IMG/VR virus record: IMGVR_UViG_3300022602_000031 | Span: 1 to 64,000 of that record | Origin: a virus | Length of the DNA stretch: 64,000 nt | Reading direction: 5' to 3' (one strand) | In this document: piece by piece, positions 1-64,000 of the stretch | Numbering within the stretch: the stretch's first letter is position 1 | How the letters are laid out: each line of letters opens with the position of its first letter | The notes under the pieces: model-generated | Told to the model about the DNA's origin: nothing | Seen by the model: the letters and a program-made list of their open reading frames with translations, nothing else | Databases searched by the model: none | Translations under genes and position numbers: made by a program

Positions 1-1004
1 ATGAGTCCATCGAGCGCGGCGTTAACTGGATATGGACCGGGAATACAGTATCCGAGATATGCATTGTCAAACTGTATTCGGCCTCCGTATACCAAAGCGG
101 CCGCGCCAAGGCTACTACCAGCATCACCGGGGTTAGGCATAATCCATATTTTTTCAAAGTAATCACCGAGATTTCTATTAGCGAGGCAGTTTAGGGCTAC
201 CCCTCCCATGTAAACCAAATTACGGCTCCACCCAAAGTCTTTTGCGCGGCGCATAACATTATATATCAAATTTTCACAAAAAGCCTGAGCAGAACTGGCA
301 ATATCCATAATATCGTAATGTTGGGCATAATCCCAGTTAAGGCCAGCGTGTAGGTTTTCTTTAAATGTACAGTTCCACTCGTCATCAATCAACTGCATTT
401 TCATTAGTACACTGGCGTGTTTACTTCCGTAGGCAGCCATACCCATAGTAATATACTCATCTTCCATTGGCTTTAGACCAATTTCTTGTGTCATTGCTGT
501 ATAGAACAAACCTATGCTATGTGGATATCGTTGACGCCATAGTCTGTGATACTTGGCCTGCCCATTGACATAGTGAGCACCCCATATACTAATCGTGTCC
601 CACTCCCCAATAGCATCAATAACTACTACTGTGGCCCGATCAAATGGGCTAGTTTGAAATCCAGCTGCCGCGTGACTTAGATGATGATTGTGTGTTGTAA
701 CAGGAACATTATCAAAAAAGCCGCCCAGCTGTTGCTTGAGTACCTGACGAGTTGTTAGTTTATTCCACTCAATGCCTTGCCCACTATACAGTTGACGTAA
801 CTGTTTCTTCCAAGGAGTTTCATAATAAGCAATATGATCAATATGTCTACCGCGACTAAACTCCCAAAGCATATCTTCGTGTAAATTGGGGTCATTCTTA
901 ATCTTGCTGTAACGCTCTGCGTGTCCAGCATATACTATCTCACCGTTGTTGATTACTGCGGCGGCGGCATCATGAAAGCCAGCCGAGATTCCTAATATGT
1001 TCAT
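1..1004 (-). CDS. Carbamoyltransferase (NodU/CmcH/TobZ family), N-terminal part, cut by window edge
   Basis: This gene reads off the left edge; only the first 334 codons are here and no stop is present. The start MNILGISAGFHDAAAA is typical of the family. Visible motifs are the His-rich NHHLSHAA near residues 105-112, GGVALNCLANR near 264-275 and PNPGDAGSSLGAA near 288-300, all belonging to the Kae1-like ATP/carbamoyl-phosphate domain. Known relatives run to roughly 570-610 residues and transfer a carbamoyl group to a hydroxyl on a sugar or antibiotic, so the missing part should be the YrdC-like C-terminal domain. The ATG lies 35 nt inside the preceding SGNH gene, so translation is probably coupled. 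The substrate is unknown; the neighbouring glycosyltransferases suggest a glycan (inference). Confidence 0.88.
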   Translation of the reverse strand, partial: MNILGISAGFHDAAAAVINNGEIVYAGHAERYSKIKNDPNLHEDMLWEFSRGRHIDHIAYYETPWKKQLRQLYSGQGIEWNKLTTRQVLKQQLGGFFDNVPVTTHNHHLSHAAAGFQTSPFDRATVVVIDAIGEWDTISIWGAHYVNGQAKYHRLWRQRYPHSIGLFYTAMTQEIGLKPMEDEYITMGMAAYGSKHASVLMKMQLIDDEWNCTFKENLHAGLNWDYAQHYDIMDIASSAQAFCENLIYNVMRRAKDFGWSRNLVYMGGVALNCLANRNLGDYFEKIWIMPNPGDAGSSLGAAALVYGGRIQFDNAYLGYCIPGPYPVNAALDGL

Positions 1005-1614
1005 TGATCTTTTCTGCTATTCTTTTGTGTCCTAATTCCAATGGATGTCCTCCGGGACCTTTAGGGCAATCACCTTGCCAGTCTATCATTCCCCACCTAG
1101 GCCACTCTACATAATATCGTGGATCTACCTGCATAATTAAGTCAACTAGTTTAGCTGAGTATTCATCATACAGCTCTTGTCTTAGGTCACTCCACATACC
1201 AAACGTACTACAAAATATGTAAGGTTTTTCTAATTGTTTAAGGTAACTTTGTAGCATAATGATTTGTCTAAACCATTTTTTATAACTATAAAGTCTATCG
1301 TAGTGTAAACTGTAATACTCGTCTACCCATTTAATATTTCTTTTACGTGCTGTATTAACATTAATGTCTAATAGGTCATTATCGTAAGGAACTTCAAACC
1401 TGTCAGGTTGTGTCCAGGCTACTACAATTAAATCGTACCGATTAACCTCTTCAAAAACAATTCGAATATTACGGTCGTTACTACCTCCGCCTTTGCCCAA
1501 ATTAGTAACGGACCAATTGTTAGTGACAGCCAACAAAGCAGGCCAGGCCTGTGTAGCAGGATCTGGTAATTCCTCTCCGGCGGTAAAGCTACAACCTACT
1601 GTTAGTACTTTCAT
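970..1614 (-). CDS. SGNH/GDSL-like hydrolase, 214 aa
   Basis: The N-terminus has the nucleophile block MKVLTVGCSFTAGEE (Ser9), followed by a Gly-rich turn GKGGGSNDRN near residue 40 and a C-terminal GGHPLELGHKRIAEKI block that supplies the catalytic His. This order matches SGNH-fold esterases and acyltransferases. The WTQPDRFE segment near residue 67 is common in phage members, but I cannot assign a substrate. It starts at an ATG overlapping the stop of the 33-codon microgene (ATGA), and its 3' end overlaps the carbamoyltransferase start by 35 nt. With a carbamoyltransferase next to it, removal or addition of acyl groups on a sugar is a reasonable guess only. Confidence 0.72.
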   Translation of the reverse strand: MKVLTVGCSFTAGEELPDPATQAWPALLAVTNNWSVTNLGKGGGSNDRNIRIVFEEVNRYDLIVVAWTQPDRFEVPYDNDLLDINVNTARKRNIKWVDEYYSLHYDRLYSYKKWFRQIIMLQSYLKQLEKPYIFCSTFGMWSDLRQELYDEYSAKLVDLIMQVDPRYYVEWPRWGMIDWQGDCPKGPGGHPLELGHKRIAEKINEHIRNLGWLS

Positions 1615-1712
1615 TTATAGATAAATGGGTCGCGTTTACGTAGCTCTTTTAATTTTTTACGATATTTGATTTCTAGCTTAATTCTATTGTATATGTTTTT
1701 TAACCAATTCAT
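1611..1712 (-). CDS. 33-aa basic microprotein, unknown function
   Basis: A short frame starting MNWLKNIYNRIKLEIKYRKK and ending ELRKRDPFIYK lies between two SGNH genes. Its ATG is 29 nt inside the end of the upstream gene, and its TGA overlaps the downstream ATG (ATGA). It is lysine/arginine-rich and predicted as one amphipathic helix. I recall small phage and bacterial proteins with the same RKRDPFIYK ending, which together with the perfect coupling argues that it is a real gene. Function is unknown; a cofactor or nucleic-acid-binding micropeptide is possible. Confidence 0.7.
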   Translation of the reverse strand: MNWLKNIYNRIKLEIKYRKKLKELRKRDPFIYK

Positions 1713-2238
1713 TGAATTTCTCCTGCATTAAATTTGCGGCGTCTATGTGTGCTTGTTCTAAGGGGTGATTGTCTGGACCTACTGTATACTTATTCTCAAC
1801 AGCCCACTGGTAAAATCCTCTCGGACTTGTTGTTTCGTGTGCTAGTGTACCAGCCGGAAATAAAAACCAATTATCATTAATGCTATCCAATAATGGAATT
1901 AGACAATTATCAGCACAGGTAAACATATAAGGAAAATTATGATATTCACAATAGTGTTGAAATTCTCTAATAACTCTAGGGCTGGTATAAACGGTATCTC
2001 TACTAGGCCAGGTCCAACACACAATAATAAATGGTTGCCCTGGAACTTTTTCTAGTGTAGTTTTTAGTCTAACAACAATATCATGATTTGAGTATCCTGG
2101 GTAAGCGGCACAAAAATACTTATTACCACCTAGTAATGCTGTAAAAGTATTTCGGCTATGACTACCGGGACGGCCATCTGGGCAGTCTGCTAGTTCGCTA
2201 CCAAATACAAAACTATCACCCCCGGCTACTGTAATCAT
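1684..2238 (-). CDS. SGNH-like hydrolase, second copy, 184 aa
   Basis: MITVAGGDSFVFGSEL carries a GDSF nucleophile block (Ser9). PGYSNHDIVVR near residue 47 looks like the oxyanion-hole region, and DNHPLEQAHIDAAN near residue 155 supplies the C-terminal Asp/His block. It is shorter than and clearly diverged from the SGNH gene downstream, but shares the order of blocks. The ATG at 2238 lies 23 nt inside the upstream unknown gene, so the two are probably translated in series. Likely role: a carbohydrate esterase or acyl-transferring partner of the adjacent glycan-type genes. The substrate cannot be seen. Confidence 0.66.
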   Translation of the reverse strand: MITVAGGDSFVFGSELADCPDGRPGSHSRNTFTALLGGNKYFCAAYPGYSNHDIVVRLKTTLEKVPGQPFIIVCWTWPSRDTVYTSPRVIREFQHYCEYHNFPYMFTCADNCLIPLLDSINDNWFLFPAGTLAHETTSPRGFYQWAVENKYTVGPDNHPLEQAHIDAANLMQEKFNELVKKHIQ

Positions 2239-3295
2239 ATCCTGGCTTCATCATATCTATCTGCATTTGTTTGTAATCAGGATCAGTCCAACAATAGTCA
2301 TATGTCCTGCGTACTCCGTCTATTTCAATACTGTGTACGTCTAAGTGACTGGCTAGTACGTCCCAAATTTGTTTGTAATTTGTAGTACCAAAGCTGGCTA
2401 GTAGATCTACTTGTCCTAATGGCAAATACCCTAAACTTAAATTAGGGTCAGCAGGGTCTCGGTTGTTGTCTATTAACCATTCCTTAAACGCCGCTTGCTC
2501 TTTGTCGTGCCAGAAATGTCCACCACCTAAGGTAACATTGTTACCCCATTCTATGTCAAACTCGCCCGAGTAGTATTGTAATTCTGTAATTGCTTCGCAT
2601 ACTGTTGCTGTAAGCTCAGGTGCATTCTCATCACGATAAACTTCAAATAGTGTCTTGCCTATCTGTGTCCAGTGCATATATACTCCGCCAAACACACGAT
2701 CATATCCATTGGCAACAAAGCCTTGTCTATGCTCGGGCTTTAAGTCGTAGCGTTGTGCTTGTAGGAATGTAGTAATCTGGCTAGGACGTACCCAATAAGG
2801 ATCTGTTGCTAGTTTACGTCTACTTAAGATAAGTGTTTCTAGCTCATGACATAAATTGTTTAGTTGACGTATAGCATACTTTGTTTCATAATCGGCGTTT
2901 CGATAATAAACACTTAGTCCACCGACAGTACCTTGTAGTCTCTCAAAGTGATTATGTAGCCGATTCATCATGTCGTGGTTAATGCCATTTTCAGCGTAGT
3001 CAAAGCCCACTACATTGTCGGGAGTAAATATTTCCCATATAAAATATTCGTTGTCAAAAAATCGATTAATGACACTGATATTTTGATTTAATTGGGCACA
3101 TAGATATTCTATAGTACGTGCTGTCTTGGGAAAACCCATAAAACAAAAGTTTTTCTCTAATAGGTTACCCGACTGTAATATGCCTTTTAAGGCCTGTTGC
3201 CAATCTTGTGCCAGCAGAGTGTCGTTAGGAATGATTGTGTAATCAACAAAATCATTTCTAAGTAAAGGGTTACGTAATATTACTTTAATTGCCAA
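2216..3295 (-). CDS. Conserved phage protein of unknown function, 359 aa
   Basis: I recognise the general look of this protein from marine phages (segments WVRPSQITTF, GGVYMHWTQIGKT, YYSGEFDIEWG, LSLGYLPLGQV), but I know of no assigned function. It is soluble, rich in aromatic residues and has no signal peptide or membrane helix. The start at 3295 is a TTG (MAIKVILRNPL); the next in-frame ATG is about 52 codons downstream and would remove what looks like a first beta strand, so TTG is preferred. It overlaps the radical-SAM gene before it by about 10 nt and the SGNH gene after it by 23 nt, so it belongs to the accessory operon. Confidence 0.6.
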   Translation of the reverse strand: MAIKVILRNPLLRNDFVDYTIIPNDTLLAQDWQQALKGILQSGNLLEKNFCFMGFPKTARTIEYLCAQLNQNISVINRFFDNEYFIWEIFTPDNVVGFDYAENGINHDMMNRLHNHFERLQGTVGGLSVYYRNADYETKYAIRQLNNLCHELETLILSRRKLATDPYWVRPSQITTFLQAQRYDLKPEHRQGFVANGYDRVFGGVYMHWTQIGKTLFEVYRDENAPELTATVCEAITELQYYSGEFDIEWGNNVTLGGGHFWHDKEQAAFKEWLIDNNRDPADPNLSLGYLPLGQVDLLASFGTTNYKQIWDVLASHLDVHSIEIDGVRRTYDYCWTDPDYKQMQIDMMKPGYDYSSRG

Positions 3296-4577
3296 TTGAA
3301 TCCCACCAAGCTAGTGCGTCTGGACGTTCTGCCAAGATGTCACGCATAGTATACTTGTCATTTCGAATTTTTTCAATCTCTAAAGTTCTTAGTTTGCCCT
3401 TTAGAGCCATTTGCCGATATGTATCAGGCCATTGTTCAGCAAATGTGGGTCTAGTTTTTAGCTGGATAAGTATGTCCTTCATGGACCCACTTGATGTAGT
3501 TAATAATTCGTCTATCCAAGGATGTAATACGTCTTTGGGTAGTGCCAAGGGGGACATTACTATGTCCGGGCTAAAACTAAAAATTACTTTGGCTAATATG
3601 TCTACGCCGAGTTCTTTGGCGAGCGATTGTATCGCTTGTACTTCAAAGAGTCCTGGTGTAGTAAGAGTGAAGTCCATACGGACTTGGCGCCGGTTACGGC
3701 TGTACGTAATTCCTTCACGGAAGTTCTCAAGCCAGTGATTAAAATCAAGACCTGATCGAATATACTCTCCAATTCTGCCCGTGCCATCGATGCTTGCGCA
3801 GATTTGCCAGTCTCGTAGCCCAGATAAAATATCCCTATACAGATTGATACCGCGATAATTGACACGACTAAGATTTGTGTTATACCTAGCGTAAACATTT
3901 TTTCCATCTCCAAGTTCTATGATGCGCCGCATATACTTCCAATGCTGTTCGTACATCAGCGGCTCACCCCCCACCCAATACACCTCTTCAACGCGGTGCT
4001 CCTCAACAGCAGTAGCAAACTCTTGCTCCACCTGGGTGTCTTGAAACTTCGTAATTTGCTCTTTGACTTCAGGTTTCATCCAATGTGTATTTGGATCCTT
4101 CCAGTCGATCATATTGTTTTGCCGTTGCTCAGTTTCCCAAGCACTGGACAACATATCTCCACACATCCTACATTTGAAGTTGCAGAGATTACTAAATCTA
4201 TAATCCCAACTTACAGGCTTCATTGTGGTATAGCCTGTACTGTCTGTACTCGCCATTGCGTCTAAGTACTTATGTCCAAATAGTCTATCAAAATAACTAC
4301 GGTAAACGTCTGTGTTTAGTAGCCGGTCGTTACATACTTCGCACTCGGGTAATGTCTCTCCGGACATCATACGGCGACGTACAGATTTCATATGATCTGA
4401 GTTCCAATGTTCATCCAAGGCGATAGGTATGTAACGACCAGTACCAGAAGATGTATCTATGTACTGTTGAAAATTCTGCGCAGGTTCACGTGACGCACAA
4501 CACATACGTCTTTCAGTTTGAGGACTTAGATACGTGTGTACCCAAGGCGCAAGGCAAAGTGTTTCAGGCTTTTTCAT
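3285..4577 (-). CDS. Radical SAM protein with N-terminal SPASM/twitch-like cluster (family A), 430 aa
   Basis: The radical-SAM core is marked by CNFKCRMC (CxxxCxxC, near residues 132-139), the SAM-binding motif WVGGEPLM and a following YNTNLS strand. Ahead of the core is a Cys module: CLAPW near residue 8, MCC near 25-27 and CEVC near 79-82. This resembles the auxiliary-cluster (SPASM/twitch) signature that usually follows the core, here placed before it. Such enzymes use a [4Fe-4S] cluster and S-adenosylmethionine to generate a radical; the substrate is not evident. A TTG at 4583 is also in frame, but the ATG at 4577 two codons on is the likelier start. It overlaps the upstream gene by 14 nt. 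Confidence 0.85.
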   Translation of the reverse strand: MKKPETLCLAPWVHTYLSPQTERRMCCASREPAQNFQQYIDTSSGTGRYIPIALDEHWNSDHMKSVRRRMMSGETLPECEVCNDRLLNTDVYRSYFDRLFGHKYLDAMASTDSTGYTTMKPVSWDYRFSNLCNFKCRMCGDMLSSAWETEQRQNNMIDWKDPNTHWMKPEVKEQITKFQDTQVEQEFATAVEEHRVEEVYWVGGEPLMYEQHWKYMRRIIELGDGKNVYARYNTNLSRVNYRGINLYRDILSGLRDWQICASIDGTGRIGEYIRSGLDFNHWLENFREGITYSRNRRQVRMDFTLTTPGLFEVQAIQSLAKELGVDILAKVIFSFSPDIVMSPLALPKDVLHPWIDELLTTSSGSMKDILIQLKTRPTFAEQWPDTYRQMALKGKLRTLEIEKIRNDKYTMRDILAERPDALAWWDSIGN

Positions 4578-5514
4578 TGGCAAATTCTAATATTGGGTAT
4601 ACTATATCCTGTGTAAATCGTTTATCGACTAATGCTCTATTATAAAATCTTTGATAGTTATATTCAACCTTTTCTTTGGTTAAATGAGAGTAGTCTTGAT
4701 GATCGTAAGCAACAACCTGTCGCCAAACTAGTTCTATTCTGCGTTCATCATCAGACACCAGATCGTAGTGCTCATCAAATAAATTACCAAAAGTTTCAAA
4801 TCCACCTTCGCGTATAAAATGTAGTGTAGTTGGGCAAGCAATAGTTATAAACGGGTGCCGTAGTGCCAATGGCTTCATTGTTTTTTCTGTTACAAAAACT
4901 TCTAAACGACCGCGGCTAACGGCTGTTTCTACTACTATGCTAAACTGTGTGCGATTATACCAATCGGGATTAATGTACCTATCCCAATGTTTTGTACTGC
5001 GTTCAATGTCGCCTTCTAGTCTGATTCCTCTGTCGACATAACTATACAGGCCTTGATCTGCAATGCCCTGGAACGCTTCGTGTATGTAATCTCTAAAGGA
5101 TCTTTGGTAATTCATCATCAACAAAAATTTACGATCAAATTTTGATTCTCGTACAAGATGTTGGTAATTAAATAAACGACTTTCTCTATACCAAAAGAAC
5201 CACGGAACTGTAATATAGGATTCGGGCAATCTACGATCATTAACACAGATCATATATCGTACCAACGGAGAACTATTTACGTAAGGTATACTGTTCTCTT
5301 GTAAATTTTCTACTAAAACTTTATACCCGGCACTTACTAAACTATTAAGATACATATCCTGGGCAGTATTTAATACAAACACCGTGCTGGCTTTATCATA
5401 GTCACGCTCAGCAGAATACTGTTCTAGTTCAAAATGGGGATCAAAGCATTCGCGAAACGCTGGATAGATGACGCGACCAAAGTCGTTGTCTAGGTGTATG
5501 AGTTTAATCTTCAT
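4564..5514 (-). CDS. Putative glycosyltransferase-like protein, 316 aa
   Basis: The C-terminal half has a segment TEKTMKPLALRHPFITIAC followed by REGGFETFGNLFDEHYD. This resembles the nucleotide-sugar-binding end of GT-B type enzymes (the TEK...PF pattern is also seen in fucosyltransferase-like proteins). The N-terminal part begins MKIKLIHLDNDFGR and has alternating strands and helices, as in a Rossmann domain. No membrane segment is visible. A TTG four codons upstream (5526) is possible, but ATG 5514 fits better and overlaps the end of the upstream radical-SAM gene. Assignment to glycosyl transfer is moderate; the sugar and acceptor are unknown. Confidence 0.45.
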   Translation of the reverse strand: MKIKLIHLDNDFGRVIYPAFRECFDPHFELEQYSAERDYDKASTVFVLNTAQDMYLNSLVSAGYKVLVENLQENSIPYVNSSPLVRYMICVNDRRLPESYITVPWFFWYRESRLFNYQHLVRESKFDRKFLLMMNYQRSFRDYIHEAFQGIADQGLYSYVDRGIRLEGDIERSTKHWDRYINPDWYNRTQFSIVVETAVSRGRLEVFVTEKTMKPLALRHPFITIACPTTLHFIREGGFETFGNLFDEHYDLVSDDERRIELVWRQVVAYDHQDYSHLTKEKVEYNYQRFYNRALVDKRFTQDIVYPILEFANEKA

Positions 5515-6751
5515 AGCCCATAGCAATAGCTATTTCACGATGTGTGTCACGAAAATCTTGTTGGCGGTATTGATCTGTTTGTTTCATTTTACGTAAAAAC
5601 TCAGACCCATCACTACCCGGACCGGCAGTGATAAAATTAATAACACTATCAATTTCTTCTTGGTAAACGTGGCTAGACCAAAATGTTGTTTTTAATTTAT
5701 CAAGTACAAGTTCCTGTGCTCGAGGAGTCATACGCTGTATGCTCATATGATCTGGACTATGTAGCATATTAAAGTAAATGCTACCAAAGTTTTTTGTATC
5801 AGCCCAGGCTAGTAATTCATCTAAGTAATAGACATTTTGTATATTAATCGTAAAACATAGCTGTGTAGTAATGTTACCGTGGCTAGGGTGATTGGTCATA
5901 TTATTAACTACATCAACGATTTCGTTAGCACGATCCCACTTAGCACCATAACGTTCATACTCAAAGCGATCGCCTACGTTGTCAATACTAAAAGCAACAT
6001 CAACACGACCAAACTCTGCCCATAGATCAAACAAGTTTGTGTCCCATTGAGTAGCATTGGTATTGTAATGAATGTCTATGTGTTTTGCATGGCCCGTTTG
6101 GCAAGCAAACTTTAATAAGTCTTTATGTTCTTCAATCATCCAAGGCTCGCCACCAGTGAATTCAAAGTAGCGTATGTTGGGAATTATATCACGCATATTA
6201 TCCCAAAAGGTTGTTGTCTTGCGCGGCCAGGCACCTTGCTTTAACCAGGTGTAGGCAATATGTTCTTTTTTATTACGCCCTGGCTCTAAGTAATTCATTT
6301 CTTCTTCAGCCCACTTACTACTAGACCACGATCCACATATACGACATTTAAGATTACAAATGTTACCCAACTTCAGATCAACAAACCATAGTTGATCAGG
6401 GTCATCATTTGCCCAGTCTACCTGTTTATACAATTCTTTAAGTCGAACCTGACTGTGAATTCGCTTACTATCGCGACCGGCTGCTTCTTCTTCCCAACAA
6501 CGGCTACAGGTGCTTGGCTTAACCCCGGCCCTAAATTGACGACGCAAATCTTGCATATATTCACTGTGGTACGCTTCTTCAATCGTGGTTTCATTTAGAT
6601 CATATTTCTTGCCATTGGCATCGGTTATTTCGTCGTGCGCCATACAGCACGGACGTACTGTGCCCATTGGACTAGTTTCAATACTCATCCAAGGTAGCAT
6701 ACAAATTGTTTTAGGTAGCTGTTTTAATTCCACAGGTTTGATTACACTCAT
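5504..6751 (-). CDS. Radical SAM protein with N-terminal SPASM/twitch-like cluster (family A), 415 aa
   Basis: The N-terminal Cys module is CMLPW (C17), RPCC (C35, C36) and CSRC (C82, C85); the core cluster is CNLKCRIC (C132, C136, C139) and the SAM motif FTGGEPWM follows. The YNTNATQW and FSIDNVGDR segments after it are the usual later strands of the partial TIM barrel. The architecture matches the 430-, 438- and 434-residue proteins of this window, so they are paralogues. It overlaps the family B radical-SAM gene upstream by 41 nt and the glycosyltransferase-like gene downstream by 11 nt. The reaction is unknown. Confidence 0.86.
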   Translation of the reverse strand: MSVIKPVELKQLPKTICMLPWMSIETSPMGTVRPCCMAHDEITDANGKKYDLNETTIEEAYHSEYMQDLRRQFRAGVKPSTCSRCWEEEAAGRDSKRIHSQVRLKELYKQVDWANDDPDQLWFVDLKLGNICNLKCRICGSWSSSKWAEEEMNYLEPGRNKKEHIAYTWLKQGAWPRKTTTFWDNMRDIIPNIRYFEFTGGEPWMIEEHKDLLKFACQTGHAKHIDIHYNTNATQWDTNLFDLWAEFGRVDVAFSIDNVGDRFEYERYGAKWDRANEIVDVVNNMTNHPSHGNITTQLCFTINIQNVYYLDELLAWADTKNFGSIYFNMLHSPDHMSIQRMTPRAQELVLDKLKTTFWSSHVYQEEIDSVINFITAGPGSDGSEFLRKMKQTDQYRQQDFRDTHREIAIAMGYED

Positions 6752-7712
6752 ATATTTTTCCGTTTGGTACAGTATCGATTGCCCAGGTTTTTTCTATTTC
6801 GTTAAACCATTCAATAGCCTGTACTAATCCGTATTCGATGGCATTATTGTTTTTAATTAAAGGTTGTAGTTGTGCGTTGCTAGGACGACTACAACTGTGT
6901 GTCGGATAGTTACCTAACCAACAACAAGGATATACTTCTCCATTGGCGCATACATAGACTTCTTGACTGCGTTTTGAATAACAATCAATTGGGCGACTAG
7001 TAGTTTCGGCTCGTACAGCAACATTAGGATCTATTTTATAATAATTGTAAGTTTCAAATAATTGTTTAAAATCTGTGCTACCACGATAGTCTCCAATCAC
7101 GTGACTCAATCGACCATCATTGGTAAACACCGGCATAATGTCACGCCCAGCATATACTTCATCAAATTCACAAAATCCCAGATCTTTACTCATTTGTCGT
7201 GCTTCGGCAACCTGATGACGATTATGATCAAACACAATCATTGACCAAACTGCTTCGCCACCAGCGGCAATAAACTTACCGGCATTTTTTAATATAAAAT
7301 CAAAGTCAGTACCTTGGCGATATAAATGATGTGTATCCTTTAGTCCATCTAATCTAAAATACACACGAGCACCGGTACGTGCCAGTGGTTCCCATAAGTT
7401 AGGCTGAGCACTACCATTGGTGCTGATTTCTATGCGTAGCCCGGGATTACTAGATCTAAAGTATTCAACAATAGCAAGCCCATCACGTGCGGTAACAAAA
7501 TCTCCGTAGTTACCATTTATAGTAATATGATCTAACTGTTCTAAGAACGCAGGAGAAAATACTCGCTTCGCATCTTTAAGACTCATATCTACTACGGGGT
7601 AAGTGTCTATTACATTGGCACCGCGAAAGTTACGCGGACAATCAGGACAGGTACTATTACATCTAGTACTAATCTCAAAATGTACCGAACGTATATCTTG
7701 GTAGTCTATCAT
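6711..7712 (-). CDS. Radical SAM protein with C-terminal Cys-rich module (family B), 333 aa
   Basis: The core motif CNSTCPDC (about residues 18-25) sits close to the N-terminus, as in classic radical-SAM/SPASM enzymes. The SAM motif position reads INGNYGD rather than GGEP. A C-terminal auxiliary module is suggested by VYVCANGEVYPCCW near residue 265 and CNQTCG at the end. Its closest relative here is the 329-residue protein at 51,830, which shares CPxCPR, the GxxGD motif and the YARD/TARD-like stretch. The start overlaps the stop of the preceding radical-SAM gene (ATGA), a sign of coupled translation. The substrate is not recognisable. Confidence 0.84.
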   Translation of the reverse strand: MIDYQDIRSVHFEISTRCNSTCPDCPRNFRGANVIDTYPVVDMSLKDAKRVFSPAFLEQLDHITINGNYGDFVTARDGLAIVEYFRSSNPGLRIEISTNGSAQPNLWEPLARTGARVYFRLDGLKDTHHLYRQGTDFDFILKNAGKFIAAGGEAVWSMIVFDHNRHQVAEARQMSKDLGFCEFDEVYAGRDIMPVFTNDGRLSHVIGDYRGSTDFKQLFETYNYYKIDPNVAVRAETTSRPIDCYSKRSQEVYVCANGEVYPCCWLGNYPTHSCSRPSNAQLQPLIKNNNAIEYGLVQAIEWFNEIEKTWAIDTVPNGKIYECNQTCGIKTAT

Positions 7713-9025
7713 TTTAGGCTGTCAAACTCCGGGAACGTTGCCCAAAAGTCTTCTCCACGTATACGATCTAATTTAGCACACTCTTCTACAAAACGTGGCC
7801 AATGTTGATGTTGGTCGTTGGCCTGTATAAAGTTTAACGCTGACTTAAATCCATTTGTAGCACGACGTAGTTTGTCTTGTGGCTCTAACCAAGCAATATG
7901 TTGTTCATATGCTGGAACAATAACATTTTTCTTAAACTCTTCTGGAAATATATCAACGCGATACCATTCAGGACTTTGGCAAATGTTTACATTAAAGTCC
8001 TGTGCTCTAATTAATCCTAATTCTGTCCACTCTCTATGGAAGTCTAATACGTGTAAGATATTCATTGCGCTAACCGTGGCGCTAATGTAAAAGTCTACGT
8101 GCGGGACTTCTTGAATCATGCGTTGACGATTATCTACAGCCTGTGCCCAGTCAGTTCCTTTACGCATCAGCTCCGCTCTAGCTCCACTGGCATCTAAACT
8201 AGCACCCACACTGACATTTTTAAATTTGCGCCAGTAGTCAAATACGTGTTTGTCTTTATAGCGTAGTTCACTGAAGTTAGTATTGTATTGAATACGCACG
8301 TCTGTTTTATCAAGTTCTTCTAACTTTTCTAGCAGGAAGTAATGCTCTTTCATGATTAGTGGCTCGCCACCGGCAAAGTATACCTGCTCCAGATGCGGAA
8401 CGTGTGGCATCATTTGACGTATCATATCATCTTCATCACCTGCGGCATACTCTACACGTAGCATATCGCGGCCCAATACATCGGGTTTACGATTATATAA
8501 CTTTACGTGATCGTTATACCAATTTGAACTAAAAATAGGACCACAGCTACGGCAACTAAAATTACATAAGTTGCTAAACCTGACGTCCCAATAACGTATT
8601 TTAAATTCGGGGTTTGTTCCATCTTCTTCTGTTCTTTCTGCTTCGGCTATGTGATGTCCGTAATTACGATTGGCGTCGTTACGCATACTAAAGAAACCAT
8701 TGGCTTCCTGCTCATAGCATTTTGTACACTCTTTACACTCACGTTCAGTAAGCATATTCTTACGCATTGTTTTGTATGGATCTTGATTCCATACTTCTTC
8801 CATGGTATTTTTACGTAGGTCTCCTACTGGATGCCAATAGTCACTTAAACAACAAGGATAAGCACGACCATCCGGAAAGGCGTGTAAATGTACCCACGGC
8901 AACATACAAAAACGATCGCTTTCGGTCAACAACTGCCATTGGCGTGGAGTTAAATCTTCACGTTCAATGAAATATGGCTTACGAGCCATATAGTCATAAC
9001 CTTTGTTATAAAAGTCTTTGCTCAT
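7709..9025 (-). CDS. Radical SAM protein with N-terminal SPASM/twitch-like cluster (family A), 438 aa
   Basis: CMLPW near residue 40, YPCC near 58 and CTKCYEQEANG near 103 form the N-terminal auxiliary-cluster module. CNFSCRSC is the SAM-cleaving cluster motif and FAGGEPLIM binds SAM. Between CC and CxxC is the segment GDLRKNTMEEVWNQDPY, like the one following SPASM domains of peptide-modifying enzymes. The frame is open up to a TTG at 9040, but the ATG at 9025 overlaps the upstream stop as ATGA and is taken as the start. The downstream gene is again joined by ATGA. Function beyond radical chemistry is unknown. Confidence 0.86.
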   Translation of the reverse strand: MSKDFYNKGYDYMARKPYFIEREDLTPRQWQLLTESDRFCMLPWVHLHAFPDGRAYPCCLSDYWHPVGDLRKNTMEEVWNQDPYKTMRKNMLTERECKECTKCYEQEANGFFSMRNDANRNYGHHIAEAERTEEDGTNPEFKIRYWDVRFSNLCNFSCRSCGPIFSSNWYNDHVKLYNRKPDVLGRDMLRVEYAAGDEDDMIRQMMPHVPHLEQVYFAGGEPLIMKEHYFLLEKLEELDKTDVRIQYNTNFSELRYKDKHVFDYWRKFKNVSVGASLDASGARAELMRKGTDWAQAVDNRQRMIQEVPHVDFYISATVSAMNILHVLDFHREWTELGLIRAQDFNVNICQSPEWYRVDIFPEEFKKNVIVPAYEQHIAWLEPQDKLRRATNGFKSALNFIQANDQHQHWPRFVEECAKLDRIRGEDFWATFPEFDSLK

Positions 9026-10386
9026 AGTGTTGTGTACCAATTGGCCAATGCCGGAAATGCTTCTGTAAAGTTTTTACCTCTGCGTTGGTCGTATTGTGTA
9101 TAAAACTTTTTAAAGTCTTGTTGTAGTACTGATTGTTCTGCGGCGCCCATATGCGGAGTTTTAACTACATCAAGATAGTCAATTAATCTTTGTAGTTGAT
9201 TGATTTCAAATTGATGTAACATCGGATCATCGCGATTAGCATCTAACCAATCTTGTAGTCTAATTTTATAGTGTGTACGCAAATTATCAGGTAGAACCAA
9301 TGGGCTCTGAAAACTAGGGAAGCGCAGGATATTCAAACTAAAGGTTGGGAAGTCTCGTCCGTATTCACGTTTCCAATTTAAACAGCAGTCTAAGAAGCTG
9401 TCTAGCGTATCTAGACACAAGGCATTAATAGTACACATCATATGGAAGCCTTCTAACTTGCCATTGGTTAGTACTTTTTCTACGTTGTTAGCCCAATCGT
9501 CCCAGACTAACCCATCACGTATGTATTCGCTTTGTTGGCTTATTGATTCATTACTGGTATACAAATGAAAATGCTTGATGCTGTGTGTAGCATCTATTAG
9601 TCGATCAATTAGATCGTCCTTGGCGCCAAGATTGCTGTTCATAGCAAACTTTATGTCTGTATTGTTGTTTTTAAACCAGTCTAGTAATCGCCAGGTATCA
9701 CCACTCATAAGAGGCTCACCGCCGGTTAGTCTGAGTTCTTTTAGTGTTCTGTGGAGGTCTGATTCCCACCATTTAAAGAAGGCATCAACATAAGGATTCT
9801 GTTGATTAAACTTGTAAAGCTGACTGCTAGAATGATTGTGAGTAAAATGATTTCTGCCATCACTAACCAATTCCACATAAGGGCCGTTGCGATCCAAATC
9901 ATTAACCCAAGTTGAGCTGAAAGCAGGGTTACAGTAGGAACAAGCAAAATTACAGGTACGATCGAATGCGATTTCCAAAGTTTGTAAATCAACGTCTGCA
10001 TTTGAATCCAATTGGTATGCGCTATCCAGGTCTTCGTCTGAATAGATAACTGTTTTATATACTCTGTCGCTGATGTTATCACGGCCTATGTCCTCTATTT
10101 TCCAGCAGTACTCGCAACCGCCTGGGCGTTCGCCTTGTTGCATTTGTTTGCGTTCGGCTTTTTTCTTTGGCGTATTATGTAGTGCTTTAGGATTATTTAT
10201 TACGTCCTCAACACTGACCTGATGTGGTAGTGGGTGATGACAACTAGTAGTTTGTCCCGATCCTAACCATATAGTAGCGTTATACCATTTTGCGCCGCAG
10301 AACGACTCTGACTTAATGTCAATTACACGGCGTTTGTATTCTAAATCTGTCTCGTTATTAGTTCTGGGCATGGTATCTACATTCAT
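9022..10386 (-). CDS. Radical SAM protein, variant family A with CxxKW module, 454 aa
   Basis: CNFACSYC (near residue 150) and LTGGEPLMS identify a radical-SAM core. The N-terminal module has CGAKW instead of CxxPW, then TSCHHPLPH instead of a CC pair, then CEYCWKIEDIGRD. It is clearly a tandem paralogue of the next gene upstream (shared ALHNT, ERPG(G/E)C, NPYVDAF(F/W) and WW segments). The replacement of one Cys by His-rich residues suggests an altered or absent auxiliary cluster (inference). The ATG at 10386 has a GGGA ribosome-binding sequence just upstream and overlaps the upstream gene by 29 nt. Confidence 0.84.
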   Translation of the reverse strand: MNVDTMPRTNNETDLEYKRRVIDIKSESFCGAKWYNATIWLGSGQTTSCHHPLPHQVSVEDVINNPKALHNTPKKKAERKQMQQGERPGGCEYCWKIEDIGRDNISDRVYKTVIYSDEDLDSAYQLDSNADVDLQTLEIAFDRTCNFACSYCNPAFSSTWVNDLDRNGPYVELVSDGRNHFTHNHSSSQLYKFNQQNPYVDAFFKWWESDLHRTLKELRLTGGEPLMSGDTWRLLDWFKNNNTDIKFAMNSNLGAKDDLIDRLIDATHSIKHFHLYTSNESISQQSEYIRDGLVWDDWANNVEKVLTNGKLEGFHMMCTINALCLDTLDSFLDCCLNWKREYGRDFPTFSLNILRFPSFQSPLVLPDNLRTHYKIRLQDWLDANRDDPMLHQFEINQLQRLIDYLDVVKTPHMGAAEQSVLQQDFKKFYTQYDQRRGKNFTEAFPALANWYTTL

Positions 10387-11743
10387 CCCAAAATTCTTTC
10401 ATTTCAGGAAAGGTTGCTAAAAAATCAGTTTGTCGACGAGTATCGTGAGCATTAAAGAAACGATAAAAGTCAGCTCGTTGTAGTTTAACATATTTTGGAT
10501 CTAAATTACAACCTTCTCGCATCCAATCTATATCACGACGCATACGTTGTACTTCGTAGTCTTTGAATCCGTGGAATGGATCGTCTGGTGTTTCTAAATT
10601 AAGTTCCATCCAGTCAGCTACACGTTCTAATACACCCGCATACACAGGTGGCAATATTTGTAGACTTTGCCAGGTCGGTGTGCGTAGTAGCGGAGTATCA
10701 AACCAAACACGTTGATATGTAGTGCTGTACTTTTTACGTAATTCAAGAATCCAATTTAATTGTCGTTGTAGTCCGAGTACACTTAGATTATTCATAGTAA
10801 TAATAAATGTAAGACTATTACGGTGCGGAATTTCTGTTAAGAATCTATTGACATTCTCGTGTAGTCGATTCATATTGAGTCCGTGCCGTATATACTCAGC
10901 GTGTCGTATGTCGCCAGAGTCTACACTAACATACTGCATAAAATGTTCAATTTGTGTAGAACATAATTGTTTTACATAGTCAAGATACTTGTTCATTAAG
11001 TTATCTTCTACACTAAAGTTACTGGTAACATTCAAATGTAATTCTGGATTAGGTAGTGCTAGTACATAGTCAAATACTCTATAGGTATTCTTGTCCATTA
11101 GTGGCTCACCACCAGTCATACGGAAATGTTTTAGTTGTGGATAAAGGGTTGGCCACCATTCCCAAAATGCATCGACATAAGGATTATCTTGGGAAGCAGG
11201 TATAGGGCGCCGATTGCCAACAAAATGGCGGGGATCATTATGTATCGTACTGGTTGGGTATCCGCCCCATCGATCCACTTCCTCCATCCACTTACTACTA
11301 AACTGAGGGCTACAATAACTACATCGCAGATTACACGCATGGTTGAAGTTAACCTCGACGTACGACGGAATAACATCCGTTTCATTTCCGGTACTTGTTC
11401 TAATTTTATCATAGTCTTCGGCCGCCCATGGCTCTCCCGATCTGTAGTGTCTGTCACTTAGGTTTCCTAAATCCTCTTGTGTCCAGCAATAACTACATTC
11501 GCCGGGACGTTCATTCTTAAGCATAATAACACGTTGCTGTTTCTTATGCTCGGTGTTGTGTAGTGCGCCAGGATTGTCTTTTAATACACTGGCGTCAATT
11601 GGATGCAATGGTGGATGGTAACAGCTATTATTTAACCCTGTGGCTAAATGTAGGCTAACCTGTTTCCACTTAGCCAAACATAAAGCAGTTCCTAGTTTTT
11701 CTTGCATCTGCTCTGCGGCAGACATAAAGTCTGATTTACTCAC
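10358..11743 (-). CDS. Radical SAM protein, variant family A with CxxKW module, 461 aa
   Basis: The core motif is CNLRCSYC and the SAM motif MTGGEPLMD. The N-terminal module reads CLAKW, NSCYHPPLH and CSYCWTQEDLG, the same variant as in the neighbouring 454-residue paralogue. The two form a tandem duplication that has diverged well beyond recent copying. The start is a GTG at 11743 (MSKSDFMSAAEQM), eight nt inside the end of the glycosyltransferase gene; an ATG six codons in is the alternative. Substrate unknown; its position directly after a glycosyltransferase suggests a sugar- or glycan-related reaction, but this is inference. Confidence 0.83.
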   Translation of the reverse strand: MSKSDFMSAAEQMQEKLGTALCLAKWKQVSLHLATGLNNSCYHPPLHPIDASVLKDNPGALHNTEHKKQQRVIMLKNERPGECSYCWTQEDLGNLSDRHYRSGEPWAAEDYDKIRTSTGNETDVIPSYVEVNFNHACNLRCSYCSPQFSSKWMEEVDRWGGYPTSTIHNDPRHFVGNRRPIPASQDNPYVDAFWEWWPTLYPQLKHFRMTGGEPLMDKNTYRVFDYVLALPNPELHLNVTSNFSVEDNLMNKYLDYVKQLCSTQIEHFMQYVSVDSGDIRHAEYIRHGLNMNRLHENVNRFLTEIPHRNSLTFIITMNNLSVLGLQRQLNWILELRKKYSTTYQRVWFDTPLLRTPTWQSLQILPPVYAGVLERVADWMELNLETPDDPFHGFKDYEVQRMRRDIDWMREGCNLDPKYVKLQRADFYRFFNAHDTRRQTDFLATFPEMKEFWDECRYHAQN

Positions 11744-12629
11744 GAACCATCGGCCCTTGATTTTTAAATGTTGATTTATAATGATGTTTGAAGAATCTGC
11801 TTTCTTCTGGATCCATATCTACTATAGATAAACTTAAACGCTTACGTAGTATATCACCAACGCTACGGCATTCATCTGCGCCATCTTTACTAAAACTTTC
11901 CCATAGTCTAGCCAGCACATCAAAATCTTGTACGTCTCGATAGTTCCAACCTTCTATCATAGTCATAAACGTACCAAGACGTGCTCCATATATTGCCCAA
12001 AAGCCGTTGTCGGCATCTGCGCCTACACTTTGCCATATACAAAGATTATCATAGTTACGATTGTTTACACGCGATTCAAATTCTGTCATATTAGGAAGAC
12101 TGCCGCGATCTAAACACATCTTAACACCTTCACGGAACCCGGCACGCCAGGCCTGAAATGGAGTAGCATTAGGATATGTTACACTATAGCAATCAGCCAT
12201 TGCCCAGTAGTTAGGATAAAAACAAAACTCTACATCATTTTCTGCCGTACCATCTGAGTTTTCGTGTGTACGCATACTGTAGATAAAATCTCTAGTCCAA
12301 CAGCTAAGTCCGCCGTTGCCATACATCAGTCCGTTAATAGCGTTGCGAGCCCGCCAGCGAAATACGCAATCGCGATTGGTATTGTCAAGAACCAATTGCA
12401 GGTTGAAAAAATTACTATCTGGAATGTTATCGCCATCAATAAGCACAAACCGGTCTGTATCACTAGCATCGGCAGCCGCTTTGTGAGCGGCATCACTACC
12501 TTTAACTCCATCGACTCGTTTGGCCCAGGGCACCATGTTTTGGATCTGTATCCAGTGTTCTTCTTTTTTAGGTTCATCGTATGTTAAGTATATACAATCT
12601 AAATCTGCTACGTCAATTAATTCGTTCAT
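11736..12629 (-). CDS. Putative GT-A glycosyltransferase, 297 aa
   Basis: A strand ending in FVLIDGDN (Asp65, Asp67) looks like the metal/nucleotide-sugar-binding DxD motif of GT-A fold enzymes, and it is followed by a second strand block with GGLSCWTRDF. The N-terminal IYLTYDEPKKEEHW is consistent with the first Rossmann-like strand. No membrane helix or signal peptide is visible, so it should act in the host cytoplasm. The ATG at 12629 overlaps the small upstream gene by 17 nt. Likely role: transfer of a sugar to DNA, to a virion protein or to a lipid-free acceptor; which one cannot be seen. Confidence 0.58.
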   Translation of the reverse strand: MNELIDVADLDCIYLTYDEPKKEEHWIQIQNMVPWAKRVDGVKGSDAAHKAAADASDTDRFVLIDGDNIPDSNFFNLQLVLDNTNRDCVFRWRARNAINGLMYGNGGLSCWTRDFIYSMRTHENSDGTAENDVEFCFYPNYWAMADCYSVTYPNATPFQAWRAGFREGVKMCLDRGSLPNMTEFESRVNNRNYDNLCIWQSVGADADNGFWAIYGARLGTFMTMIEGWNYRDVQDFDVLARLWESFSKDGADECRSVGDILRKRLSLSIVDMDPEESRFFKHHYKSTFKNQGPMVRE

Positions 12630-12963
12630 AATATTCTATATCTTGGTATTCATCGCCAGACTCTAGTATAATGCCGGCATGATTTTTTACAACTGCTAGT
12701 CCTTGTGTAGACTTGCGTAATTTTACTCGGTACTGTGCGTCAGATTCAAACTTTTTTAATTTTCCATCTACTACAGTATATCGAAAATAATTATCGTACG
12801 TTTCTTTATCAACCACAATATAAGATCCAATTATAGCAGGATCTTCTATCATTGTACAGGCCGTAATGTTGCCATCCTCATTATAGTAAAGCCTATATTC
12901 AATCGCAGGTGGCCGAATTGGTTCCAATAACCGTTCGATTTCAAGTTCAAATTCTTGATTCAT
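12613..12963 (-). CDS. Small acidic hypothetical protein, 116 aa
   Basis: I do not recognise this protein. It reads as mostly beta structure with two blocks (YRLYYNEDGNI and GSYIVVDKETYDNY) and a KHAGIILESGDEY-like end. It has no Cys motif, membrane segment or signal peptide. It overlaps the upstream glycosyltransferase-like gene by 17 nt and the downstream one by 17 nt, so it is part of the same translation chain and may be an accessory subunit of a glycosyltransferase. Confidence 0.55.
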   Translation of the reverse strand: MNQEFELEIERLLEPIRPPAIEYRLYYNEDGNITACTMIEDPAIIGSYIVVDKETYDNYFRYTVVDGKLKKFESDAQYRVKLRKSTQGLAVVKNHAGIILESGDEYQDIEYYERIN

Positions 12964-13798
12964 AGTACTCGATTAATTCTTTAGTAGCAAAATTTTTATC
13001 ATAGTAGTGTACTGGGCTTAACTGATTTAAATTGTTTATGCGAATAACATCACCTTCTTGTTCATATAAAACTGTATCCACCCAACTACGAGCATCTAAC
13101 CACCCATTGAATTCTGATTTCATATGTACAAAATTAATAAAATCCATCCCGGGCATTGTACAGGTTTCAACTCCCACTATCATTGCGGCCAGCGCATACA
13201 GTACATCAGTGCTGGGATTATCTTCTCTACAGTTTACTAAGATTTCATTTTTTATATGATGCCAGTTACGGTGTAATACTTCGGCTACTTTAAAAAAGTT
13301 AGCGCCATCACGACTGTATCTAAAATACATCAGTCCGTTATATACGTCTGGCAATTCATTGTCGTCAAACACACGCCGATATTTTCTTACACCGGATATT
13401 AAATCTCTATAGTTTCTAGCGTGTGTGCTTAAACATAAATCTTTTAATCTAAAGGCTGTCCACCAATGGTCAATACTGCGAGTAAACAGTAAGTCACTTT
13501 CTAATTTAATAGTTTCTTTAAACGGTGTGAGATTAAAAACCTGATATTCATTGCCCAGCTTCCAATTAGAGGAAGCATTATTATTGTCATAGGGAACACG
13601 AATAATATAATCAAAAACACGACGATGGCTATCATTAATTTTCTCCTCAGTTGCTGTGTCAACAATTACTGCGTATTGGTTATTCTTTTGTGTTGCTTTA
13701 ACATTAAGAGCCTGCAGATATGCCAGCTCCAAATAATCTACTGTGTCTGTGTTTTGTGCGAAAGTAACAAAACCCTGTTGTTCTTTATGTTGGCTCAA
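12947..13798 (-). CDS. GT-A glycosyltransferase-like protein with altered DxD, 283 aa
   Basis: This is a paralogue of the next gene upstream: both open with a strand like GFVTFAQNTDTVDYLELA, then a position corresponding to the DxD motif, and both have a NYHYYRE/RNWHHIKNE helix. Here the motif reads LESDLLF (Glu100-Ser-Asp102) where the partner has LDVDYLML, so metal binding may be altered. The start is a TTG at 13798; it is supported by a strong GGAGG six nt upstream (13805-13809) and by the absence of a nearby ATG. It overlaps the upstream gene by 14 nt. Confidence 0.55.
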   Translation of the reverse strand: MSQHKEQQGFVTFAQNTDTVDYLELAYLQALNVKATQKNNQYAVIVDTATEEKINDSHRRVFDYIIRVPYDNNNASSNWKLGNEYQVFNLTPFKETIKLESDLLFTRSIDHWWTAFRLKDLCLSTHARNYRDLISGVRKYRRVFDDNELPDVYNGLMYFRYSRDGANFFKVAEVLHRNWHHIKNEILVNCREDNPSTDVLYALAAMIVGVETCTMPGMDFINFVHMKSEFNGWLDARSWVDTVLYEQEGDVIRINNLNQLSPVHYYDKNFATKELIEYYESRI

Positions 13799-14603
13799 CT
13801 ATTGCCTCCACTACCTGTCGAAAGTTATCACTTTGTAAATACTCTTTGTCGATTACGTGTATATTCATACGTGGTACTACTGTAGCTGATTTATCGTAAT
13901 AGATTCTAACCTGAGTAGCAGTCGTTACAATACGTTCTATCTTTTGATCTGCTGTGTACATAGGCCACGGAATACTCTGTGATTCATTTAAGTTGTATCC
14001 ACTGAGAATATTGTTAGCAATAGCAAATGCGTAGTCATTGCGATAATTGCCTTCACGTATATTATATAATTCTCTATAGTAGTGATAATTACGTTGTATC
14101 TTTCCTACTAGATTAAACAACATTTGACTGCGTTCAGTTTTTTTAAATACAACTACTGTAGCCCATACAAATGGTAAACTAGTTTCGCCCATTTCTTCAT
14201 AGGCCGGCCCAATGTCTGTGGTGTTGTGATGCATTAATCTATAGTCTTGAACTGTGTCTGCTATTTTTAATAGACTATTGTCTAACATTAGATAGTCAAC
14301 ATCAAGCAATATAGTTGTGTCGTATGGACTTAGTTCATAGGCATTGTATCTTCCCCGATTGCGCCAGGCTATTTCTTTACCATCGTTGATTCTAAAAGTC
14401 GCACGTTCAGGATTGATACGAATTATTTGATCATAGGCAAACGTGGGCGTAGTAGTATCATCTGTTACTAAGGTAATTGGTAATTGGAGATTGTGTGCAG
14501 CCAAACGACTTGTTAGGTCAGCTATAGACACGTAGTCTACCTGCGTATTGAAGGCAAATATAATGATGCCTTTAGATTTTGCGGAGACGTTTGAGTTCGC
14601 CAT
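13785..14603 (-). CDS. GT-A glycosyltransferase-like protein (GT8-like), 272 aa
   Basis: GIIIFAFNTQVDY, LVTDD near residues 45-49 and TILLDVDYLML (Asp101, Asp103) follow the order of a GT-A nucleotide-sugar transferase. The aspartates would bind the metal and the sugar nucleotide. PFVWATVVVFKKTE near residue 145 resembles the acceptor-side strand of GT8 enzymes. The protein is soluble and lacks a signal. The ATG at 14603 lies 32 nt inside the 106-residue gene upstream. It is probably the active member of a pair with the diverged paralogue downstream. Confidence 0.6.
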   Translation of the reverse strand: MANSNVSAKSKGIIIFAFNTQVDYVSIADLTSRLAAHNLQLPITLVTDDTTTPTFAYDQIIRINPERATFRINDGKEIAWRNRGRYNAYELSPYDTTILLDVDYLMLDNSLLKIADTVQDYRLMHHNTTDIGPAYEEMGETSLPFVWATVVVFKKTERSQMLFNLVGKIQRNYHYYRELYNIREGNYRNDYAFAIANNILSGYNLNESQSIPWPMYTADQKIERIVTTATQVRIYYDKSATVVPRMNIHVIDKEYLQSDNFRQVVEAIVEPT

Positions 14604-14892
14604 GTTCTTGATGCCAACGATTCATTACTTGTTGATAATGTTCTTTACATTGTGTTGCAAAGAATTCTGGATCTATAATATGTATAGGGTTTTGGTATGT
14701 GTCTTCTAGATAAAGTGGCTCGTGTTTTGGCCAACTTGAACTGAACATTAATAACTCTGGAGTAACTTTAAACAGGCCACCATTATAAGCAAAATGCAAA
14801 TCTGTTTGGATTTTTTCACGCAAGATGCGTTTGTTAATTTGGTAATCAGTTGCCCGACGTATTTCGGCAGTGAGTTGTTCGATTTCGCTCAT
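14572..14892 (-). CDS. Hypothetical protein, 106 aa
   Basis: This is the first gene after the fibre-operon hairpin. The protein starts MSEIEQLTAEIRRATDYQIN and is charged and helical at both ends, with a short hydrophobic middle (GGLFKVTPELLMFSSSW). A Trp/Pro-rich stretch KHEPLYLEDTYQNPIHIID may bind a partner. I know of no function. It overlaps the glycosyltransferase gene downstream by 32 nt and probably leads the accessory operon. Confidence 0.6.
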   Translation of the reverse strand: MSEIEQLTAEIRRATDYQINKRILREKIQTDLHFAYNGGLFKVTPELLMFSSSWPKHEPLYLEDTYQNPIHIIDPEFFATQCKEHYQQVMNRWHQEHGELKRLRKI

Positions 14893-14902
14893 AATAGAAT
14901 AT

Positions 14903-14935
14903 AGGTGTAGACAGCTAGTATACTAGTCTACACCT
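14903..14935 (-). terminator. Hairpin between fibre operon and accessory operon
   Basis: A perfect 10-bp stem (AGGTGTAGAC / GTCTACACCT) encloses an inner palindrome CTAGTATACTAG. It lies 20 nt past the end of the last fibre gene and 10 nt before the next ATG. There is no clean U-run (ATATTCTATT follows), so it could be a weak terminator, a processing site or an mRNA-stability element. Confidence 0.5.
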
Positions 14936-14955
14936 GGAATGTCAACTACTTTGGA

Positions 14956-15975
14956 TTAAGAGATTGTTACAGTACCCCAAGTATTACTTAGGTTTGTAGT
15001 TTCTGGATAAACAATATCAACGCGATGATTGATAGTGATGTTAGTACTATCGTTAAAGTACCAATAGTTGCTGTAGTTTACACCACCGGTTTCTTTTTGT
15101 GAACCTTGTGAACCTTGTGGGTTACTGGTTGTGTAGTCACCGTCGGCACGTGTAGCAGATACATAGGTAAAGGTAAAGTACAGTACGCTTCCGCGGTCTT
15201 GGTTTAGACCCTGTGTACCATTGCTGGATACCTGTAGAGTACAATAGTCTCCAGAGTATGTGCTGTTGGTACTAGTAATTTGTGATAGTGTTTGTGGACT
15301 AGTAGTCATTTCGTAATAGCCAACGTTGGTAGTATTGGTATTAACTGTGCCACCGCTACCTTGACGTCCTGCATTGGTATGTGCTCGAAATGTTGTAAAG
15401 CTACCAAAGTTTGTACCAATTAGAGTTACTAAGTCGCCTGAACGGCTTGTACCGTCACCGTTTGATACTGAGGTGATAACAAAGTTAATCTGGCCGCCGG
15501 CATTAAAGAAATAACGAGCCTGATCAGCAGAAGCAAATGTTATAGTACGAGTAAATGAGTCTGAATATTGAGTTGGAGCATTGCCGTGTACATAGTTTGG
15601 GCTGTAGGTGCTACCTGTAGTTGTTGTACCTTGGGTACTATTAAACAACAAACGATTGTTCCAGGCAGTAGTCAAACTGCTTTGTAATGTGCTTAGATAG
15701 TTAATAGTCTGACCAGATGTAACAGCACTAATACCAGATCCACTACCGCCTTGGTGTGTGTAAACTGAATTTAATGTATTAATCAATTGTGCCCATTGTG
15801 TAGCAGTAACAGTACCGGTTTGACTAACTGTAGGAATTAAAGTTTGACCGTAACCGTTATCATACTGTCCGCCAGCCCAGATAGCATTAAGAGTATTTGC
15901 TGCCGTGCTATTCTGAACGTCGACTAGTGTGTTATAGTCGCTTGCCTGAATTAGGCCTAATTGTTGGTACGCCAT
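14956..15975 (-). CDS. Putative tail-fibre/adhesin structural protein, 339 aa
   Basis: The protein is very rich in Thr, Ser, Asn and Gly, with little Lys and one Cys, as is usual for extracellular phage fibres. It begins MAYQQLGLIQASDYN and the C-terminal part is beta-rich and ends NHRVDIVYPETTNLSNTWGTVTIS. No enzymatic motif is seen. It is the last gene of the fibre operon and begins 12 nt after the preceding fibre gene. A near-consensus late element (GATAAATT, 15984-15991) overlaps the junction but has one mismatch. A host-recognition tip or whisker protein is the likeliest role. Confidence 0.6.
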   Translation of the reverse strand: MAYQQLGLIQASDYNTLVDVQNSTAANTLNAIWAGGQYDNGYGQTLIPTVSQTGTVTATQWAQLINTLNSVYTHQGGSGSGISAVTSGQTINYLSTLQSSLTTAWNNRLLFNSTQGTTTTGSTYSPNYVHGNAPTQYSDSFTRTITFASADQARYFFNAGGQINFVITSVSNGDGTSRSGDLVTLIGTNFGSFTTFRAHTNAGRQGSGGTVNTNTTNVGYYEMTTSPQTLSQITSTNSTYSGDYCTLQVSSNGTQGLNQDRGSVLYFTFTYVSATRADGDYTTSNPQGSQGSQKETGGVNYSNYWYFNDSTNITINHRVDIVYPETTNLSNTWGTVTIS

Positions 15976-15987
15976 ATTTCTTATTTC

Positions 15988-17835
15988 CTATGAATTTATC
16001 TTTACAATAGCTTCAATTGTACATTCTTCTTCGCTATGCTTGTCAACCAAACTGCGTCCAATGACATTGAATGCTGTAATTTCTGATGTTTTTCCTGCTC
16101 TTGCACGACCTTGCCCGGCACTGACCAAACGATCGCCTTTGGCAACAAACCCAATTACTCTAACTGGAACACGTCCGCTCATTGCTACAGGTGGGTGAGT
16201 TAAATTGTCGCCAGCCCCAGAATTCATCAAATAGGCTGCATTAGTACTTATGACACCAAAAACTTTATCACTTAATTCCTCAACCACTTGAGTAATTTCG
16301 TATAGTCCGCCCATTTCTACAACGGTACCTGGAGCATACTCTGCGTCTGCATGGAAGCGTTCTGCCAAGTCGGCGTATTGTGCGTGAATAGCAGTACCGT
16401 AAATGTTGTTGAACCAATTTGACACACTACCTAGGTTACTTGCTAAGTTAGCACTTGGTGTAACGTTACCAGTTACCACAGTATTGAATACTGTTAGTGT
16501 AGCTGTGTTGTTTAAGAATAGATTTGATGTAACGTTTACGTTTGCGGCATTAACAGTAGGAGATGTAGTAATCGATCTTGATACTAGATTGCCGGCCGCA
16601 ACGTTTGATACTACACTTAAATTAGCGCCAGCGGTAATATTACCAGATGTAATTACCTGGTTAACGATAGCGGCATTGGCATACATACCGTTCCAGAACG
16701 CTGTACTAGAACCTAGGTTAATAACTGCGTTTGATGCCGGAATAATACCAGGACTGACACCAGTTGCTCCAACTGTTACTGTTGTAAATGTTGCTGAACT
16801 TGGTGTGTTAAAACCAATTACTGTGCTGTCTAGGTAACCAAACGTGATACTTGCGTTAGCACCAGTGGTTGCAATTTCTGCGCCATTGTAGTAGGCTCTT
16901 CCATACAAATTGGTTGTACCGTTTGTGCTTAAATTGTAAATGTTACCAAGTTGTGTAATATTTTGTTGTGCGGAAGTTAATAGTGTTCCGTTAAATCCAG
17001 TGCTGGTTGTAATACCACCTGCGGCTGTAATTGTTGTGGCATTTAGTGTGCCAACTGTGGCCAACGTAGCACTAACGTTACCAGTTAACGAACCAGTGAT
17101 ACCACCAGTTGCTGAAATAGGACCAGTAATAGTTGCTGAACTACCAGCAATAGCGCCTGCTTGTATACCACCGTTGTTGTCACGTAATACTAGGTTACCA
17201 GCAAGAGGAGCAACACTTTGATTGCTTAGACCCATAGCCGGAACGTTTGTACTGTTCCAGTTCATACCGGCAACAATAGTGGTAAATCCAGGAGTAACTG
17301 TACTAAAGTTTTCATACGCAAAAATAGCGTAAACTAAACCTTTAATTCTAAATTGAATAATTGTGTGAACCTGACCTGCTGTGTCAGTTAATAAACTAGG
17401 AACTACACCAGAGTCGCCTGTTGCTGTAGTTGCGGCTGGTCCGATTGTAACAAACTTGCTACCGTCATATACTTTTAACTGTCCGTTTGTGTTATCAAAC
17501 CATAAGTCGCCGCCGCCTTTAGTTAAATCAGATGGGGGTGCACTAGCAGGAGCACTTGTAGCACCTGTTGAAATTTTCCAACTTGAGCCAGTGTATACTT
17601 TTAATACATTATTTGTAGTGTCCCACCATAATTGTCCTGCTAAAGGATTACTTGGACTTTGGCTAAACGCAAAGTTCTCTAATAATTTTACAAAGTTATC
17701 GTTTAAAAACTGGCCATAACCAGCGTAATTTTTACCAATTAAAACTAGGCTGGAATGGGTGGTATCTACTGTACCATCGCTAAGACCGCCTGGGATTAAT
17801 GATGTACCAGAGGTTAGGTTAATTGTGTATGACAT
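15988..17835 (-). CDS. Tail-fibre protein, paralogue with shared N-terminal anchor, 615 aa
   Basis: The N-terminal ~190 residues (NYAGYGQFLNDNFVKLLENFA, then GQLWWDTTNNVLKVYTGSSW and DLWFDNTNGQLKVYDGSKF) match those of the other two long fibres in this window, so this is probably the baseplate-attaching domain. The middle is a repetitive Thr/Asn/Gly-rich beta rod with GNVTSN-like repeats. The C-terminus has YADLAERFHADAEYAPGTVV followed by a small beta domain, a cap seen in many phage fibres and resembling the region around intramolecular chaperones. A late promoter and an AAGGA ribosome-binding site precede the ATG. Confidence 0.78.
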   Translation of the reverse strand: MSYTINLTSGTSLIPGGLSDGTVDTTHSSLVLIGKNYAGYGQFLNDNFVKLLENFAFSQSPSNPLAGQLWWDTTNNVLKVYTGSSWKISTGATSAPASAPPSDLTKGGGDLWFDNTNGQLKVYDGSKFVTIGPAATTATGDSGVVPSLLTDTAGQVHTIIQFRIKGLVYAIFAYENFSTVTPGFTTIVAGMNWNSTNVPAMGLSNQSVAPLAGNLVLRDNNGGIQAGAIAGSSATITGPISATGGITGSLTGNVSATLATVGTLNATTITAAGGITTSTGFNGTLLTSAQQNITQLGNIYNLSTNGTTNLYGRAYYNGAEIATTGANASITFGYLDSTVIGFNTPSSATFTTVTVGATGVSPGIIPASNAVINLGSSTAFWNGMYANAAIVNQVITSGNITAGANLSVVSNVAAGNLVSRSITTSPTVNAANVNVTSNLFLNNTATLTVFNTVVTGNVTPSANLASNLGSVSNWFNNIYGTAIHAQYADLAERFHADAEYAPGTVVEMGGLYEITQVVEELSDKVFGVISTNAAYLMNSGAGDNLTHPPVAMSGRVPVRVIGFVAKGDRLVSAGQGRARAGKTSEITAFNVIGRSLVDKHSEEECTIEAIVKINS

Positions 17836-18408
17836 TTATAGTCCTTGATTGCTTGTTATATTTATGCCTTTTTTAACAATGCCTACACCATCGTATGTTA
17901 GCCACGATACTATTACTTCCCTGGCTTCTGTGCTAGGGGTTGTATAATGGCTGAACATACCATATGGAGGGAAAATTACTACTTTTCCAGCACGTGTTGT
18001 TACCGTTTGGTTTTGTGCTGGAAAAACCAATTCCCCACCATTGTTAATTGTGCTTAAATGAAGAACCACGCTGGCATAGCGTAATTCATTCACACCTGCT
18101 ACTATTTCGCTATCACTGTGTAGTTCGCATACATCGCCGGGTTCGTACAAGTGATATTCGTATCCTGTGTCGCTGTTACCGCTGTAACTGGGTCTGTAAT
18201 ACTCGCGTACAGTTTGCTTAATTTTACCAAAAATTTTGCTGAGTTGGTTGTTAACTTCAGCTAACTCTGGGATTTTACTAATTGTTACAGTAACACCCTG
18301 TCTATGATACTCGTTTGCTTCACCGTAAATGCTTTTAGATTCACGTAATTTGCCGCTTAAATAATTTACAATATCTGGACTAACAAAATTGTCCAACTCT
18401 ATAATCAT
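17836..18408 (-). CDS. 2-oxoglutarate/Fe(II) oxygenase, prolyl-4-hydroxylase-like, 190 aa
   Basis: Residues His97-x-Asp99 (ELHSDSE) and His154 (FSHYTTPS) form the iron-binding triad, and Arg163 (EAREVIVSW) would bind 2-oxoglutarate. GGELVFP and AGKVVIFPP are the usual jelly-roll strands. It should hydroxylate a protein side chain or small molecule in the host cytoplasm. The frame is open to 18432, but the ATG at 18408 overlaps the upstream stop as TAATG and is preferred. The gene sits between two fibre genes, so fibre residues are the obvious candidate substrate (inference). Such enzymes are frequent in marine T4-like phages. Confidence 0.85.
   Translation of the reverse strand: MIIELDNFVSPDIVNYLSGKLRESKSIYGEANEYHRQGVTVTISKIPELAEVNNQLSKIFGKIKQTVREYYRPSYSGNSDTGYEYHLYEPGDVCELHSDSEIVAGVNELRYASVVLHLSTINNGGELVFPAQNQTVTTRAGKVVIFPPYGMFSHYTTPSTEAREVIVSWLTYDGVGIVKKGINITSNQGL
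17859..17866 (-). promoter_or_regulatory. T4-type late promoter CATAAATA
   Basis: CATAAATA on the minus strand lies inside the end of the hydroxylase gene. By T4 spacing, transcription would start near 17853, leaving an 18-nt leader with AAGGA before the 615-residue fibre. The first base differs from the T4 consensus T. Confidence 0.5.
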
Positions 18409-20366
18409 TAATAGACTTTCTGTAAAAAGCAAAGTGCGTAGTAAGGTGGGCGATTATCAAATGCTGTACCAGCACCAGTTGACGCAGTATTTCCAGAAAT
18501 AGTTAACGAATGTAAGTGGTCATTGGCAGTATTAATGCTGACGCCAATACCAGTGCTAGCAGTTGTTGTATTCCATAATCTTCCACCGCCACTGGCTACA
18601 CTGGTAGCATCGTATCCAAAACTGTCAACTGATGATCCACTCCAGTTAGCACGGCCGGCAGCAAATGCTAGCTGATCGTCACCCGGCATAACGTGTGCGT
18701 GTCCATTGTCAGTTATTGCCACTCCGTGTGAGTGACTACCAGCAGTATTTGTATTGCCAGTTAATGTTACAAAGTGGTTATGGCTTGGTAACATAGCAGT
18801 AGTTAGTGTAGTGGTGTTTTGACCAGCTGAGTCGCCAACATTATAATTGTTTCCAGCGCCTACAATAAATCTATCTTGTAAATCTGGTGTACCACCAGTG
18901 CCATCACATAAATGCCAGCCACTTGGAATATTAGAAACTAAACCGCCCCACATAATAATCATACCAGTTGGCATAACATTATGAACAAAAGCGGTAGTAG
19001 CTACGTTGGCAGTACGATCATTAGTTGCTGGAGTATTTGCAATAGCATTTACTAAGTTTGCTCGAGTAACAACAGGAGTAGTTATTGATACATTTGCTAG
19101 CGTACCGCCGGTGACCTGTGCGTTGCCAGTGCTAAAGTTTGTAATAGTAGCATTACCAGAACCTAAGTTAGTTAAACCAGCGATACTACCACTGCTGATA
19201 CTAATAGAAGTTGTAGTTAAATTTTGGAAGGATGCGGTTGCCGCACTTAAATTAGTAAGGCCATTAACGTTACCGCCGGTGATAAGAGCATTACCAGTAC
19301 TAAAGTTTGTAGCGGTTTCATTTACCGATGTTGCATTTGTTACAGATGAGTTACCACCAGTAATTTGTGCGTTGCCTGTACGTAAATTAGCAACAATTTC
19401 TGTTGTTACGTTAATGGTAGAAAAAGAACCAGTTGTAGCTGAAATGTTAGCAAGGCCTGTTGCTGTGCCTCCTGTGATTACAGCATTGGCTGTACTGAGA
19501 TTTGTAGCTGTTAATGTTAGGGTTGTTACATTTGATACTGTAATATATCCGCCAGCAATCACAGCGTTAGCTGTACTAAAGTTTGTTATTTGCCCACGAC
19601 TACTTTGTACGTTACCAGTCAATGACCCAACTAGTGTAGTTGCTACAACGTTACCAGTTAAGTTACCAACTACGTCACCAGTTAAGTTACCAAACACTGG
19701 TCCAGTTAATGTGCCAGATATAGACTGAGCAACTACGTTACCGGTTAGGGTACCAACAATGTTGGTATTAATCGAAGCAGTCATTGAACTGTTAAATGTA
19801 ATACCAGGTTTTACTAAGGTAAAACCAGATAATCCTGAAGCAGGAGCAAACGTTGGATCTCCGCTGACTGTAGCAATAACTACATTACCATACTGTAGTT
19901 GAAGAATATTATGTACAGTACCTAGCGTATCAACTACCGGAACAGGTACTGCACCGCTGATACCTTGTGCTCTAGTGTATGCTGGCCCAATTAAATTCCA
20001 ATCAGTTCCATCAAACAAATAAAACTGACTTGTACCAGTATTAAACCAAGTATCGCCGGGTTTAGTACCAGCTGGTTGTAGATTACTTACAATAACACCA
20101 GATACTGGAACATATCCAGCACTTGTAAATACGTTTAATGTTTGTTGTTGTGTGTTAAACCAAAGTTGTCCAGGTACATTTTGACCGCCGGGTGCTGTGT
20201 TTCCCGCAAAATTCTCTAGTAGATATACTAAGTTTTGGTTAAGATACTGCCCATAGCCTACATAATTTGGGCCAGGGAAAGTCAGCGAGGTTGAATTGTC
20301 TGCAAACCCGTCGTTAATTGTTTGTATTAATACGTTGCCGTTATAATGATTAATTGTGTATGGCAT
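18408..20366 (-). CDS. Tail-fibre protein with phage tail-collar tip, 652 aa
   Basis: The N-terminus (NYVGYGQYLNQNLVYLLENFA, GQLWFNTQQQTLNVF, DTWFNTGTSQFYLFDGTDW) is the same anchor as in the other long fibres. A rod of repeated NFSTGNA..TGG units spans about residues 270-440. The C-terminal tip has GMIIMWGG, PSGWHLCDGTGGTPDLQDRF, PSHNH and HSHG motifs and ends RPPYYALCFLQKVY. This is the tail-collar domain found in T4 gp12 and many short or side fibres; its His residues often bind metal. It likely touches the host surface. Its stop is coupled to the hydroxylase start (TAATG). Confidence 0.85.
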   Translation of the reverse strand: MPYTINHYNGNVLIQTINDGFADNSTSLTFPGPNYVGYGQYLNQNLVYLLENFAGNTAPGGQNVPGQLWFNTQQQTLNVFTSAGYVPVSGVIVSNLQPAGTKPGDTWFNTGTSQFYLFDGTDWNLIGPAYTRAQGISGAVPVPVVDTLGTVHNILQLQYGNVVIATVSGDPTFAPASGLSGFTLVKPGITFNSSMTASINTNIVGTLTGNVVAQSISGTLTGPVFGNLTGDVVGNLTGNVVATTLVGSLTGNVQSSRGQITNFSTANAVIAGGYITVSNVTTLTLTATNLSTANAVITGGTATGLANISATTGSFSTINVTTEIVANLRTGNAQITGGNSSVTNATSVNETATNFSTGNALITGGNVNGLTNLSAATASFQNLTTTSISISSGSIAGLTNLGSGNATITNFSTGNAQVTGGTLANVSITTPVVTRANLVNAIANTPATNDRTANVATTAFVHNVMPTGMIIMWGGLVSNIPSGWHLCDGTGGTPDLQDRFIVGAGNNYNVGDSAGQNTTTLTTAMLPSHNHFVTLTGNTNTAGSHSHGVAITDNGHAHVMPGDDQLAFAAGRANWSGSSVDSFGYDATSVASGGGRLWNTTTASTGIGVSINTANDHLHSLTISGNTASTGAGTAFDNRPPYYALCFLQKVY

Positions 20367-20400
20367 ATTTTATTCCGTTATACTGTACTTATCAAAATTA

Positions 20401-20712
20401 TTACTTTGGTACTGTAGTGTAATTTGGGTCTTGTTGTGGCCCCCAATAAATTCTTACTAGCCCCGGCGCACCTGCGCCTCCGCCCCAGTTAAGTGGACCG
20501 GTTCTATCTGTAAATCCTGCTCCACCGCCGCCGGCTCCATAGCCTTGGCCGTCTTTGCCGGTGCTATCCCCAGGGACGCCGCCAGCGCCACCTGTGCCAA
20601 AAGGTGTACTGCCACCTGCACCGCCGGATCCTGAACTGCTATCTCCGCTACCGCCTTGCCCGTCAGCACCTGGGCTGCCGTTTGGGGTTCCACCTGCTCC
20701 ACCGCCTGCCAT
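20401..20712 (-). CDS. Glycine-rich tail protein or remnant, 103 aa
   Basis: Almost half the residues are Gly (GGAGGTPNGSPGADGQGG...), and it ends GAPGLVRIYWGPQQDPNY, the type of C-terminus that closes glycine-rich domains of phage tail proteins. It follows the 588-residue protein by one base. It may be a genuine small fibre-tip subunit, or the original end of a larger glycine-rich protein left behind when the KIICT module was inserted. It has no other recognisable motif. Confidence 0.5.
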   Translation of the reverse strand: MAGGGAGGTPNGSPGADGQGGSGDSSSGSGGAGGSTPFGTGGAGGVPGDSTGKDGQGYGAGGGGAGFTDRTGPLNWGGGAGAPGLVRIYWGPQQDPNYTTVPK

Positions 20713-20713
20713 A

Positions 20714-22480
20714 TTATTTGCCCTTTCCTATTAGTACAATAGCTCTTAATAATACAAATACCGCAATAAGAGCTAGCCCTTTAACAAATCCTGCTGGTTT
20801 ACGTGCTGGCCCAAATATCCGACGCCATACTCCTACAGCATAACTGATTGGTGTACCTACAATCATCAGTGCTAATCCTGTACGATCGTTTTTGTGTGCC
20901 ATCCAATTGGCCCACGGTGTTGCTATTGCCTGTGCCCATCGAGTGGACCACTGTTGTGCCGCTGTGCTAAATTCATCATCTGACATCCAAGGCATCATCT
21001 TAGGACCTTGCCCGTTCATCCAATCAACTACAATTTCAGCCCAGGCACGATATCCGTTATAAATGTCTGGGTAACTTTCAACTAAACGAGCGCCAAACGC
21101 TTGGTCGGCTTCGTAAATATCTTTGGGTAGTAGTCCAAGTTCATAGAGCTTAGTACAGATGATCTTGCCGCCACCACCCCCACCGGTATCTGCGCTGGCT
21201 CCACCGCCGCCTCCACGTCCACCTGTAACCACAATATGTCCGTCTAAACCTGTAATTGCTGTGCTTGAGCCAGGTGCTCCGCCAGGTGCTCCGGTTGTTC
21301 TTCCGACTACTGGTGCTCCACCGCCGCCTTGACCAATAGTAATAGTCAGTTGCTCGCCAGGACTTACTGTCATAGTTTGTCCTTGTACGTAGCCAGCTCC
21401 ACCACCACCGCCTCCAGCATCACCTACACCTACTTCTTCTCCACCTCCGCCGCCACCTCCGCCAGCAACGGCATCTATGGTAACCTGGAAAATTCCAGGT
21501 GGAACTGTAAATGTATAGGTATTAGTAGTGCCAGACAAACTGTTATTAACAGCCTGTACATACTCGGCAGCCTGTATACAACTTATAAAACTATTTTGTT
21601 GTGCTTCATTGCCGCCGTCTAGTGTTGGGTCAAACACGTAATTTAAGAATGTACCAATTGGATCGCTAGAATCAGCTATGTCTACTGGATTTCCATTTTT
21701 ATCAATTACTACTACTGCGCCGGAGCTGAATGCGTTTGGTGCTATAACATTGTTGGCAGTAATAGGATAAGGTGTAACCTGGCTTAGATAAAATAATTGG
21801 TTGGACGCACGAACACTACTTGCGTAATCTAGCTGTCCGGCGTTGGTGTTGTTTACACCTTGTGCTAACTTTGCCGCATCGGCAGGTAAAACCCCAGACA
21901 GGACTCCTTGAGATGTTGTTAAATCTAGTGTACCATCTGGGTTAAATGTAATTTTACCAGTGCTCGGAAAGAATTGTTTCCATTCTCCGTTGATCTTTGT
22001 CCACCCTTGTGCTACTTCAACAAAAGGACCAAACCCGCTTGGGGCGCCTTTGGTTGTAAATATAGATTCTGATGCTGGTGTATCTGTAGTATAAGTATGT
22101 GTCCAGGTATATCCATCAAAAGATATATCCCCGCCACTGAATAAACGTGATGGGCTAACATAACTTATTATTACTTTACCATCAGCACTGGCACCCAAGC
22201 CTGAATCTGTTTCAACACATCCAGACGGTACTAGACTTCCGCCATTACTTCCGCTATAAGCACCATCGTTTTCGCCGTATTGGTTTCCGCCAACACCACC
22301 GCCGTAGCCTCCACCTCCACCACCACCTCCCCCGCCCTGGGGTCCTGTGTTGTGTCCACCACCTCCCCCGCCACCACCACCTCCGTAGATACGGCCGCCT
22401 CCCACTTTAGTCTGGGTAGCACTATCTCCTAGGGGTTCACCTAGAGAATATAATTGGCGTCGGCTATAGTATTGGCTCAT
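20714..22480 (-). CDS. Glycine-rich tail structural protein with KIICT C-terminal module, 588 aa
   Basis: It begins YYSRRQLYSLGEPLGDSAT, a start I know from structural proteins of marine phages, then runs through a Gly-rich domain, a GKVIISY strand, a mixed middle domain and a second Gly-rich domain. From about residue 439 the composition changes sharply to a helical module beginning KIICTKLYELGLL, with WAEIVVDWM and IATPWANWMA. It ends in two hydrophobic stretches (LALMIVGTPISYAVG and KGLALIAVFVLLRAIVLIG) that could enter a membrane. The module is shared with the protein at 23,104. It is probably an adhesin or tip; it overlaps the GNAT-like gene by ATGA. Confidence 0.7.
   Translation of the reverse strand: MSQYYSRRQLYSLGEPLGDSATQTKVGGGRIYGGGGGGGGGGHNTGPQGGGGGGGGGGYGGGVGGNQYGENDGAYSGSNGGSLVPSGCVETDSGLGASADGKVIISYVSPSRLFSGGDISFDGYTWTHTYTTDTPASESIFTTKGAPSGFGPFVEVAQGWTKINGEWKQFFPSTGKITFNPDGTLDLTTSQGVLSGVLPADAAKLAQGVNNTNAGQLDYASSVRASNQLFYLSQVTPYPITANNVIAPNAFSSGAVVVIDKNGNPVDIADSSDPIGTFLNYVFDPTLDGGNEAQQNSFISCIQAAEYVQAVNNSLSGTTNTYTFTVPPGIFQVTIDAVAGGGGGGGGEEVGVGDAGGGGGGAGYVQGQTMTVSPGEQLTITIGQGGGGAPVVGRTTGAPGGAPGSSTAITGLDGHIVVTGGRGGGGGASADTGGGGGGKIICTKLYELGLLPKDIYEADQAFGARLVESYPDIYNGYRAWAEIVVDWMNGQGPKMMPWMSDDEFSTAAQQWSTRWAQAIATPWANWMAHKNDRTGLALMIVGTPISYAVGVWRRIFGPARKPAGFVKGLALIAVFVLLRAIVLIGKGK
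20717..21166 (-). repeat. KIICT module, copy 1 (coding)
   Basis: The last ~150 codons of the 588-residue protein repeat those at 23,107-23,565. The proteins agree at most positions, while the DNA differs at many third positions, so the duplication is old or kept by selection. Confidence 0.8.
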
Positions 22481-22911
22481 AATTTAGTTTCTACAACAAT
22501 TCCTCGTTCACGGTATCCAAACATTCTGGCATATCGCGCCATACTTTTTCTAACAAACCCTTGTATTTTAGTAGCACCATATGATTTTAATATACGTTCT
22601 AATTGAGCATTTGTAGCAGGGTTGCTAACTAAGTGCCCACCTATATAAGTCATAAATGCTACCTTATCGTTGGGATATTCAATAAAAGTAAATGTTGCGG
22701 CTCCGTGTATTTCCTTATTTTCATCTTCTGCTATTAGCAGTATCCATCTATCTGTTACTATCAATTCTAATTTAATCTGCTCAATAGTATGATCACCATA
22801 CCCCCAAGGTTGAGCTCGACCAATGTATTCCTCTACTTTAGGCCATAACGCTGTTAGCTCTGGCCCAATGACTCGGCGTACTGTTAGGCCTGTGATTGGT
22901 TTGTTTTCCAT
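22477..22911 (-). CDS. GNAT-like acyltransferase, 144 aa
   Basis: The length and the strand WILLIAEDENKEIHGAATFTF, followed by VAFMTYIGGHLV and a helix with ARYARMFGYRERG, follow the GNAT N-acetyltransferase fold. However, the usual acetyl-CoA loop (Q/RxxGxG/A) is not clear, so it may have lost catalysis. Related small proteins occur beside tail genes of marine podo- and myophages, where they may be structural or assembly factors. It lies between the two genes bearing KIICT modules and overlaps both neighbours. Confidence 0.55.
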   Translation of the reverse strand: MENKPITGLTVRRVIGPELTALWPKVEEYIGRAQPWGYGDHTIEQIKLELIVTDRWILLIAEDENKEIHGAATFTFIEYPNDKVAFMTYIGGHLVSNPATNAQLERILKSYGATKIQGFVRKSMARYARMFGYRERGIVVETKL

Positions 22912-23102
22912 GCTTCAAAATTAGCAATAACTGGATGAGCAATATTTCTATCTTGACCGCTGATATGTAGTAACAAAGGTAAATTTGGCATTAACTTTAA
23001 CATTAATCCAGTATTGTTTACCAGTATGTTGTACAGTTGATCGCGTTCAGCATCACTTAAACTATTGATAACCTGTTCACTTAAACTATCTATTGTATAC
23101 AT
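22884..23102 (-). CDS. Small helical hypothetical protein, 72 aa
   Basis: MYTIDSLSEQVINSLSDAERDQLYNILVN forms one predicted amphipathic helix, and a second hydrophobic stretch LMLKLMPNLPLLLHI follows. I do not recognise it. It begins one base after the 341-residue tail gene and overlaps the GNAT-like gene by 28 nt, so it is probably translated together with them, perhaps as an assembly partner of the glycine-rich tail proteins. Confidence 0.5.
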   Translation of the reverse strand: MYTIDSLSEQVINSLSDAERDQLYNILVNNTGLMLKLMPNLPLLLHISGQDRNIAHPVIANFEAWKTNQSQA

Positions 23103-23103
23103 T

Positions 23104-24129
23104 TTATTTTCCTAACAATTTTCCAATGGTTACTACAGTTCGTAGTAGCGTAAATACACCAATTAAGGCTAGCCCTTTAACAAATCCAGCTGGCTTTTTG
23201 CTGGCACCAAATACTCGACGCCATACACCTACCCCGTAACTAATTGGAGTACCAACTACCATTAAGGCAAATCCAGTACGGCTGTTGCGATTAGCCATCC
23301 AATTGGCCCAAGGAGTTGCTATTGCCTGTGCCCACCGAGTGGACCAGTTAATTTGTGCCTGCCGACGTTGCTCTGTGTCACGTATCCAGAACATCATTTG
23401 TGGGCCATCACCCGACATCCAATCGACTACTATTTCTGCCCAAGCTCTATAGCCATTATATACATCTGGGTAACGTTCAACTAAGCGAGCACCAAATGCT
23501 TGGTCTGCCGCATAAATGTCTTCAGGCAATAATCCCAACTGATATAGTTTGGTACAGATGATCTTGCCACCACCGCCACCCCCAACATATTGATTACCAC
23601 CAGATGTTTTGTCTTGTCCGGGTAATCCATATTGGTGTCCGTCGCTAGTATAGCCTTGATTTGCTCGACCATCAGAGCTGGCTCCGCCGCCACCTCCACC
23701 TCCGCCGCCTCCGGCAACGATTTTTAATTGTTTGTTTAGCAATAGTACGGTTGCTCCACCACCACCGCCTCCAGAGTTACCACCACCGGATCCAGCCGAT
23801 CCACCATTGGCTCCATTGAATCCTAGATTGTTTGCGCCACCACTGCCACCTCCAGCTCCGGCGCCTCCTGAACCTGCTCCGCCACCTGCGCCAATAGCTA
23901 CAGTAATTTGATCGCTATAGCCTAGTGTAAGATTGCCAGTGACCTGACGCCCGTTATAACCAGGGTATCCATTGCCGCCACCAGATCCACCACTGCCGCC
24001 AATAATTGTAACGCTAACAACAACAGTATTACCAGTATTACTGGCCAGTGGATTATTGTGGTCGGCTACCCTCGGAGTAGTTTCGACCCAAAGTCCGTTC
24101 TTTTTAACAAATATTCCACGTCCGTACAT
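23104..24129 (-). CDS. Glycine-rich tail protein with KIICT C-terminal module, 341 aa
   Basis: A short N-terminal anchor (MYGRGIFVKKNGLWVET) leads into about 130 residues dominated by Gly, with strands VVVSVTIIGGSGG and QLKIVAGGGG like those of glycine-rich tail tips. From about residue 189 it switches to KIICTKLYQLGLLPEDIYAAD, the same helical, hydrophobic-ended module as in the 588-residue protein. It begins three nt after the 690-residue fibre stop. A host-contacting tip protein is likely; the module's hydrophobic tail suggests membrane contact but this is inference. Confidence 0.68.
   Translation of the reverse strand: MYGRGIFVKKNGLWVETTPRVADHNNPLASNTGNTVVVSVTIIGGSGGSGGGNGYPGYNGRQVTGNLTLGYSDQITVAIGAGGGAGSGGAGAGGGSGGANNLGFNGANGGSAGSGGGNSGGGGGGATVLLLNKQLKIVAGGGGGGGGGGASSDGRANQGYTSDGHQYGLPGQDKTSGGNQYVGGGGGGKIICTKLYQLGLLPEDIYAADQAFGARLVERYPDVYNGYRAWAEIVVDWMSGDGPQMMFWIRDTEQRRQAQINWSTRWAQAIATPWANWMANRNSRTGFALMVVGTPISYGVGVWRRVFGASKKPAGFVKGLALIGVFTLLRTVVTIGKLLGK
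23107..23565 (-). repeat. KIICT module, copy 2 (coding)
   Basis: This is the partner of 20,717-21,166: the same order of motifs (KIICT, YNGYRAWAEIVVDWM, WAQAIATPWANWMA, KPAGFVKGLALI) with a variable linker around MPWMSDDEF / MFWIRDTEQ. Confidence 0.8.
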
Positions 24130-24132
24130 GAC

Positions 24133-26205
24133 TTAGCTTACTTGGAACCAGAAGTCGCCATCATTACCACCGCTTGGTGGCTGGCTACTTACTGTATAGT
24201 TGAATTTCTGACCCTGGATACTTTGAGCAACATAGGCTGTAGTTGCTATGCGTGTTGTACTATCTCCACTTAGTGGTGTTCCAACATTTGACTGCCAGGT
24301 TAAACTTGACAGCGTAGGAGCTGCCGCGTTGCCTGTTAGTGTTGGACTGTCAATGTTTGCTTTGAGAGCATTTAACTGTGCTATTTGTGTATTCAAATAG
24401 TTTGTTAATGTAGTTACACGATTAACATAATCGCCATAGACTAAATTTGCTGTAGCATCAACATAAGCCGTAGTAGCGATGTTAGCACTATTATCACCAA
24501 GTCCAGGATATTGTAAACCTGTACTGTATAATTGTATGCCAGTAATCGCGTTGTTTAAATTAATGCCGTTAACAGCCATTATACTTGGCTGTGCTACGTT
24601 TAATGATCCACTTACTACAGATACATTAACTTGGGTAGCACCATTTACCGCATCTTGAACAGCAAAATTAGCTGTGGTATGTGTTCGGCCTGTGTACAAA
24701 TATTGAATATTGTTGGGGTCAATGTAACTAAATGAATTAGCGTAGACATTACCGTAGACAATATAACTATTACCTGTAGCTGTATTTTCAATCAAACTGT
24801 TTAGTGAATAGTTTGTATTTGGTTGCCAGGTTTGGGCAACTAATATCTGTGTTAGGTAATCGCCTTCGTTGAATACACCCGATGGACTTTCTAGAGTAAT
24901 TACGTATTCACTGCCTTGTAGACTAGAAATATAATTGTTCATAGTCTGTACGTTTGGTGCTGTTGGTATGCCAGTAAACGCAGGGCTATCAGTAGTTGCC
25001 AAATATGACAAATAATTATCTATAGAATTGATTTCAGTCTGTACAATGCCAAATTCAATATTGGCAAAATTAAATCTAGAATCAGTTGAAGAACTTAATG
25101 TAGAAACATTTGAATTAATCAATGCCTGTGCGGTTGTAAGGTTAGCTGTTGCTTGAGCAATAATAACCTGTAGCTCTGAGCCAATGCTAGTTGAAAAATC
25201 TGATAATGTATTATTAACCTGTCCAGTTAATGTTGTAACATTGGCATTGATACCAGATTGAATACTGTCAACATAATTTTTAGTAGCAATACCTTTTGAT
25301 GTTACAGGATCACCATAAACAGTTGCTAAACCAGTTACACCATCAATGTGTAAAGTATTGATATTGCCCAGGCCTGAATTTACATAAAAATTAACATTGC
25401 CTTGGTAAGCGTTGTTGTGTACAGCAATATTATTGTTACTAGTAAAGCGTATGTTAGCGTAACCAAATGTAATGTTTCCTGCAACACTAATGTCTGACGC
25501 AAACGCATTATATTGATCTCTGCGAGCAAATTGTGCAGGAGTGATGTTGGCCAATAAAGTACTGTTGGTAGCAGTACCATTATATAAACTATTATTGTTT
25601 GTGTTAAGATTAATTCCTGGCTTGATAGTTGTAAAACCAGCAATAGGAGTTAATGGAGTAAAAGTAGAATCGTAATTTGTAACACTAATTAAATTGCCAC
25701 TACTGTAGGCATTTACTACGACATGGTATATACCAGCTGGATCTAATATTGTTTCTACAAAACTACCGCTCTTGCCATAGGTAGAGCTAGCCTGCGGGCC
25801 AATCAACTGCCACTGAGTACCGTCCCAGGTATTAAGTTGGTTGTTGACGTTGTCGTACCATTGATCACCGGCGTGTAGTGTGATGTTGCCGGATGCTAGT
25901 GGAGCAGAACTAGCAATAATGCGTCCTGTTGAATAATTCCAATTGGAGCCATCATATACACGCAGTACCTGATTGGTAGTATCATACCAAACTGTACCTG
26001 TTTGTGTGTTTAATGCCGCTACTGTCTGACTAGGCGGTAGCGTGTCGGCAAAGTTTTCTAATAGACGAACAAAGTTTTGATTTTGTGCGTCGCCGTAAGA
26101 TGGGGTATTGCGGCCAATAAGATTAACGCCGGTACTGGAATCAATGTATCCATCGCCTAGGTTAATTAATACGGTTCCGTCTGTTCTGGTTAAGTTATAG
26201 GCCAT
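24133..26205 (-). CDS. Tail-fibre protein, paralogue with shared N-terminal anchor, 690 aa
   Basis: The anchor domain is clear: NTPSYGDAQNQNFVRLLENFA, then GTVWYDTTNQVLRVYDGSNW and DQWYDNVNNQLNTWDGTQW, then GFTTIKPGINLN. The rest is a long beta/helical rod with Ser/Thr/Asn-rich repeats, coiled-coil-like stretches around residues 315-395 (STSIGSELQVIIAQATANL) and repeated DSTTRIATTAYV-like units (ANIATTAYVDA, TTRIATTAYVAQ). It ends PPSGGNDGDFWFQVS, unlike the tips of its two paralogues. It is the first fibre gene after the baseplate block. Confidence 0.75.
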   Translation of the reverse strand: MAYNLTRTDGTVLINLGDGYIDSSTGVNLIGRNTPSYGDAQNQNFVRLLENFADTLPPSQTVAALNTQTGTVWYDTTNQVLRVYDGSNWNYSTGRIIASSAPLASGNITLHAGDQWYDNVNNQLNTWDGTQWQLIGPQASSTYGKSGSFVETILDPAGIYHVVVNAYSSGNLISVTNYDSTFTPLTPIAGFTTIKPGINLNTNNNSLYNGTATNSTLLANITPAQFARRDQYNAFASDISVAGNITFGYANIRFTSNNNIAVHNNAYQGNVNFYVNSGLGNINTLHIDGVTGLATVYGDPVTSKGIATKNYVDSIQSGINANVTTLTGQVNNTLSDFSTSIGSELQVIIAQATANLTTAQALINSNVSTLSSSTDSRFNFANIEFGIVQTEINSIDNYLSYLATTDSPAFTGIPTAPNVQTMNNYISSLQGSEYVITLESPSGVFNEGDYLTQILVAQTWQPNTNYSLNSLIENTATGNSYIVYGNVYANSFSYIDPNNIQYLYTGRTHTTANFAVQDAVNGATQVNVSVVSGSLNVAQPSIMAVNGINLNNAITGIQLYSTGLQYPGLGDNSANIATTAYVDATANLVYGDYVNRVTTLTNYLNTQIAQLNALKANIDSPTLTGNAAAPTLSSLTWQSNVGTPLSGDSTTRIATTAYVAQSIQGQKFNYTVSSQPPSGGNDGDFWFQVS

Positions 26206-26211
26206 ATTCTA

Positions 26212-26910
26212 TTATCCGTTTGAACTTAAATTTGTTAAGGTTTGAATACGCACGGTGTAATCGATTTGAATTAAGCGGTTTAGTGCTTTTTGTACAGGGT
26301 GAAAAATTACGTGTGTTAATAGCAAACCAGTTGATGTTAGTCCGCTTGTATCATCAGTACTACGACCGCGTAGGCCTAGTTCATCAAATACATACTCGCT
26401 GTTTAGACTTTGGCTGTTATCAAACAAACTTTGGCCACTTGGCTCACCGTAGTCCAACAAGCAACTAACTAAAATATCTGTGTAAACTGTACCGGGAATA
26501 TGTGTTACAGTCATTTTATTGTTTAAAGGGTTAAGATTATTAACCGCAGTATCATCAACAATCTTACTATAGGTTGGATTGTATAAGTTACTATTTTGTC
26601 CAATGGTATTGGTGGGCAAATAGGTAATAATACCAGTGGTATCTACACTAGTGCCGCCGTTACCAAAGTTCATTTCATAGATAAAATTCTGCCCTTTATT
26701 GGCAATACTGCTGGCCAACGCAACACTAAGATTTTCATAGTGAATAGCGTTTGATTTATCTACAAAAACTTCATTGGTTTCTGGATCAAAAATCTTAATG
26801 TGCCCACGAGCATATATTCCTGACTGCTCATCTGGCTTCTTTTGTGTATTTTCCACTGTTTCTTCCTTTAAATCTTGATGTTGATTATTATTGTATTCAG
26901 TATTTATCAT
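26212..26910 (-). CDS. Virion structural protein in the gp8-like position, 232 aa
   Basis: The protein has a charged N-terminal tail (NNQHQDLKEETVENTQKKPDEQ), then GIYARGHIKIFDPETNEVF and a C-terminal LLTHVIFHPVQKALNRLIQIDYTVRIQTL strand region. I cannot match it to a T4 protein by sequence, but it sits after the giant gp7-position protein and before the fibres, where gp8-type wedge proteins occur. Its ATG overlaps the upstream TGA (ATGA). A late-promoter sequence overlaps its first codons. Confidence 0.5.
   Translation of the reverse strand: MINTEYNNNQHQDLKEETVENTQKKPDEQSGIYARGHIKIFDPETNEVFVDKSNAIHYENLSVALASSIANKGQNFIYEMNFGNGGTSVDTTGIITYLPTNTIGQNSNLYNPTYSKIVDDTAVNNLNPLNNKMTVTHIPGTVYTDILVSCLLDYGEPSGQSLFDNSQSLNSEYVFDELGLRGRSTDDTSGLTSTGLLLTHVIFHPVQKALNRLIQIDYTVRIQTLTNLSSNG
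26901..26908 (-). promoter_or_regulatory. T4-type late promoter GATAAATA within start codons
   Basis: GATAAATA begins at the G of the ATG at 26910. It is part of a 15-nt sequence identical to the gp6 promoter (26894-26908 and 41874-41888). A transcript would begin near 26895, inside this gene, and serve the fibre genes downstream. Confidence 0.45.
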
Positions 26911-29900
26911 GGGGTTGTTCCTGGTACTGGAGTAAATCCTCTGCTGGCTTTTAAGAAGTTGGCCTGTGGTGTTGCGCTATTAATTAAACCTCTTCCATTT
27001 GTTGCTGTAACTGGGCCTGGGGTGTACCAGGTACGTGTGCTGGTAATTGTCGAATTTGCTTTAACTGCGGCATAACCAGTGATGTCAACTTCTCCCAATA
27101 TTGAAGCACTACGTACAAAACTGTAGGCATTTATAGGTATTGGTTGATTTGGGCCCTGAATGTACAACGCACCGGGTGTGTTATCAAAAGCTTCAACGTC
27201 AAATCCAGTACCATCAAAAATTTCTGGTAAGTTAGTGATACTACCATTTGTAATTACAATTGGTATTATGGTTGAATTACTGATTGTATCCATTGCTCGC
27301 ATAGTTACACTGGTAATTGTGTTTCCAGCAAAAGCAAATGATACATTACCTGATGTTAAAATCTTTTCAAACTTACTGTGCCCTGTTGCTACGTTAGCAA
27401 TAATGTTGGCAAAGTTGCTGGCATAGACATTACCAGTTGTTAGATAGGTAACATTACCATTACTGATAAATGTTGCGTTGGCAAATACAGTATTTGGCGT
27501 CCAAGGTACTGTTGGGATCAGAATGTTACCAGTAGTCAAATAAGTACTGCCGTTATAGTAAACATATCTATTTGATTCGTAGTCTGCGTCAGTCCAAGGA
27601 TCAATAGTAACTTTTTGTGTTAAAATATCTCCAACGTTGGCACTAATTGGCGCTGTTAATTTTAAAGCAAACGTAATAGCACTTGAATCTGTTACTTTGT
27701 AGCTGGTATTTGATGTTAGTTTTGTTTGTATTTCAAATATACCCGGGATTGCCTGATCAACACTGGCATCAATAGCAAGACTACCGGCAGCATGAACAGT
27801 CTGTGGACTTGTGCCGTCTACTGCACGACGTAATTGTGTAATAGTATTAAAATTAGTAACACGGCTAGTATTTGCTTGAATGTTAGCCCAGTTTCCATAA
27901 ATGTCGTAGATATTACCAGTAGTCACGTAAGTGTTGCTGTTGTGGCTAACCAATTCACCCACTGAAATATTTAAATTAGCCTGCCAGGTAAATGGAGTTT
28001 CTAATGCGTAGTTTCTCCAGTAAACAATTTTTTCTCCGTTAACAAATATCACGCCTGGAATATTTAATTGTCTGTCAGGCAAAGGCAATTTGGTAGCATC
28101 ATTGACCTGTATAGCTGTATCTGTTAGTGCCAAAGATCTAGTTAATGTCACAGAATTGTTTGAAGCAATTCTGTAATAGTTAACTGATTGATTCATATTG
28201 TTAAAAATACGATATGATAATGCATCTTTGTCGTATACTGTTAGATTTAAACTATCATACATACGACCTGGAACTAATTCTTGAGGTGCGTGTGTGCTGA
28301 ATGTACTAATGTAAGCACCGCCGTCAATGTTAATATCGCCAGGATTTACTCCTACACTATCTGTAAACGCACTTTGTACAACAGCATCGTACTCTGTGCC
28401 AACATAGGTATTGCCATCGACTATAACCCCTGGATAGCTCATACCATCTGTTGTTGTAGTTAGATCAATATTTCCATTGAACGCAATAATACGGTCATTG
28501 GCGTTGTTAAAATCTCCAGCCTTAAGTGGTATTAAGTTTACAATTGGTAAAGCAAGACTGCTGGTTACACTATAAGCACGTTGTCCTGCCACTGACAAAT
28601 TAGCATTGGCCTGGATACTTGAAAATACAGGACCCTCGACATTACCAGTTACAGTATAGGTGTTGCCATTATAGTAAATTAATGTACCAACGTTGGCCGC
28701 TGTATTGGCCTGCCAATCGGTTACAGTTAATTTGTATAAATCTTCACCGTTTACAACAATAGTATTAGCCAAAATAACATTGTTAGCACTGACCTGATCC
28801 CAGAATACAAAAGTGTTGGCATTTGTATACGTGGTACGATCAAACTTTATAGTTGTTCCAATGCTACGAACTAGGTTATATGAATTAGCTGTAAATCCAG
28901 TATAGACGTTGCGTAAGATTGGGCTAGCAACTGCGCCAGTTCCTGACCCATTGATTGTGATATTTGGAGTAGTAGTTAAACCAGTACCAGGAGTTGTTAC
29001 AATAATTTCTCCGACACCACCTACACCATTTAATACAGCATAGGCATTGGCATTTGGGATTACTGGAGATTTTGGATCATCGGAATATCTTAGAACAATC
29101 TGTGGTGGGAAAATATAATTTTGTCCTGGGTTATCAACTGTAATTCCAACTAGGCTATAGCTGTGATTGTTGGCCCAAGATTGGTATTGGCCATTGTTGC
29201 TGAGTAATCCATCGTCATATGATTGTTCACCACTTGGACTGCGATACACACCAAGCGAGGCGTCCCAATATGCTGGCAAGTCAAAGTCTGTGACATCGCC
29301 TGAGTATTGATCGTTGCCTAGATAGTCAACAACAAACTCACGTAAAATTGTTCGGTAAGGCTTAACTTCGTTGATGTATTGCTGATAATAAGTTTGATTG
29401 TCCGCAATATAGCTAGGGAATTGTTCAAGTTTACGTAAGTACTGTGTAGCACTTAAGAAACTGGTTTTAAATACCCAATCAAGATTTTTTTGTTCTGTCA
29501 ACGCATATTTGATCATTGAGAAGAAAATTTGATTTCCGTCTGCTGATAAATCATCGATGAATATTTCGTCTTTTAACGCAATTAGAATTTGACGCAATTC
29601 AGGACCAGGAATAGAACCTGTACTAATCTGAATAGTTCCGTTTTCTATACCAACAAGAGTTTTATTCAAACTGCTGTCAACGTAGTAGATTTCAAATAGT
29701 CCATCGCCAGCATCATTTACCTTGACATAGGTGTTTGGTGTCAGTGTAATTTTACCTAGATCAAGCGTGGTAGCAACTGTTATATTTGGAGCCACAGTCG
29801 AATCGTAGCCAGTAGCATACCAGTTTATGTAGTGCCAGTAAATTCCTAGGCCGTTACTGTCTACTGCATTTGTTTTATATTTCTGTGTGCGGCCTAGAAC

Positions 29901-32900
29901 CCAGGTTGTGCCAGTCCAGGTATAGATTGCCCATTTACTATTTTGTGTAGTATCGCTTACAACTAATGCACTGTCGCCTGTTGATAATTGTGTGGTATCA
30001 ACATAAGTTAATTCTGTATTGTCAGCTACACTAACAACATATTGCCCCGAACTAGAATTAGGTGCGGCCTCGCTACTGTTTAATGTGGTTAGAACTTTAC
30101 GACGTGTAACCTGATATACTGCCAATTTGGTGTTGACAATATCAATATAATTTGCCAGTGCTGTAGTTCTGTTAACAAATACACTTTGGCGTGGGCGTAT
30201 ATTAATACCATATGCCTGTGCCGCAGTTAAGTTTGGATCAGGAACTACGTTGCCAGCTGAATCAATACCAGCTAGACTATCTGTAATTTTGTTCTGGATT
30301 GTGCGAGGTAATACGCTACTTGGATTGCCTTCTTGTACTAGTGCGTATTCGCTGTGTATCAATCCTGCGTCAACGGCACGGCTTGATAGATGCAGTACGC
30401 TGTTTGTTCCAACCAATCGATTGGTAACATTGTACAATGCTACTGCGTCGTTGCGTAGTACAGTAGAATACGCAACACCTTGGCTAAATGGATTTTCAAT
30501 AGCGGCCGCAATACTGTAAACGCTATTTTGTTTTCCAGCGGCTGTGTTAATTGTTGATTTGTTTAATACCCAGAAGTAATATTTTATTTTAACATTACCG
30601 GCCTGATCAACATAACCATATGTAGAGTAATAGCTATCGTCTGGATACAAAGGTGTGCCGTCGGTACTGGACATAGCATATTGACTTGGCAACATTGAAC
30701 TTTCTACCCACTCGTAGACTAAAATTTCACTGCCTGGAAAACGTTCACCCCAATGATTTAGTCTGTAGTCTAGAGTATCTTGCTCGTAGTCTATGTATCG
30801 TACAGCATCAAGGTTCCACCAAATTTTTCCAACCTGATCCGGTCCCCAGTGGTAATCTGTGCTAGTTCCTTGTCCGGCATTGTAGATAGCCGGATCTTCT
30901 ACACGTTGATAGTCGATGTCAGCGGCTACAGCATTTAGTACTTTGCCTTTTAACGGATCAACATAGTCAATAGTAGTTAAAATATTATTGTCTTTTTTAT
31001 TGTAGATAAACGTACGATTAATACTATTAATATCAACTTTAAGTTCTTGACAACGTGTTAGTGTCCAGCCAATGCTGGAATCTGGATTTGCGTACACGTG
31101 TACTTCTCCAGCATTGGCCAAAGAAGATACTGTTGTACCGGGTGCGCCAGCAACTACCAAAGTACGGGAAGCAAACACACCTGTGCCAAATTGGTCTCCG
31201 GCGTGTAGTTGACTGCTTAGTTCTTGTATATAAGTGTACTTGCCTAAATCGTTTGGAGTACCATAATCAAATACTGGCTCAAATGTATAAACGGTGCCGC
31301 TGTTGAGTATGAAATCAATAAACTTAGTGCTCTGTGCGTCAATGACTGTAGTGTTGTTGTCAAACGTAGTATCTTCTTCGCCAGTACTACCTGAACTACC
31401 AACTGCTAATACCTGCCCATCACTGCTGACACTCATACTAGTGCCAAGCGAGCCAATGGCTTCATTAGGATGAACAATGTTTGAATTAAACACGTATTGT
31501 CCACCAGTGTATACCCAACGTTCGACTAAGCCGTCGGCACTTTTGCTGATAGTACTGTAAGGTACACCAACAAATAAATTACCGCCGGTAGCATCTACAG
31601 CAAGGCTAGTACCAAATCCAGCATTAGAATTTTTGTATTGGCTAGTAATTGTTTGTGCGACTCCAAATGCTGTTCCATTGAATGAGTAGATATAGACATT
31701 ACCATTTTGTACGTATCCATTATTGTCAGTAGGTGCGCCAACAAATAATCGATCGCCACAGGCAGTTGTTGCGATACTAGCCACATTGGCTGTTACTTTT
31801 GCTCGCCAAGACCAATGGTTAGTCTGTAGGTTGCCTGCAAATGCGTGTACTGATCGTGTAGTAGGATCTGACACATATAATACATTACCTAGGCTATTAA
31901 AGGCGACCTGGCTACCAAAGGCAACATTTGCGTTTGGTGAGTGTAGTGTTTGTACGCTACTGATTCCGTTGCTGGTTGAGTAGATATGTACTGTGCTAGC
32001 ACCAGGGGCACCAACTGCTATCAAATTACCGGCTGTGGCAATACTGGTACCAAATTTTGAATCAGTGTTGGCTATTGTTCCAACAGCAGTATAACTGCCA
32101 GCAGAGTTAGCAAATATTTGTACAGAGTTTGATCCAGGAGCGCCAACATAAATTTTGTTTAGGTCTGGACTAGCCGCAACTGTTGATCCAAGTAAGGCAT
32201 TACTTGACGCAGAGTTAGCTGTTAATCTTTGTACGCTGTTTGCCGCCCAAGGACGGTTAAATGTATAAACACCCCATCCAATGTCGGTAGCATTATTAAC
32301 CCATACGTGCTCGTTGGCTATAAAGTCATTGATTGGACGTACACTTTCAACATCTTTAATACTGTCAATTACGTAAGATGTTAGTGTGTAGACCTGTCCA
32401 GAACCATAGGCAGGGCTTACGCTAATTAGATATCCCAACTTGGTTTTATCTTGTATCTGTATAGTAATGCTTAACTGATTTGGTATAGCAGTAACCTGGT
32501 ATATACCATCCCAGTGCGGATTAAAGTTTTTAACTATAACAAACTCACCAACACTAAATGAGTGCGGATTGTTGAAAGTAAGTCTTGCATAGTTGTCTAG
32601 AGAATATGTCAACTGTGTTGCTAATAAGTTTGTTTCGCTGACACGATATACGTTCCAGGCTTTATTAACATCCTTGGCTACCCAAATTTTATTGCCTGCT
32701 ACTAGATTAAACACCTGACCATAATTAATTACATCAAAGATAGTGCCGTCAATGTCGTTGACGTTTACGTATCCTGCGTAAGGCATATCGTTTATATAAA
32801 CAGAATTAAGTTCTCTGTTAGAGTATATGCTGGTACTTGTACTTTGAATGTTACTTGAGTTATAGACATTTGATGTTACAGTATTTCCTGTAACTGCTAA

Positions 32901-35900
32901 ATTAACAACTATATTAGTAGGATCATAGTTGTCGGTTAATAATAAGCTAACTGGGTTAGTAGTGAATACACTTTGATCTAAAACTACTTCGGTAAATTTA
33001 TTATTGTCAATGTCGCCATAAGTACCAGAACGGAATGCCCATTCTTCATAGATACTGATGTTACCGGTTACGTTGTTAAAACTAGCACGAGTCAAGGCGT
33101 CAATACTATTCTTAGTACCTTTTTGTCGGATGTAGCCTTGATAGAACTTGGTTTGATTAGAGATGTTTACACCCAGGTCTGTCAAATATGAACGCTCGCG
33201 GAATCCTAGTAATCCAGCACTGAACTTTTGTAACATCTCATCTTGTGGCGGATTATCAATATCATAAATCTGTTCAAACACTTTGGCATTAGTACCAAAA
33301 CTTGGCAACAGTCCAGTCTGAATATTGCTTGATTTAATTTGTGTCCAATTGCCTGCGCCGAATAACTGACTGGCTGGAATATCTACCGCGGCCAGGAAAT
33401 AATTATTGTTAAATTTAACAATGTCTCCTAGTTTATAGTCAACACCTTCACTCCAATTTGATATCACTGGATTACTATAAACATAACCCGGCGCAGTTAG
33501 TCCGCCGTTCCAGTTACCAGTAATGGATCCTTTAATACCCAAACGATATTGACGGTTACCTAACTTAGGAACATATATAATATCACCAAAGTCATCTACG
33601 TTGTCAAATATTAATACGTGTTCGAGTTGTACTAGATTAAATTTACCATAGGCAATATTACTTCCATCAACAGTCGAAACCACTGTTTGATTTAATGTTG
33701 GAGTTTTAGAAGCTCTAACAATGTTAAATCTGTTGCTCTTAATAGGTACAAAATTTTGATCAAGTAAACGGCTACCGCCTGGTAGATTTGTAATTTCATC
33801 TACTACAGAATACGTAGAATTTAAAGTGATAGTATCAACAACTGGATTCAATACAATAATTGATCCAGTTGGGAAACCTTGCTGTATCCAATAGGCAAAT
33901 TCTTGTGCGCTTAGTTTAAAATCTCTTTGTAATTGTAAATCTTGATCGTATTGGTCAAATACAAATCCAGCACTACGTAAATATCTTTCGTAGCTGATTA
34001 AAAAATCTACTACCTGTTGGCTAGTTGAAAATACAGTTCCGTAAGGAATATTAATTGATGTTGCCTGAGCATCTTTGTAAAAATTAAGAGTGCTGTCATT
34101 TACAGAAATTGTAGTTTTATTATTATTAGCAATACTTGGTGTAATAGTAAAAAACGGTGTAGTGGTATCATATCCTTTTACCATGTATCCAGTACTGGTT
34201 TTTTCAACCAACACCGCACTATAATTTACAGTGGTTGTAGTATTAGATTTGTTTAAGTAGACCTGATAGTTTTCATCTGGTATCAATACTGACGCATTTG
34301 TGCTACCGGGACTTGTTTGTTCTGCTGTTACACTAATTAATTTTTGATCAGTAAATCCAGCTGTTCTATAGGCCAATTGAACCGATAAGTTACTAAAATA
34401 GTCGTTGAGTTTAGTTACTGGATCAATACCCAAGTTCTTAATACTGTCGGCTATCCAATTGATATATCCGCTAGTACGCAATACGGTGCCAGATGTTGTG
34501 TCGCCATTAACTGCTAGTAAACTAGGATTAATTTTTTGATTATTAACGTTGCTTATATGCCCAGTCACTGGATTTACATAGAACCGGCTAATATCAAGTT
34601 GTGTGCCAAAGTATTCAGCTGGTTTGCTTAGAGCCAGTGCTACCTGTAGAGCATACGGGAAGTCACTGCTACGGCGCCAGGCCGTTTCAACTGGTCCTTG
34701 TTGTCCTACCGCATAGTCGCCGGCGGCGTCTCGAGTATTGTACTGTGTAGACAATGGAATATCTGTTGGTGGCAATAAATTACCATTGCGGTCCACTGGT
34801 ATAAATTTTGTTAGACCCGGACGAGCAAAACGTAGGTCTGTGTAATCATTGCCGTTGCCGCCGTTCCATACATAACCGGCTGCCAGGTCTTCCCACAATG
34901 TGGTATTGCCATTGGTATACGGCGCAGGACCATAATGTTCTTCCCACCAGGTTGGTTTTGAAGAAAGCCCTAACATTTCCCAAGGTGTCAAATCAGGAGT
35001 ATCTGTATCAAACCAATATTCGTATATTGCTCTCCAGCTACCCTGCAGTGGCGATCCATCGACTACATCAGAGAATCCTATTGCGTAGTTCCAGGTCCAA
35101 GGATTGTCTTGTTGATACCAACTGTTACTTGTATAATCTAAATTGTTATTGCCGACCCAACTCAAGAAATTCTGGCTTAATAATTTTGTTATACTTTCTA
35201 TAGTATATTCAGTTTTACGAAAACGACCAGGTATAATATCATAGAAGTCAATGATATTATTATTGTTGTCGGCTTTGATATTATTATAGATACGACGTTC
35301 AAGTTCTAGTAGATACTGGTCCCTGAAGTCACCAAACGCCGGGGTAATCGAGCCATCGTGGCCGCGAATAACCGACTGTGCAGTTTGATATGTGATGTCG
35401 GTATAAATTTCCGGTACGTACTTTGGAAATAATCCCAACTTAGTTGGTGTTTCAGGAATATAGTTACCGTCGGTAGTTGAGTAGTCACGTAAGGTAATTG
35501 TATCGTTGTTTTGTAGTGCAGTTAAAAATGTAATAGCTGGACTATTTAAACTAAACTCATAGTCTACCCCAACTGTTAATTGAGTGGTTACTCCAGCTCT
35601 AGTTAAATAAACTAGTATCGCACGATTACTTAATTCAGTATTGTTAAAAATTGTACTGATTTCATATTTGGTCTGACGAGAGTTTAATACGGTGTAGGTA
35701 ATTGTAGTATAGTTCTCGCCTTGTGGTACCATATCACTATAATACCAAGGATAGCTGTTATTTTTAATACTATTGATATTGGCTAAAATTGTGTCTACAC
35801 CAGACACTGGATCTTTATAATCAATGGTAGTTAATGTACCGCATAAACTTAAAAATTTATTTTTAAATTTAGTGTATTCTTTTCTTGCCAAATCAACTGC

Positions 35901-38765
35901 GTTGATAAAATTAACACTAGGGTCATTTAAGAACGCAGTAGCATATACTACTGGACTGCTTTGTTGTAATAATGTACCACCTTGTGCTTTAATGTAACTA
36001 TCATGCAGTGGTCGGTTTCCTGTTACTGTTGCCGCTGTGTTTTCTATTAATTTAGTATAGTGATTTCTAATTTGACCTAGAGTTACTGTATCAAAATTTT
36101 CGTTTAATGGATTGTAATTTAGGTTATCGGGAACTTCATAATATGCGATTGTGCTGGCATTATTACTATAGATTTTAATGTCTATTTTATCGTGGACTGC
36201 AGGAATACTAGTAAACAACAACACATCATACACACCATATTTGGTTATTTGATAATCTGTTGTAGCTGTCAACAGTTTGTTATTTAGGTAAACTTTTACA
36301 TAAGGAATAGTTGCTTGGTCGGCGGGTAATATATCAAGTTGTAAAAACGCATATTCAACATTGTTGATGGTTACTACGTGTCCGTCAAAGAAACGTGTAA
36401 ACACCTGATACTGATGTGTTGGTTCAACACCAACAATCCAGTTATTGAATTTTTCGCTTGACAATAAACCAGAATTCTTTTTAATATATCCGCTGTTACA
36501 GTCTTTGGCGCCACCGGTATAGGTAAATGAGTCTGTGTCATAGTAATTTTGGAATACAATATCGCCAATGTTGTTAAAGTTTTGATACTTTAAGGGAAAG
36601 CCTAATATGCTGTCATTGGTTCCTGTGGCAGTAGCGTAGCCAAAGAATTTTGTTCCAGCAAACGTGCTAGCAGGATACATTGTAGTGTCACCAAAGCTAT
36701 ATCCGTCAGCATCAACTAAATCAAATAGTGGTGCCTGATTAAAGGTTGTTTTTGCCTGGCATTCTAACCAACTTGCTGTCGCGCCAACGTAACTAAAAAT
36801 TTTATTTGCGTTGGCACCAGAGTTAACAAATATAGTTTCCCCGTCAAGTACAGGATCGTCCGCAGTTAGTACCAGTCGTATAAAGTTGCGACTATTAATA
36901 CTTTCAATGCTAACCGTATAGATATTGTTTGTTACGTTAATGTCGTAGTCATTGGAGAAAATAATACGTAGTCCTGGAGTTAATGTAACTCCATCTAAAG
37001 TATATGTAATTTGTCCTTCAATTTCAGCAAAGGCGTCAGTTGATGCTGTAATAAACAAATCAACTTTGGTTTTTGCCTGACGGCCAAATTGCCATAACTG
37101 AATGTCGGGCTCAAACTCAATGATAGGTCTACGGGCCTGTATTACTGGACCATAGTTGATAGTTGCCTGATTATTGTAACCAGCGGCGGCGGCTAAAACA
37201 TCTTTGTGGAACCAACGATTAGTAGCTGACCAACTGTTACCATCTTGGCTAGCACGATTGATAGTAATATAATCGCCTGTGCTAGAAACTAAACTACTTA
37301 GGCCCGGTGGAACTGTTAGTCCGGCAACAGGAACTAGAGTAATACTTTGTCCTACACCTTCTACATAATATTGTTTAAGAGCATAGGTGCTTGGAGTTAC
37401 AAGACTGTCAAATTGTATTAGTAGGCCATTGGTAAAAATAACACCGTTAGGACTGGTATAGCCAATTTGTCCAACGATATCATTGTCAACATCAATTGGT
37501 ACTGTAGAGTTGTCGACTATTTTGATTTCGCCGGTGAAATCACCAGTGTTAGCATCTTGATAGTAGAGATACTCTTTTACAGATGTGATAGGAGGAATAA
37601 CCTTGTACTGATAGGTGTTTTCTAACCAAAACGCAGTACTCGCATAAGTTTTGCCGCCTTTGACAAAGACCTTTTGTCTTGGTAGCACTGGACCGTATGG
37701 TTCAAGTTGTATTACAAAGTCGCCGGCCAAGGTTGGCACTAATATTAATTGCCAAATACCAGTACGTGTTGCTTGTGGCACAACGCCACCTGATGTTAGT
37801 GTAATCTGGCTGTTGGTAAATTCTGCTGGTAGATCGGGAGTAGTCCAATCATTGTCATCAATTAGATTGCCAACAAAAATAAAAGTTTTATTTTGTAGTA
37901 GATTGCTAACTCCATCGAGTCCGTCTGGGAACTCTACTAAGAAGTCACTGAGTAGTCTGTTTTGTATTTTTGTATAGCTGTAGGCAAAAGCAGTATCAAC
38001 CTGACCGGCCACTGGCATTAGAGTGTAAAAGTCTTGTGCTGTAGTCTGCGGAACACTAAATGTAATTGTTCCTTTGTCTGTGCCGTTGTTTTTAACTCCA
38101 AAAACATCTCGAGTAGTCAATGTTGGAACATTAGGATCTGTTCCTGTAATGCCAGGCTCACTTTGAATCCAAAATGGATTGCCTGGTTGGTCAACTATAA
38201 ATTTATAAGTGCCGCCGCGAGCCAGAGTAATTTGTGTATTAGGATGACCGCCAAGTGTACTAAATGTATATCCACCAACATCAGTATTGCGTGTTACTAT
38301 GTAGGTTGCTTCGTATGGTGTTGTGCCTGCTGTTACATTAACAGAGTCTGGACCATTGGGCATCCAATAGTAATCGCTGTAATTAATAAACTTATCGTAG
38401 TCAAAATGTCCGTCGTAGTTGTAATATTCTGATCCAAACAACTTTTGATGATCGGTAACTGATCCATTATTTGTTTGTACTGAGCGTAGTAAATCAATAT
38501 AGCCAGCATTAAAAACAATATTTTTATCAGAGTCCTTGATGACAACACTGGGCTCAAGTTGGTAATCTTGTCGTCCGCCTGACAATTCAGGAACATAGTT
38601 ATCGCCTAGTTTATATGTAGGAGCAAACTTGCGCCCAATGTAGCCACTGATAGGACGTTTTACTGGGTCTGCTATTAATTGATCAACTGTTGCGCCAAGG
38701 AAACGTTGGTTGGCAGAACTTCTGAATACTTCAGGTAAAAAATTAAGTGAACTAATTTGTGCCAT
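26907..38765 (-). CDS. Giant baseplate/tail structural protein in the gp7 position, 3,952 aa
   Basis: It is nearly four times the length of T4 gp7 (about 1,030 residues) but follows gp6 exactly as gp7 does. The N-terminus MAQISSLNFLPEVFRSSANQ and YSDYYWMPNGPDSV near residue 125 match large structural proteins of marine T4-like phages as I recall them. The protein is mainly beta, rich in Asn, Thr, Tyr and Val. Residues ~2,175-2,560 contain FG-GAP-like propeller repeats. The C-terminal third repeats motifs such as YNGNTYTVTGN and WQANTAANVG. It is probably a fused wedge/fibre protein spanning the baseplate periphery. The start overlaps the gp6 stop (TAATG). Confidence 0.72.
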   Translation of the reverse strand: MAQISSLNFLPEVFRSSANQRFLGATVDQLIADPVKRPISGYIGRKFAPTYKLGDNYVPELSGGRQDYQLEPSVVIKDSDKNIVFNAGYIDLLRSVQTNNGSVTDHQKLFGSEYYNYDGHFDYDKFINYSDYYWMPNGPDSVNVTAGTTPYEATYIVTRNTDVGGYTFSTLGGHPNTQITLARGGTYKFIVDQPGNPFWIQSEPGITGTDPNVPTLTTRDVFGVKNNGTDKGTITFSVPQTTAQDFYTLMPVAGQVDTAFAYSYTKIQNRLLSDFLVEFPDGLDGVSNLLQNKTFIFVGNLIDDNDWTTPDLPAEFTNSQITLTSGGVVPQATRTGIWQLILVPTLAGDFVIQLEPYGPVLPRQKVFVKGGKTYASTAFWLENTYQYKVIPPITSVKEYLYYQDANTGDFTGEIKIVDNSTVPIDVDNDIVGQIGYTSPNGVIFTNGLLIQFDSLVTPSTYALKQYYVEGVGQSITLVPVAGLTVPPGLSSLVSSTGDYITINRASQDGNSWSATNRWFHKDVLAAAAGYNNQATINYGPVIQARRPIIEFEPDIQLWQFGRQAKTKVDLFITASTDAFAEIEGQITYTLDGVTLTPGLRIIFSNDYDINVTNNIYTVSIESINSRNFIRLVLTADDPVLDGETIFVNSGANANKIFSYVGATASWLECQAKTTFNQAPLFDLVDADGYSFGDTTMYPASTFAGTKFFGYATATGTNDSILGFPLKYQNFNNIGDIVFQNYYDTDSFTYTGGAKDCNSGYIKKNSGLLSSEKFNNWIVGVEPTHQYQVFTRFFDGHVVTINNVEYAFLQLDILPADQATIPYVKVYLNNKLLTATTDYQITKYGVYDVLLFTSIPAVHDKIDIKIYSNNASTIAYYEVPDNLNYNPLNENFDTVTLGQIRNHYTKLIENTAATVTGNRPLHDSYIKAQGGTLLQQSSPVVYATAFLNDPSVNFINAVDLARKEYTKFKNKFLSLCGTLTTIDYKDPVSGVDTILANINSIKNNSYPWYYSDMVPQGENYTTITYTVLNSRQTKYEISTIFNNTELSNRAILVYLTRAGVTTQLTVGVDYEFSLNSPAITFLTALQNNDTITLRDYSTTDGNYIPETPTKLGLFPKYVPEIYTDITYQTAQSVIRGHDGSITPAFGDFRDQYLLELERRIYNNIKADNNNNIIDFYDIIPGRFRKTEYTIESITKLLSQNFLSWVGNNNLDYTSNSWYQQDNPWTWNYAIGFSDVVDGSPLQGSWRAIYEYWFDTDTPDLTPWEMLGLSSKPTWWEEHYGPAPYTNGNTTLWEDLAAGYVWNGGNGNDYTDLRFARPGLTKFIPVDRNGNLLPPTDIPLSTQYNTRDAAGDYAVGQQGPVETAWRRSSDFPYALQVALALSKPAEYFGTQLDISRFYVNPVTGHISNVNNQKINPSLLAVNGDTTSGTVLRTSGYINWIADSIKNLGIDPVTKLNDYFSNLSVQLAYRTAGFTDQKLISVTAEQTSPGSTNASVLIPDENYQVYLNKSNTTTTVNYSAVLVEKTSTGYMVKGYDTTTPFFTITPSIANNNKTTISVNDSTLNFYKDAQATSINIPYGTVFSTSQQVVDFLISYERYLRSAGFVFDQYDQDLQLQRDFKLSAQEFAYWIQQGFPTGSIIVLNPVVDTITLNSTYSVVDEITNLPGGSRLLDQNFVPIKSNRFNIVRASKTPTLNQTVVSTVDGSNIAYGKFNLVQLEHVLIFDNVDDFGDIIYVPKLGNRQYRLGIKGSITGNWNGGLTAPGYVYSNPVISNWSEGVDYKLGDIVKFNNNYFLAAVDIPASQLFGAGNWTQIKSSNIQTGLLPSFGTNAKVFEQIYDIDNPPQDEMLQKFSAGLLGFRERSYLTDLGVNISNQTKFYQGYIRQKGTKNSIDALTRASFNNVTGNISIYEEWAFRSGTYGDIDNNKFTEVVLDQSVFTTNPVSLLLTDNYDPTNIVVNLAVTGNTVTSNVYNSSNIQSTSTSIYSNRELNSVYINDMPYAGYVNVNDIDGTIFDVINYGQVFNLVAGNKIWVAKDVNKAWNVYRVSETNLLATQLTYSLDNYARLTFNNPHSFSVGEFVIVKNFNPHWDGIYQVTAIPNQLSITIQIQDKTKLGYLISVSPAYGSGQVYTLTSYVIDSIKDVESVRPINDFIANEHVWVNNATDIGWGVYTFNRPWAANSVQRLTANSASSNALLGSTVAASPDLNKIYVGAPGSNSVQIFANSAGSYTAVGTIANTDSKFGTSIATAGNLIAVGAPGASTVHIYSTSNGISSVQTLHSPNANVAFGSQVAFNSLGNVLYVSDPTTRSVHAFAGNLQTNHWSWRAKVTANVASIATTACGDRLFVGAPTDNNGYVQNGNVYIYSFNGTAFGVAQTITSQYKNSNAGFGTSLAVDATGGNLFVGVPYSTISKSADGLVERWVYTGGQYVFNSNIVHPNEAIGSLGTSMSVSSDGQVLAVGSSGSTGEEDTTFDNNTTVIDAQSTKFIDFILNSGTVYTFEPVFDYGTPNDLGKYTYIQELSSQLHAGDQFGTGVFASRTLVVAGAPGTTVSSLANAGEVHVYANPDSSIGWTLTRCQELKVDINSINRTFIYNKKDNNILTTIDYVDPLKGKVLNAVAADIDYQRVEDPAIYNAGQGTSTDYHWGPDQVGKIWWNLDAVRYIDYEQDTLDYRLNHWGERFPGSEILVYEWVESSMLPSQYAMSSTDGTPLYPDDSYYSTYGYVDQAGNVKIKYYFWVLNKSTINTAAGKQNSVYSIAAAIENPFSQGVAYSTVLRNDAVALYNVTNRLVGTNSVLHLSSRAVDAGLIHSEYALVQEGNPSSVLPRTIQNKITDSLAGIDSAGNVVPDPNLTAAQAYGINIRPRQSVFVNRTTALANYIDIVNTKLAVYQVTRRKVLTTLNSSEAAPNSSSGQYVVSVADNTELTYVDTTQLSTGDSALVVSDTTQNSKWAIYTWTGTTWVLGRTQKYKTNAVDSNGLGIYWHYINWYATGYDSTVAPNITVATTLDLGKITLTPNTYVKVNDAGDGLFEIYYVDSSLNKTLVGIENGTIQISTGSIPGPELRQILIALKDEIFIDDLSADGNQIFFSMIKYALTEQKNLDWVFKTSFLSATQYLRKLEQFPSYIADNQTYYQQYINEVKPYRTILREFVVDYLGNDQYSGDVTDFDLPAYWDASLGVYRSPSGEQSYDDGLLSNNGQYQSWANNHSYSLVGITVDNPGQNYIFPPQIVLRYSDDPKSPVIPNANAYAVLNGVGGVGEIIVTTPGTGLTTTPNITINGSGTGAVASPILRNVYTGFTANSYNLVRSIGTTIKFDRTTYTNANTFVFWDQVSANNVILANTIVVNGEDLYKLTVTDWQANTAANVGTLIYYNGNTYTVTGNVEGPVFSSIQANANLSVAGQRAYSVTSSLALPIVNLIPLKAGDFNNANDRIIAFNGNIDLTTTTDGMSYPGVIVDGNTYVGTEYDAVVQSAFTDSVGVNPGDINIDGGAYISTFSTHAPQELVPGRMYDSLNLTVYDKDALSYRIFNNMNQSVNYYRIASNNSVTLTRSLALTDTAIQVNDATKLPLPDRQLNIPGVIFVNGEKIVYWRNYALETPFTWQANLNISVGELVSHNSNTYVTTGNIYDIYGNWANIQANTSRVTNFNTITQLRRAVDGTSPQTVHAAGSLAIDASVDQAIPGIFEIQTKLTSNTSYKVTDSSAITFALKLTAPISANVGDILTQKVTIDPWTDADYESNRYVYYNGSTYLTTGNILIPTVPWTPNTVFANATFISNGNVTYLTTGNVYASNFANIIANVATGHSKFEKILTSGNVSFAFAGNTITSVTMRAMDTISNSTIIPIVITNGSITNLPEIFDGTGFDVEAFDNTPGALYIQGPNQPIPINAYSFVRSASILGEVDITGYAAVKANSTITSTRTWYTPGPVTATNGRGLINSATPQANFLKASRGFTPVPGTTP
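31080..32240 (-). other. FG-GAP-like beta-propeller repeats inside giant protein
   Basis: Repeated units of the form LGS/FGTS-(x)-A-(x)-V/IAVGAPG-(x)-V-(x)-IY occur about seven times (IYVGAPGSNSVQIF, LIAVGAPGASTVHIY, LFVGAPTDNNG, LFVGVPYS, LAVGSSGS, LVVAGAPGTT). These match the integrin-type propeller consensus; the calcium DxDxDG loops are mostly missing. Confidence 0.7.
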
Positions 38766-41700
38766 TAACGAATTCCTATTAGAGGATTACCAAGATTTAG
38801 TGTTGCCGCTGTTACTGCGGATACTACTTCAATGTCATTTACTGTTGCGGCGCTGGTAATGATCTCCCAAGGCTCTGCGTCAATTTGGAAATAATTACCA
38901 AATACTAATGTAGCATCTGTAGGAACAATTAATACGCTGGCAATGTTTGGGGCCAGTGTTGCGTGTAAGTATCCAGCCAGTTCGCTAAAATAAAAAGTAT
39001 CGCCAAAGTCCCAATTAGCCACATCAAAATATTGATTAATTGCGGCAATAACCTGGCTCTTAACTTCGTTATCAGTAATCTGTACGCTTGGATTTACCAC
39101 TACCTGGAAGCGTGCCTGGAACGCAGGATTGGCCTTGGCACCAAACAATGGTTTAAATTGTGCGGCATTGTATATTAAGCTGTCGCTAACGGTTTTATAA
39201 TTGTCTAGCCCACTGTAGCTTAATTCAAGGCTAGCACTAGTTGGTGCTGTGGGTTTAGATACTTTACCAGTTAAATCACGTAACCAATTGATGTAACTTG
39301 TAGTGTAGTCAGCAGTTAAAATATATAAATCAATTAAGTTAACCGGTGTTGGGTCAATACGATTGCGACTTGGTGTATTGTGTTTGTATTGGAAATACAA
39401 ACTGCGGTTTGGTGCTGACGAATCGTATATTGTAGTAAATAGGTCAGGATTGTCTGGCACCTGTTCCATTTGGCTTTCGGGGCATTTTACTAAAACCTGT
39501 GCTGTATCAACATACCCATCTTCTTGTGTTACATTATTATAGATTACCCAGGTAGAGTCTGATCCCAACGGAGAACTACTGCCAGGCTGATTGTTAATTT
39601 TTAATATTTTAATAATGTCGTTAATATTTGTTCCAGTGGCACTACTGTAAACAGTACTGTTTGGATCATAATAGAATTTTGTAGCACCAGCTGATAAGAA
39701 ACTATAAGTTAGTTTTCTGTAGTCAACATAGTACAGGCCTTGGCGATAGCTGAAACGCAACATCCAATCTGTACTAGCACCAATGTCGGCTGTGGCTATG
39801 TTTTCCCAGGTCTGTGTGGTTTGATTGTAGCGTAGACCAAAATTAACTTTAGCTTTAGACTGTGCGGCCAACGTAGAAATAAGTGCGTTGCTTAGATCAT
39901 TTTTATAAGTTGGAATAATTGTTGTTACTACAGCACCAGTTGGCACTACTGTACCAAATGTAACCTGACTTGGGAGAACGCTATTGTTATTGCCCACTGT
40001 TGCGGTAACTGCGGCCCAGAATGTATAACTGTCTTCAGGAGTTTGTGGAGTACCACTGACAATTTGGTGTTGCTCATTAAAATAATGTCCAGCTGGGGCA
40101 GTAAATTTAATCAAACTTCCTACTGTGACATACTGTAGATTTGTGTTAATGCCGGCGCCAATTTGTTGTGTTAGTCCGCTGACCTGTAGGAACCCAGAAC
40201 TAGTTGATGTAGTACTAGTAGTAGATTGAGCAAACACAAGGTTAGCCGGTGCGGCGTATCGTGAGTAATTTTGATAATAGTAGTTACGCATTTCTGTGCT
40301 GGTCATTAGCGGAACAATATCATTGTATATTGTTGCGTAGATATCTGTTGCTGACAAGAAATCAAATGTGTAGGTACTGTAGTCGCTGGCGCCGCCGCCA
40401 GCGGCAATTAATTGTCCGTCATCACCAAAAATATTTGTAGTTGAATAGCTACCAGTTGGATCAATAGCATCAAGGTAAAGACTTACACCCGAGCTTGTAC
40501 GATTAACCGCTTTAATCTTTTGAATACTGTTATAGTTAGTCAGCGGGAAGATATTGTAATCTTCACCGGTGATCATACGATTTTGTGTGTAGTATTGTTG
40601 TGGTGCACTTGTTTTAATACTAGCCAATGTTTGGCTGGACGCGGCATTGGTTACTGTGTATTTTAAACTAGCAACAAATGTCAATGTTTCAACATTGTTA
40701 TTTCGTCCCACATAAGGAATAGCAACAATTACACTACTTAAATCATCAGGAGTAATACTATAGCTCAGTGCGTTACTAGTACGATAGTAAAAACGGAAAC
40801 CACCTTGTGGAATACTAGCAAATGATCCATCACCAAATATTAAATTAACTTGGTCATTGTTTAATGTGTTGACCTGATATAAATTTTTATTAGTCAATTG
40901 ATTGTAAATTACATTAACACCTGTGATTGTTGGGACTGCTGACCATTTTGTCTGCGGATTTCCGTTAACCCCAAGTTGGTATAACCAAAAGTCTGTATTG
41001 TTGATGTTACTGGTTGGAACAGTTACATAGTTATTTGGAATACTGTTTTGTACATTGAAGTTAGTGGCCTGTAGGCTACCTTGTTTGAAATATAAAAAGA
41101 ATCCAGTATTGTTACTACCATTACCGTTGTTGTCGTTGCGATACAGTATGTTAAACTTACCAATTGTAGTTGGGTCTGCTTCGTAGATATAACTTTCGCC
41201 TACTGTTGTTGCGCTTACTGCTTCAAATCCCATTGGTGTTCCGTTGATCGCGGCAGAAAAACTAGCAGTAGGAAGATTGGCGCTGTTTAGACTAACTGAG
41301 TATTCGTCAGTTTGTATACCATTGATAAGTTGGCTGTTGCCAGGTTTACCAATTGCCTGATTTGTGTTTAGTGTAGCATTTAGAATTGTGTTGAACTGTT
41401 CTAACCAATTGTCGTTGGTTAGGTCATTCCAATGTACGGTGTTGTTTGCCAGGTTATTGCCGTTGCTGTCGTAGACTGTTTCAGTAGTAGCAATACTGTC
41501 AATTTTTAATAAGCCACTGGCACTGGTACTGCGCTGTGGATTATAGGCCAGCATACGTGCTAGTTTAAGGATACTGTCACGGCGCTGTGCTGTATCAATA
41601 AAGTTTTCGCGAGCATTTAAATCTGTGCGGAAACTTAGGCTTTGTCCCAAAAAGCAAAGTACGTCAATCAATGCTAGAAACTCTGAGCTTTCTAAGAAGT

Positions 41701-41860
41701 CGTTAAATGTTTCTGGGTAATAGGTCTTGATATAATTTATCATGCTATTACGCAGAGTTTCAAAGTCGTAGCTGACAAAGTCAGCATTAGTAAATGCTTG
41801 ATAAACCTTAGTCCAATCTTGTTCTACTAGTAGATTGGTTTGACGTGTAGTTTGGGACAT
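38765..41860 (-). CDS. gp6: Baseplate wedge protein gp6 (Baseplate_J-like), 1,031 aa
   Basis: The N-terminus has VEQDWTKVYQAFTNADFVSYDF, ALIDVLCFLGQSLSFRTDLNARENFIDTA and the DSILKLARMLAYNPQRS segment, hallmarks of gp6 of marine T4-like phages. It is longer than T4 gp6 (660 residues), as I recall for cyanophage relatives. The C-terminal VQITDNEVKSQVIAAINQYFD and FYFSELAGYLHATL part is the Baseplate_J-type domain that forms the inner wedge ring. It lies directly after gp25 and before the giant protein, as in T4 gene order 25/6/7. A late promoter and an AGG ribosome-binding site precede it. Confidence 0.9.
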   Translation of the reverse strand: MSQTTRQTNLLVEQDWTKVYQAFTNADFVSYDFETLRNSMINYIKTYYPETFNDFLESSEFLALIDVLCFLGQSLSFRTDLNARENFIDTAQRRDSILKLARMLAYNPQRSTSASGLLKIDSIATTETVYDSNGNNLANNTVHWNDLTNDNWLEQFNTILNATLNTNQAIGKPGNSQLINGIQTDEYSVSLNSANLPTASFSAAINGTPMGFEAVSATTVGESYIYEADPTTIGKFNILYRNDNNGNGSNNTGFFLYFKQGSLQATNFNVQNSIPNNYVTVPTSNINNTDFWLYQLGVNGNPQTKWSAVPTITGVNVIYNQLTNKNLYQVNTLNNDQVNLIFGDGSFASIPQGGFRFYYRTSNALSYSITPDDLSSVIVAIPYVGRNNNVETLTFVASLKYTVTNAASSQTLASIKTSAPQQYYTQNRMITGEDYNIFPLTNYNSIQKIKAVNRTSSGVSLYLDAIDPTGSYSTTNIFGDDGQLIAAGGGASDYSTYTFDFLSATDIYATIYNDIVPLMTSTEMRNYYYQNYSRYAAPANLVFAQSTTSTTSTSSGFLQVSGLTQQIGAGINTNLQYVTVGSLIKFTAPAGHYFNEQHQIVSGTPQTPEDSYTFWAAVTATVGNNNSVLPSQVTFGTVVPTGAVVTTIIPTYKNDLSNALISTLAAQSKAKVNFGLRYNQTTQTWENIATADIGASTDWMLRFSYRQGLYYVDYRKLTYSFLSAGATKFYYDPNSTVYSSATGTNINDIIKILKINNQPGSSSPLGSDSTWVIYNNVTQEDGYVDTAQVLVKCPESQMEQVPDNPDLFTTIYDSSAPNRSLYFQYKHNTPSRNRIDPTPVNLIDLYILTADYTTSYINWLRDLTGKVSKPTAPTSASLELSYSGLDNYKTVSDSLIYNAAQFKPLFGAKANPAFQARFQVVVNPSVQITDNEVKSQVIAAINQYFDVANWDFGDTFYFSELAGYLHATLAPNIASVLIVPTDATLVFGNYFQIDAEPWEIITSAATVNDIEVVSAVTAATLNLGNPLIGIR

Positions 41861-41880
41861 AATATTTTACCTATATTCAG

Positions 41881-41888
41881 TATTTATC
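41881..41888 (-). promoter_or_regulatory. T4-type late promoter GATAAATA for gp6
   Basis: GATAAATA in the 49-nt gap between gp25 and gp6. T4 spacing puts the start near 41875, giving a ~15-nt leader that contains ATAGG before the ATG at 41860. Confidence 0.65.
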
Positions 41889-41909
41889 AGGTAAAATTAT
41901 ATGGTATGT

Positions 41910-42299
41910 TTATTGTGTGGAGAAATTACTGAGTAGTTGTTGTGCTGACTTGTCAAAAGTCAAATTTAATACCGCTGTTTGGCTAGTAGGCACAAAAGTC
42001 AACGAAAGTTGTATCATATAGCCTTTGTCTTGTTGTGTAACCGAAACCTGGCCTACCTGTAGTCTAGGATCATAGCTGACAATACGTGTAATATCTTCGG
42101 TTATAGTAGCCTGAGTATCGTCGGTAAGTGGCTCAAACAACATATTCCAAATAATAGTACCAAATGTTGGCTGCATTAGGCGTTCGCCTTTGCGAGTTTG
42201 GAAATAATTTAATAAGTCTTGTCGTGCCAACTCAAAGTCAGTTAAACTGTACTTTTTTTGATTTTGGAGTGTACTAAATCCGCGATATGTAATAGGCAT
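41910..42299 (-). CDS. gp25: Baseplate wedge protein gp25, 129 aa
   Basis: The GPW/gp25 fold is indicated by DLLNYFQTRKGERLMQPTFGT and LFEPLTDDTQATITEDITR, followed by VSYDPRLQVGQVSV. This is the conserved sheath-initiation wedge component that joins the baseplate to the contractile sheath. The length (129) is close to T4 gp25 (132). The ATG is four bases from a late-promoter element that overlaps the upstream stop, so its own mRNA may have almost no leader. Confidence 0.93.
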   Translation of the reverse strand: MPITYRGFSTLQNQKKYSLTDFELARQDLLNYFQTRKGERLMQPTFGTIIWNMLFEPLTDDTQATITEDITRIVSYDPRLQVGQVSVTQQDKGYMIQLSLTFVPTSQTAVLNLTFDKSAQQLLSNFSTQ

Positions 42300-42303
42300 A
42301 TTG

Positions 42304-42311
42304 TATTTATT
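42304..42311 (-). promoter_or_regulatory. T4-type late promoter AATAAATA for gp25
   Basis: AATAAATA includes the TAA stop of the upstream gene. By T4 spacing the RNA would begin within one base of the gp25 ATG at 42299. Confidence 0.5.
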
Positions 42312-42966
42312 GTGTTAAAACTGTTACAGCATAGCGGCCAGTATTATAGCTGTCGGCGCCTGCCCCTACATTAAAATATCTCCAGGCCCAGGCTCCTGTT
42401 CCGGTACCAGCCTGACTATTGCTCTGTGTGCCTATTCCCAATCCCAGTGTTACATATAGCATACCACCAACGATATCGGCAGAGTCTGTGTCAGTTATCA
42501 CGTTGATCTTTTTAGCATTTAAATAGGTTGTGTTTAAAATTTGATAGATCAAATGATCTTGTGCTGTAGAGTTATTTAAAAACTCGCCAAGACTGTTGAT
42601 ATTGTAAAAATATGTTGTTGCTGTGCCAGTGTTAATATATTTAGGACTCCAGCAATGGCGATAATTTACACAGGCATTGCCGTATTGTTTGTTGCTACCA
42701 CTGGCTAGTAGTCCGTAGTCTTCTAATACTTGTGGTGCTATTTGATAACGTCCAACTTCATTATTTGTGCCAATTTTTGTATAATCCCAGGCACTAGCAT
42801 CATATCCAATTTGTGCTACTAATGCTCGTGCCTGCCCGGGCGTTAATTGAGTTATAGCTGTATCCAACGGTTGTGCTATTGGCATTGTATTTTTGCCCAG
42901 CCAGGTTTGTGGTAGTGGGGTAGGTACAACACCACCGGCTGCCGCTTGAATACCAATGTCAGTCAT
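42307..42966 (-). CDS. Candidate tail lysozyme/transglycosylase-like protein, 219 aa
   Basis: Residues ~45-90 (ARALVAQIGYDASAWDYTKI, then NNEVGRYQIAPQVLEDYGLL) resemble the lysozyme/transglycosylase segment in which an acidic residue is followed by a G(R/K)YQI strand. The glutamate expected in ES-type motifs is not evident, so activity is uncertain. It sits between gp5 and gp25; T4 carries its tail lysozyme inside gp5, while the gp5 here lacks a clear lysozyme insert, so this gene may supply that function separately. Its start overlaps the gp5 stop (TAATG). Confidence 0.5.
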   Translation of the reverse strand: MTDIGIQAAAGGVVPTPLPQTWLGKNTMPIAQPLDTAITQLTPGQARALVAQIGYDASAWDYTKIGTNNEVGRYQIAPQVLEDYGLLASGSNKQYGNACVNYRHCWSPKYINTGTATTYFYNINSLGEFLNNSTAQDHLIYQILNTTYLNAKKINVITDTDSADIVGGMLYVTLGLGIGTQSNSQAGTGTGAWAWRYFNVGAGADSYNTGRYAVTVLTQ

Positions 42967-44498
42967 TATAATATTGCCCCTGCTATTGCGGCTGCAATGG
43001 CCACTTTACTTGGGTCTGGACGAGTTTTATAATCATCTTTGGTCCAAGGTTCGTGTGTTGGCACCAGTGTACATACACTTTGTAATACACCTTCGTTGAT
43101 GGCCCATCCTTTACTACCATCGTTGACTACGTCTTGGTGCGGACTAGTAACTATGTCAAGTGCTGGCGGCACCGGAATTGGCAAATACGGGCTATTTAAT
43201 AGTATAGTAGCGCCGTTAATTCTAGTACTTATTAATGAACTTAAATTTAAAATACCATTGGCACCTACGTTCATTACACCAGAGCCAATATTCATCATAA
43301 CTGTACTTCTAATAGATGCTGTTGTAACGGCTTTAATTTGTAGACTACCAGCACTTTGAATAGTAACATTATTGGATAGTCCCGACAATGCTCCACCTTG
43401 TGTGCCAGGTGCGCCACTGCTTTTTGCTGTGATGTTTACAGCGGCACCTTGTATGTTTACAGCACTATCGCTGTGCATATTAATTGGGCCACTGCTACGT
43501 AAGTTAAAGCCAGCGGCGCCATAGATATTGATTGATCCATCTGGACTAAATTCTAACCATTGATTACCACTGGCACTACCAATATAAAGTACGCCAGTTT
43601 TAAATGTGCCTTGATCATTGCTAAACTCAACGCTGTCATTCATTAGTATTTGATGCCCGGCACTGGTACGCAAACGTATTAGCTGATCGTTGCCGTCCTT
43701 GTCGCCATCGTCCATGACAAACTGATGACCGCCTTTACGGAATATTACTAAGTCAGGATTGTTAGGGATTTGATCTCCAGGCGTGCCTTTGGCTCCCGGT
43801 GTACTAATACCATATACATTACTTGGAGATTCGCGAAGGCTACTAGAACTAATTGCGCCGCGAACAGGATCTCTTTCTAGTCCTTGTGCTATTAGTTTTC
43901 CTGTTTGATATTCGTGTGGGAATCGTTTTGTTGTAACTAGGCCATCGGCAGTTTGTGCGTTAGTATCTTTTGACGAATACTCAATTACCGGAGTAAGTGT
44001 ATCTCCTGTCAACATTGATCCCAGTTGATCGCTTGGTGCTAGAGTATTATTTTGTCCGCCAATGTTACGTGCGATACCCGGAACCATATGATGGCTACCG
44101 CTGTCATAGACACAGGCAAACCAATAACCACGATTAATATCGCCAGCGGCAAACGTGACCAATACTTTATTCCCAATGTCTGGCGGCACAAACCACATAC
44201 CGTAGCTTTGTCCGGCTGTTACTGGACTGTCAGGAGTTGATTGTGTATCTGTTCCGTAGGTTGTTCCATAAAACGGACTTGCGTAACTAACTGGAACACC
44301 ATCGTCAGGCATTTCGTCTTGAGCACCCCAGTCTGGAATATAGACTTTTAGGCCGCCCATACGGCTGCCTTTAATGTGGCTAACCACTGTGCCTACATAC
44401 GGCCCAGCATCACGTACAAATCCTGATTTTTTATCGTTTGATATAGCATTAGGACCAGTACCAAATGTTGGTTTGAGATTATTTGTTCTATCCGTCAT
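42966..44498 (-). CDS. gp5: Baseplate hub/spike protein gp5, 510 aa
   Basis: The N-terminal ~170 residues form an OB-fold domain typical of gp5/VgrG: GPYVGTVVSHIKGSRMGGLK, YGMWFVPPDIGNKVLVTFAAGD and GYWFACVYDS. The C-terminal half (INMHSDSAVNIQGAAVNIT and related hydrophobic/polar alternation) is the triple-stranded beta-helix needle that pierces the outer membrane. Unlike T4 gp5, I see no lysozyme domain between the two. The gene lies between a hub candidate and the small lysozyme-like gene, consistent with the central spike. Confidence 0.86.
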   Translation of the reverse strand: MTDRTNNLKPTFGTGPNAISNDKKSGFVRDAGPYVGTVVSHIKGSRMGGLKVYIPDWGAQDEMPDDGVPVSYASPFYGTTYGTDTQSTPDSPVTAGQSYGMWFVPPDIGNKVLVTFAAGDINRGYWFACVYDSGSHHMVPGIARNIGGQNNTLAPSDQLGSMLTGDTLTPVIEYSSKDTNAQTADGLVTTKRFPHEYQTGKLIAQGLERDPVRGAISSSSLRESPSNVYGISTPGAKGTPGDQIPNNPDLVIFRKGGHQFVMDDGDKDGNDQLIRLRTSAGHQILMNDSVEFSNDQGTFKTGVLYIGSASGNQWLEFSPDGSINIYGAAGFNLRSSGPINMHSDSAVNIQGAAVNITAKSSGAPGTQGGALSGLSNNVTIQSAGSLQIKAVTTASIRSTVMMNIGSGVMNVGANGILNLSSLISTRINGATILLNSPYLPIPVPPALDIVTSPHQDVVNDGSKGWAINEGVLQSVCTLVPTHEPWTKDDYKTRPDPSKVAIAAAIAGAIL

Positions 44499-44511
44499 AA
44501 TTGATTATTCT

Positions 44512-46740
44512 CTATGTTCGTGCGTTGACACCTACTCCGTCAGTGCCTGCAGCCGACGGACCAGTAGTTAATTGTAGTGACGTAGGCACCAACGACAATT
44601 GAGGGGTTAGTTGTTGCGTACCCAATAGATTACTTGTGCTGGCATTTGTTGCGTTATTTACTATTGCTATTGTCGGCTGATTTGGAACTACCGTGGGAGT
44701 ATTAGTAGTAGAACTAATATTAGTACCACCAGTTTTAATAGTATTGTTGTTATTTGTGTTAACTGGATCTCTTGCCGAATCAACTAAAGATTTTTGATAT
44801 TTTCTAAAAGCATCCATTAACTTACTATTACTATAACGAGTCATTCTAATAACTTGTTCAAATTTACCATTGGCAAAATTACTTTTAACTGTTAGTATTC
44901 TATACTGACCATCAAATGTGCTGGGTCTAGTGCCCGGGGGTGGATAAATGTTACCTTGGTTACTAATATCAATATCGTTGTCAAGAGGACTGTTGATAGT
45001 TAACCGACAAACTACATCTCCATCGTCCATTCTAATAAATCCATATTTGTTACAAAAATCGGCCTGGCTTAAACTAGCATCTGTTTCTGCGCCACTATTT
45101 GGAGAAACATATAACCAATCGTCTTGTTTTAACAAGGTAGGGTCGCCGACAATTCGCATTTCAACGTACAACATATCCCCGTTAAGACGAGTATACAAAC
45201 TCGACATCACATCTAATCCTACCTGCGCTGCCGGGTTGGCAATGTTAGTAAAACCTTGTGTTAGCGTTGGTCTATTAACCTGTGGCAAATATTTCATTGG
45301 TGTATCATTACCGATTGTACCGAGCTGTGGGAAAAGTTGACTAACAAATCCTTGTGTTAATAATATGTCAGGACTATTAGTTGCTAATATATCTTTTAGT
45401 GTAACCCCTGTTGGCAGTTGACTAGCAAACTGGTTGGTAAATGACAGCACAGGAACAAAAAATGTACTGTCAAAATTCATTTTAAGTTCAACAATGTCTT
45501 TATTTTGGCCAGTATAGATATATTGATAATTTTTAACAGTATAGTCGTAGCTGTCTTTGAGTTGCGTGGTTCTTGGATGGTTAGTATTAAAACTTGTAAA
45601 TTTTTTAATAATAAAAGTAATATCTTTAGCTCGGTTACCTAACACCGGATCAAAAGCATCAACTGTTCCAGCATTGGGATCAGTGCTTAATATTTCTGCT
45701 GTTGATTTAAATCCTTTGTATTCTAACAACGTTTGAATTTTAAATGTATTAAGCAGTTGTGACTGATCAGTTTTGCTTGGATCTTTACCAAGCAGGCCAA
45801 GTTGATCCTGCATCCATTGGCTTTGTGCTAATACTTTAAATAAGATGTCTACGAGGTTTGTGCCAGCTGGTATAGTAAATTTCTTAGAATTAACATCTAA
45901 TGTTGTTTTAGTAGAATTAATTTCTGACAGCGGAGTGTTGTTGGAAGTTATTAATTTACTGCTGGCTATATCATCTTTAGGATCTGAAAAAGGAAAGGCA
46001 AATTTTAATCGGCTAGCATACGTTTGCGTTTTTTTTACTTCAACCAAATAAATTAACGCCGCGTTCCATTGTTTAGTTAGGTCATCAAAAAATTCTTTAA
46101 CTGTTGACGCCTGCACGGTAAAAATTTTAGGAGTTGCTATTGCACCTTGGTCGTATGCTTCGTGGCCCGATGCGGAAAACGATATAGTATATTGCGTTCC
46201 TTTATCGGTTAATTCAATTTTCATTTGAAGTAATCGTATAGGAAATCTTTTTCTGTATAACTTACTAGTCGATACCGGAATTGGATTTCCTTTTTCATCA
46301 AACCCAGTAAAGTCAACCTGTAGCATATATGGTCGATCTTGATAGTTTTTAAATGTTCCTGTTGCTGGATCAAAACTAGCACTAAGGAGAGTGTCAACTA
46401 GGCTAATACCATATGGTTCAACAATTATCATTTTACCATGTGTTATATTTCCGCTTTTGCTAGTGGCATTAAGACCAATGGTATTTTCCATTTCAACTTC
46501 TGTGATGTAGTAGTTAAGCCCAGCGGTACTAGGCAGTCTTTTATTGGCGTAAACTCCGCCGTCCTCGGCTAAAACATAACTGTTAGGCAAAAGTGCTGTT
46601 GCGCCAGCGCCAGGACTACGAGCATTTACTAGGTTATTGTAATCTGCTACGTCAAGCCACCAAAGACTAAAAGAATAAGTCCAGGTTGGAAACTGATGTA
46701 ACGGATTATCAATTGGTGTTGTTTTTGTTGGGTCAGCCAC
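44512..46740 (-). CDS. Candidate baseplate hub protein (gp27/gpD position), 742 aa
   Basis: No motif gives a firm name. It precedes gp5, where a hub partner is expected. The N-terminal region (FSLWWLDVADYNNLV, MENTIGLNATSKSGN, LLQMKIELTDKGTQYTISFS) is beta-rich, and the centre holds a LysM-like stretch TIPAGTNLVDILFKVLAQS. The last ~90 residues are a Thr/Asn-rich low-complexity tail. A gp27-type trimer joining spike and tube is the best guess. The start is a GTG at 46740, three nt after gp53, relying on translational coupling because no clear ribosome-binding site is seen. Confidence 0.5.
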   Translation of the reverse strand: MADPTKTTPIDNPLHQFPTWTYSFSLWWLDVADYNNLVNARSPGAGATALLPNSYVLAEDGGVYANKRLPSTAGLNYYITEVEMENTIGLNATSKSGNITHGKMIIVEPYGISLVDTLLSASFDPATGTFKNYQDRPYMLQVDFTGFDEKGNPIPVSTSKLYRKRFPIRLLQMKIELTDKGTQYTISFSASGHEAYDQGAIATPKIFTVQASTVKEFFDDLTKQWNAALIYLVEVKKTQTYASRLKFAFPFSDPKDDIASSKLITSNNTPLSEINSTKTTLDVNSKKFTIPAGTNLVDILFKVLAQSQWMQDQLGLLGKDPSKTDQSQLLNTFKIQTLLEYKGFKSTAEILSTDPNAGTVDAFDPVLGNRAKDITFIIKKFTSFNTNHPRTTQLKDSYDYTVKNYQYIYTGQNKDIVELKMNFDSTFFVPVLSFTNQFASQLPTGVTLKDILATNSPDILLTQGFVSQLFPQLGTIGNDTPMKYLPQVNRPTLTQGFTNIANPAAQVGLDVMSSLYTRLNGDMLYVEMRIVGDPTLLKQDDWLYVSPNSGAETDASLSQADFCNKYGFIRMDDGDVVCRLTINSPLDNDIDISNQGNIYPPPGTRPSTFDGQYRILTVKSNFANGKFEQVIRMTRYSNSKLMDAFRKYQKSLVDSARDPVNTNNNNTIKTGGTNISSTTNTPTVVPNQPTIAIVNNATNASTSNLLGTQQLTPQLSLVPTSLQLTTGPSAAGTDGVGVNART

Positions 46741-46743
46741 GGC

Positions 46744-47046
46744 TTAATGTCCGATTGATGTAAGTATTGCGGATTTTGGAGGTAGAATTATAATTTTTGG
46801 TGCTACAAAATCAAAAGTAGGATCTTTAAGAACATCGGGATTGCGTACAGCAAATACCCACCAAAATGCCGAGTCGGCATAAAGGTCGTGTGCTAATAGA
46901 TCCGGTCTATAATTGTAGGGAGGATCAATTTGATACACTTTATCAGCTATGTCAGGTTGAATGTATTTGCCAGACCAGGTATCTAAAAATTGTCCCCATA
47001 GTTGTGTTCCTGCGTAGGGACTAGTAGAGTTATATGTTACTGACAT
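46744..47046 (-). CDS. gp53: Baseplate wedge protein gp53, 100 aa
   Basis: YNYRPDLLAHDLYADSAFWW followed by VFAVRNPDVL is the signature of gp53-type wedge proteins (a LysM-like fold in baseplates). It is shorter than T4 gp53 (196 residues), like marine relatives. It completes the wedge with gp6 and gp25 and helps wedges bind the hub. Its ATG overlaps the upstream stop as TAATG, and three nt separate it from the next gene. Confidence 0.85.
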   Translation of the reverse strand: MSVTYNSTSPYAGTQLWGQFLDTWSGKYIQPDIADKVYQIDPPYNYRPDLLAHDLYADSAFWWVFAVRNPDVLKDPTFDFVAPKIIILPPKSAILTSIGH

Positions 47047-48041
47047 TATAAGAAACCTCCAACTGGTGGGGTTGTAACAACCTGGGTACCTCGCGTAGCT
47101 CCAAATGCGCTAGCAGGTCTGCCTAGACCAACCTGATTAATTAGTGCGCCATTGGCAAAGTCTTGTAGACTGAAGCTTTGGCTTTGTGATACACGACTGT
47201 ATACTGGCTGTACTGTTACTGTTACTGTGCTTGATGTTGGCAAGCGTGTGCTGGTTTTTCTTGGATTCTGTATAGCTGGGTAATAGGTAAACCCTGGTTC
47301 TGATACATCCATATAGTCAACGTCGCTAGGCATAGTATGACTAAAACTAGTTACTACTACAGGAACGTTGGGCAAGTAGTACTGGCCATACCCATTGAGA
47401 TACAGTATTGGCGGAGGATTACCGGCGGCTGGATTTTGATCTGCTCCAAAAAACATTTTTGTTGCCGCTCTTAAAAAATAAATTGTTGCTAGTAAATACT
47501 GGCCTTCAGTTAAATTTTGTACAGTAAATTCGCCAGCAATAGTAATAGCACTAACTTCACTGTTATTATAAAAATAACTAGCATAGTTTGTATGTGTTAA
47601 TTTTTGTGATTCGTAATTGGCAGTATGTGTAACGCTAAGTGTCGGAGTATAAGGAAATACTACCCCAATTCGTTGTTGTGCTGTGGTTTGCCCGCCAAGG
47701 CCTCCGGGCAATAAACTACCTACTACTGCGGTACCAGCATTGTCAGCACCGCCGCCTGCGCCAAATATCTCGCCCGACTGTTTCAATGGGGTTAGTAGAG
47801 TGTTGTTTGGATCGTTGTAAAAATAGTTAGCATAGTTAGGTAGTGTTAGTCTAACACGCCAATCTTCGGCAGCATCTGGATAAGAAATTTTAACCGACGG
47901 AGATTTTGAACCTGTAGCTTTTCCGTATAAAGTTGACAGATTGTCTCGTGTGGCCGCCTGACTAAACCCAAAAGGTTGTGTAAGAGCGTTAGCAATAGAG
48001 CCCGACATATTACTTGCTGAAGGATTAGATAGTATTGGCAT
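47046..48041 (-). CDS. Candidate tail-tube initiator / baseplate cap protein (gp48/gp54-like), 331 aa
   Basis: A tube-like segment, IGVVFPYTPTLSVTHTANYE then TNYASYFYNNSEVSAITIAG and LATIYFLRAATKMFFG, resembles proteins that form the first ring of the tail tube. Other parts are Gly/Thr/Ser-rich and flexible. By position it opens the baseplate operon. T4 uses gp48 and gp54 for this role; I cannot tell which is nearer. Its ATG coincides with the predicted +1 of a late promoter, so the mRNA may be leaderless. Confidence 0.48.
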   Translation of the reverse strand: MPILSNPSASNMSGSIANALTQPFGFSQAATRDNLSTLYGKATGSKSPSVKISYPDAAEDWRVRLTLPNYANYFYNDPNNTLLTPLKQSGEIFGAGGGADNAGTAVVGSLLPGGLGGQTTAQQRIGVVFPYTPTLSVTHTANYESQKLTHTNYASYFYNNSEVSAITIAGEFTVQNLTEGQYLLATIYFLRAATKMFFGADQNPAAGNPPPILYLNGYGQYYLPNVPVVVTSFSHTMPSDVDYMDVSEPGFTYYPAIQNPRKTSTRLPTSSTVTVTVQPVYSRVSQSQSFSLQDFANGALINQVGLGRPASAFGATRGTQVVTTPPVGGFL

Positions 48042-48046
48042 ATGAG

Positions 48047-48054
48047 TATTTATC
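48047..48054 (-). promoter_or_regulatory. T4-type late promoter GATAAATA at the head of the baseplate operon
   Basis: GATAAATA on the minus strand, five bases before the ATG at 48041. T4 late spacing places +1 exactly on the A of the start codon. Confidence 0.65.
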
Positions 48055-48098
48055 GGCTAGAATAAACGGCCCAGATAAAGACACTTATTTAGAAAAGG

Positions 48099-48127
48099 TT
48101 GACCTTGGCTATTAAATATGTTAGTAT
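48099..48127 (+). promoter_or_regulatory. Sigma70-type promoter for gp55
   Basis: TTGACC (48099-48104), a 17-nt spacer and TAGTAT (48122-48127). It would start RNA near 48134, upstream of AAGGA (48144-48147 region) and the GTG start of gp55. It shares the 113-nt divergent gap with the late promoter on the other strand. Confidence 0.6.
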
Positions 48128-48154
48128 GTGCTTACTTTTATAAAGGACTAAGAG

Positions 48155-49039
48155 GTGCGCCATAATTATCTTAACAACAAAGACATTCTAAAAGAGATTC
48201 ACAAAAGCAAAAATACTTACTGTTACTATCAAAAACCCGAATACGGTGATTATGATATGATTCTTCCAGACGTAAGTAAAATTAATAAAAAGAACATTAA
48301 AGAAGCTAGACAAAACAGAGCAGACCGTTTAACTAAACTGGCACACGAAGCAGATTTAGCCGAAACAGGAGTTAAACGCAAATTAGATGAATTTGAAGTT
48401 AAGCTCAAAGATGTTCCGGACACCGATGTAGTATTCCGTGTAATGACCTGGGCTCATATACCAGTCGATGATGCCAAAAGCCGTAAGGCCGCTATCAAGC
48501 AAATGGAAGAAGATGGCGTACCACATTCCGAATACGACGACGATACCGAGATTGATATTTCCGGTAGTACTAAGTATGTTAAAGTAAATTTCCCACCATT
48601 TGAACACTACAAAGTTGACGAAACAGGCACACCAGTTTGTGTAGGACGTAGCCACTGGCAGGGTGGATTAAAAACTGGTAAATTTAATCGTGAGCACGGG
48701 AAAATGACTCCTAAGCTGGCTCATATGTTTATTAAGCTGTGTGAGCGGTATGCCACTCGCAGTAACTGGAGAGGATATACCTACAATGACGAAATGCGCT
48801 CACAGGCCTTGCTACAGCTCAGTCAAATTGGACTACAATTCGATGAATCAAAATCACAAAACCCTTTTGCTTATTATACTGCCGCTATTACTAATAGTTT
48901 TACTCGAGTACTTAATATTGAGAAGCGTAACCAGAATTTACGAGATGATATTTTAGAAATGAATAACCTAACACCTAGTTATACACGCCAGGGTATGGGC
49001 GCCGGACCAACATCATCCGAATCACATTATGATGAGTAA
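48155..49039 (+). CDS. gp55: Late-transcription sigma factor gp55, 294 aa
   Basis: The C-terminal part has ATRSNWRGYTYNDEMRSQAL, FDESKSQNPFAYYTAAITNS and FTRVLNIEKRNQNLRDDIL, the conserved core of T4-like gp55, which directs host RNA polymerase to TATAAATA promoters. The N-terminal extension (about 170 residues, with KKNIKEARQNRADRL and HWQGGLKTGKFNREHG) makes it longer than T4 gp55 (185). The start is a GTG preceded by AAAGGA seven nt upstream. It is the first gene of the operon gp55-gp47-gp46, and its presence explains the late promoters in this window. Confidence 0.88.
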   Translation: MRHNYLNNKDILKEIHKSKNTYCYYQKPEYGDYDMILPDVSKINKKNIKEARQNRADRLTKLAHEADLAETGVKRKLDEFEVKLKDVPDTDVVFRVMTWAHIPVDDAKSRKAAIKQMEEDGVPHSEYDDDTEIDISGSTKYVKVNFPPFEHYKVDETGTPVCVGRSHWQGGLKTGKFNREHGKMTPKLAHMFIKLCERYATRSNWRGYTYNDEMRSQALLQLSQIGLQFDESKSQNPFAYYTAAITNSFTRVLNIEKRNQNLRDDILEMNNLTPSYTRQGMGAGPTSSESHYDE

Positions 49040-49047
49040 ATAAGTCT

Positions 49048-49076
49048 TTGACTTTACTCATTTAATTCTCTATAGT
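49048..49076 (+). promoter_or_regulatory. Sigma70-type promoter upstream of gp47
   Basis: TTGACT (49048-49053), 17-nt spacer, TATAGT (49071-49076). It ends only eight bases before the gp47 ATG (49085), so its RNA would be nearly leaderless. Confidence 0.55.
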
Positions 49077-49084
49077 AAGCTACT

Positions 49085-50101
49085 ATGACGAACCTTTTTA
49101 AGAAGGCGGCTATGTTTACTGACATCCATTTTGGATTAAAGTCTAATAGTACGCTACACAATGAAGACTGTTTAAATTTTGTAAAGTGGGCAACTGCCAA
49201 GGCCAAAGAGGAAGGATGCGACACCTGTTTGTTTTTGGGTGATTGGCATAACAATCGTGCCAGCATCAACATCCTTACCTTACAATACAGTCTACAAGCA
49301 CTGGAGCACTTAAATGCGAACTTTGATCAAACATACTTTATTCCAGGTAACCATGATTTGTACTATCGCGATAAGCGTGATGTACAAAGTGTGGAGTGGG
49401 CCAAACACCTTACTAACATCCATATTTGTAACGATTGGACTACTATCGGCGACGTCACTATTGCTCCGTGGCTTGTTGGCGACGACTTCAAACGATTAAG
49501 AAAATTAAAAGGCAAGTATATGTTTGGGCACTTTGAGTTGCCTGGATACCTAATGAATGCCATGGTTGCTATGCCCGAGCACGGCGAACTACGCGGTGAT
49601 GATATGCAGGGCTTTGAGCACGTGTTTACTGGACATTTCCACAAACGTCAAACACAGCGTAACATTACATATATTGGTAATTGTTTTCCGCACAACTATG
49701 CCGATGCTGGTGATGATGAACGTGGACTTACTATATTAGAGTGGGGTCAAGATCCAGTGTATATTGCTTGGCCCGATCAACCCAAGTATCGTGTATTTGG
49801 TTTAAAAGATCTACTAACGCACACAGAAGTTATGCTTAAACCCAATATGCACGTTCGTGTTAATTTGGACGTAGATATCAGCTACGAAGAAGCCACTTTT
49901 ATTAAAGAAACTTTTGTTCCGCAGTATAATTTACGTGAGCTTACACTTATTCCTGCCAAAGTCACAGACTTAACCGACTACGAAATACAAGGCAATATAG
50001 AGTTCGAAAGTGTAGATCAAATTGTCTATGGACAACTAAGCAGTATCGAATCGGAGCAGTTTAATAAAAACCTATTACTGGACATTTATAAAAATCTCTA
50101 A
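49085..50101 (+). CDS. gp47: Recombination nuclease subunit gp47 (SbcD/Mre11-like), 338 aa
   Basis: The metallophosphoesterase motifs appear in order: FTDIHFG (Asp13, His15), FLGDWHNN, IPGNHD and MFGHFE / FTGHFHKR. These bind two Mn ions. With gp46 it forms the complex that resects DNA ends for recombination-dependent replication. The length matches T4 gp47 (339). A second ATG nine codons in (49112) has a better AAGAAGG ribosome-binding site, but starting there would remove most of the first beta strand. The stop overlaps the gp46 ATG (TAATG). Confidence 0.95.
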   Translation: MTNLFKKAAMFTDIHFGLKSNSTLHNEDCLNFVKWATAKAKEEGCDTCLFLGDWHNNRASINILTLQYSLQALEHLNANFDQTYFIPGNHDLYYRDKRDVQSVEWAKHLTNIHICNDWTTIGDVTIAPWLVGDDFKRLRKLKGKYMFGHFELPGYLMNAMVAMPEHGELRGDDMQGFEHVFTGHFHKRQTQRNITYIGNCFPHNYADAGDDERGLTILEWGQDPVYIAWPDQPKYRVFGLKDLLTHTEVMLKPNMHVRVNLDVDISYEEATFIKETFVPQYNLRELTLIPAKVTDLTDYEIQGNIEFESVDQIVYGQLSSIESEQFNKNLLLDIYKNL

Positions 50102-51879
50102 TGTTTAAAATAAAAACACTCACAGTTAAAAACTTTATGAGCGTGGGTAATATTACTCAGGCTGTAGATTTTGATCGTCGAGACCTAACATTGGTCTTGG
50201 GCGAAAACTTGGACCTAGGAGGAGACGACTCGGGCGCACGTAATGGTACAGGTAAAACAACCATTATCAATGCTCTTAGTTTTGCCATGTACGGCAATGC
50301 CTTGACTAACATTAAAAAAGATAACTTAATTAATAAGACCAACAGCAAAGGCCTAATGGTCACTATTGATTTTGAAAAGGATGGCGAAACATATAGAATT
50401 GAGCGTGGGCGTAAGCCTAACGTAATGAAGTTCTTTGTAGGCGATCAAGAAAAAGAAATTACAGACGATGCCCAAGGTGATTCAAGAGAAACACAGCAAG
50501 AAATAGAACGTATGCTGGGTATGAGTCACGATATGTTCAAACATATTGTAGCTCTAAACACTTATACAGAACCGTTCTTGTCATTAAAAGCCAATGATCA
50601 ACGTACTATTATTGAACAACTGTTGGGTATTACACTACTAAGTGAAAAAGCTGATCGTTTAAAAGAAACAGCAAAAGCCACTAAAGAAGCTATTACAGCC
50701 GAAGAGTTTCGTATCAAAGCTGTAGGCGATGCTAACAAACGTATTGAAGAACAAATAGAATCATTAAAACGTCGGCAAACGCAGTGGACTACGAAACATG
50801 AAGAAGAGATTAAGAAACTACAGACGGGAATTGAAGAGCTTCAGAAAATCGACATCGAGGCCGAGATTCAGGCACACCAAGCGTTTAAAACCTGGGATCA
50901 AACTCGAAAGGATATCAATGAATTATCGTCGGCGATTAGTCGGACGAAAATGGATCTTGTTCGGGAAGAGAAAACTATTGCAAAGATATCTACAGAACTC
51001 GTTTCGCTGGAAAATCATACGTGCCATACCTGCGGTCAAGAGTTCCATGACGAAAAGCACCAACAAGTATTGGGACAGAAGCAGAGAGACTTATCAACAG
51101 CACAAGAAAATCAGAGAACCCATGCTGCCACACTGGCTGAATTACAGTCTGCTCACGATGGGTTGGGCAAACTAGGCCCACGTCCAGAAACATTCTACGA
51201 TCGAGAGTCAGATGCTATTCATCACCAGGCCACAGTTGATAATTTAATTCAACAATTAGCAACTAAGTCAGCAGAAGTAGATCCCTACACAGAACAAATT
51301 GCCGAAATGAGCGAGCAGGGCATTGAAGAGATTACCTATGATGTCATGAACGAATTAACTAATCTGCGTGATCATCAAGAGTTCCTACTTAAACTGTTGA
51401 CTAATAAAGATTCGTTTATTCGTAAACGTATTATTGATCAAAATTTAAGTTATCTAAATGCTCGCCTTGGGCAGTACTTAGATCGTATTGGTTTACCGCA
51501 TACTGTTAAATTCCTAAATGACCTTAGTGTAGAAATCACCGAGTTAGGGCGTGATTTAGATTTTGATAACCTAAGCCGCGGAGAACGCAATCGTTTAATT
51601 TTATCATTAAGCTGGGCATTCCGCGATGTTTGGGAAAGCCTGTATCAACCTATTAACCTGTTATTCATTGATGAGTTAGTTGACTCAGGTATGGATAGTT
51701 CGGGTGTAGAAAACGCACTATCTATACTAAAGAAAATGTCAAGGGACAGTAACAAGAGTGTTTGGTTAGTGTCGCACAAGGATGAATTGTCGGGTCGGGT
51801 AAACAACACCTTACACGTAGTTAAAGAAAATGGATATACAAGTTACAACACCGACGTCGAGATTACTGAGTCATCGTAG
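50101..51879 (+). CDS. gp46: Recombination nuclease subunit gp46 (SbcC/Rad50-like ATPase), 592 aa
   Basis: Walker A GARNGTGKTT (Lys52), a zinc hook CHTC (Cys308, Cys311) between two long coiled-coil arms (residues ~175-300 and ~315-430), the ABC signature LSRGERNR (near 491) and Walker B LLFIDE (Asp524, Glu525) are all present. This is a complete Rad50-type subunit, close to T4 gp46 (560). It works with gp47. The last 50 nt overlap the next radical-SAM gene in another frame. Confidence 0.95.
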   Translation: MFKIKTLTVKNFMSVGNITQAVDFDRRDLTLVLGENLDLGGDDSGARNGTGKTTIINALSFAMYGNALTNIKKDNLINKTNSKGLMVTIDFEKDGETYRIERGRKPNVMKFFVGDQEKEITDDAQGDSRETQQEIERMLGMSHDMFKHIVALNTYTEPFLSLKANDQRTIIEQLLGITLLSEKADRLKETAKATKEAITAEEFRIKAVGDANKRIEEQIESLKRRQTQWTTKHEEEIKKLQTGIEELQKIDIEAEIQAHQAFKTWDQTRKDINELSSAISRTKMDLVREEKTIAKISTELVSLENHTCHTCGQEFHDEKHQQVLGQKQRDLSTAQENQRTHAATLAELQSAHDGLGKLGPRPETFYDRESDAIHHQATVDNLIQQLATKSAEVDPYTEQIAEMSEQGIEEITYDVMNELTNLRDHQEFLLKLLTNKDSFIRKRIIDQNLSYLNARLGQYLDRIGLPHTVKFLNDLSVEITELGRDLDFDNLSRGERNRLILSLSWAFRDVWESLYQPINLLFIDELVDSGMDSSGVENALSILKKMSRDSNKSVWLVSHKDELSGRVNNTLHVVKENGYTSYNTDVEITESS

Positions 51880-52819
51880 AATACACATCGAATTAAGTAG
51901 TAAGTGTACGCTTAAATGCCCTCGATGCCCTCGCACGGAGTTACATCCAGATAGCCTAAACAAAGAAATTACTCTATTAGAGTTTCAGCGTGCCTTTACC
52001 CCGGACCTACTAAAAGAGATACAGGAAATAACTTTCTGTGGCGACATAGGTGATCCTATATATGCTCGCGACTTTTTACCTATTGTGGAGTACATTAAGC
52101 GATCACGGTTCAATGTCAGCTTGATTATTGTTACTAATGGTAGTTACAAGCCCGAAGCGTGGTGGCAAGAACTAGGTATGTACCTAAGGCCCAATGACAA
52201 AGTTACATTTAGTGTTGACGGGTGGGATCAGGCCAGTAATGAACAGTATCGTGTTAACAGCGACTTTGATTCAATTGTAGCAGGTGCTCGTGCTTTAAGA
52301 CGAGTAACTAAGGCACAAATGAATTGGTCAGCTATCTATTTCAAGTTTAACGAAGATAAGATGCCCTGGATACAAGACCTAGCACGTGAATTAGAATTTG
52401 ATACATTTGAAGCTGTACTGAGTACAAAGTTTGACAATCAGTATCTTGTCAACGGTGTAGACCCATTGAAGCCTGTGGGTGGATGGGTTGCTACAGGCAA
52501 GTATGAAGTTATGCAGGAAAAATTAAAAAGCGGTATCCCTGTTATATTTTATGAAACACGTCAACGCCACTCGTGGGCTCGATGTGCCAATTGGGACATA
52601 CCTATGTTTATCAATGTAGATGGTTATGTATTTCCTTGTCCTTGGTTTAATTCAGGTTACTTGGAAAATGATTTCTTTGAAAAACATCGAGAACAGTTGT
52701 CAATTAAACATCGTACACTTACTGAAATTATCAATGATCCATTATGGGACGAAATGTACACACGCTTTGAAATAGCACCACTAGATATTTGTAAACTAAA
52801 GTGTAAAAATGCCGAATAA
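51830..52819 (+). CDS. Radical SAM protein with C-terminal Cys module (family B), 329 aa
   Basis: CTLKCPRC (near residues 26-33) is the radical-SAM cluster motif, and FCGDIGDPIYARD is the SAM-binding region, the same variant as in the 333-residue minus-strand paralogue. A C-terminal module has CANWDIPMFINVDGYVFPCPW and CKLKC. The only in-frame ATG is 50 nt inside gp46, so the N-terminus (MDIQVTTPTSRLL) is encoded in an overlap; it is not needed for the fold. It is odd to find this in a recombination operon. Substrate unknown. Confidence 0.83.
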   Translation: MDIQVTTPTSRLLSHRRIHIELSSKCTLKCPRCPRTELHPDSLNKEITLLEFQRAFTPDLLKEIQEITFCGDIGDPIYARDFLPIVEYIKRSRFNVSLIIVTNGSYKPEAWWQELGMYLRPNDKVTFSVDGWDQASNEQYRVNSDFDSIVAGARALRRVTKAQMNWSAIYFKFNEDKMPWIQDLARELEFDTFEAVLSTKFDNQYLVNGVDPLKPVGGWVATGKYEVMQEKLKSGIPVIFYETRQRHSWARCANWDIPMFINVDGYVFPCPWFNSGYLENDFFEKHREQLSIKHRTLTEIINDPLWDEMYTRFEIAPLDICKLKCKNAE

Positions 52820-54113
52820 AGATATATTTTGTAACATACCCTGGTACGAGCTACACATCAATCACGATGGTAGCTATGATCTTTGTGGCTGTATGAGTGA
52901 GCTTATTACCGACACGGCAGATGCTCGGGAGTGGAACATACGTAATTATCCTGTGGCAGAGTATTGGCAAAGTCGTAGGTTACGTGATGAACGATTAAGC
53001 AAGATGTCAGATGTGCCCAATCCTGCCTGCAGTGTTTGCCAACATCAAGACTCAATAGGTAATCACAGTAAACGTATCAAAGAAAACTTAAAGAGTGTTA
53101 TTTTTTACGACAAGAATTTTTATAAGAGTTTTGAACAAAGCCCGCACAGAGCCGCATTTGAATACAGTCTGGCCAATGATGGTGTTACAGTTACAAAGCC
53201 AGCAAGTTATCATTTGAGCCTGGGCAACGAATGTGATTTATCCTGTATTATGTGTAGTCCAAATGCCAGCTTTAAACTAGCACAGGATTATAAAGTCTTA
53301 GGTTGGGCTAAAGATGCTCGCAGGCTTAATTGGACTGATGATCAGGACATTTGGAATAACTTTTGTCAAACCCTACTAACTACTGATTTACTCAGCCTAC
53401 ATATTATCGGCGGCGAGCCTACTATAAACAAGCGATTTAGACAACTAATAGACCTATTTGTCAGCAATAATCGCACAGACTTTAGCTTTAGTTTTACTAC
53501 TAACTGTATGCATCCTATTGATGATCTGTGGGATAAGCTAGCCAAGTTTAAGCGTGTTGAGATTGGTATGAGTGTAGAAACAGTCAGCGAATCCAACAAC
53601 TATGTACGCTATGGTAGTAGCATAGATGCTATACTATTAAACATAGCTGAGTTTCAAATGTCTGCTCCAGACAATGTAGATTTTGTTGTTCGCACAGTTC
53701 CAACGCTGTTGACCATTACAGAATACAGTCAATTAATTGATTGGTGCTATGACAATGACTTTTTACTAAACAGTTATTTTGCTGTTGATCCACCGTGGCA
53801 ACAGATTCAATTGTTGCCCGATTCAATAAAAATACCTTTACAAAAACAATTTCAGGCTCAATTAGAACGTTATCGTGCTTTAACCGATCATCGTATTAAA
53901 GGTCTAACTAACTTTAGAAACAAAGAATATGTTTTAGAAAATCTAATAAAAGAAATTGAAGCGGCAATTTGTAGTTTAGAGCCGGGCAACGTTGATGTAG
54001 ACCTTGCTAGAGCTAGTGTGTTAAAGTTCAAGCAGTTAGATACTATGCGTAAGAATAGTGTTGTGGCGGCGTTTCCTGTATTACAAGAATGGTTTGAATC
54101 AAATGGCTACTAA
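52809..54113 (+). CDS. Radical SAM protein with N-terminal SPASM/twitch-like cluster (family A), 434 aa
   Basis: CNIPW near residue 8, LCGC near 26-28 and CSVCQHQDSIGNHSKR near 74 make up the N-terminal module; CDLSCIMC and HIIGGEPTIN mark the radical-SAM core. It is a paralogue of the family A proteins on the minus strand 40 kb away. It overlaps the family B gene upstream by 11 nt, so an A plus B pair is translated together here. The two may act on the same substrate (inference). Confidence 0.85.
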   Translation: MPNKDIFCNIPWYELHINHDGSYDLCGCMSELITDTADAREWNIRNYPVAEYWQSRRLRDERLSKMSDVPNPACSVCQHQDSIGNHSKRIKENLKSVIFYDKNFYKSFEQSPHRAAFEYSLANDGVTVTKPASYHLSLGNECDLSCIMCSPNASFKLAQDYKVLGWAKDARRLNWTDDQDIWNNFCQTLLTTDLLSLHIIGGEPTINKRFRQLIDLFVSNNRTDFSFSFTTNCMHPIDDLWDKLAKFKRVEIGMSVETVSESNNYVRYGSSIDAILLNIAEFQMSAPDNVDFVVRTVPTLLTITEYSQLIDWCYDNDFLLNSYFAVDPPWQQIQLLPDSIKIPLQKQFQAQLERYRALTDHRIKGLTNFRNKEYVLENLIKEIEAAICSLEPGNVDVDLARASVLKFKQLDTMRKNSVVAAFPVLQEWFESNGY

Positions 54114-54546
54114 TTTACAGTTTCGATTAACTATAGAGCCTAAGGGCTACGACGATTGCTGGCCAGAGTTTTTTATTAAGATCGACGATAACCTGCAGGA
54201 TCAGGGCATACTAAAAGAACAGCTCACTTACAATTTTGATGTTACACTAGAGGACGGCAAACACGTGCTCAGTGTTGGATTAACTAATAAAACTGATGCT
54301 GATACTGTTGTTAATGACGGCAAAATTGTATCAGACAAAGCAATTTACATACATCCTATAGAAATAGAGGGCTACAAGTTAGATGATTTTATGTACCAAG
54401 CTACATACTACCCAACCGGTAGGGATAGTTTAAAAAGCAATTATTTAGGTTGGAATGGCGAATGGCAGCTGTCGTTTACCACTCCTATTTTTACTTGGAT
54501 ACATCGAACACAGCAATTAGGGTGGATTTACGGAGAAAAATTATGA
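54103..54546 (+). CDS. Small beta-sandwich protein, possibly carbohydrate-binding, 147 aa
   Basis: The pattern FRLTIEPKGYDDCWPEFFIKID, then NFDVTLEDGKHVLSVGLTNK and IYIHPIEIEGYKL, looks like a jelly-roll carbohydrate-binding module such as the Ca-dependent xylan-binding type. I cannot confirm this. The frame is open from 54058, but the ATG at 54103 overlaps the upstream stop by 11 nt and fits the start of the domain (MATNLQFRL). It is followed by a 33-nt gap without a clear site. If it binds sugars, it could deliver a glycan substrate to the adjacent radical-SAM pair. Confidence 0.5.
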   Translation: MATNLQFRLTIEPKGYDDCWPEFFIKIDDNLQDQGILKEQLTYNFDVTLEDGKHVLSVGLTNKTDADTVVNDGKIVSDKAIYIHPIEIEGYKLDDFMYQATYYPTGRDSLKSNYLGWNGEWQLSFTTPIFTWIHRTQQLGWIYGEKL

Positions 54547-54579
54547 ATATAGCGAAAGAGGCATAATTAAGTATGCTAT

Positions 54580-55110
54580 ATGACATGGTTATTCGAAAAT
54601 TCCGTAGTAGAAACTTTACCTGAAACGTGTGTTGGTTTTGTTTATTTGATTACAAATAAACTAACTGGCAGGAAATATATTGGAAAAAAATTAGCACGTT
54701 TTAAAAAAACAACTTATCGTATGGTAAAACTTAAAAACGGTAAGAAGAAAAGAAAAAAGATACGTGGAAGTATCGACAGTGATTGGCAAACATATTATGG
54801 CTCAAGTCCCGAATTAACAAAAGATGTAGTAGCATTAGGCGTTGACAATTTTAGTAGAGAAATCTTATACTATTGCTCAAGCAAAGCAGAATGCAGTTAC
54901 ATTGAAGCGAGAGAACAATTTGCTCGCAGAGTATTAGAAACAGAAGATTATTATAACGGACACATACAGGTCCGTGTACATGGCTCACATATTATCAACA
55001 AGATAAGTTCACTAGACACCAAGTCCACAGTTACGACTAGCACAGGTCAAACTCGTGTGCCTAAGACAACTGGATCTAGGATCGCAGGGACGGAAGACTC
55101 ATCGCTGTAA
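54580..55110 (+). CDS. GIY-YIG endonuclease-like protein, 176 aa
   Basis: GFVYLITNKLTGRKYIGKKL (residues ~19-38) is a GIY-YIG motif, and SYIEAREQFARR near residue 105 places the conserved Glu. It is the free-standing phage type found next to T4-like structural genes. The conserved protein usually stops soon after VRVHGSHI; here 30 further residues, Ser/Thr-rich and low in complexity, run into the structured non-coding region, so the true functional end may be near residue 146. A homing or packaging-related nuclease is possible. Confidence 0.72.
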   Translation: MTWLFENSVVETLPETCVGFVYLITNKLTGRKYIGKKLARFKKTTYRMVKLKNGKKKRKKIRGSIDSDWQTYYGSSPELTKDVVALGVDNFSREILYYCSSKAECSYIEAREQFARRVLETEDYYNGHIQVRVHGSHIINKISSLDTKSTVTTSTGQTRVPKTTGSRIAGTEDSSL

Positions 55111-55485
55111 TGAGCACTTAGCAACTATCCTTAACAGGACGAAGATCGGATATGCCTACGGAACCGGTTTTGCTATTTGAAAAGATTTTAGGAAAAGGCT
55201 AAAAGAAGGGAGAAAAACCCTACGTACATATTTGTGTTAGCGTATGAATATGTGCCGCCGTCGTATAAAGACGCAACTCGAGGTACCGGACGACCGCCTC
55301 TGTAATGTTGTAACGCTAAGTGATTGTGCTACTCGGATGATGCTACAATTTCATTTTGCCCCTTTAGCGGGCAAAGTGTGACTGATTAATCTGGATGATA
55401 CTTAGAACAACACTAATAAAAAAAATAATTTCTGAACGCAGTGAAAGAAATAGACTTACGTAGTAAGTCTCGAAAGTATAAAACT
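55111..55485 (+). ncRNA. Candidate structured non-coding region between convergent genes
   Basis: No gene is seen in these 375 bases. Inverted repeats include AGGG/CCCT near 55,207-55,220, ACATATT/AATATGT (55226-55232 with 55247-55253), GAGG...CCTC enclosing CGG-ACGA-CCG near 55,280-55,300, TTTGCCC/GGGCAAA (55355-55361 with 55369-55375) and AGACTTAC/GTAAGTCT with a 3-nt loop (55452-55470). A similar-looking stretch, GGATGAT(G/A)CT, occurs twice. I recall resemblance to intergenic sequence of marine T4-like phages but cannot name it. Strand is assumed from the GIY-YIG gene. Confidence 0.4.
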
Positions 55486-55620
55486 CTAAAAGAATGGTAA
55501 ACCCGATTCTTTAGTGGTTTCCATGTTTTTCTTAATAATACTAGCAATAATCTCGCGCTCTTGATTACTTAACATCATAGCTTCGTCGTAGCTTATTCCA
55601 CCACGCATAAACCAACTCAT
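55486..55620 (-). CDS. gp51: Baseplate hub assembly protein gp51, short form, at least 44 aa
   Basis: MSWFMRGGISYDEAMMLSNQ, then EREIIASIIKKNMETTKE and the ending SGLPFF match the short gp51 of marine T4-like phages. The conserved N-terminal part continues upstream in frame (DLLNRYERDARAVKEEALK), but that stretch has no ATG, GTG or TTG. A family-length protein would begin near an ATA codon at 55680 behind GAGGAG. The coordinates given use the first ATG, so the start is uncertain. It directly follows gp26, the same order as T4 26-51. Confidence 0.72.
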   Translation of the reverse strand: MSWFMRGGISYDEAMMLSNQEREIIASIIKKNMETTKESGLPFF

Positions 55621-55700
55621 TTTAAGTGCTTCTTCTTTAACGGCCCTTGCATCTCTTTCGTAACGATTAAGGAGATCTATAGTCTCCTCGTTAGAGAGTG

Positions 55701-56555
55701 TTAAGAGCCGATCGCGAAAAAACGTGAGTAGTCAAACTCCATTGGTACTTCAAATGTTTTGCCACAGTCTGTTTCTGTGCATTTAAGTTTAAATGGTGGG
55801 ATAGCGGCTTCATTAGCAATAGCGGTTAATCTTGCTTCAATTAATCTAGTAATCTGGGCTTCGGCGTTTTGATAAAATTCTTTAATAAACTCTTCGTCGG
55901 TTACTCTAGAGCCATCATCTGTTTCAATGTATTCTGTAGCAGAAACAATTAGTTGATTGTTTAAATCAACTATTTTCCTCATACTTTCTTTAAGTTTAGC
56001 ATTTCTAACTTCTTCTGTGATGCTAGTATCTTGTAAAGATTGGATTATACGTTGTTCTTCAAAATTAATAATATTTGATTTAGTTACGTTAAAATATTTT
56101 TGCGGACGTAGTTTAATTTTTAAATCGTTAAATTCAATTGTAGTATCGTAGTCCGGGCATTTAATTCCGCTACTGGCTACTGATAAATCGGCATCATAAT
56201 CGTGCTCGTGGTCGCAATATGGGCACTTGGCATTGATAGGCATAAGTTGTCCATAACTAGCAACACGTATAGCAATCAAAATAGAGTCAACATCAACGCT
56301 AGGTGTTTGCCAGGGGTCTTTGATATTTGGACAACAGCTTTTAATAACATCTACTATACCGTTGCCGTTCATTAGTGCGTCGGGAGTTTTTAGTGTTACT
56401 TCGTCTCCGGCTGTCATTGGATAAACCGGGATTTCTCCAGTTACTGGTAAATCTAGTGCGTCGTCTGGCCAAAAACGTCCGTTGCTTGGTAATTTGAAAT
56501 AAATTGTTGGGCGTCTAAAATGCTTGACCAAAGGATTAATTGGTTTTGTATCCAT
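55701..56555 (-). CDS. gp26: Baseplate hub protein gp26 (T4_baseplate family), 284 aa
   Basis: The opening PLVKHFRRPTIYFKLPSNGR, then PVYPMTAGDEVTLKTPDALM and DVIKSCCPNIKDPW are typical of this hub protein. A zinc site is likely from Cys111-x2-Cys114 (CPYCDHEHD) and Cys259-x4-Cys264 (CTETDCGKTF). It binds the baseplate hub during assembly. T4 gp26 is 208 residues, so this is a larger, zinc-containing form as in marine relatives. Transcription is from the minus-strand late promoter at 56,592-56,599, with TAGGAA ahead of the ATG. Confidence 0.87.
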   Translation of the reverse strand: MDTKPINPLVKHFRRPTIYFKLPSNGRFWPDDALDLPVTGEIPVYPMTAGDEVTLKTPDALMNGNGIVDVIKSCCPNIKDPWQTPSVDVDSILIAIRVASYGQLMPINAKCPYCDHEHDYDADLSVASSGIKCPDYDTTIEFNDLKIKLRPQKYFNVTKSNIINFEEQRIIQSLQDTSITEEVRNAKLKESMRKIVDLNNQLIVSATEYIETDDGSRVTDEEFIKEFYQNAEAQITRLIEARLTAIANEAAIPPFKLKCTETDCGKTFEVPMEFDYSRFFAIGS

Positions 56556-56566
56556 ATTTTGATTCC

Positions 56567-56574
56567 TATAAATA
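56567..56574 (+). promoter_or_regulatory. Consensus T4 late promoter TATAAATA (plus) for the tape measure
   Basis: A perfect TATAAATA. By T4 spacing RNA starts near 56580, giving a 31-nt leader to the ATG at 56611. Confidence 0.75.
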
Positions 56575-56578
56575 GTTG

Positions 56579-56594
56579 ATATACTCGAGTATAT
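56579..56594. repeat. 16-bp perfect palindrome between facing late promoters
   Basis: ATATACTCGAGTATAT reads the same on both strands and covers both predicted transcription starts (56580 plus, 56586 minus). Confidence 0.8.
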
Positions 56595-56599
56595 TTATA
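56592..56599 (-). promoter_or_regulatory. Consensus T4 late promoter TATAAATA (minus) for gp26-gp51
   Basis: A perfect TATAAATA on the minus strand. RNA would start near 56586, with a 31-nt leader to the gp26 ATG at 56555, mirroring the plus-strand promoter. Confidence 0.75.
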
Positions 56600-56610
56600 G
56601 GCGCAAAAAC

Positions 56611-59190
56611 ATGGACTTTAGTAAAGATGATCTAAAACAAGCATTTATGGATGCTATGCGGGAATCGCGTGGTTCGTTTGGCGGACCAACCTTCAAGGGT
56701 GACCCTATTGAAGAAATGGCTAAGTTTGAAGCCGCATTAAAACGTAACAAAGCCAGCTTTGGAGATATCACTAAAGGAATGCTAGCTGGTAAAGCGGCGT
56801 TTAAAGATCTAACATATCAAATAAGTGACGTTGAAGATAAACTTGAAGAATTAGCTGATAAAACAGGTGAAGTGGCTGCCGAGCAACGTGAACAGTTGCA
56901 GGGAATGAAAAAAGAGTTAGAAATTACTCAAAAGTCTAATATAGCAAAAAAAGCCTTTATAGACACAGTATTAACTAGCACAAAAGCACTAGCAGGATTT
57001 GGTGTGTCGGCCGTTGGTATTGCCGCAAGGTCGATGGGCAATTTAGCCAACGGATTACAAAGCGGAGCAAGTGCTTTTAGTCTAGCCGGTGGTGTTATGA
57101 ATGGTGCTATGGATGTAGCCAATGCTGGTACACAGGCCCTGGCGGCTGGTATGAGCGCCGTTGGTATGGGAATGACCCAGGTATTACCAGGGTATTGGAA
57201 AATTCTTGGAGTAGCCACAACTGGTTTAGCAATGGCATTTGGCGGACTAGCAGATGCGGCAACGGCTACTGGTAAGTTCATTGTTAACTTTATGGTCAAG
57301 CAGTTAGAAATGACCATGGAATCGTTTAATAAATTAACAGCCGCAGGTGCTACATTTGCCAATGGCATGACTGGTATGTATGATGCCGCTGATAAAGCTG
57401 GATTAACAATTACACAGTTATCAAATGTTGTAGCCAAGAACACAGAAACTTTTGCTGCCTCTGGTATGAGTATTACAGAGACTGTTAAGATGGTTGGCAG
57501 AGTTGGTCAGGTTATGAAGGCAACTAACATGACTGACAATTTATTAAGACTTGGCTACGGATTTGAAGAGCAGGTTCAACTAGTAGCTGAGACTATCGCA
57601 GATATGCGAGCATCTAGATCGGATATGATAAAAGATCCGGCTGGCATAGCAAGAGCTACCGAAGAATACGCTAAAAATCTACGTGTGATATCATCTATCA
57701 CAGGCGAAGACGCACGTAAGAAAATGGAAGAAGTTAGAGGGTTAGCTACACAAGCGGCATTCCGGGCTAAGTTATTGGAATTAGAAAACCAGTTTCCTGG
57801 CACATATCAAAAGACATTGGCTGCAATGGCTACTATGACTCCGGTAATGCAAAAAAGCGTTATGGAAGGATTATTGCTTGGTCAGGTAATCAATACTGAA
57901 GGTGCGATAATGTCAAGTCAAAGTGCGGCAATATCAGAGCAAATATACGGAACAGTTGAAGCTATAAAATCTGGTAACCTAAGCACACAAAAACAATTAG
58001 AAGAAAATCAGCAACTACAAGGTAAAACTAACGATATGTTTATGAAACAAATCGATACATTTACACAAATTGGTATTGCTGGTCTTGCAGGCGGAATGTC
58101 AGAACTAAACAAAGCACTTAGCGACCAAATTAGAAAGTCTGATTTAATTTCTGAAGAAGGTGTTAGAAAAGCACAACAAAATGCTGAGAGTCTTAAAACA
58201 GCCAATGACGGCCTAACAACACAAATGGTTGAAGCCGCTCATACTGCACAGAACTTTGCTATAACTTTACAAAACCTGGCTAAAAACGAACTAGGACAGT
58301 TTGCTCTTTATACTACAGCAATCCTAGGAGCATTAGATAAAGCTCTCAGAGACTTTTATATAGAAATTGGCAAATACAAAGGTGAAGATGAGGGATTCTG
58401 GGAAGCCTACGGATTAGATATTGCCCAAGGTTTGCTTGGTGCTGTTATGATAGGTGTTGGTGCAATCGCCGAACCATTTACCTTAGGTGGTAGTACAGCA
58501 ATAATTGGCACTGGTGCCTTAGGTCTTGGAACTGCTAGTTATGATGCCTACGAAAAATATCAAAAAAGAAAAGATGGGGGATCTAGTAGAATCCCTAGTG
58601 TTAAGGATGGAAAAACTCCAGATTTCTCTGGAGTAAACACTAACGGTGCACAAGGATACGGACAAATCACTCCAGATCTACAGGCCGCAATCACTAACTT
58701 AGCAAAAGCACAAACTGATGCCAACAATCCTTTAAAAGGCGCAACGATATCATCAGCTAACGATGCTACAACATTTGCCCCACATCGCAATTCAAAGCAC
58801 GGCATTGGTCGTGCAATGGATATCACTATACCTGGCTATAACGCCAAGGTAAACGACACAGATCCAACAATATTAAAAAGATCCGAAGCAATTAAAGCCG
58901 CTATTATAGCACTTGGATTTAAAACAGTTGACGATGAATATATTAAACCGAGTGATGCTGCCATTGGCGGCCATTTCCACGCAGAACTTAAAGATGGCGC
59001 TATTGTTAGTTCCAAAACTGGCGGAGTGGGCGTTAACGTCGGCGAAGGCGGACGCGACGAATTAATTACACCTTTAAAAAATGGTATGTTGCCCGGAATG
59101 GCTGAATTAATCAATGAAGTTAAAGAATTAGTACGAGTTACTAAAGCGCACAAGGATGTTTCGGAAAATATTAGTATGTCTCTCATCTAA
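56611..59190 (+). CDS. Tail tape measure protein with C-terminal M15-like peptidase, 859 aa
   Basis: The N-terminal ~120 residues are charged and coiled (KDLTYQISDVEDKLEELADK). A long Ala/Gly-rich hydrophobic helical region follows (residues ~125-250), then alpha-helical repeats, as in tape measures. A second hydrophobic part lies near 605-645. The VGEGGRDELITPL sequence near 810 is a common tape-measure C-terminal motif. Between them, KHGIGRAMDI (His730, Asp737) and GGHFHAE (His788, His790) fit the zinc site of M15 D-Ala-D-Ala or L-Ala-D-Glu peptidases, so it may cut cell-wall peptide links during injection. Named by content and position, since sequence similarity to T4 gp29 is not visible. 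Confidence 0.72.
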   Translation: MDFSKDDLKQAFMDAMRESRGSFGGPTFKGDPIEEMAKFEAALKRNKASFGDITKGMLAGKAAFKDLTYQISDVEDKLEELADKTGEVAAEQREQLQGMKKELEITQKSNIAKKAFIDTVLTSTKALAGFGVSAVGIAARSMGNLANGLQSGASAFSLAGGVMNGAMDVANAGTQALAAGMSAVGMGMTQVLPGYWKILGVATTGLAMAFGGLADAATATGKFIVNFMVKQLEMTMESFNKLTAAGATFANGMTGMYDAADKAGLTITQLSNVVAKNTETFAASGMSITETVKMVGRVGQVMKATNMTDNLLRLGYGFEEQVQLVAETIADMRASRSDMIKDPAGIARATEEYAKNLRVISSITGEDARKKMEEVRGLATQAAFRAKLLELENQFPGTYQKTLAAMATMTPVMQKSVMEGLLLGQVINTEGAIMSSQSAAISEQIYGTVEAIKSGNLSTQKQLEENQQLQGKTNDMFMKQIDTFTQIGIAGLAGGMSELNKALSDQIRKSDLISEEGVRKAQQNAESLKTANDGLTTQMVEAAHTAQNFAITLQNLAKNELGQFALYTTAILGALDKALRDFYIEIGKYKGEDEGFWEAYGLDIAQGLLGAVMIGVGAIAEPFTLGGSTAIIGTGALGLGTASYDAYEKYQKRKDGGSSRIPSVKDGKTPDFSGVNTNGAQGYGQITPDLQAAITNLAKAQTDANNPLKGATISSANDATTFAPHRNSKHGIGRAMDITIPGYNAKVNDTDPTILKRSEAIKAAIIALGFKTVDDEYIKPSDAAIGGHFHAELKDGAIVSSKTGGVGVNVGEGGRDELITPLKNGMLPGMAELINEVKELVRVTKAHKDVSENISMSLI

Positions 59191-59195
59191 CTAGC

Positions 59196-59203
59196 GATAA
59201 ATA
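59196..59203 (+). promoter_or_regulatory. T4-type late promoter GATAAATA for gp20
   Basis: GATAAATAC lies 20 nt before the gp20 ATG, with AGAGAGAA as a likely ribosome-binding region in a ~15-nt leader. It resembles the gp6 promoter at the 3' side (GATAAATACTG). Confidence 0.65.
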
Positions 59204-59223
59204 CTGTATAAGAGAGAACATAT

Positions 59224-60915
59224 ATGGCCGGTTGGAAAAAATACTTTAAAACCAGTAACTTACCTAGCAACATCAGCCCCTTAGGTGGCGGACGATTAGC
59301 GGATCCTGGTTATCGCAACTATCAAAGTCAGTTACCTGAAGTGTATACTGGTCAACCAAATCGTGTTGAACGTTACAATCAGTACGAACAAATGGATATG
59401 GATTCAGAAGTTAATGCCGCACTAGACATTCTTGCTGAATTCTGTACACAAAAGAACTTAGAAAACCACACAGCGTTTACTGTCAAGTTCAAAGAACAAC
59501 CTAGTGATAACGAAGTTAAAATCATTAAAGAACAGCTACAACAATGGGTAGCACTTAATGAATTTAACAAGCGTATCTTTAAAATGGTACGCAACGTATT
59601 CAAATACGGAGACCAAGTGTTCCTACGTGATCCAGAAAACTTTAAATTATATTGGACAGAAATGTCTAAGGTTACTAAAGTTATTGTCAATGAAGGCGAA
59701 GGCAAAAAGCCCGAGCAGTACCTAGTTAAAGACCTAAATCCTAACTTTCAAAACTTAACAGTAACAGCAGTAGCTACAACAGACACATATATGAATCACC
59801 CACAGGTTGGTGGCCCAAGCGGTAGCTATACACAACCACAAAGCCCATTTGGCGGTGGTTCACGTTTTAGTCACAGTAAAAATGAAGCAGTTATTAATGC
59901 CGAACACGTGGTTCATATTAGCCTAACTGAAGGCTTAGACGTATATTGGCCATTTGGTAACTCTGTATTAGAAAACATCTTTAAGGTGTTTAAACAAAAA
60001 GAACTGTTAGAAGATAGTATTATTATCTATCGTGTACAACGTGCTCCAGAGCGTCGTGTGTTTACAATTGACGTAGGTAATATGCCAAGTCATATGGCCA
60101 TGGCATTTGTTGAACGTATTAAAAATGAAATTCATCAGCGTCGTATGCCTAGTGCTAATAACACCGGCGGACAAAGTATGATGGATTCTACATATAATCC
60201 TTTGAGCCAAAACGAAGACTACTTCTTTCCGGTAACAGCCGAAGGCCGTGGCAGTAAAGTGGACGTACTACAGGGTGGACAAAACCTAGGCGAAATTACA
60301 GACTTACGCTTCTTTACCAACAAGTTATTCCGTGGTTTGCGTATTCCTAGTAGCTACTTGCCTACTACAGCCGAAGACGGTAGCCAGGCCTACACAGACG
60401 GTCGTGTTGGTACAGCACTTATACAAGAATGGCGCTTTAACCAATATTGCCAGCGTTTACAGGCAATGATTGCCGACAAGTTAGACAGTGAGTTTAAGCT
60501 GTTTATGCGTTGGAGAGGCTTTAATATTGATGGATCATTATTTGATTTAACATTCAATGAACCGCAAAACTTTGCTCAATATCGCCAGGCTGATATTGAT
60601 GCCGCACGTATTACTAACTTCGCACAGTTAGAACAGGTTCCTTATTTGAGCAAACGTTTCTTAATGAAACGTTACTTAGGTATGAGTGAACAAGAGCTAA
60701 GTGAAAACGAAACAGCCTGGGCCGAAGAACGTGGCGATACTGAACTAGCTAAACCTGATGCTCCTAGCTTAGGTGGTGTAAACATTACCCCAGGTCGTGT
60801 TGATGCTGAACTAGATGGACTAGGACAAGACACAGGAGTAGGCGCTCCTGCCGGACAAGAAATGGCCGGAAGCCCAGCTGGCCCCGGTGCAGCCGCAGGT
60901 GGCGGTCCACTTTAA
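59224..60915 (+). CDS. gp20: Portal protein gp20, 563 aa
   Basis: YEQMDMDSEVNAALDILAEF, FNKRIFKMVRNVFKYGDQVF, DVYWPFGNSVLENIFKVFKQ and YRVQRAPERRVFTIDVGNMP are strongly conserved portal segments. It forms the dodecameric ring at the capsid vertex through which DNA is packaged. Length (563) is close to T4 gp20 (524). A Pro/Gly/Ala-rich tail (residues ~520-563) is flexible and not seen in T4. It heads the head-assembly cluster 20-67-core-21-22 in T4 order. Confidence 0.96.
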   Translation: MAGWKKYFKTSNLPSNISPLGGGRLADPGYRNYQSQLPEVYTGQPNRVERYNQYEQMDMDSEVNAALDILAEFCTQKNLENHTAFTVKFKEQPSDNEVKIIKEQLQQWVALNEFNKRIFKMVRNVFKYGDQVFLRDPENFKLYWTEMSKVTKVIVNEGEGKKPEQYLVKDLNPNFQNLTVTAVATTDTYMNHPQVGGPSGSYTQPQSPFGGGSRFSHSKNEAVINAEHVVHISLTEGLDVYWPFGNSVLENIFKVFKQKELLEDSIIIYRVQRAPERRVFTIDVGNMPSHMAMAFVERIKNEIHQRRMPSANNTGGQSMMDSTYNPLSQNEDYFFPVTAEGRGSKVDVLQGGQNLGEITDLRFFTNKLFRGLRIPSSYLPTTAEDGSQAYTDGRVGTALIQEWRFNQYCQRLQAMIADKLDSEFKLFMRWRGFNIDGSLFDLTFNEPQNFAQYRQADIDAARITNFAQLEQVPYLSKRFLMKRYLGMSEQELSENETAWAEERGDTELAKPDAPSLGGVNITPGRVDAELDGLGQDTGVGAPAGQEMAGSPAGPGAAAGGGPL

Positions 60916-60939
60916 ATTGAAAAAAGGTTAAATACTAAC

Positions 60940-61173
60940 ATGAATATAATGGAACTATTTGACCAATCACCCGACGGCTATCACGACGAAAAAGCCGATC
61001 AAAGCGTGGCTAAAATGTCTGATAGTCGCAAAACTCGCCTTACACTAGCACACCTAAACCAGCTACGTCAGAGTCACGATGTGCGTAAACTGGAACACGA
61101 AAAGAAGCTAGAAGCAGTAGCTAAACAGTACGCACCAGCACCGGAAGCAGGCGCAGGCCCGATGGGTCTGTAA
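60940..61173 (+). CDS. gp67-like prohead core protein, 77 aa
   Basis: A small charged helical protein (MNIMELFDQSPDGYHDEKAD, then SRKTRLTLAHLNQLRQSHDV), ending in an Ala/Pro/Gly-rich tail. T4 places gp67 immediately after gp20, and marine relatives have a similar small gene here, so I take it as the gp67 equivalent. Sequence alone would not prove this. AAAAAGG and a possible GTTAAATA late element are within 12 nt upstream. Confidence 0.55.
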   Translation: MNIMELFDQSPDGYHDEKADQSVAKMSDSRKTRLTLAHLNQLRQSHDVRKLEHEKKLEAVAKQYAPAPEAGAGPMGL

Positions 61174-61270
61174 TTATTCCGTCAAAATCCTTCAAAAAAC
61201 ACCCATTTAACCCCAAAATATACGTAGTTTTGTAAATAATACTACAAAGCCACTTATATAAGGAGTTCTC
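61174..61270 (+). other. 97-nt gap with small hairpin before the core protein
   Basis: TTTGTA (61229-61234) and TACAAA (61243-61248) can pair around an 8-nt loop; GTAGT/ACTAC in the same place is an alternative. AGGAG lies six nt before the next ATG. No gene or strong promoter is seen. Confidence 0.35.
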
Positions 61271-62302
61271 ATGAACAAGTTTGAAAAATTAATTGAATAC
61301 ATCATTAATGATGAAGATCAAAAAGCACGTGAGTTGTTTCACGATATCGTAGTAGAAAAATCCCGCGACATCTATGAGTCCATTATGGACGAAGAGCAAA
61401 TGGAAGAAAACGTAGCCGGAAACCAGGTTGAAGATATGGTTGACGAAGTAGGCCACGAAGAAGCCATGGGCGAAGATGATGAAGAGGGTGAAGAATTTGA
61501 ACTCGGCGGTGATCACGACAGCGAAGAAGGCGGCGAAGAGCCAGCTTTCGGCGGTGAAGAAGAGCCAGCCGGTGAAGAAGGTCACGATGAAGTTGTAATG
61601 AACATCGACGCTAAGTTGGACGAGCTATTAGCTAAGTTTGACGAAATCATGGGCGGTGAAGAGCACAGCGAAGAGCCAGCTATGGACGACGAATTTGGTG
61701 GCGAAGAGCCAGCAATGGGCGACGAGCACGGCGAAGAAGCTTTTGCTGAACAAGGCATGATGGAAGGCGAGCAACCAGAGTGGTTGAAAAAAGGTTCTGG
61801 TAAATCAGGTTCAGCACAATCAGGTAAATCTGGTTCTGCCGCATCTGGCAAGTCTGGTAAGAGCGGTTCTGGTAAAACAGAAGGCAAAAAATCTACAAGC
61901 GAACTAATGCGCGAATACGTTGACAAGATTCAAGATATGAATCTAACAGGTGCTAGCGAAGGTGATGCTGTTGGTGCAGCCGGTAAAAAAGTTGCAGTTA
62001 ACACTAAGCCAGGTTCAGTAGGCCCAGGCGCAGACTTTGGTGGACACACAGCTACCCCTAAAGGTGGCGAGCAAAACCAAGACGGCACAAGCCCAACTAA
62101 AGCAAGCAACGAATATAACAAAGGCCAAGGCGAAATCAAATCTGGTAACCGTAATGTTCCAGGTGGCAAGGCTGACAAGTTAGAAACAACTGGCACAAAG
62201 TATGAAACAGAACACAAGCCAGAAGGTAAAACAGTTGGTAATGACGGTAGCGTTCCTGTAAACAGCAAGTCTGTACAGAAACAAAATGCTGGTAAGAAGT
62301 AA
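61271..62302 (+). CDS. Acidic prohead core/scaffold protein (gp68 position), 343 aa
   Basis: The N-terminal 45 residues (MNKFEKLIEYIINDEDQKAR, ELFHDIVVEKSRDIYESIM) are the part shared with other T4-like prohead core proteins. Next is a very acidic stretch of Glu/Asp/Gly (GEEPAFGGEEEP-like repeats to residue ~165), then a basic linker of KSGS repeats (near 175-205), then a helix EGKKSTSELMREYVDKIQDM and a disordered Gly/Lys/Asn-rich tail. Such proteins fill the prohead and are cut by gp21 during maturation. It lies where T4 has gp68, between gp67 and gp21. Confidence 0.68.
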   Translation: MNKFEKLIEYIINDEDQKARELFHDIVVEKSRDIYESIMDEEQMEENVAGNQVEDMVDEVGHEEAMGEDDEEGEEFELGGDHDSEEGGEEPAFGGEEEPAGEEGHDEVVMNIDAKLDELLAKFDEIMGGEEHSEEPAMDDEFGGEEPAMGDEHGEEAFAEQGMMEGEQPEWLKKGSGKSGSAQSGKSGSAASGKSGKSGSGKTEGKKSTSELMREYVDKIQDMNLTGASEGDAVGAAGKKVAVNTKPGSVGPGADFGGHTATPKGGEQNQDGTSPTKASNEYNKGQGEIKSGNRNVPGGKADKLETTGTKYETEHKPEGKTVGNDGSVPVNSKSVQKQNAGKK

Positions 62303-62324
62303 TTAATAGATTAGGGAACATAAA

Positions 62325-62963
62325 ATGGCTTTGTACCTAAAAGAGAACTTGACGTTCGACCGGGCAAATATAGTAGTTGAATCTACTGAATCTGCCGACG
62401 GGAAGGGAAAAGATCTCTATATGAAAGGGATATTCATCGAAGGAGGCGTGAGAAACGCTAACGAACGTGTATATCCCGTTCACGAAATTGAAAAAGCTGT
62501 CTCTACTATTAATAATCAGGTCAAAGAAGGTTATTCTGTATTAGGTGAAGTTGACCACCCAGATGACCTAAAAATTAATCTTGATCGCGTAAGCCATATG
62601 ATCTGCGAAATGTGGATGGATGGTCCTTGCGGTCATGGTAAGTTAAAAATATTACCAACACCAATGGGCAAGCTAGTTGAAGCTATGATTACATCAGGCG
62701 TAAAACTAGGTGTTAGCTCACGTGGATCCGGTAACGTTAACGAAGGTTCTGGACACGTTAGTGATTTTGAAATCATTACCGTGGACATTGTAGCGCAACC
62801 TAGTGCTCCTCATGCTTATCCTAAGGCCATTTATGAAGGTCTGATGAATATGCGTGGAGGGATGCAGGTATTTGAAATGGCACGTGAAGCCGGAAGTAAT
62901 CAAAGAGTACAGAAGTATGTACAAGAAGGCATTACACGCCTAATCAAAGATTTAAAACTATAG
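62325..62963 (+). CDS. gp21: Prohead maturation protease gp21, 212 aa
   Basis: A herpesvirus-assemblin-type serine protease is indicated by LGEVDHPDD (His78) and GVSSRGSG (Ser131/132), with KGIFIEGGVRNANERVYP near residue 34 and FEIITVDIVAQPSAPHA near 150. The length equals T4 gp21 (212). It cleaves the core proteins, portal-associated factors and major capsid during head maturation. It sits between the core protein and the scaffold with an AGGGAAC ribosome-binding site. Confidence 0.95.
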   Translation: MALYLKENLTFDRANIVVESTESADGKGKDLYMKGIFIEGGVRNANERVYPVHEIEKAVSTINNQVKEGYSVLGEVDHPDDLKINLDRVSHMICEMWMDGPCGHGKLKILPTPMGKLVEAMITSGVKLGVSSRGSGNVNEGSGHVSDFEIITVDIVAQPSAPHAYPKAIYEGLMNMRGGMQVFEMAREAGSNQRVQKYVQEGITRLIKDLKL

Positions 62964-62975
62964 GAGAAATATCCA

Positions 62976-64000
62976 ATGTTAGATGCTATCAAACCATTGT
63001 TGGATAACGGAATTATTAACGAAGAAACTCGCACAGCGATTTCTGAGGCTTGGGAAGCTCGTATTACTGAAGCCAAAGAACAAGTTCGTGCTGAACTACG
63101 TGAAGAATTCGCACAACGTTATTCACATGACAAGCAAGTTATGGTTGAAGCTCTAGACAAAATGGTAACAGAGTCTCTCACTGCTGAACTCAAAGAGTTT
63201 GCAGACGAAAAACAACAATTAGCAGAAGACCGTGTTAAATTTAAAACACATATGGTCGAAAGCGCAGAAAAGTTCAACAACTTTATGGTATCAAAATTAT
63301 CTGAAGAAATCCGTGAACTACGTAGCGATCGCAAAGTATACGAAGGTGCTGTAAGCAAACTAGAAAACTTTGTAATCCGTGCGCTGGCAGAAGAAATCAA
63401 AGAGTTTGAAGCAGATAAACAGGCCGTAGTGGAAACTAAGGTTCGTTTGGTTGCCGAAGGTAAAGCTAAATTAGCTGAACTACAACAAAAATTTGTTGCT
63501 CAATCTGCTGCCGCTGTTAAAGAGGCTGTAACCAGTTCGTTAGAGTCAGAATTGACTCAACTGAAAGAAGACATCCAACTCGCTCGCGAGAATATGTTTG
63601 GACGTCGTCTATTCGAAGCTTTTGCTAGTGAATTTGCTGGTACTCACTTAAATGAGAACAAAGAAATTCGCAAGCTACAAGATACTGTTGGTATCTTGTC
63701 TACTAAATTGTCTGAAGCAGTATCAGCAATTGAAGAGAAAAAAGCAATAGTTGAATCAAAAGAAACAGAAATCAAAATTATTAAGGAATCGGCAGAACGC
63801 AAGGAAAAACTTGCTGAAATGTTGAAGCCTTTGAACAAAGAAAAGTCAGCAATTATGCGTGACCTTCTTGAAAGTGTACAGACTGATCGTCTTCAGACTG
63901 CATACGAAAAGTATCTACCAGCAGTTCTAAACAACTCCCCTGTTGCTAAGCCAGCCGTTAAGGTTGCTTTAACAGAGAGCCGTGTAGAAGTTACTGGTGA
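62976..64000 (+). CDS. gp22: Prohead scaffold protein gp22, N-terminal part cut by window edge
   Basis: The frame opens MLDAIKPLLDNGIINEETRT with AGGAGAAAT upstream and stays open for 341 codons to the edge. The protein is almost entirely charged alpha helix with heptad patterns (coiled coil), few aromatics and no Cys, as expected for the internal scaffold that shapes the prohead. MFGRRLFEAFASEFAGTHLN near residue 207 is a conserved segment of marine T4-like gp22. gp23 (major capsid) would be expected next. Confidence 0.88.
   Translation, partial: MLDAIKPLLDNGIINEETRTAISEAWEARITEAKEQVRAELREEFAQRYSHDKQVMVEALDKMVTESLTAELKEFADEKQQLAEDRVKFKTHMVESAEKFNNFMVSKLSEEIRELRSDRKVYEGAVSKLENFVIRALAEEIKEFEADKQAVVETKVRLVAEGKAKLAELQQKFVAQSAAAVKEAVTSSLESELTQLKEDIQLARENMFGRRLFEAFASEFAGTHLNENKEIRKLQDTVGILSTKLSEAVSAIEEKKAIVESKETEIKIIKESAERKEKLAEMLKPLNKEKSAIMRDLLESVQTDRLQTAYEKYLPAVLNNSPVAKPAVKVALTESRVEVTG

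Follow-up and report, generated by a model that had tools for sequence, protein, structure and literature searches.

Phages with multiple radical-SAM genes have been noted since 2010, with their role guessed only in general terms in the passages dealing with them (PMC2853527), and phages with 11–12 such genes have been published (PMC2853527, PMC5332604). The Campylobacter phages CP220 and CPt10 contain 11 and 12 radical-SAM genes, and each has a cluster of five of these genes together with a putative glycine amidinotransferase (PMC2853527). The T4-like environmental genome TARA_ERS488813_N000010, which is 183 kb long, has 12 radical-SAM genes; the passages concerned interpret the set as Fe-S metabolism and describe neither gene order nor glycosyltransferases (PMC5332604). 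In pelagimyophages, the tail-fibre region carries clusters with glycosyltransferases, and two of the genomes differ by radical-SAM cassettes (PMC7029224).

The cassette analysed here, whose genes carry short names coined in this analysis (CT, rS1, U359, TF339 and so on), differs from these in several respects, and our literature searches brought up no description of it. The statement in the preliminary description that no phage pathway with this set has been described holds, within those searches, for this particular set, multi-radical-SAM phages and glycosyltransferases beside tail fibres being already published. CP220 is unlike the cassette in having no match over the cut-off to the NCBIfam family NF033640 and no match to U297. 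TARA_ERS488813_N000010, compared by description only, may carry the same cassette. The pelagimyophage clusters are called hypervariable, and the word "carbamoyl" does not occur in the main text of that paper (PMC7029224), whereas the present cassette has a fixed backbone with variable slots and contains a carbamoyltransferase. In GenBank, rS4 and rS6 matched no phages other than Vibrio phages K566 and K567, which have a radical-SAM cluster. K566 resembles the cassette in that two of its proteins score over the NF033640 cut-off; however, the radical-SAM proteins of the two phages are only about 25% identical to those of the cassette, and K566 lacks a U297 match. U359, U297, U283, U106 and U272 had no match in the phage collection.

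The arrangement of five radical-SAM genes in order with glycosyltransferases and a strictly linked upstream gene allows a concrete and testable hypothesis about the substrate. We propose that the cassette is a phage pathway for building a glycan and tailoring it, with a soluble virion protein as the likeliest acceptor and the product of the adjoining gene, TF339, as first choice; we judge the chances of this proposal to be evenly balanced.

Layout and conservation of the cassette

The window, a 64,000-nucleotide stretch of an IMG/VR virus record, comes from a large uncultured virus of bacteria. The ORF list gives 16 consecutive genes at 3–14892, rather than the seventeen first counted, all on the (−) strand and forming a tight cassette. 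Near-complete overlap on a single strand had been described, and on mechanically assigned start positions 14 of the 15 junctions do overlap. The genes comprise six radical-SAM, three glycosyltransferase-like, one named GTB, two SGNH-like, one O-carbamoyltransferase and three others. U106 (14572–14892), the first gene of the cassette, and U116 (12613–12963) encode small conserved proteins that found no family in profile searches.

Because many further viral contigs show the same gene order, the cassette is not a chance arrangement, and the original observation as a whole is real, with small corrections. Fifteen core families are collinear in all 30 related viral loci that have long flanks; U359 and U297 are present in 30/30 and U116 in 29/30. 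Where at least 9.5 kb is available downstream of TF339, the cassette head and rS6 follow in 49/49 loci, and where at least 9 kb is available downstream of U106, it is followed by U272, U283, U116, U297 and rS6 in 42/42. A second, diverged clade (rS4 about 50% identical, TF339 28%) retains most of the order: in the 18 of its loci that extend 5.8 kb or more downstream, U272, U283 and U297 are always present and rS6 occurs in 16, while U116, U359 and CT were not matched within about 11 kb. Co-conservation, on which the preliminary description had staked its reading, is thus very strong.

Two similar contigs contain TF339 and glycosyltransferases, but a stretch of 10.7 kb yielded no radical-SAM gene in them, and the glycosyltransferases therefore look like the base layer of the cassette. 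Three sorts of gene occupy the variable slots: GTB-like (a cluster of 76, of which 67 match GTB), radical-SAM (48) and SGNH (28).

The radical-SAM genes

Five of the six radical-SAM genes, namely rS1 (3285–4583), rS2 (5504–6751), rS4 (7709–9040), rS5 (9022–10386) and rS6 (10358–11743), encode N-terminal-twitch enzymes of family NF033640 (N_Twi_rSAM), with scores of 287–396 bits (287.1, 341.6, 396.3, 305.1 and 297 respectively) against a curated cut-off of 170 bits. The cassette thus holds five diverged paralogues of this family in a fixed order. The CxxxCxxC motif is intact in all six cores and GGEP is found in these five, exactly where both had been noted. Their radical-SAM and N-terminal cysteines are invariant among distinct ortholog sequences (rS1 83/83, rS2 71/71, rS4 69/69, rS5 41/41, rS6 73/73), the number of conserved cysteines in rS1 being eight. 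The sixth gene, rS3 (6711–7712; Pfam Radical_SAM, 2.8e-8), lacks both GGEP and the N-terminal twitch region. It reads NGNYGD at the GGEP site, in agreement with the GxxGD variant reported, and scores 16.4 bits against NF033640, under the cut-off and so outside the family. It is an optional member, present at 5/30 loci, and keeps CxxxCxxC in 7/7 distinct sequences.

In a profile search the N_Twi_rSAM cores gave comparable scores to peptide maturases, MoaA and viperin, a result that does not favour sugar chemistry over other kinds. A general boost to host or Fe-S metabolism by the radical-SAM genes, as proposed for the Campylobacter phages (PMC2853527) and for the T4-like genome with 12 of them (PMC5332604), is hardly credible here: none of the Pfam and NCBIfam families matched by the cassette is one of Fe-S assembly, and the constant arrangement alongside glycosyltransferases and TF339 points to one pathway.

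Glycosyltransferase-like and putative tailoring genes

U297 (11736–12629) contains a DGDN motif, and its AlphaFold2 model has a pLDDT of 86.8. In a second structure comparison against the PDB the best match had Z 9.9 over 140 residues, covering about residues 4–154, with residues after about 166 barely covered; 48 of the 50 matches listed had Z of 9.9–8.1 over 126–146 residues, and they are mostly glycosyltransferases and nucleotidyltransferases. Foldseek gave a best E of 4.3e-3 and no match at E ≤ 0.001. U297 is accordingly predicted, with moderate confidence, to have a GT-A nucleotide-binding fold with a DxD motif. In Bdellovibrionia a homologue of U297 (44%) adjoins an N_Twi_rSAM gene, and these relatives suggest that the chemistry extends beyond phages.

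Among the structural matches of U297 are SunS and ThuS, which are peptide S-glycosyltransferases, and COLGALT1, which modifies collagen. Together with the peptide maturases among the radical-SAM relatives, they bring in a second possible substrate: the radical-SAM enzymes might modify or cross-link a phage structural protein in a RiPP-like manner, with the glycosyltransferases acting on the same protein. U359 (2216–3295), a conserved protein, may also fit this, since its AlphaFold2 model (pLDDT 88.3, pTM 0.88) gives a hint of a barrel like that of cyclophilins, interrupted by a long helical insertion. In the VIA comparison with the PDB its matches had Z of 8.3–7.2, and 41 of the 50 listed are cyclophilins by title, the two top ones being mitoribosome chains; the best Foldseek match in the PDB had an E of 0.84. 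We nevertheless consider modification of this kind unlikely. Pfam and NCBIfam searches gave no match to a PqqD/RRE-type domain in the 16 cassette proteins, no obvious RiPP precursor peptide was seen among ORFs of at least 80 aa, and TF339 is far more diverged than rS4 (mean identity about 0.46 versus 0.71 at 13 shared loci).

U283 (12947–13798) and U272 (13785–14603) are paralogues (hhalign probability 98.6). U272 has a DVD motif and a C-terminal HxxxK, while U283 has E-x-D (LESD); DxD had been claimed for U297, U283 and U272 alike, and is thus present in the first and last but not in U283. In a search of the PDB with a joint profile of the two proteins, all 19 sequences listed were glycogenin or NleB, at weak E values of 0.087–0.56. 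Glycogenin and NleB are GT-A enzymes. The U272 profile alone found nothing in the PDB, and no Pfam glycosyltransferase family matched U272, U283 or their second-clade relatives. The motifs and weak profile matches hint that the pair are glycosyltransferases, possibly of GT8-like type. GTB (4564–5526), whose family occupies variable slots, had been labelled GT-B-like, a label that we could not confirm: GTB itself had no Pfam match, the 25 Pfam families listed for 43 members of its family include no glycosyltransferase, and a profile search of the PDB gave a single match, at chance level.

At the promoter-distal end, where carbamoyl and SGNH enzymes had been described, CT (3–1004) is cut by the contig end to its N-terminal 334 aa, which match Pfam Carbam_trans_N at 6.2e-39. 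A full copy of 491 aa is found on a near-identical contig, L067, with both Pfam domains over the cut-off (N-terminal 4e-38, C-terminal 2.1e-47), and the closest solved structures are decarbamoylnovobiocin carbamoyltransferase, GdmN and TobZ. Judged by its sequence, CT is an O-carbamoyltransferase of the NovN/GdmN/TobZ type; it shares both domains with these enzymes but is shorter (576–702 aa in the chains listed). SGNH1 (970–1614) is a candidate SGNH/GDSL-type esterase or acyltransferase, with a match to DUF6071 over the cut-off (2.2e-7) and G7, S9 and H190 present in 65/65 distinct sequences. SGNH2 (1684–2238) has no Pfam match and was recognised by motif only, from a GDS-type start seen by eye, with H158 and H164 in 59/59 distinct sequences. 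The SGNH label thus stands on motifs, whereas the curated Pfam cut-off for Lipase_GDSL is not reached (SGNH1: E 0.018, 15.6 bits against 23.6).

The continuation of the locus on L067 carries an epimerase gene and a DegT gene (DegT/DnrJ/StrS aminotransferase), both of NDP-sugar type. Some relatives have a StrB/AGAT-like amidinotransferase near the cassette, which is absent from the window's own record. With the TobZ/NovN-type CT, these genes form a mixture like that for antibiotic sugars, and the cassette might be thought to make a diffusible, aminoglycoside-like small molecule. This is highly improbable given the location behind the tail fibres, the strict linkage to TF339, the two contigs that hold TF339 and glycosyltransferases with no radical-SAM genes nearby, and the lack of a cyclitol synthase among the Pfam-scanned proteins, which cover part of the record.

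Promoter, upstream genes and the proposed acceptor

The cassette head (14893–14955, (−) strand) contains a sigma70-like promoter of its own, with TTGACA at 14945–14940, a 17-bp spacer and TATACT at 14922–14917; the −10 box lies within a palindrome at 14935–14903. Of the 26 distinct sequences compared, which come from the window and its relatives, 16 have a promoter with its −10 box inside a stem of at least 7; shuffles gave a mean of 0.22 and a maximum of 2. Two T4-type late motifs that were tried were rarer than chance.

Two genes on the same strand precede the cassette. TF339 (14956–15975) adjoins it, is of structural type by position and matched no family in profile searches including PHROG; TF615 (15988–17835) is a tail-fibre or virion-type protein, matched in PHROG by families of tail fiber and virion structural proteins. 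Upstream of U106, TF339 is found in 28/28 loci and TF615 in 27/28. Two observations count against our proposal: the divergence of TF339 correlates only moderately with that of rS4 (r 0.59, 13 loci), and PA5oct-like phages have a protein resembling the N-terminal half of TF339, beside which, in Paride, no cassette-like annotation lies. The tail fibres may be the targets, as the preliminary description suggested, since the linkage is strict; but the cassette has its own promoter and need not be co-expressed with them.

The main rival to our proposal is that the cassette remodels a host surface glycan, for receptor masking or superinfection exclusion, acting on nucleotide sugars or on host lipid-linked O-chain precursors. 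The promoter would suit this, since it suggests expression by host RNA polymerase, possibly early, as would the NDP-sugar genes nearby, and the glycosyltransferases in the host-recognition clusters of pelagimyophages were interpreted in this way by their authors (PMC7029224). The 16 cassette proteins, however, include no flippase, polymerase or membrane-bound initiating transferase and no strongly hydrophobic segment: their peak 19-residue hydropathy is 1.50 (for CT, over the first 334 aa), and that of five genes of the continuation does not exceed 1.37. Moreover, remodelling a host glycan does not require strict linkage to TF339. We regard it as a serious but minority possibility.

A dedicated glycan pathway, as first proposed, is partly supported and is still the best reading: co-conservation, the moderately confident U297 fold, CT, the NDP-sugar genes and the lack of membrane segments all favour it, with the U272 and U283 matches being weak. 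The amidinotransferase gene of some relatives, the occupants of the variable slots and the gene pair in Bdellovibrionia also speak for it. In the pathway that we propose, three putative GT-A enzymes (U272, U283 and U297) would transfer sugars from nucleotide donors, made in part by the phage epimerase and DegT aminotransferase, to a soluble cytoplasmic acceptor. The five twitch enzymes would then carry out stepwise C-H chemistry on the sugars (for example dehydrogenation, epimerisation or deoxygenation), the SGNH enzymes would add or remove acyl groups, and CT would cap a hydroxyl with carbamate. The final structure would vary with the occupants of the variable slots, whether GTB-like genes or additional radical-SAM and SGNH genes. 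Glycosylation of the acceptor, for which TF339 is the first-choice virion protein, would mask or alter the adhesive surface of the phage.

Tentatively, and as a possibility only, we suggest that in a widespread T4-like phage lineage a virion glycan is rebuilt by five twitch radical-SAM enzymes after or along with the glycosyltransferases and is then acylated and carbamoylated, exchange of slots giving each phage its own glycan "serotype". If true, these phages would hold a set of new C-H-modifying enzymes for carbohydrates (or glycoproteins), variable glycan decoration would be a way for uncultured phages to change their surface, and the case would be one of radical chemistry on a phage glycoprotein as well as a first role for N_Twi_rSAM enzymes.

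The sole gene examined for DNA base hypermodification, a thymidylate-synthase-like gene (named by eye) near the cassette on L067, keeps the motif PFNI, in which Asn is the usual residue for dTMP synthesis.

The cassette in its genome

The virus record is 180,049 bases long, and the window is its first 64 kb. The genome is T4-like, with strong matches for portal and major head PHROGs and also for SbcC/SbcD-type genes (gp46/47). At the left end of the window, 16 minus-strand genes stand in an unbroken row (3-14892), here called the cassette. The preliminary description had counted seventeen genes, but its gene coordinates were otherwise correct; the motifs that it listed are present except at the gene starting at 12947, which shows E-x-D, and its 'GT-B' label for the gene at 4564 found no confirmation. 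Reading from the contig end, the genes are CT (O-carbamoyltransferase, 3-1004), SGNH1 (970-1614), SGNH2 (1684-2238), U359 (2216-3295), the radical-SAM genes rS1 to rS6 (3285-11743) with GTB among them (4564-5526), the glycosyltransferase-like U297 (11736-12629), U283 (12947-13798) and U272 (13785-14603), and the small U116 (12613-12963) and U106 (14572-14892). The cassette is preceded by tail-fibre-type genes within 15988-20366. Among the tail-fibre genes there is also a 2OG-Fe(II) oxygenase gene (17836-18432), which is present in 2 of 30 related loci.

CT is the final gene and is interrupted by the contig end. A near-identical 124.5-kb contig (L016/L067; 99-100% identity to the window across 20 compared proteins) continues beyond this point with the full CT, an APS-kinase-like gene, a DegT aminotransferase and an NAD-epimerase. 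The same contig carries a 384-aa GTB-like gene on the opposite strand, a 557-aa protein containing a U297-like part (27%), and genes named by eye as thymidylate synthase- and DHFR-like.

Conservation of the gene order

The cassette is real and deeply conserved. Searches by tblastn with 20 window proteins found it to recur, all on one strand; two viral-contig scans gave 51 and 80 loci, which are not independent, some contigs being near-duplicates (for example L053/L054/L059). Thirty of the 51 rS4 loci have at least 8.9 kb on either side, and the cassette is collinear in all 30, as judged on the best plus-strand match of 15 families where present. U297, rS6, rS5, rS4, rS2, rS1 and U359 are found in every one of these loci, U283, U116 and CT in 29, U272 and SGNH1 in 28, SGNH2 in 27, U106 and TF339 (14956-15975, the gene directly upstream of the cassette) in 25, TF615 (15988-17835, a tail-fibre/virion-type protein) in 20, GTB in 18 and rS3 in 5. 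Genes occupying the insertion slots form GTB-like (76), N_Twi-type radical-SAM (48) and SGNH-like (28) clusters, counts that are inflated because the same contig was reached by several scans.

The reverse test gave the same linkage: TF339 is followed by U106, U272, U283, U297 and rS6 in all 49 of its loci that extend 9.5 kb or more downstream (U116 in 48), and U106 by U272, U283, U116, U297 and rS6 in all 42 of its loci that extend 9 kb or more. These are the loci with enough downstream sequence among 80 for each gene, taken as the best 80 of 218 matches for TF339 and the best 80 of at least 538 for U106. When the reach is cut to 6.0 or 7.5 kb, rS4-rS6 do not appear in 10/50 and 6/52 loci, respectively, all of which have rS6 farther downstream. 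Orthologs were collected as the single best plus-strand match per family and locus, with ORFs cut by the locus end or below 75% length removed. TF339 divergence correlates with that of U272 and U116 (r 0.84) and of the radical-SAM genes (0.38-0.73), over 10-25 loci each and uncorrected for shared ancestry; as evidence, this correlation was set aside.

Distant TF339 relatives are under-sampled because only the best 80 matches were taken, and a scan with the diverged TF339 of L148, a contig binned as Rickettsiales, was made to offset this. It revealed a second clade of 21 loci, with rS4 at about 50% and TF339 at 28% identity. The order in most is TF615-TF339-U106-U272-U283-U297-rS6-rS5-rS4-rS1-rS2, that is, with rS1 and rS2 swapped. 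No match to U116, U359 or CT was found in this clade within about 11 kb, and U106 is unmatched in two loci (L357, L358). Downstream sequence reaches 5.8 kb or more in 18 loci, all of which have U272, U283 and U297, and 16 of which have rS6; the other three of the 21 (L360, L372, L375) were dropped for too little downstream sequence, although L360 nevertheless has the glycosyltransferase head. The two exceptions, L376 (a 103-kb contig) and L377 (453 kb), resemble each other in every match: TF339 and the glycosyltransferase head are present, a cassette radical-SAM match is absent over 10.7 kb, and in L377 the same 10.7 kb contains no ORF with CxxxCxxC. We therefore read the glycosyltransferases as the base layer and the radical-SAM genes as an addition. 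L148, L173 and L175 are Rickettsiales-binned MAG contigs bearing all or parts of the phage cassette, and are probably mis-binned phage.

Among 50,697 GenBank phage records, U359, U297, U283, U272, U106 and TF339 gave no match, and the matches of rS4 and rS6 were confined to Vibrio phages K566/K567, with identity near 25%. These eight proteins thus revealed no isolated phage with the cassette. In ten Pseudomonas phage records, a diverged TF339 aligns with the N-terminal half of a hypothetical protein. PA5oct-like phages have this TF339-like part; in Paride (L356) the match has E 4e-4 over 52% of the query, and the neighbouring genes have hypothetical or structural annotations only, none cassette-like.

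T4-like phages with many radical-SAM genes (PMC2853527, PMC5332604) and glycosyltransferases in the tail-fibre region (PMC7029224) are already known; passages of PMC10783043 and PMC10436341 contain nothing bearing on the cassette. No cassette of such composition was found described in titles, abstract starts and passages of the full-text papers searched, which include few subscription papers. As far as these searches go, the cassette is made of known enzyme kinds and is, as a unit, undescribed within the literature covered.

The cassette proteins

Five of the cassette radical-SAM proteins belong to the NCBIfam family N_Twi_rSAM (NF033640), with scores of 287-396 bits (cut-off 170), while rS3 (6711-7712) is a distinct radical-SAM type and optional in the cassette. 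In two of the five, the region N-terminal to the core matches the Pfam SPASM model above the model's cut-off, and in a third below it. No distinct ortholog of the five lacks any of their cysteines, of which three are in the core and four or five N-terminal (83/83, 71/71, 69/69, 41/41 and 73/73). Compared with solved structures, a seven-paralogue profile matches viperin, MoaA, SkfB, tetraether synthase and cytosylglucuronate decarboxylase, with no one reaction favoured, and its N-terminal part reaches the C-terminal part of BtrN at E 0.024 only. The reaction may be on protein.

In 20 records picked because they bear the cassette, there are 6-16 N_Twi_rSAM matches each (E<=1e-3), and every record has at least one above the cut-off; 14 control genomes all match weakly, none of them above it. 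Bacterial members occur in Bdellovibrionota, Alphaproteobacteria, Flavobacteriales and others (taxa per record titles), two Bdellovibrionota genomes having 33 and 25 matches (E<=1e-3). In one of the two, an N_Twi_rSAM gene directly follows a U297 homologue (44%) and a second U297-like gene, and an rS3-like gene is close by. Bdellovibrionota clusters rich in N_Twi_rSAM (L187-L190, L199) also contain family-2 glycosyltransferases, U297 homologues and an ORF that by eye is amidinotransferase-like, without a Pfam match. In L150, L152 and L154, a weak carbamoyltransferase match lies several kb or less from an N_Twi_rSAM gene, and in Alphaproteobacteria a common context was not evident by eye.

U297 has a confident AlphaFold2 model (pLDDT 86.8), for which the PDB neighbours over the first ~150 residues (Z 9.9 to 8.1) come mainly from glycosyltransferases and nucleotidyltransferases, suggesting a GT-A fold; the best Foldseek E was 4.3e-3, with none at 0.001, and the sequence profile gave one chance-level match to the PDB. 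U272 and U283 are paralogues. The U272 profile alone had no PDB match and showed no relationship to that of U297. A joint U272/U283 profile including second-clade relatives matched glycogenin or NleB in 19 of 19 listed chains, at weak E values (0.087-0.56), and DxD aligns on DxD in both alignments displayed.

The closest solved relatives of CT are decarbamoylnovobiocin carbamoyltransferase, GdmN and TobZ. SGNH1 and SGNH2 retain SGNH-type residues but fall short of the Pfam GDSL cut-off. U359, a strongly conserved protein, gives a good structural model, for which 41 of 50 fold-search rows are cyclophilins with Z in the middling range; this similarity of the model is the sole structural hint, as Foldseek found nothing at E<=0.001 and the sequence profile chance-level matches only. 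GTB, U116, U106 and SGNH2 have no family in Pfam, PHROGs or NCBIfam, and a PDB profile search gave GTB no family identity.

Promoter, proposed role and other genes of the record

The gap between TF339 and U106 (14893-14955, minus strand) contains TTGACA-N17-TATACT, with the -10 box within a palindrome with 10-bp arms. Across 26 distinct first-clade gaps (among 31 sequences; gaps limited to 20-200 bp, 2 of 33 dropped), a promoter with at least 10/12 matches is found in 17 (mean of dinucleotide shuffles 0.8), a stem of at least 8 in 23 (1.07), and a promoter (at least 9) with its -10 in a stem of at least 7 in 16 (0.22). The stem arms vary in sequence among phages, yet stay paired; those with a T-run after the stem resemble terminators, and those lacking one resemble operators. 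In several second-clade sequences, TATAAT is seen by eye shortly before U106 begins, within an imperfect palindrome. Elsewhere in the 180-kb record, the -10 of a strong promoter-like site is surrounded by a stem of at least 7 in only three cases: near 12858 (within a gene), near 157845 and near 170965. With its own promoter, the cassette appears to be a separate transcription unit, which makes simple co-transcription with the tail fibres less likely. T4-type late promoters are rarer than chance in the window (TATAAATA 2 vs 8.1 expected; CTAAATA 4 vs 18.5), so expression timing is not readable from them.

Our best reading is that the cassette assembles and tailors a glycan on a soluble phage protein. 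A glycan product is suggested by the GT-A fold, the carbamoyltransferase, NDP-sugar genes and, in some relatives, an amidinotransferase. The last is StrB/AGAT-like (1.9e-12) and occurs at E<=1e-3 in 8 of 20 records, four matching well; the window's own record is without it. The absence of strongly hydrophobic segments argues for a soluble acceptor, and the strict TF339 linkage points to a virion protein, which is the least secure step: remodelling of the host surface would fit the promoter at least as well as modification of a phage protein. DNA hypermodification, considered because of the glycosyltransferases and CT, looks less likely from the one gene compared, the neighbouring thymidylate-synthase-like gene, which appears ordinary, and O-antigen assembly by the phage alone was set aside since the cassette is without membrane proteins.

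The record has 11 Radical_SAM matches in all, plus one below cut-off. Immediately behind the SbcC/SbcD-type genes lies a second radical-SAM pair (51830-52819 and 52809-54113), one member sharing rS3's best NCBIfam model and the other being N_Twi_rSAM (226 bits). Further radical-SAM genes are at L012:5406-7638, L012:4037-4921, L013:5154-6602 and L013:8640-10115 (L012-L014 being further pieces of the same record), one of them weakly matching a B12-binding domain. Two tryptophan-halogenase-family genes (L012:14505-16109 and L013:7463-8647; Pfam 1.4e-56 and 9.7e-91) are also present. Sugar-type genes comprise an NAD-epimerase (L014:66-1061) and a C-methyltransferase (L014:6833-8053), and L012:11067-11855 encodes a cytidylyltransferase fused with a mannose-6-phosphate-isomerase-type cupin. 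A DctP-type solute-binding protein gene lies at L012:18707-19654 (record 138707), and ORFs at record 154139-155146 and 156087-157043 begin like it by eye; each of the three is followed by a smaller ORF.
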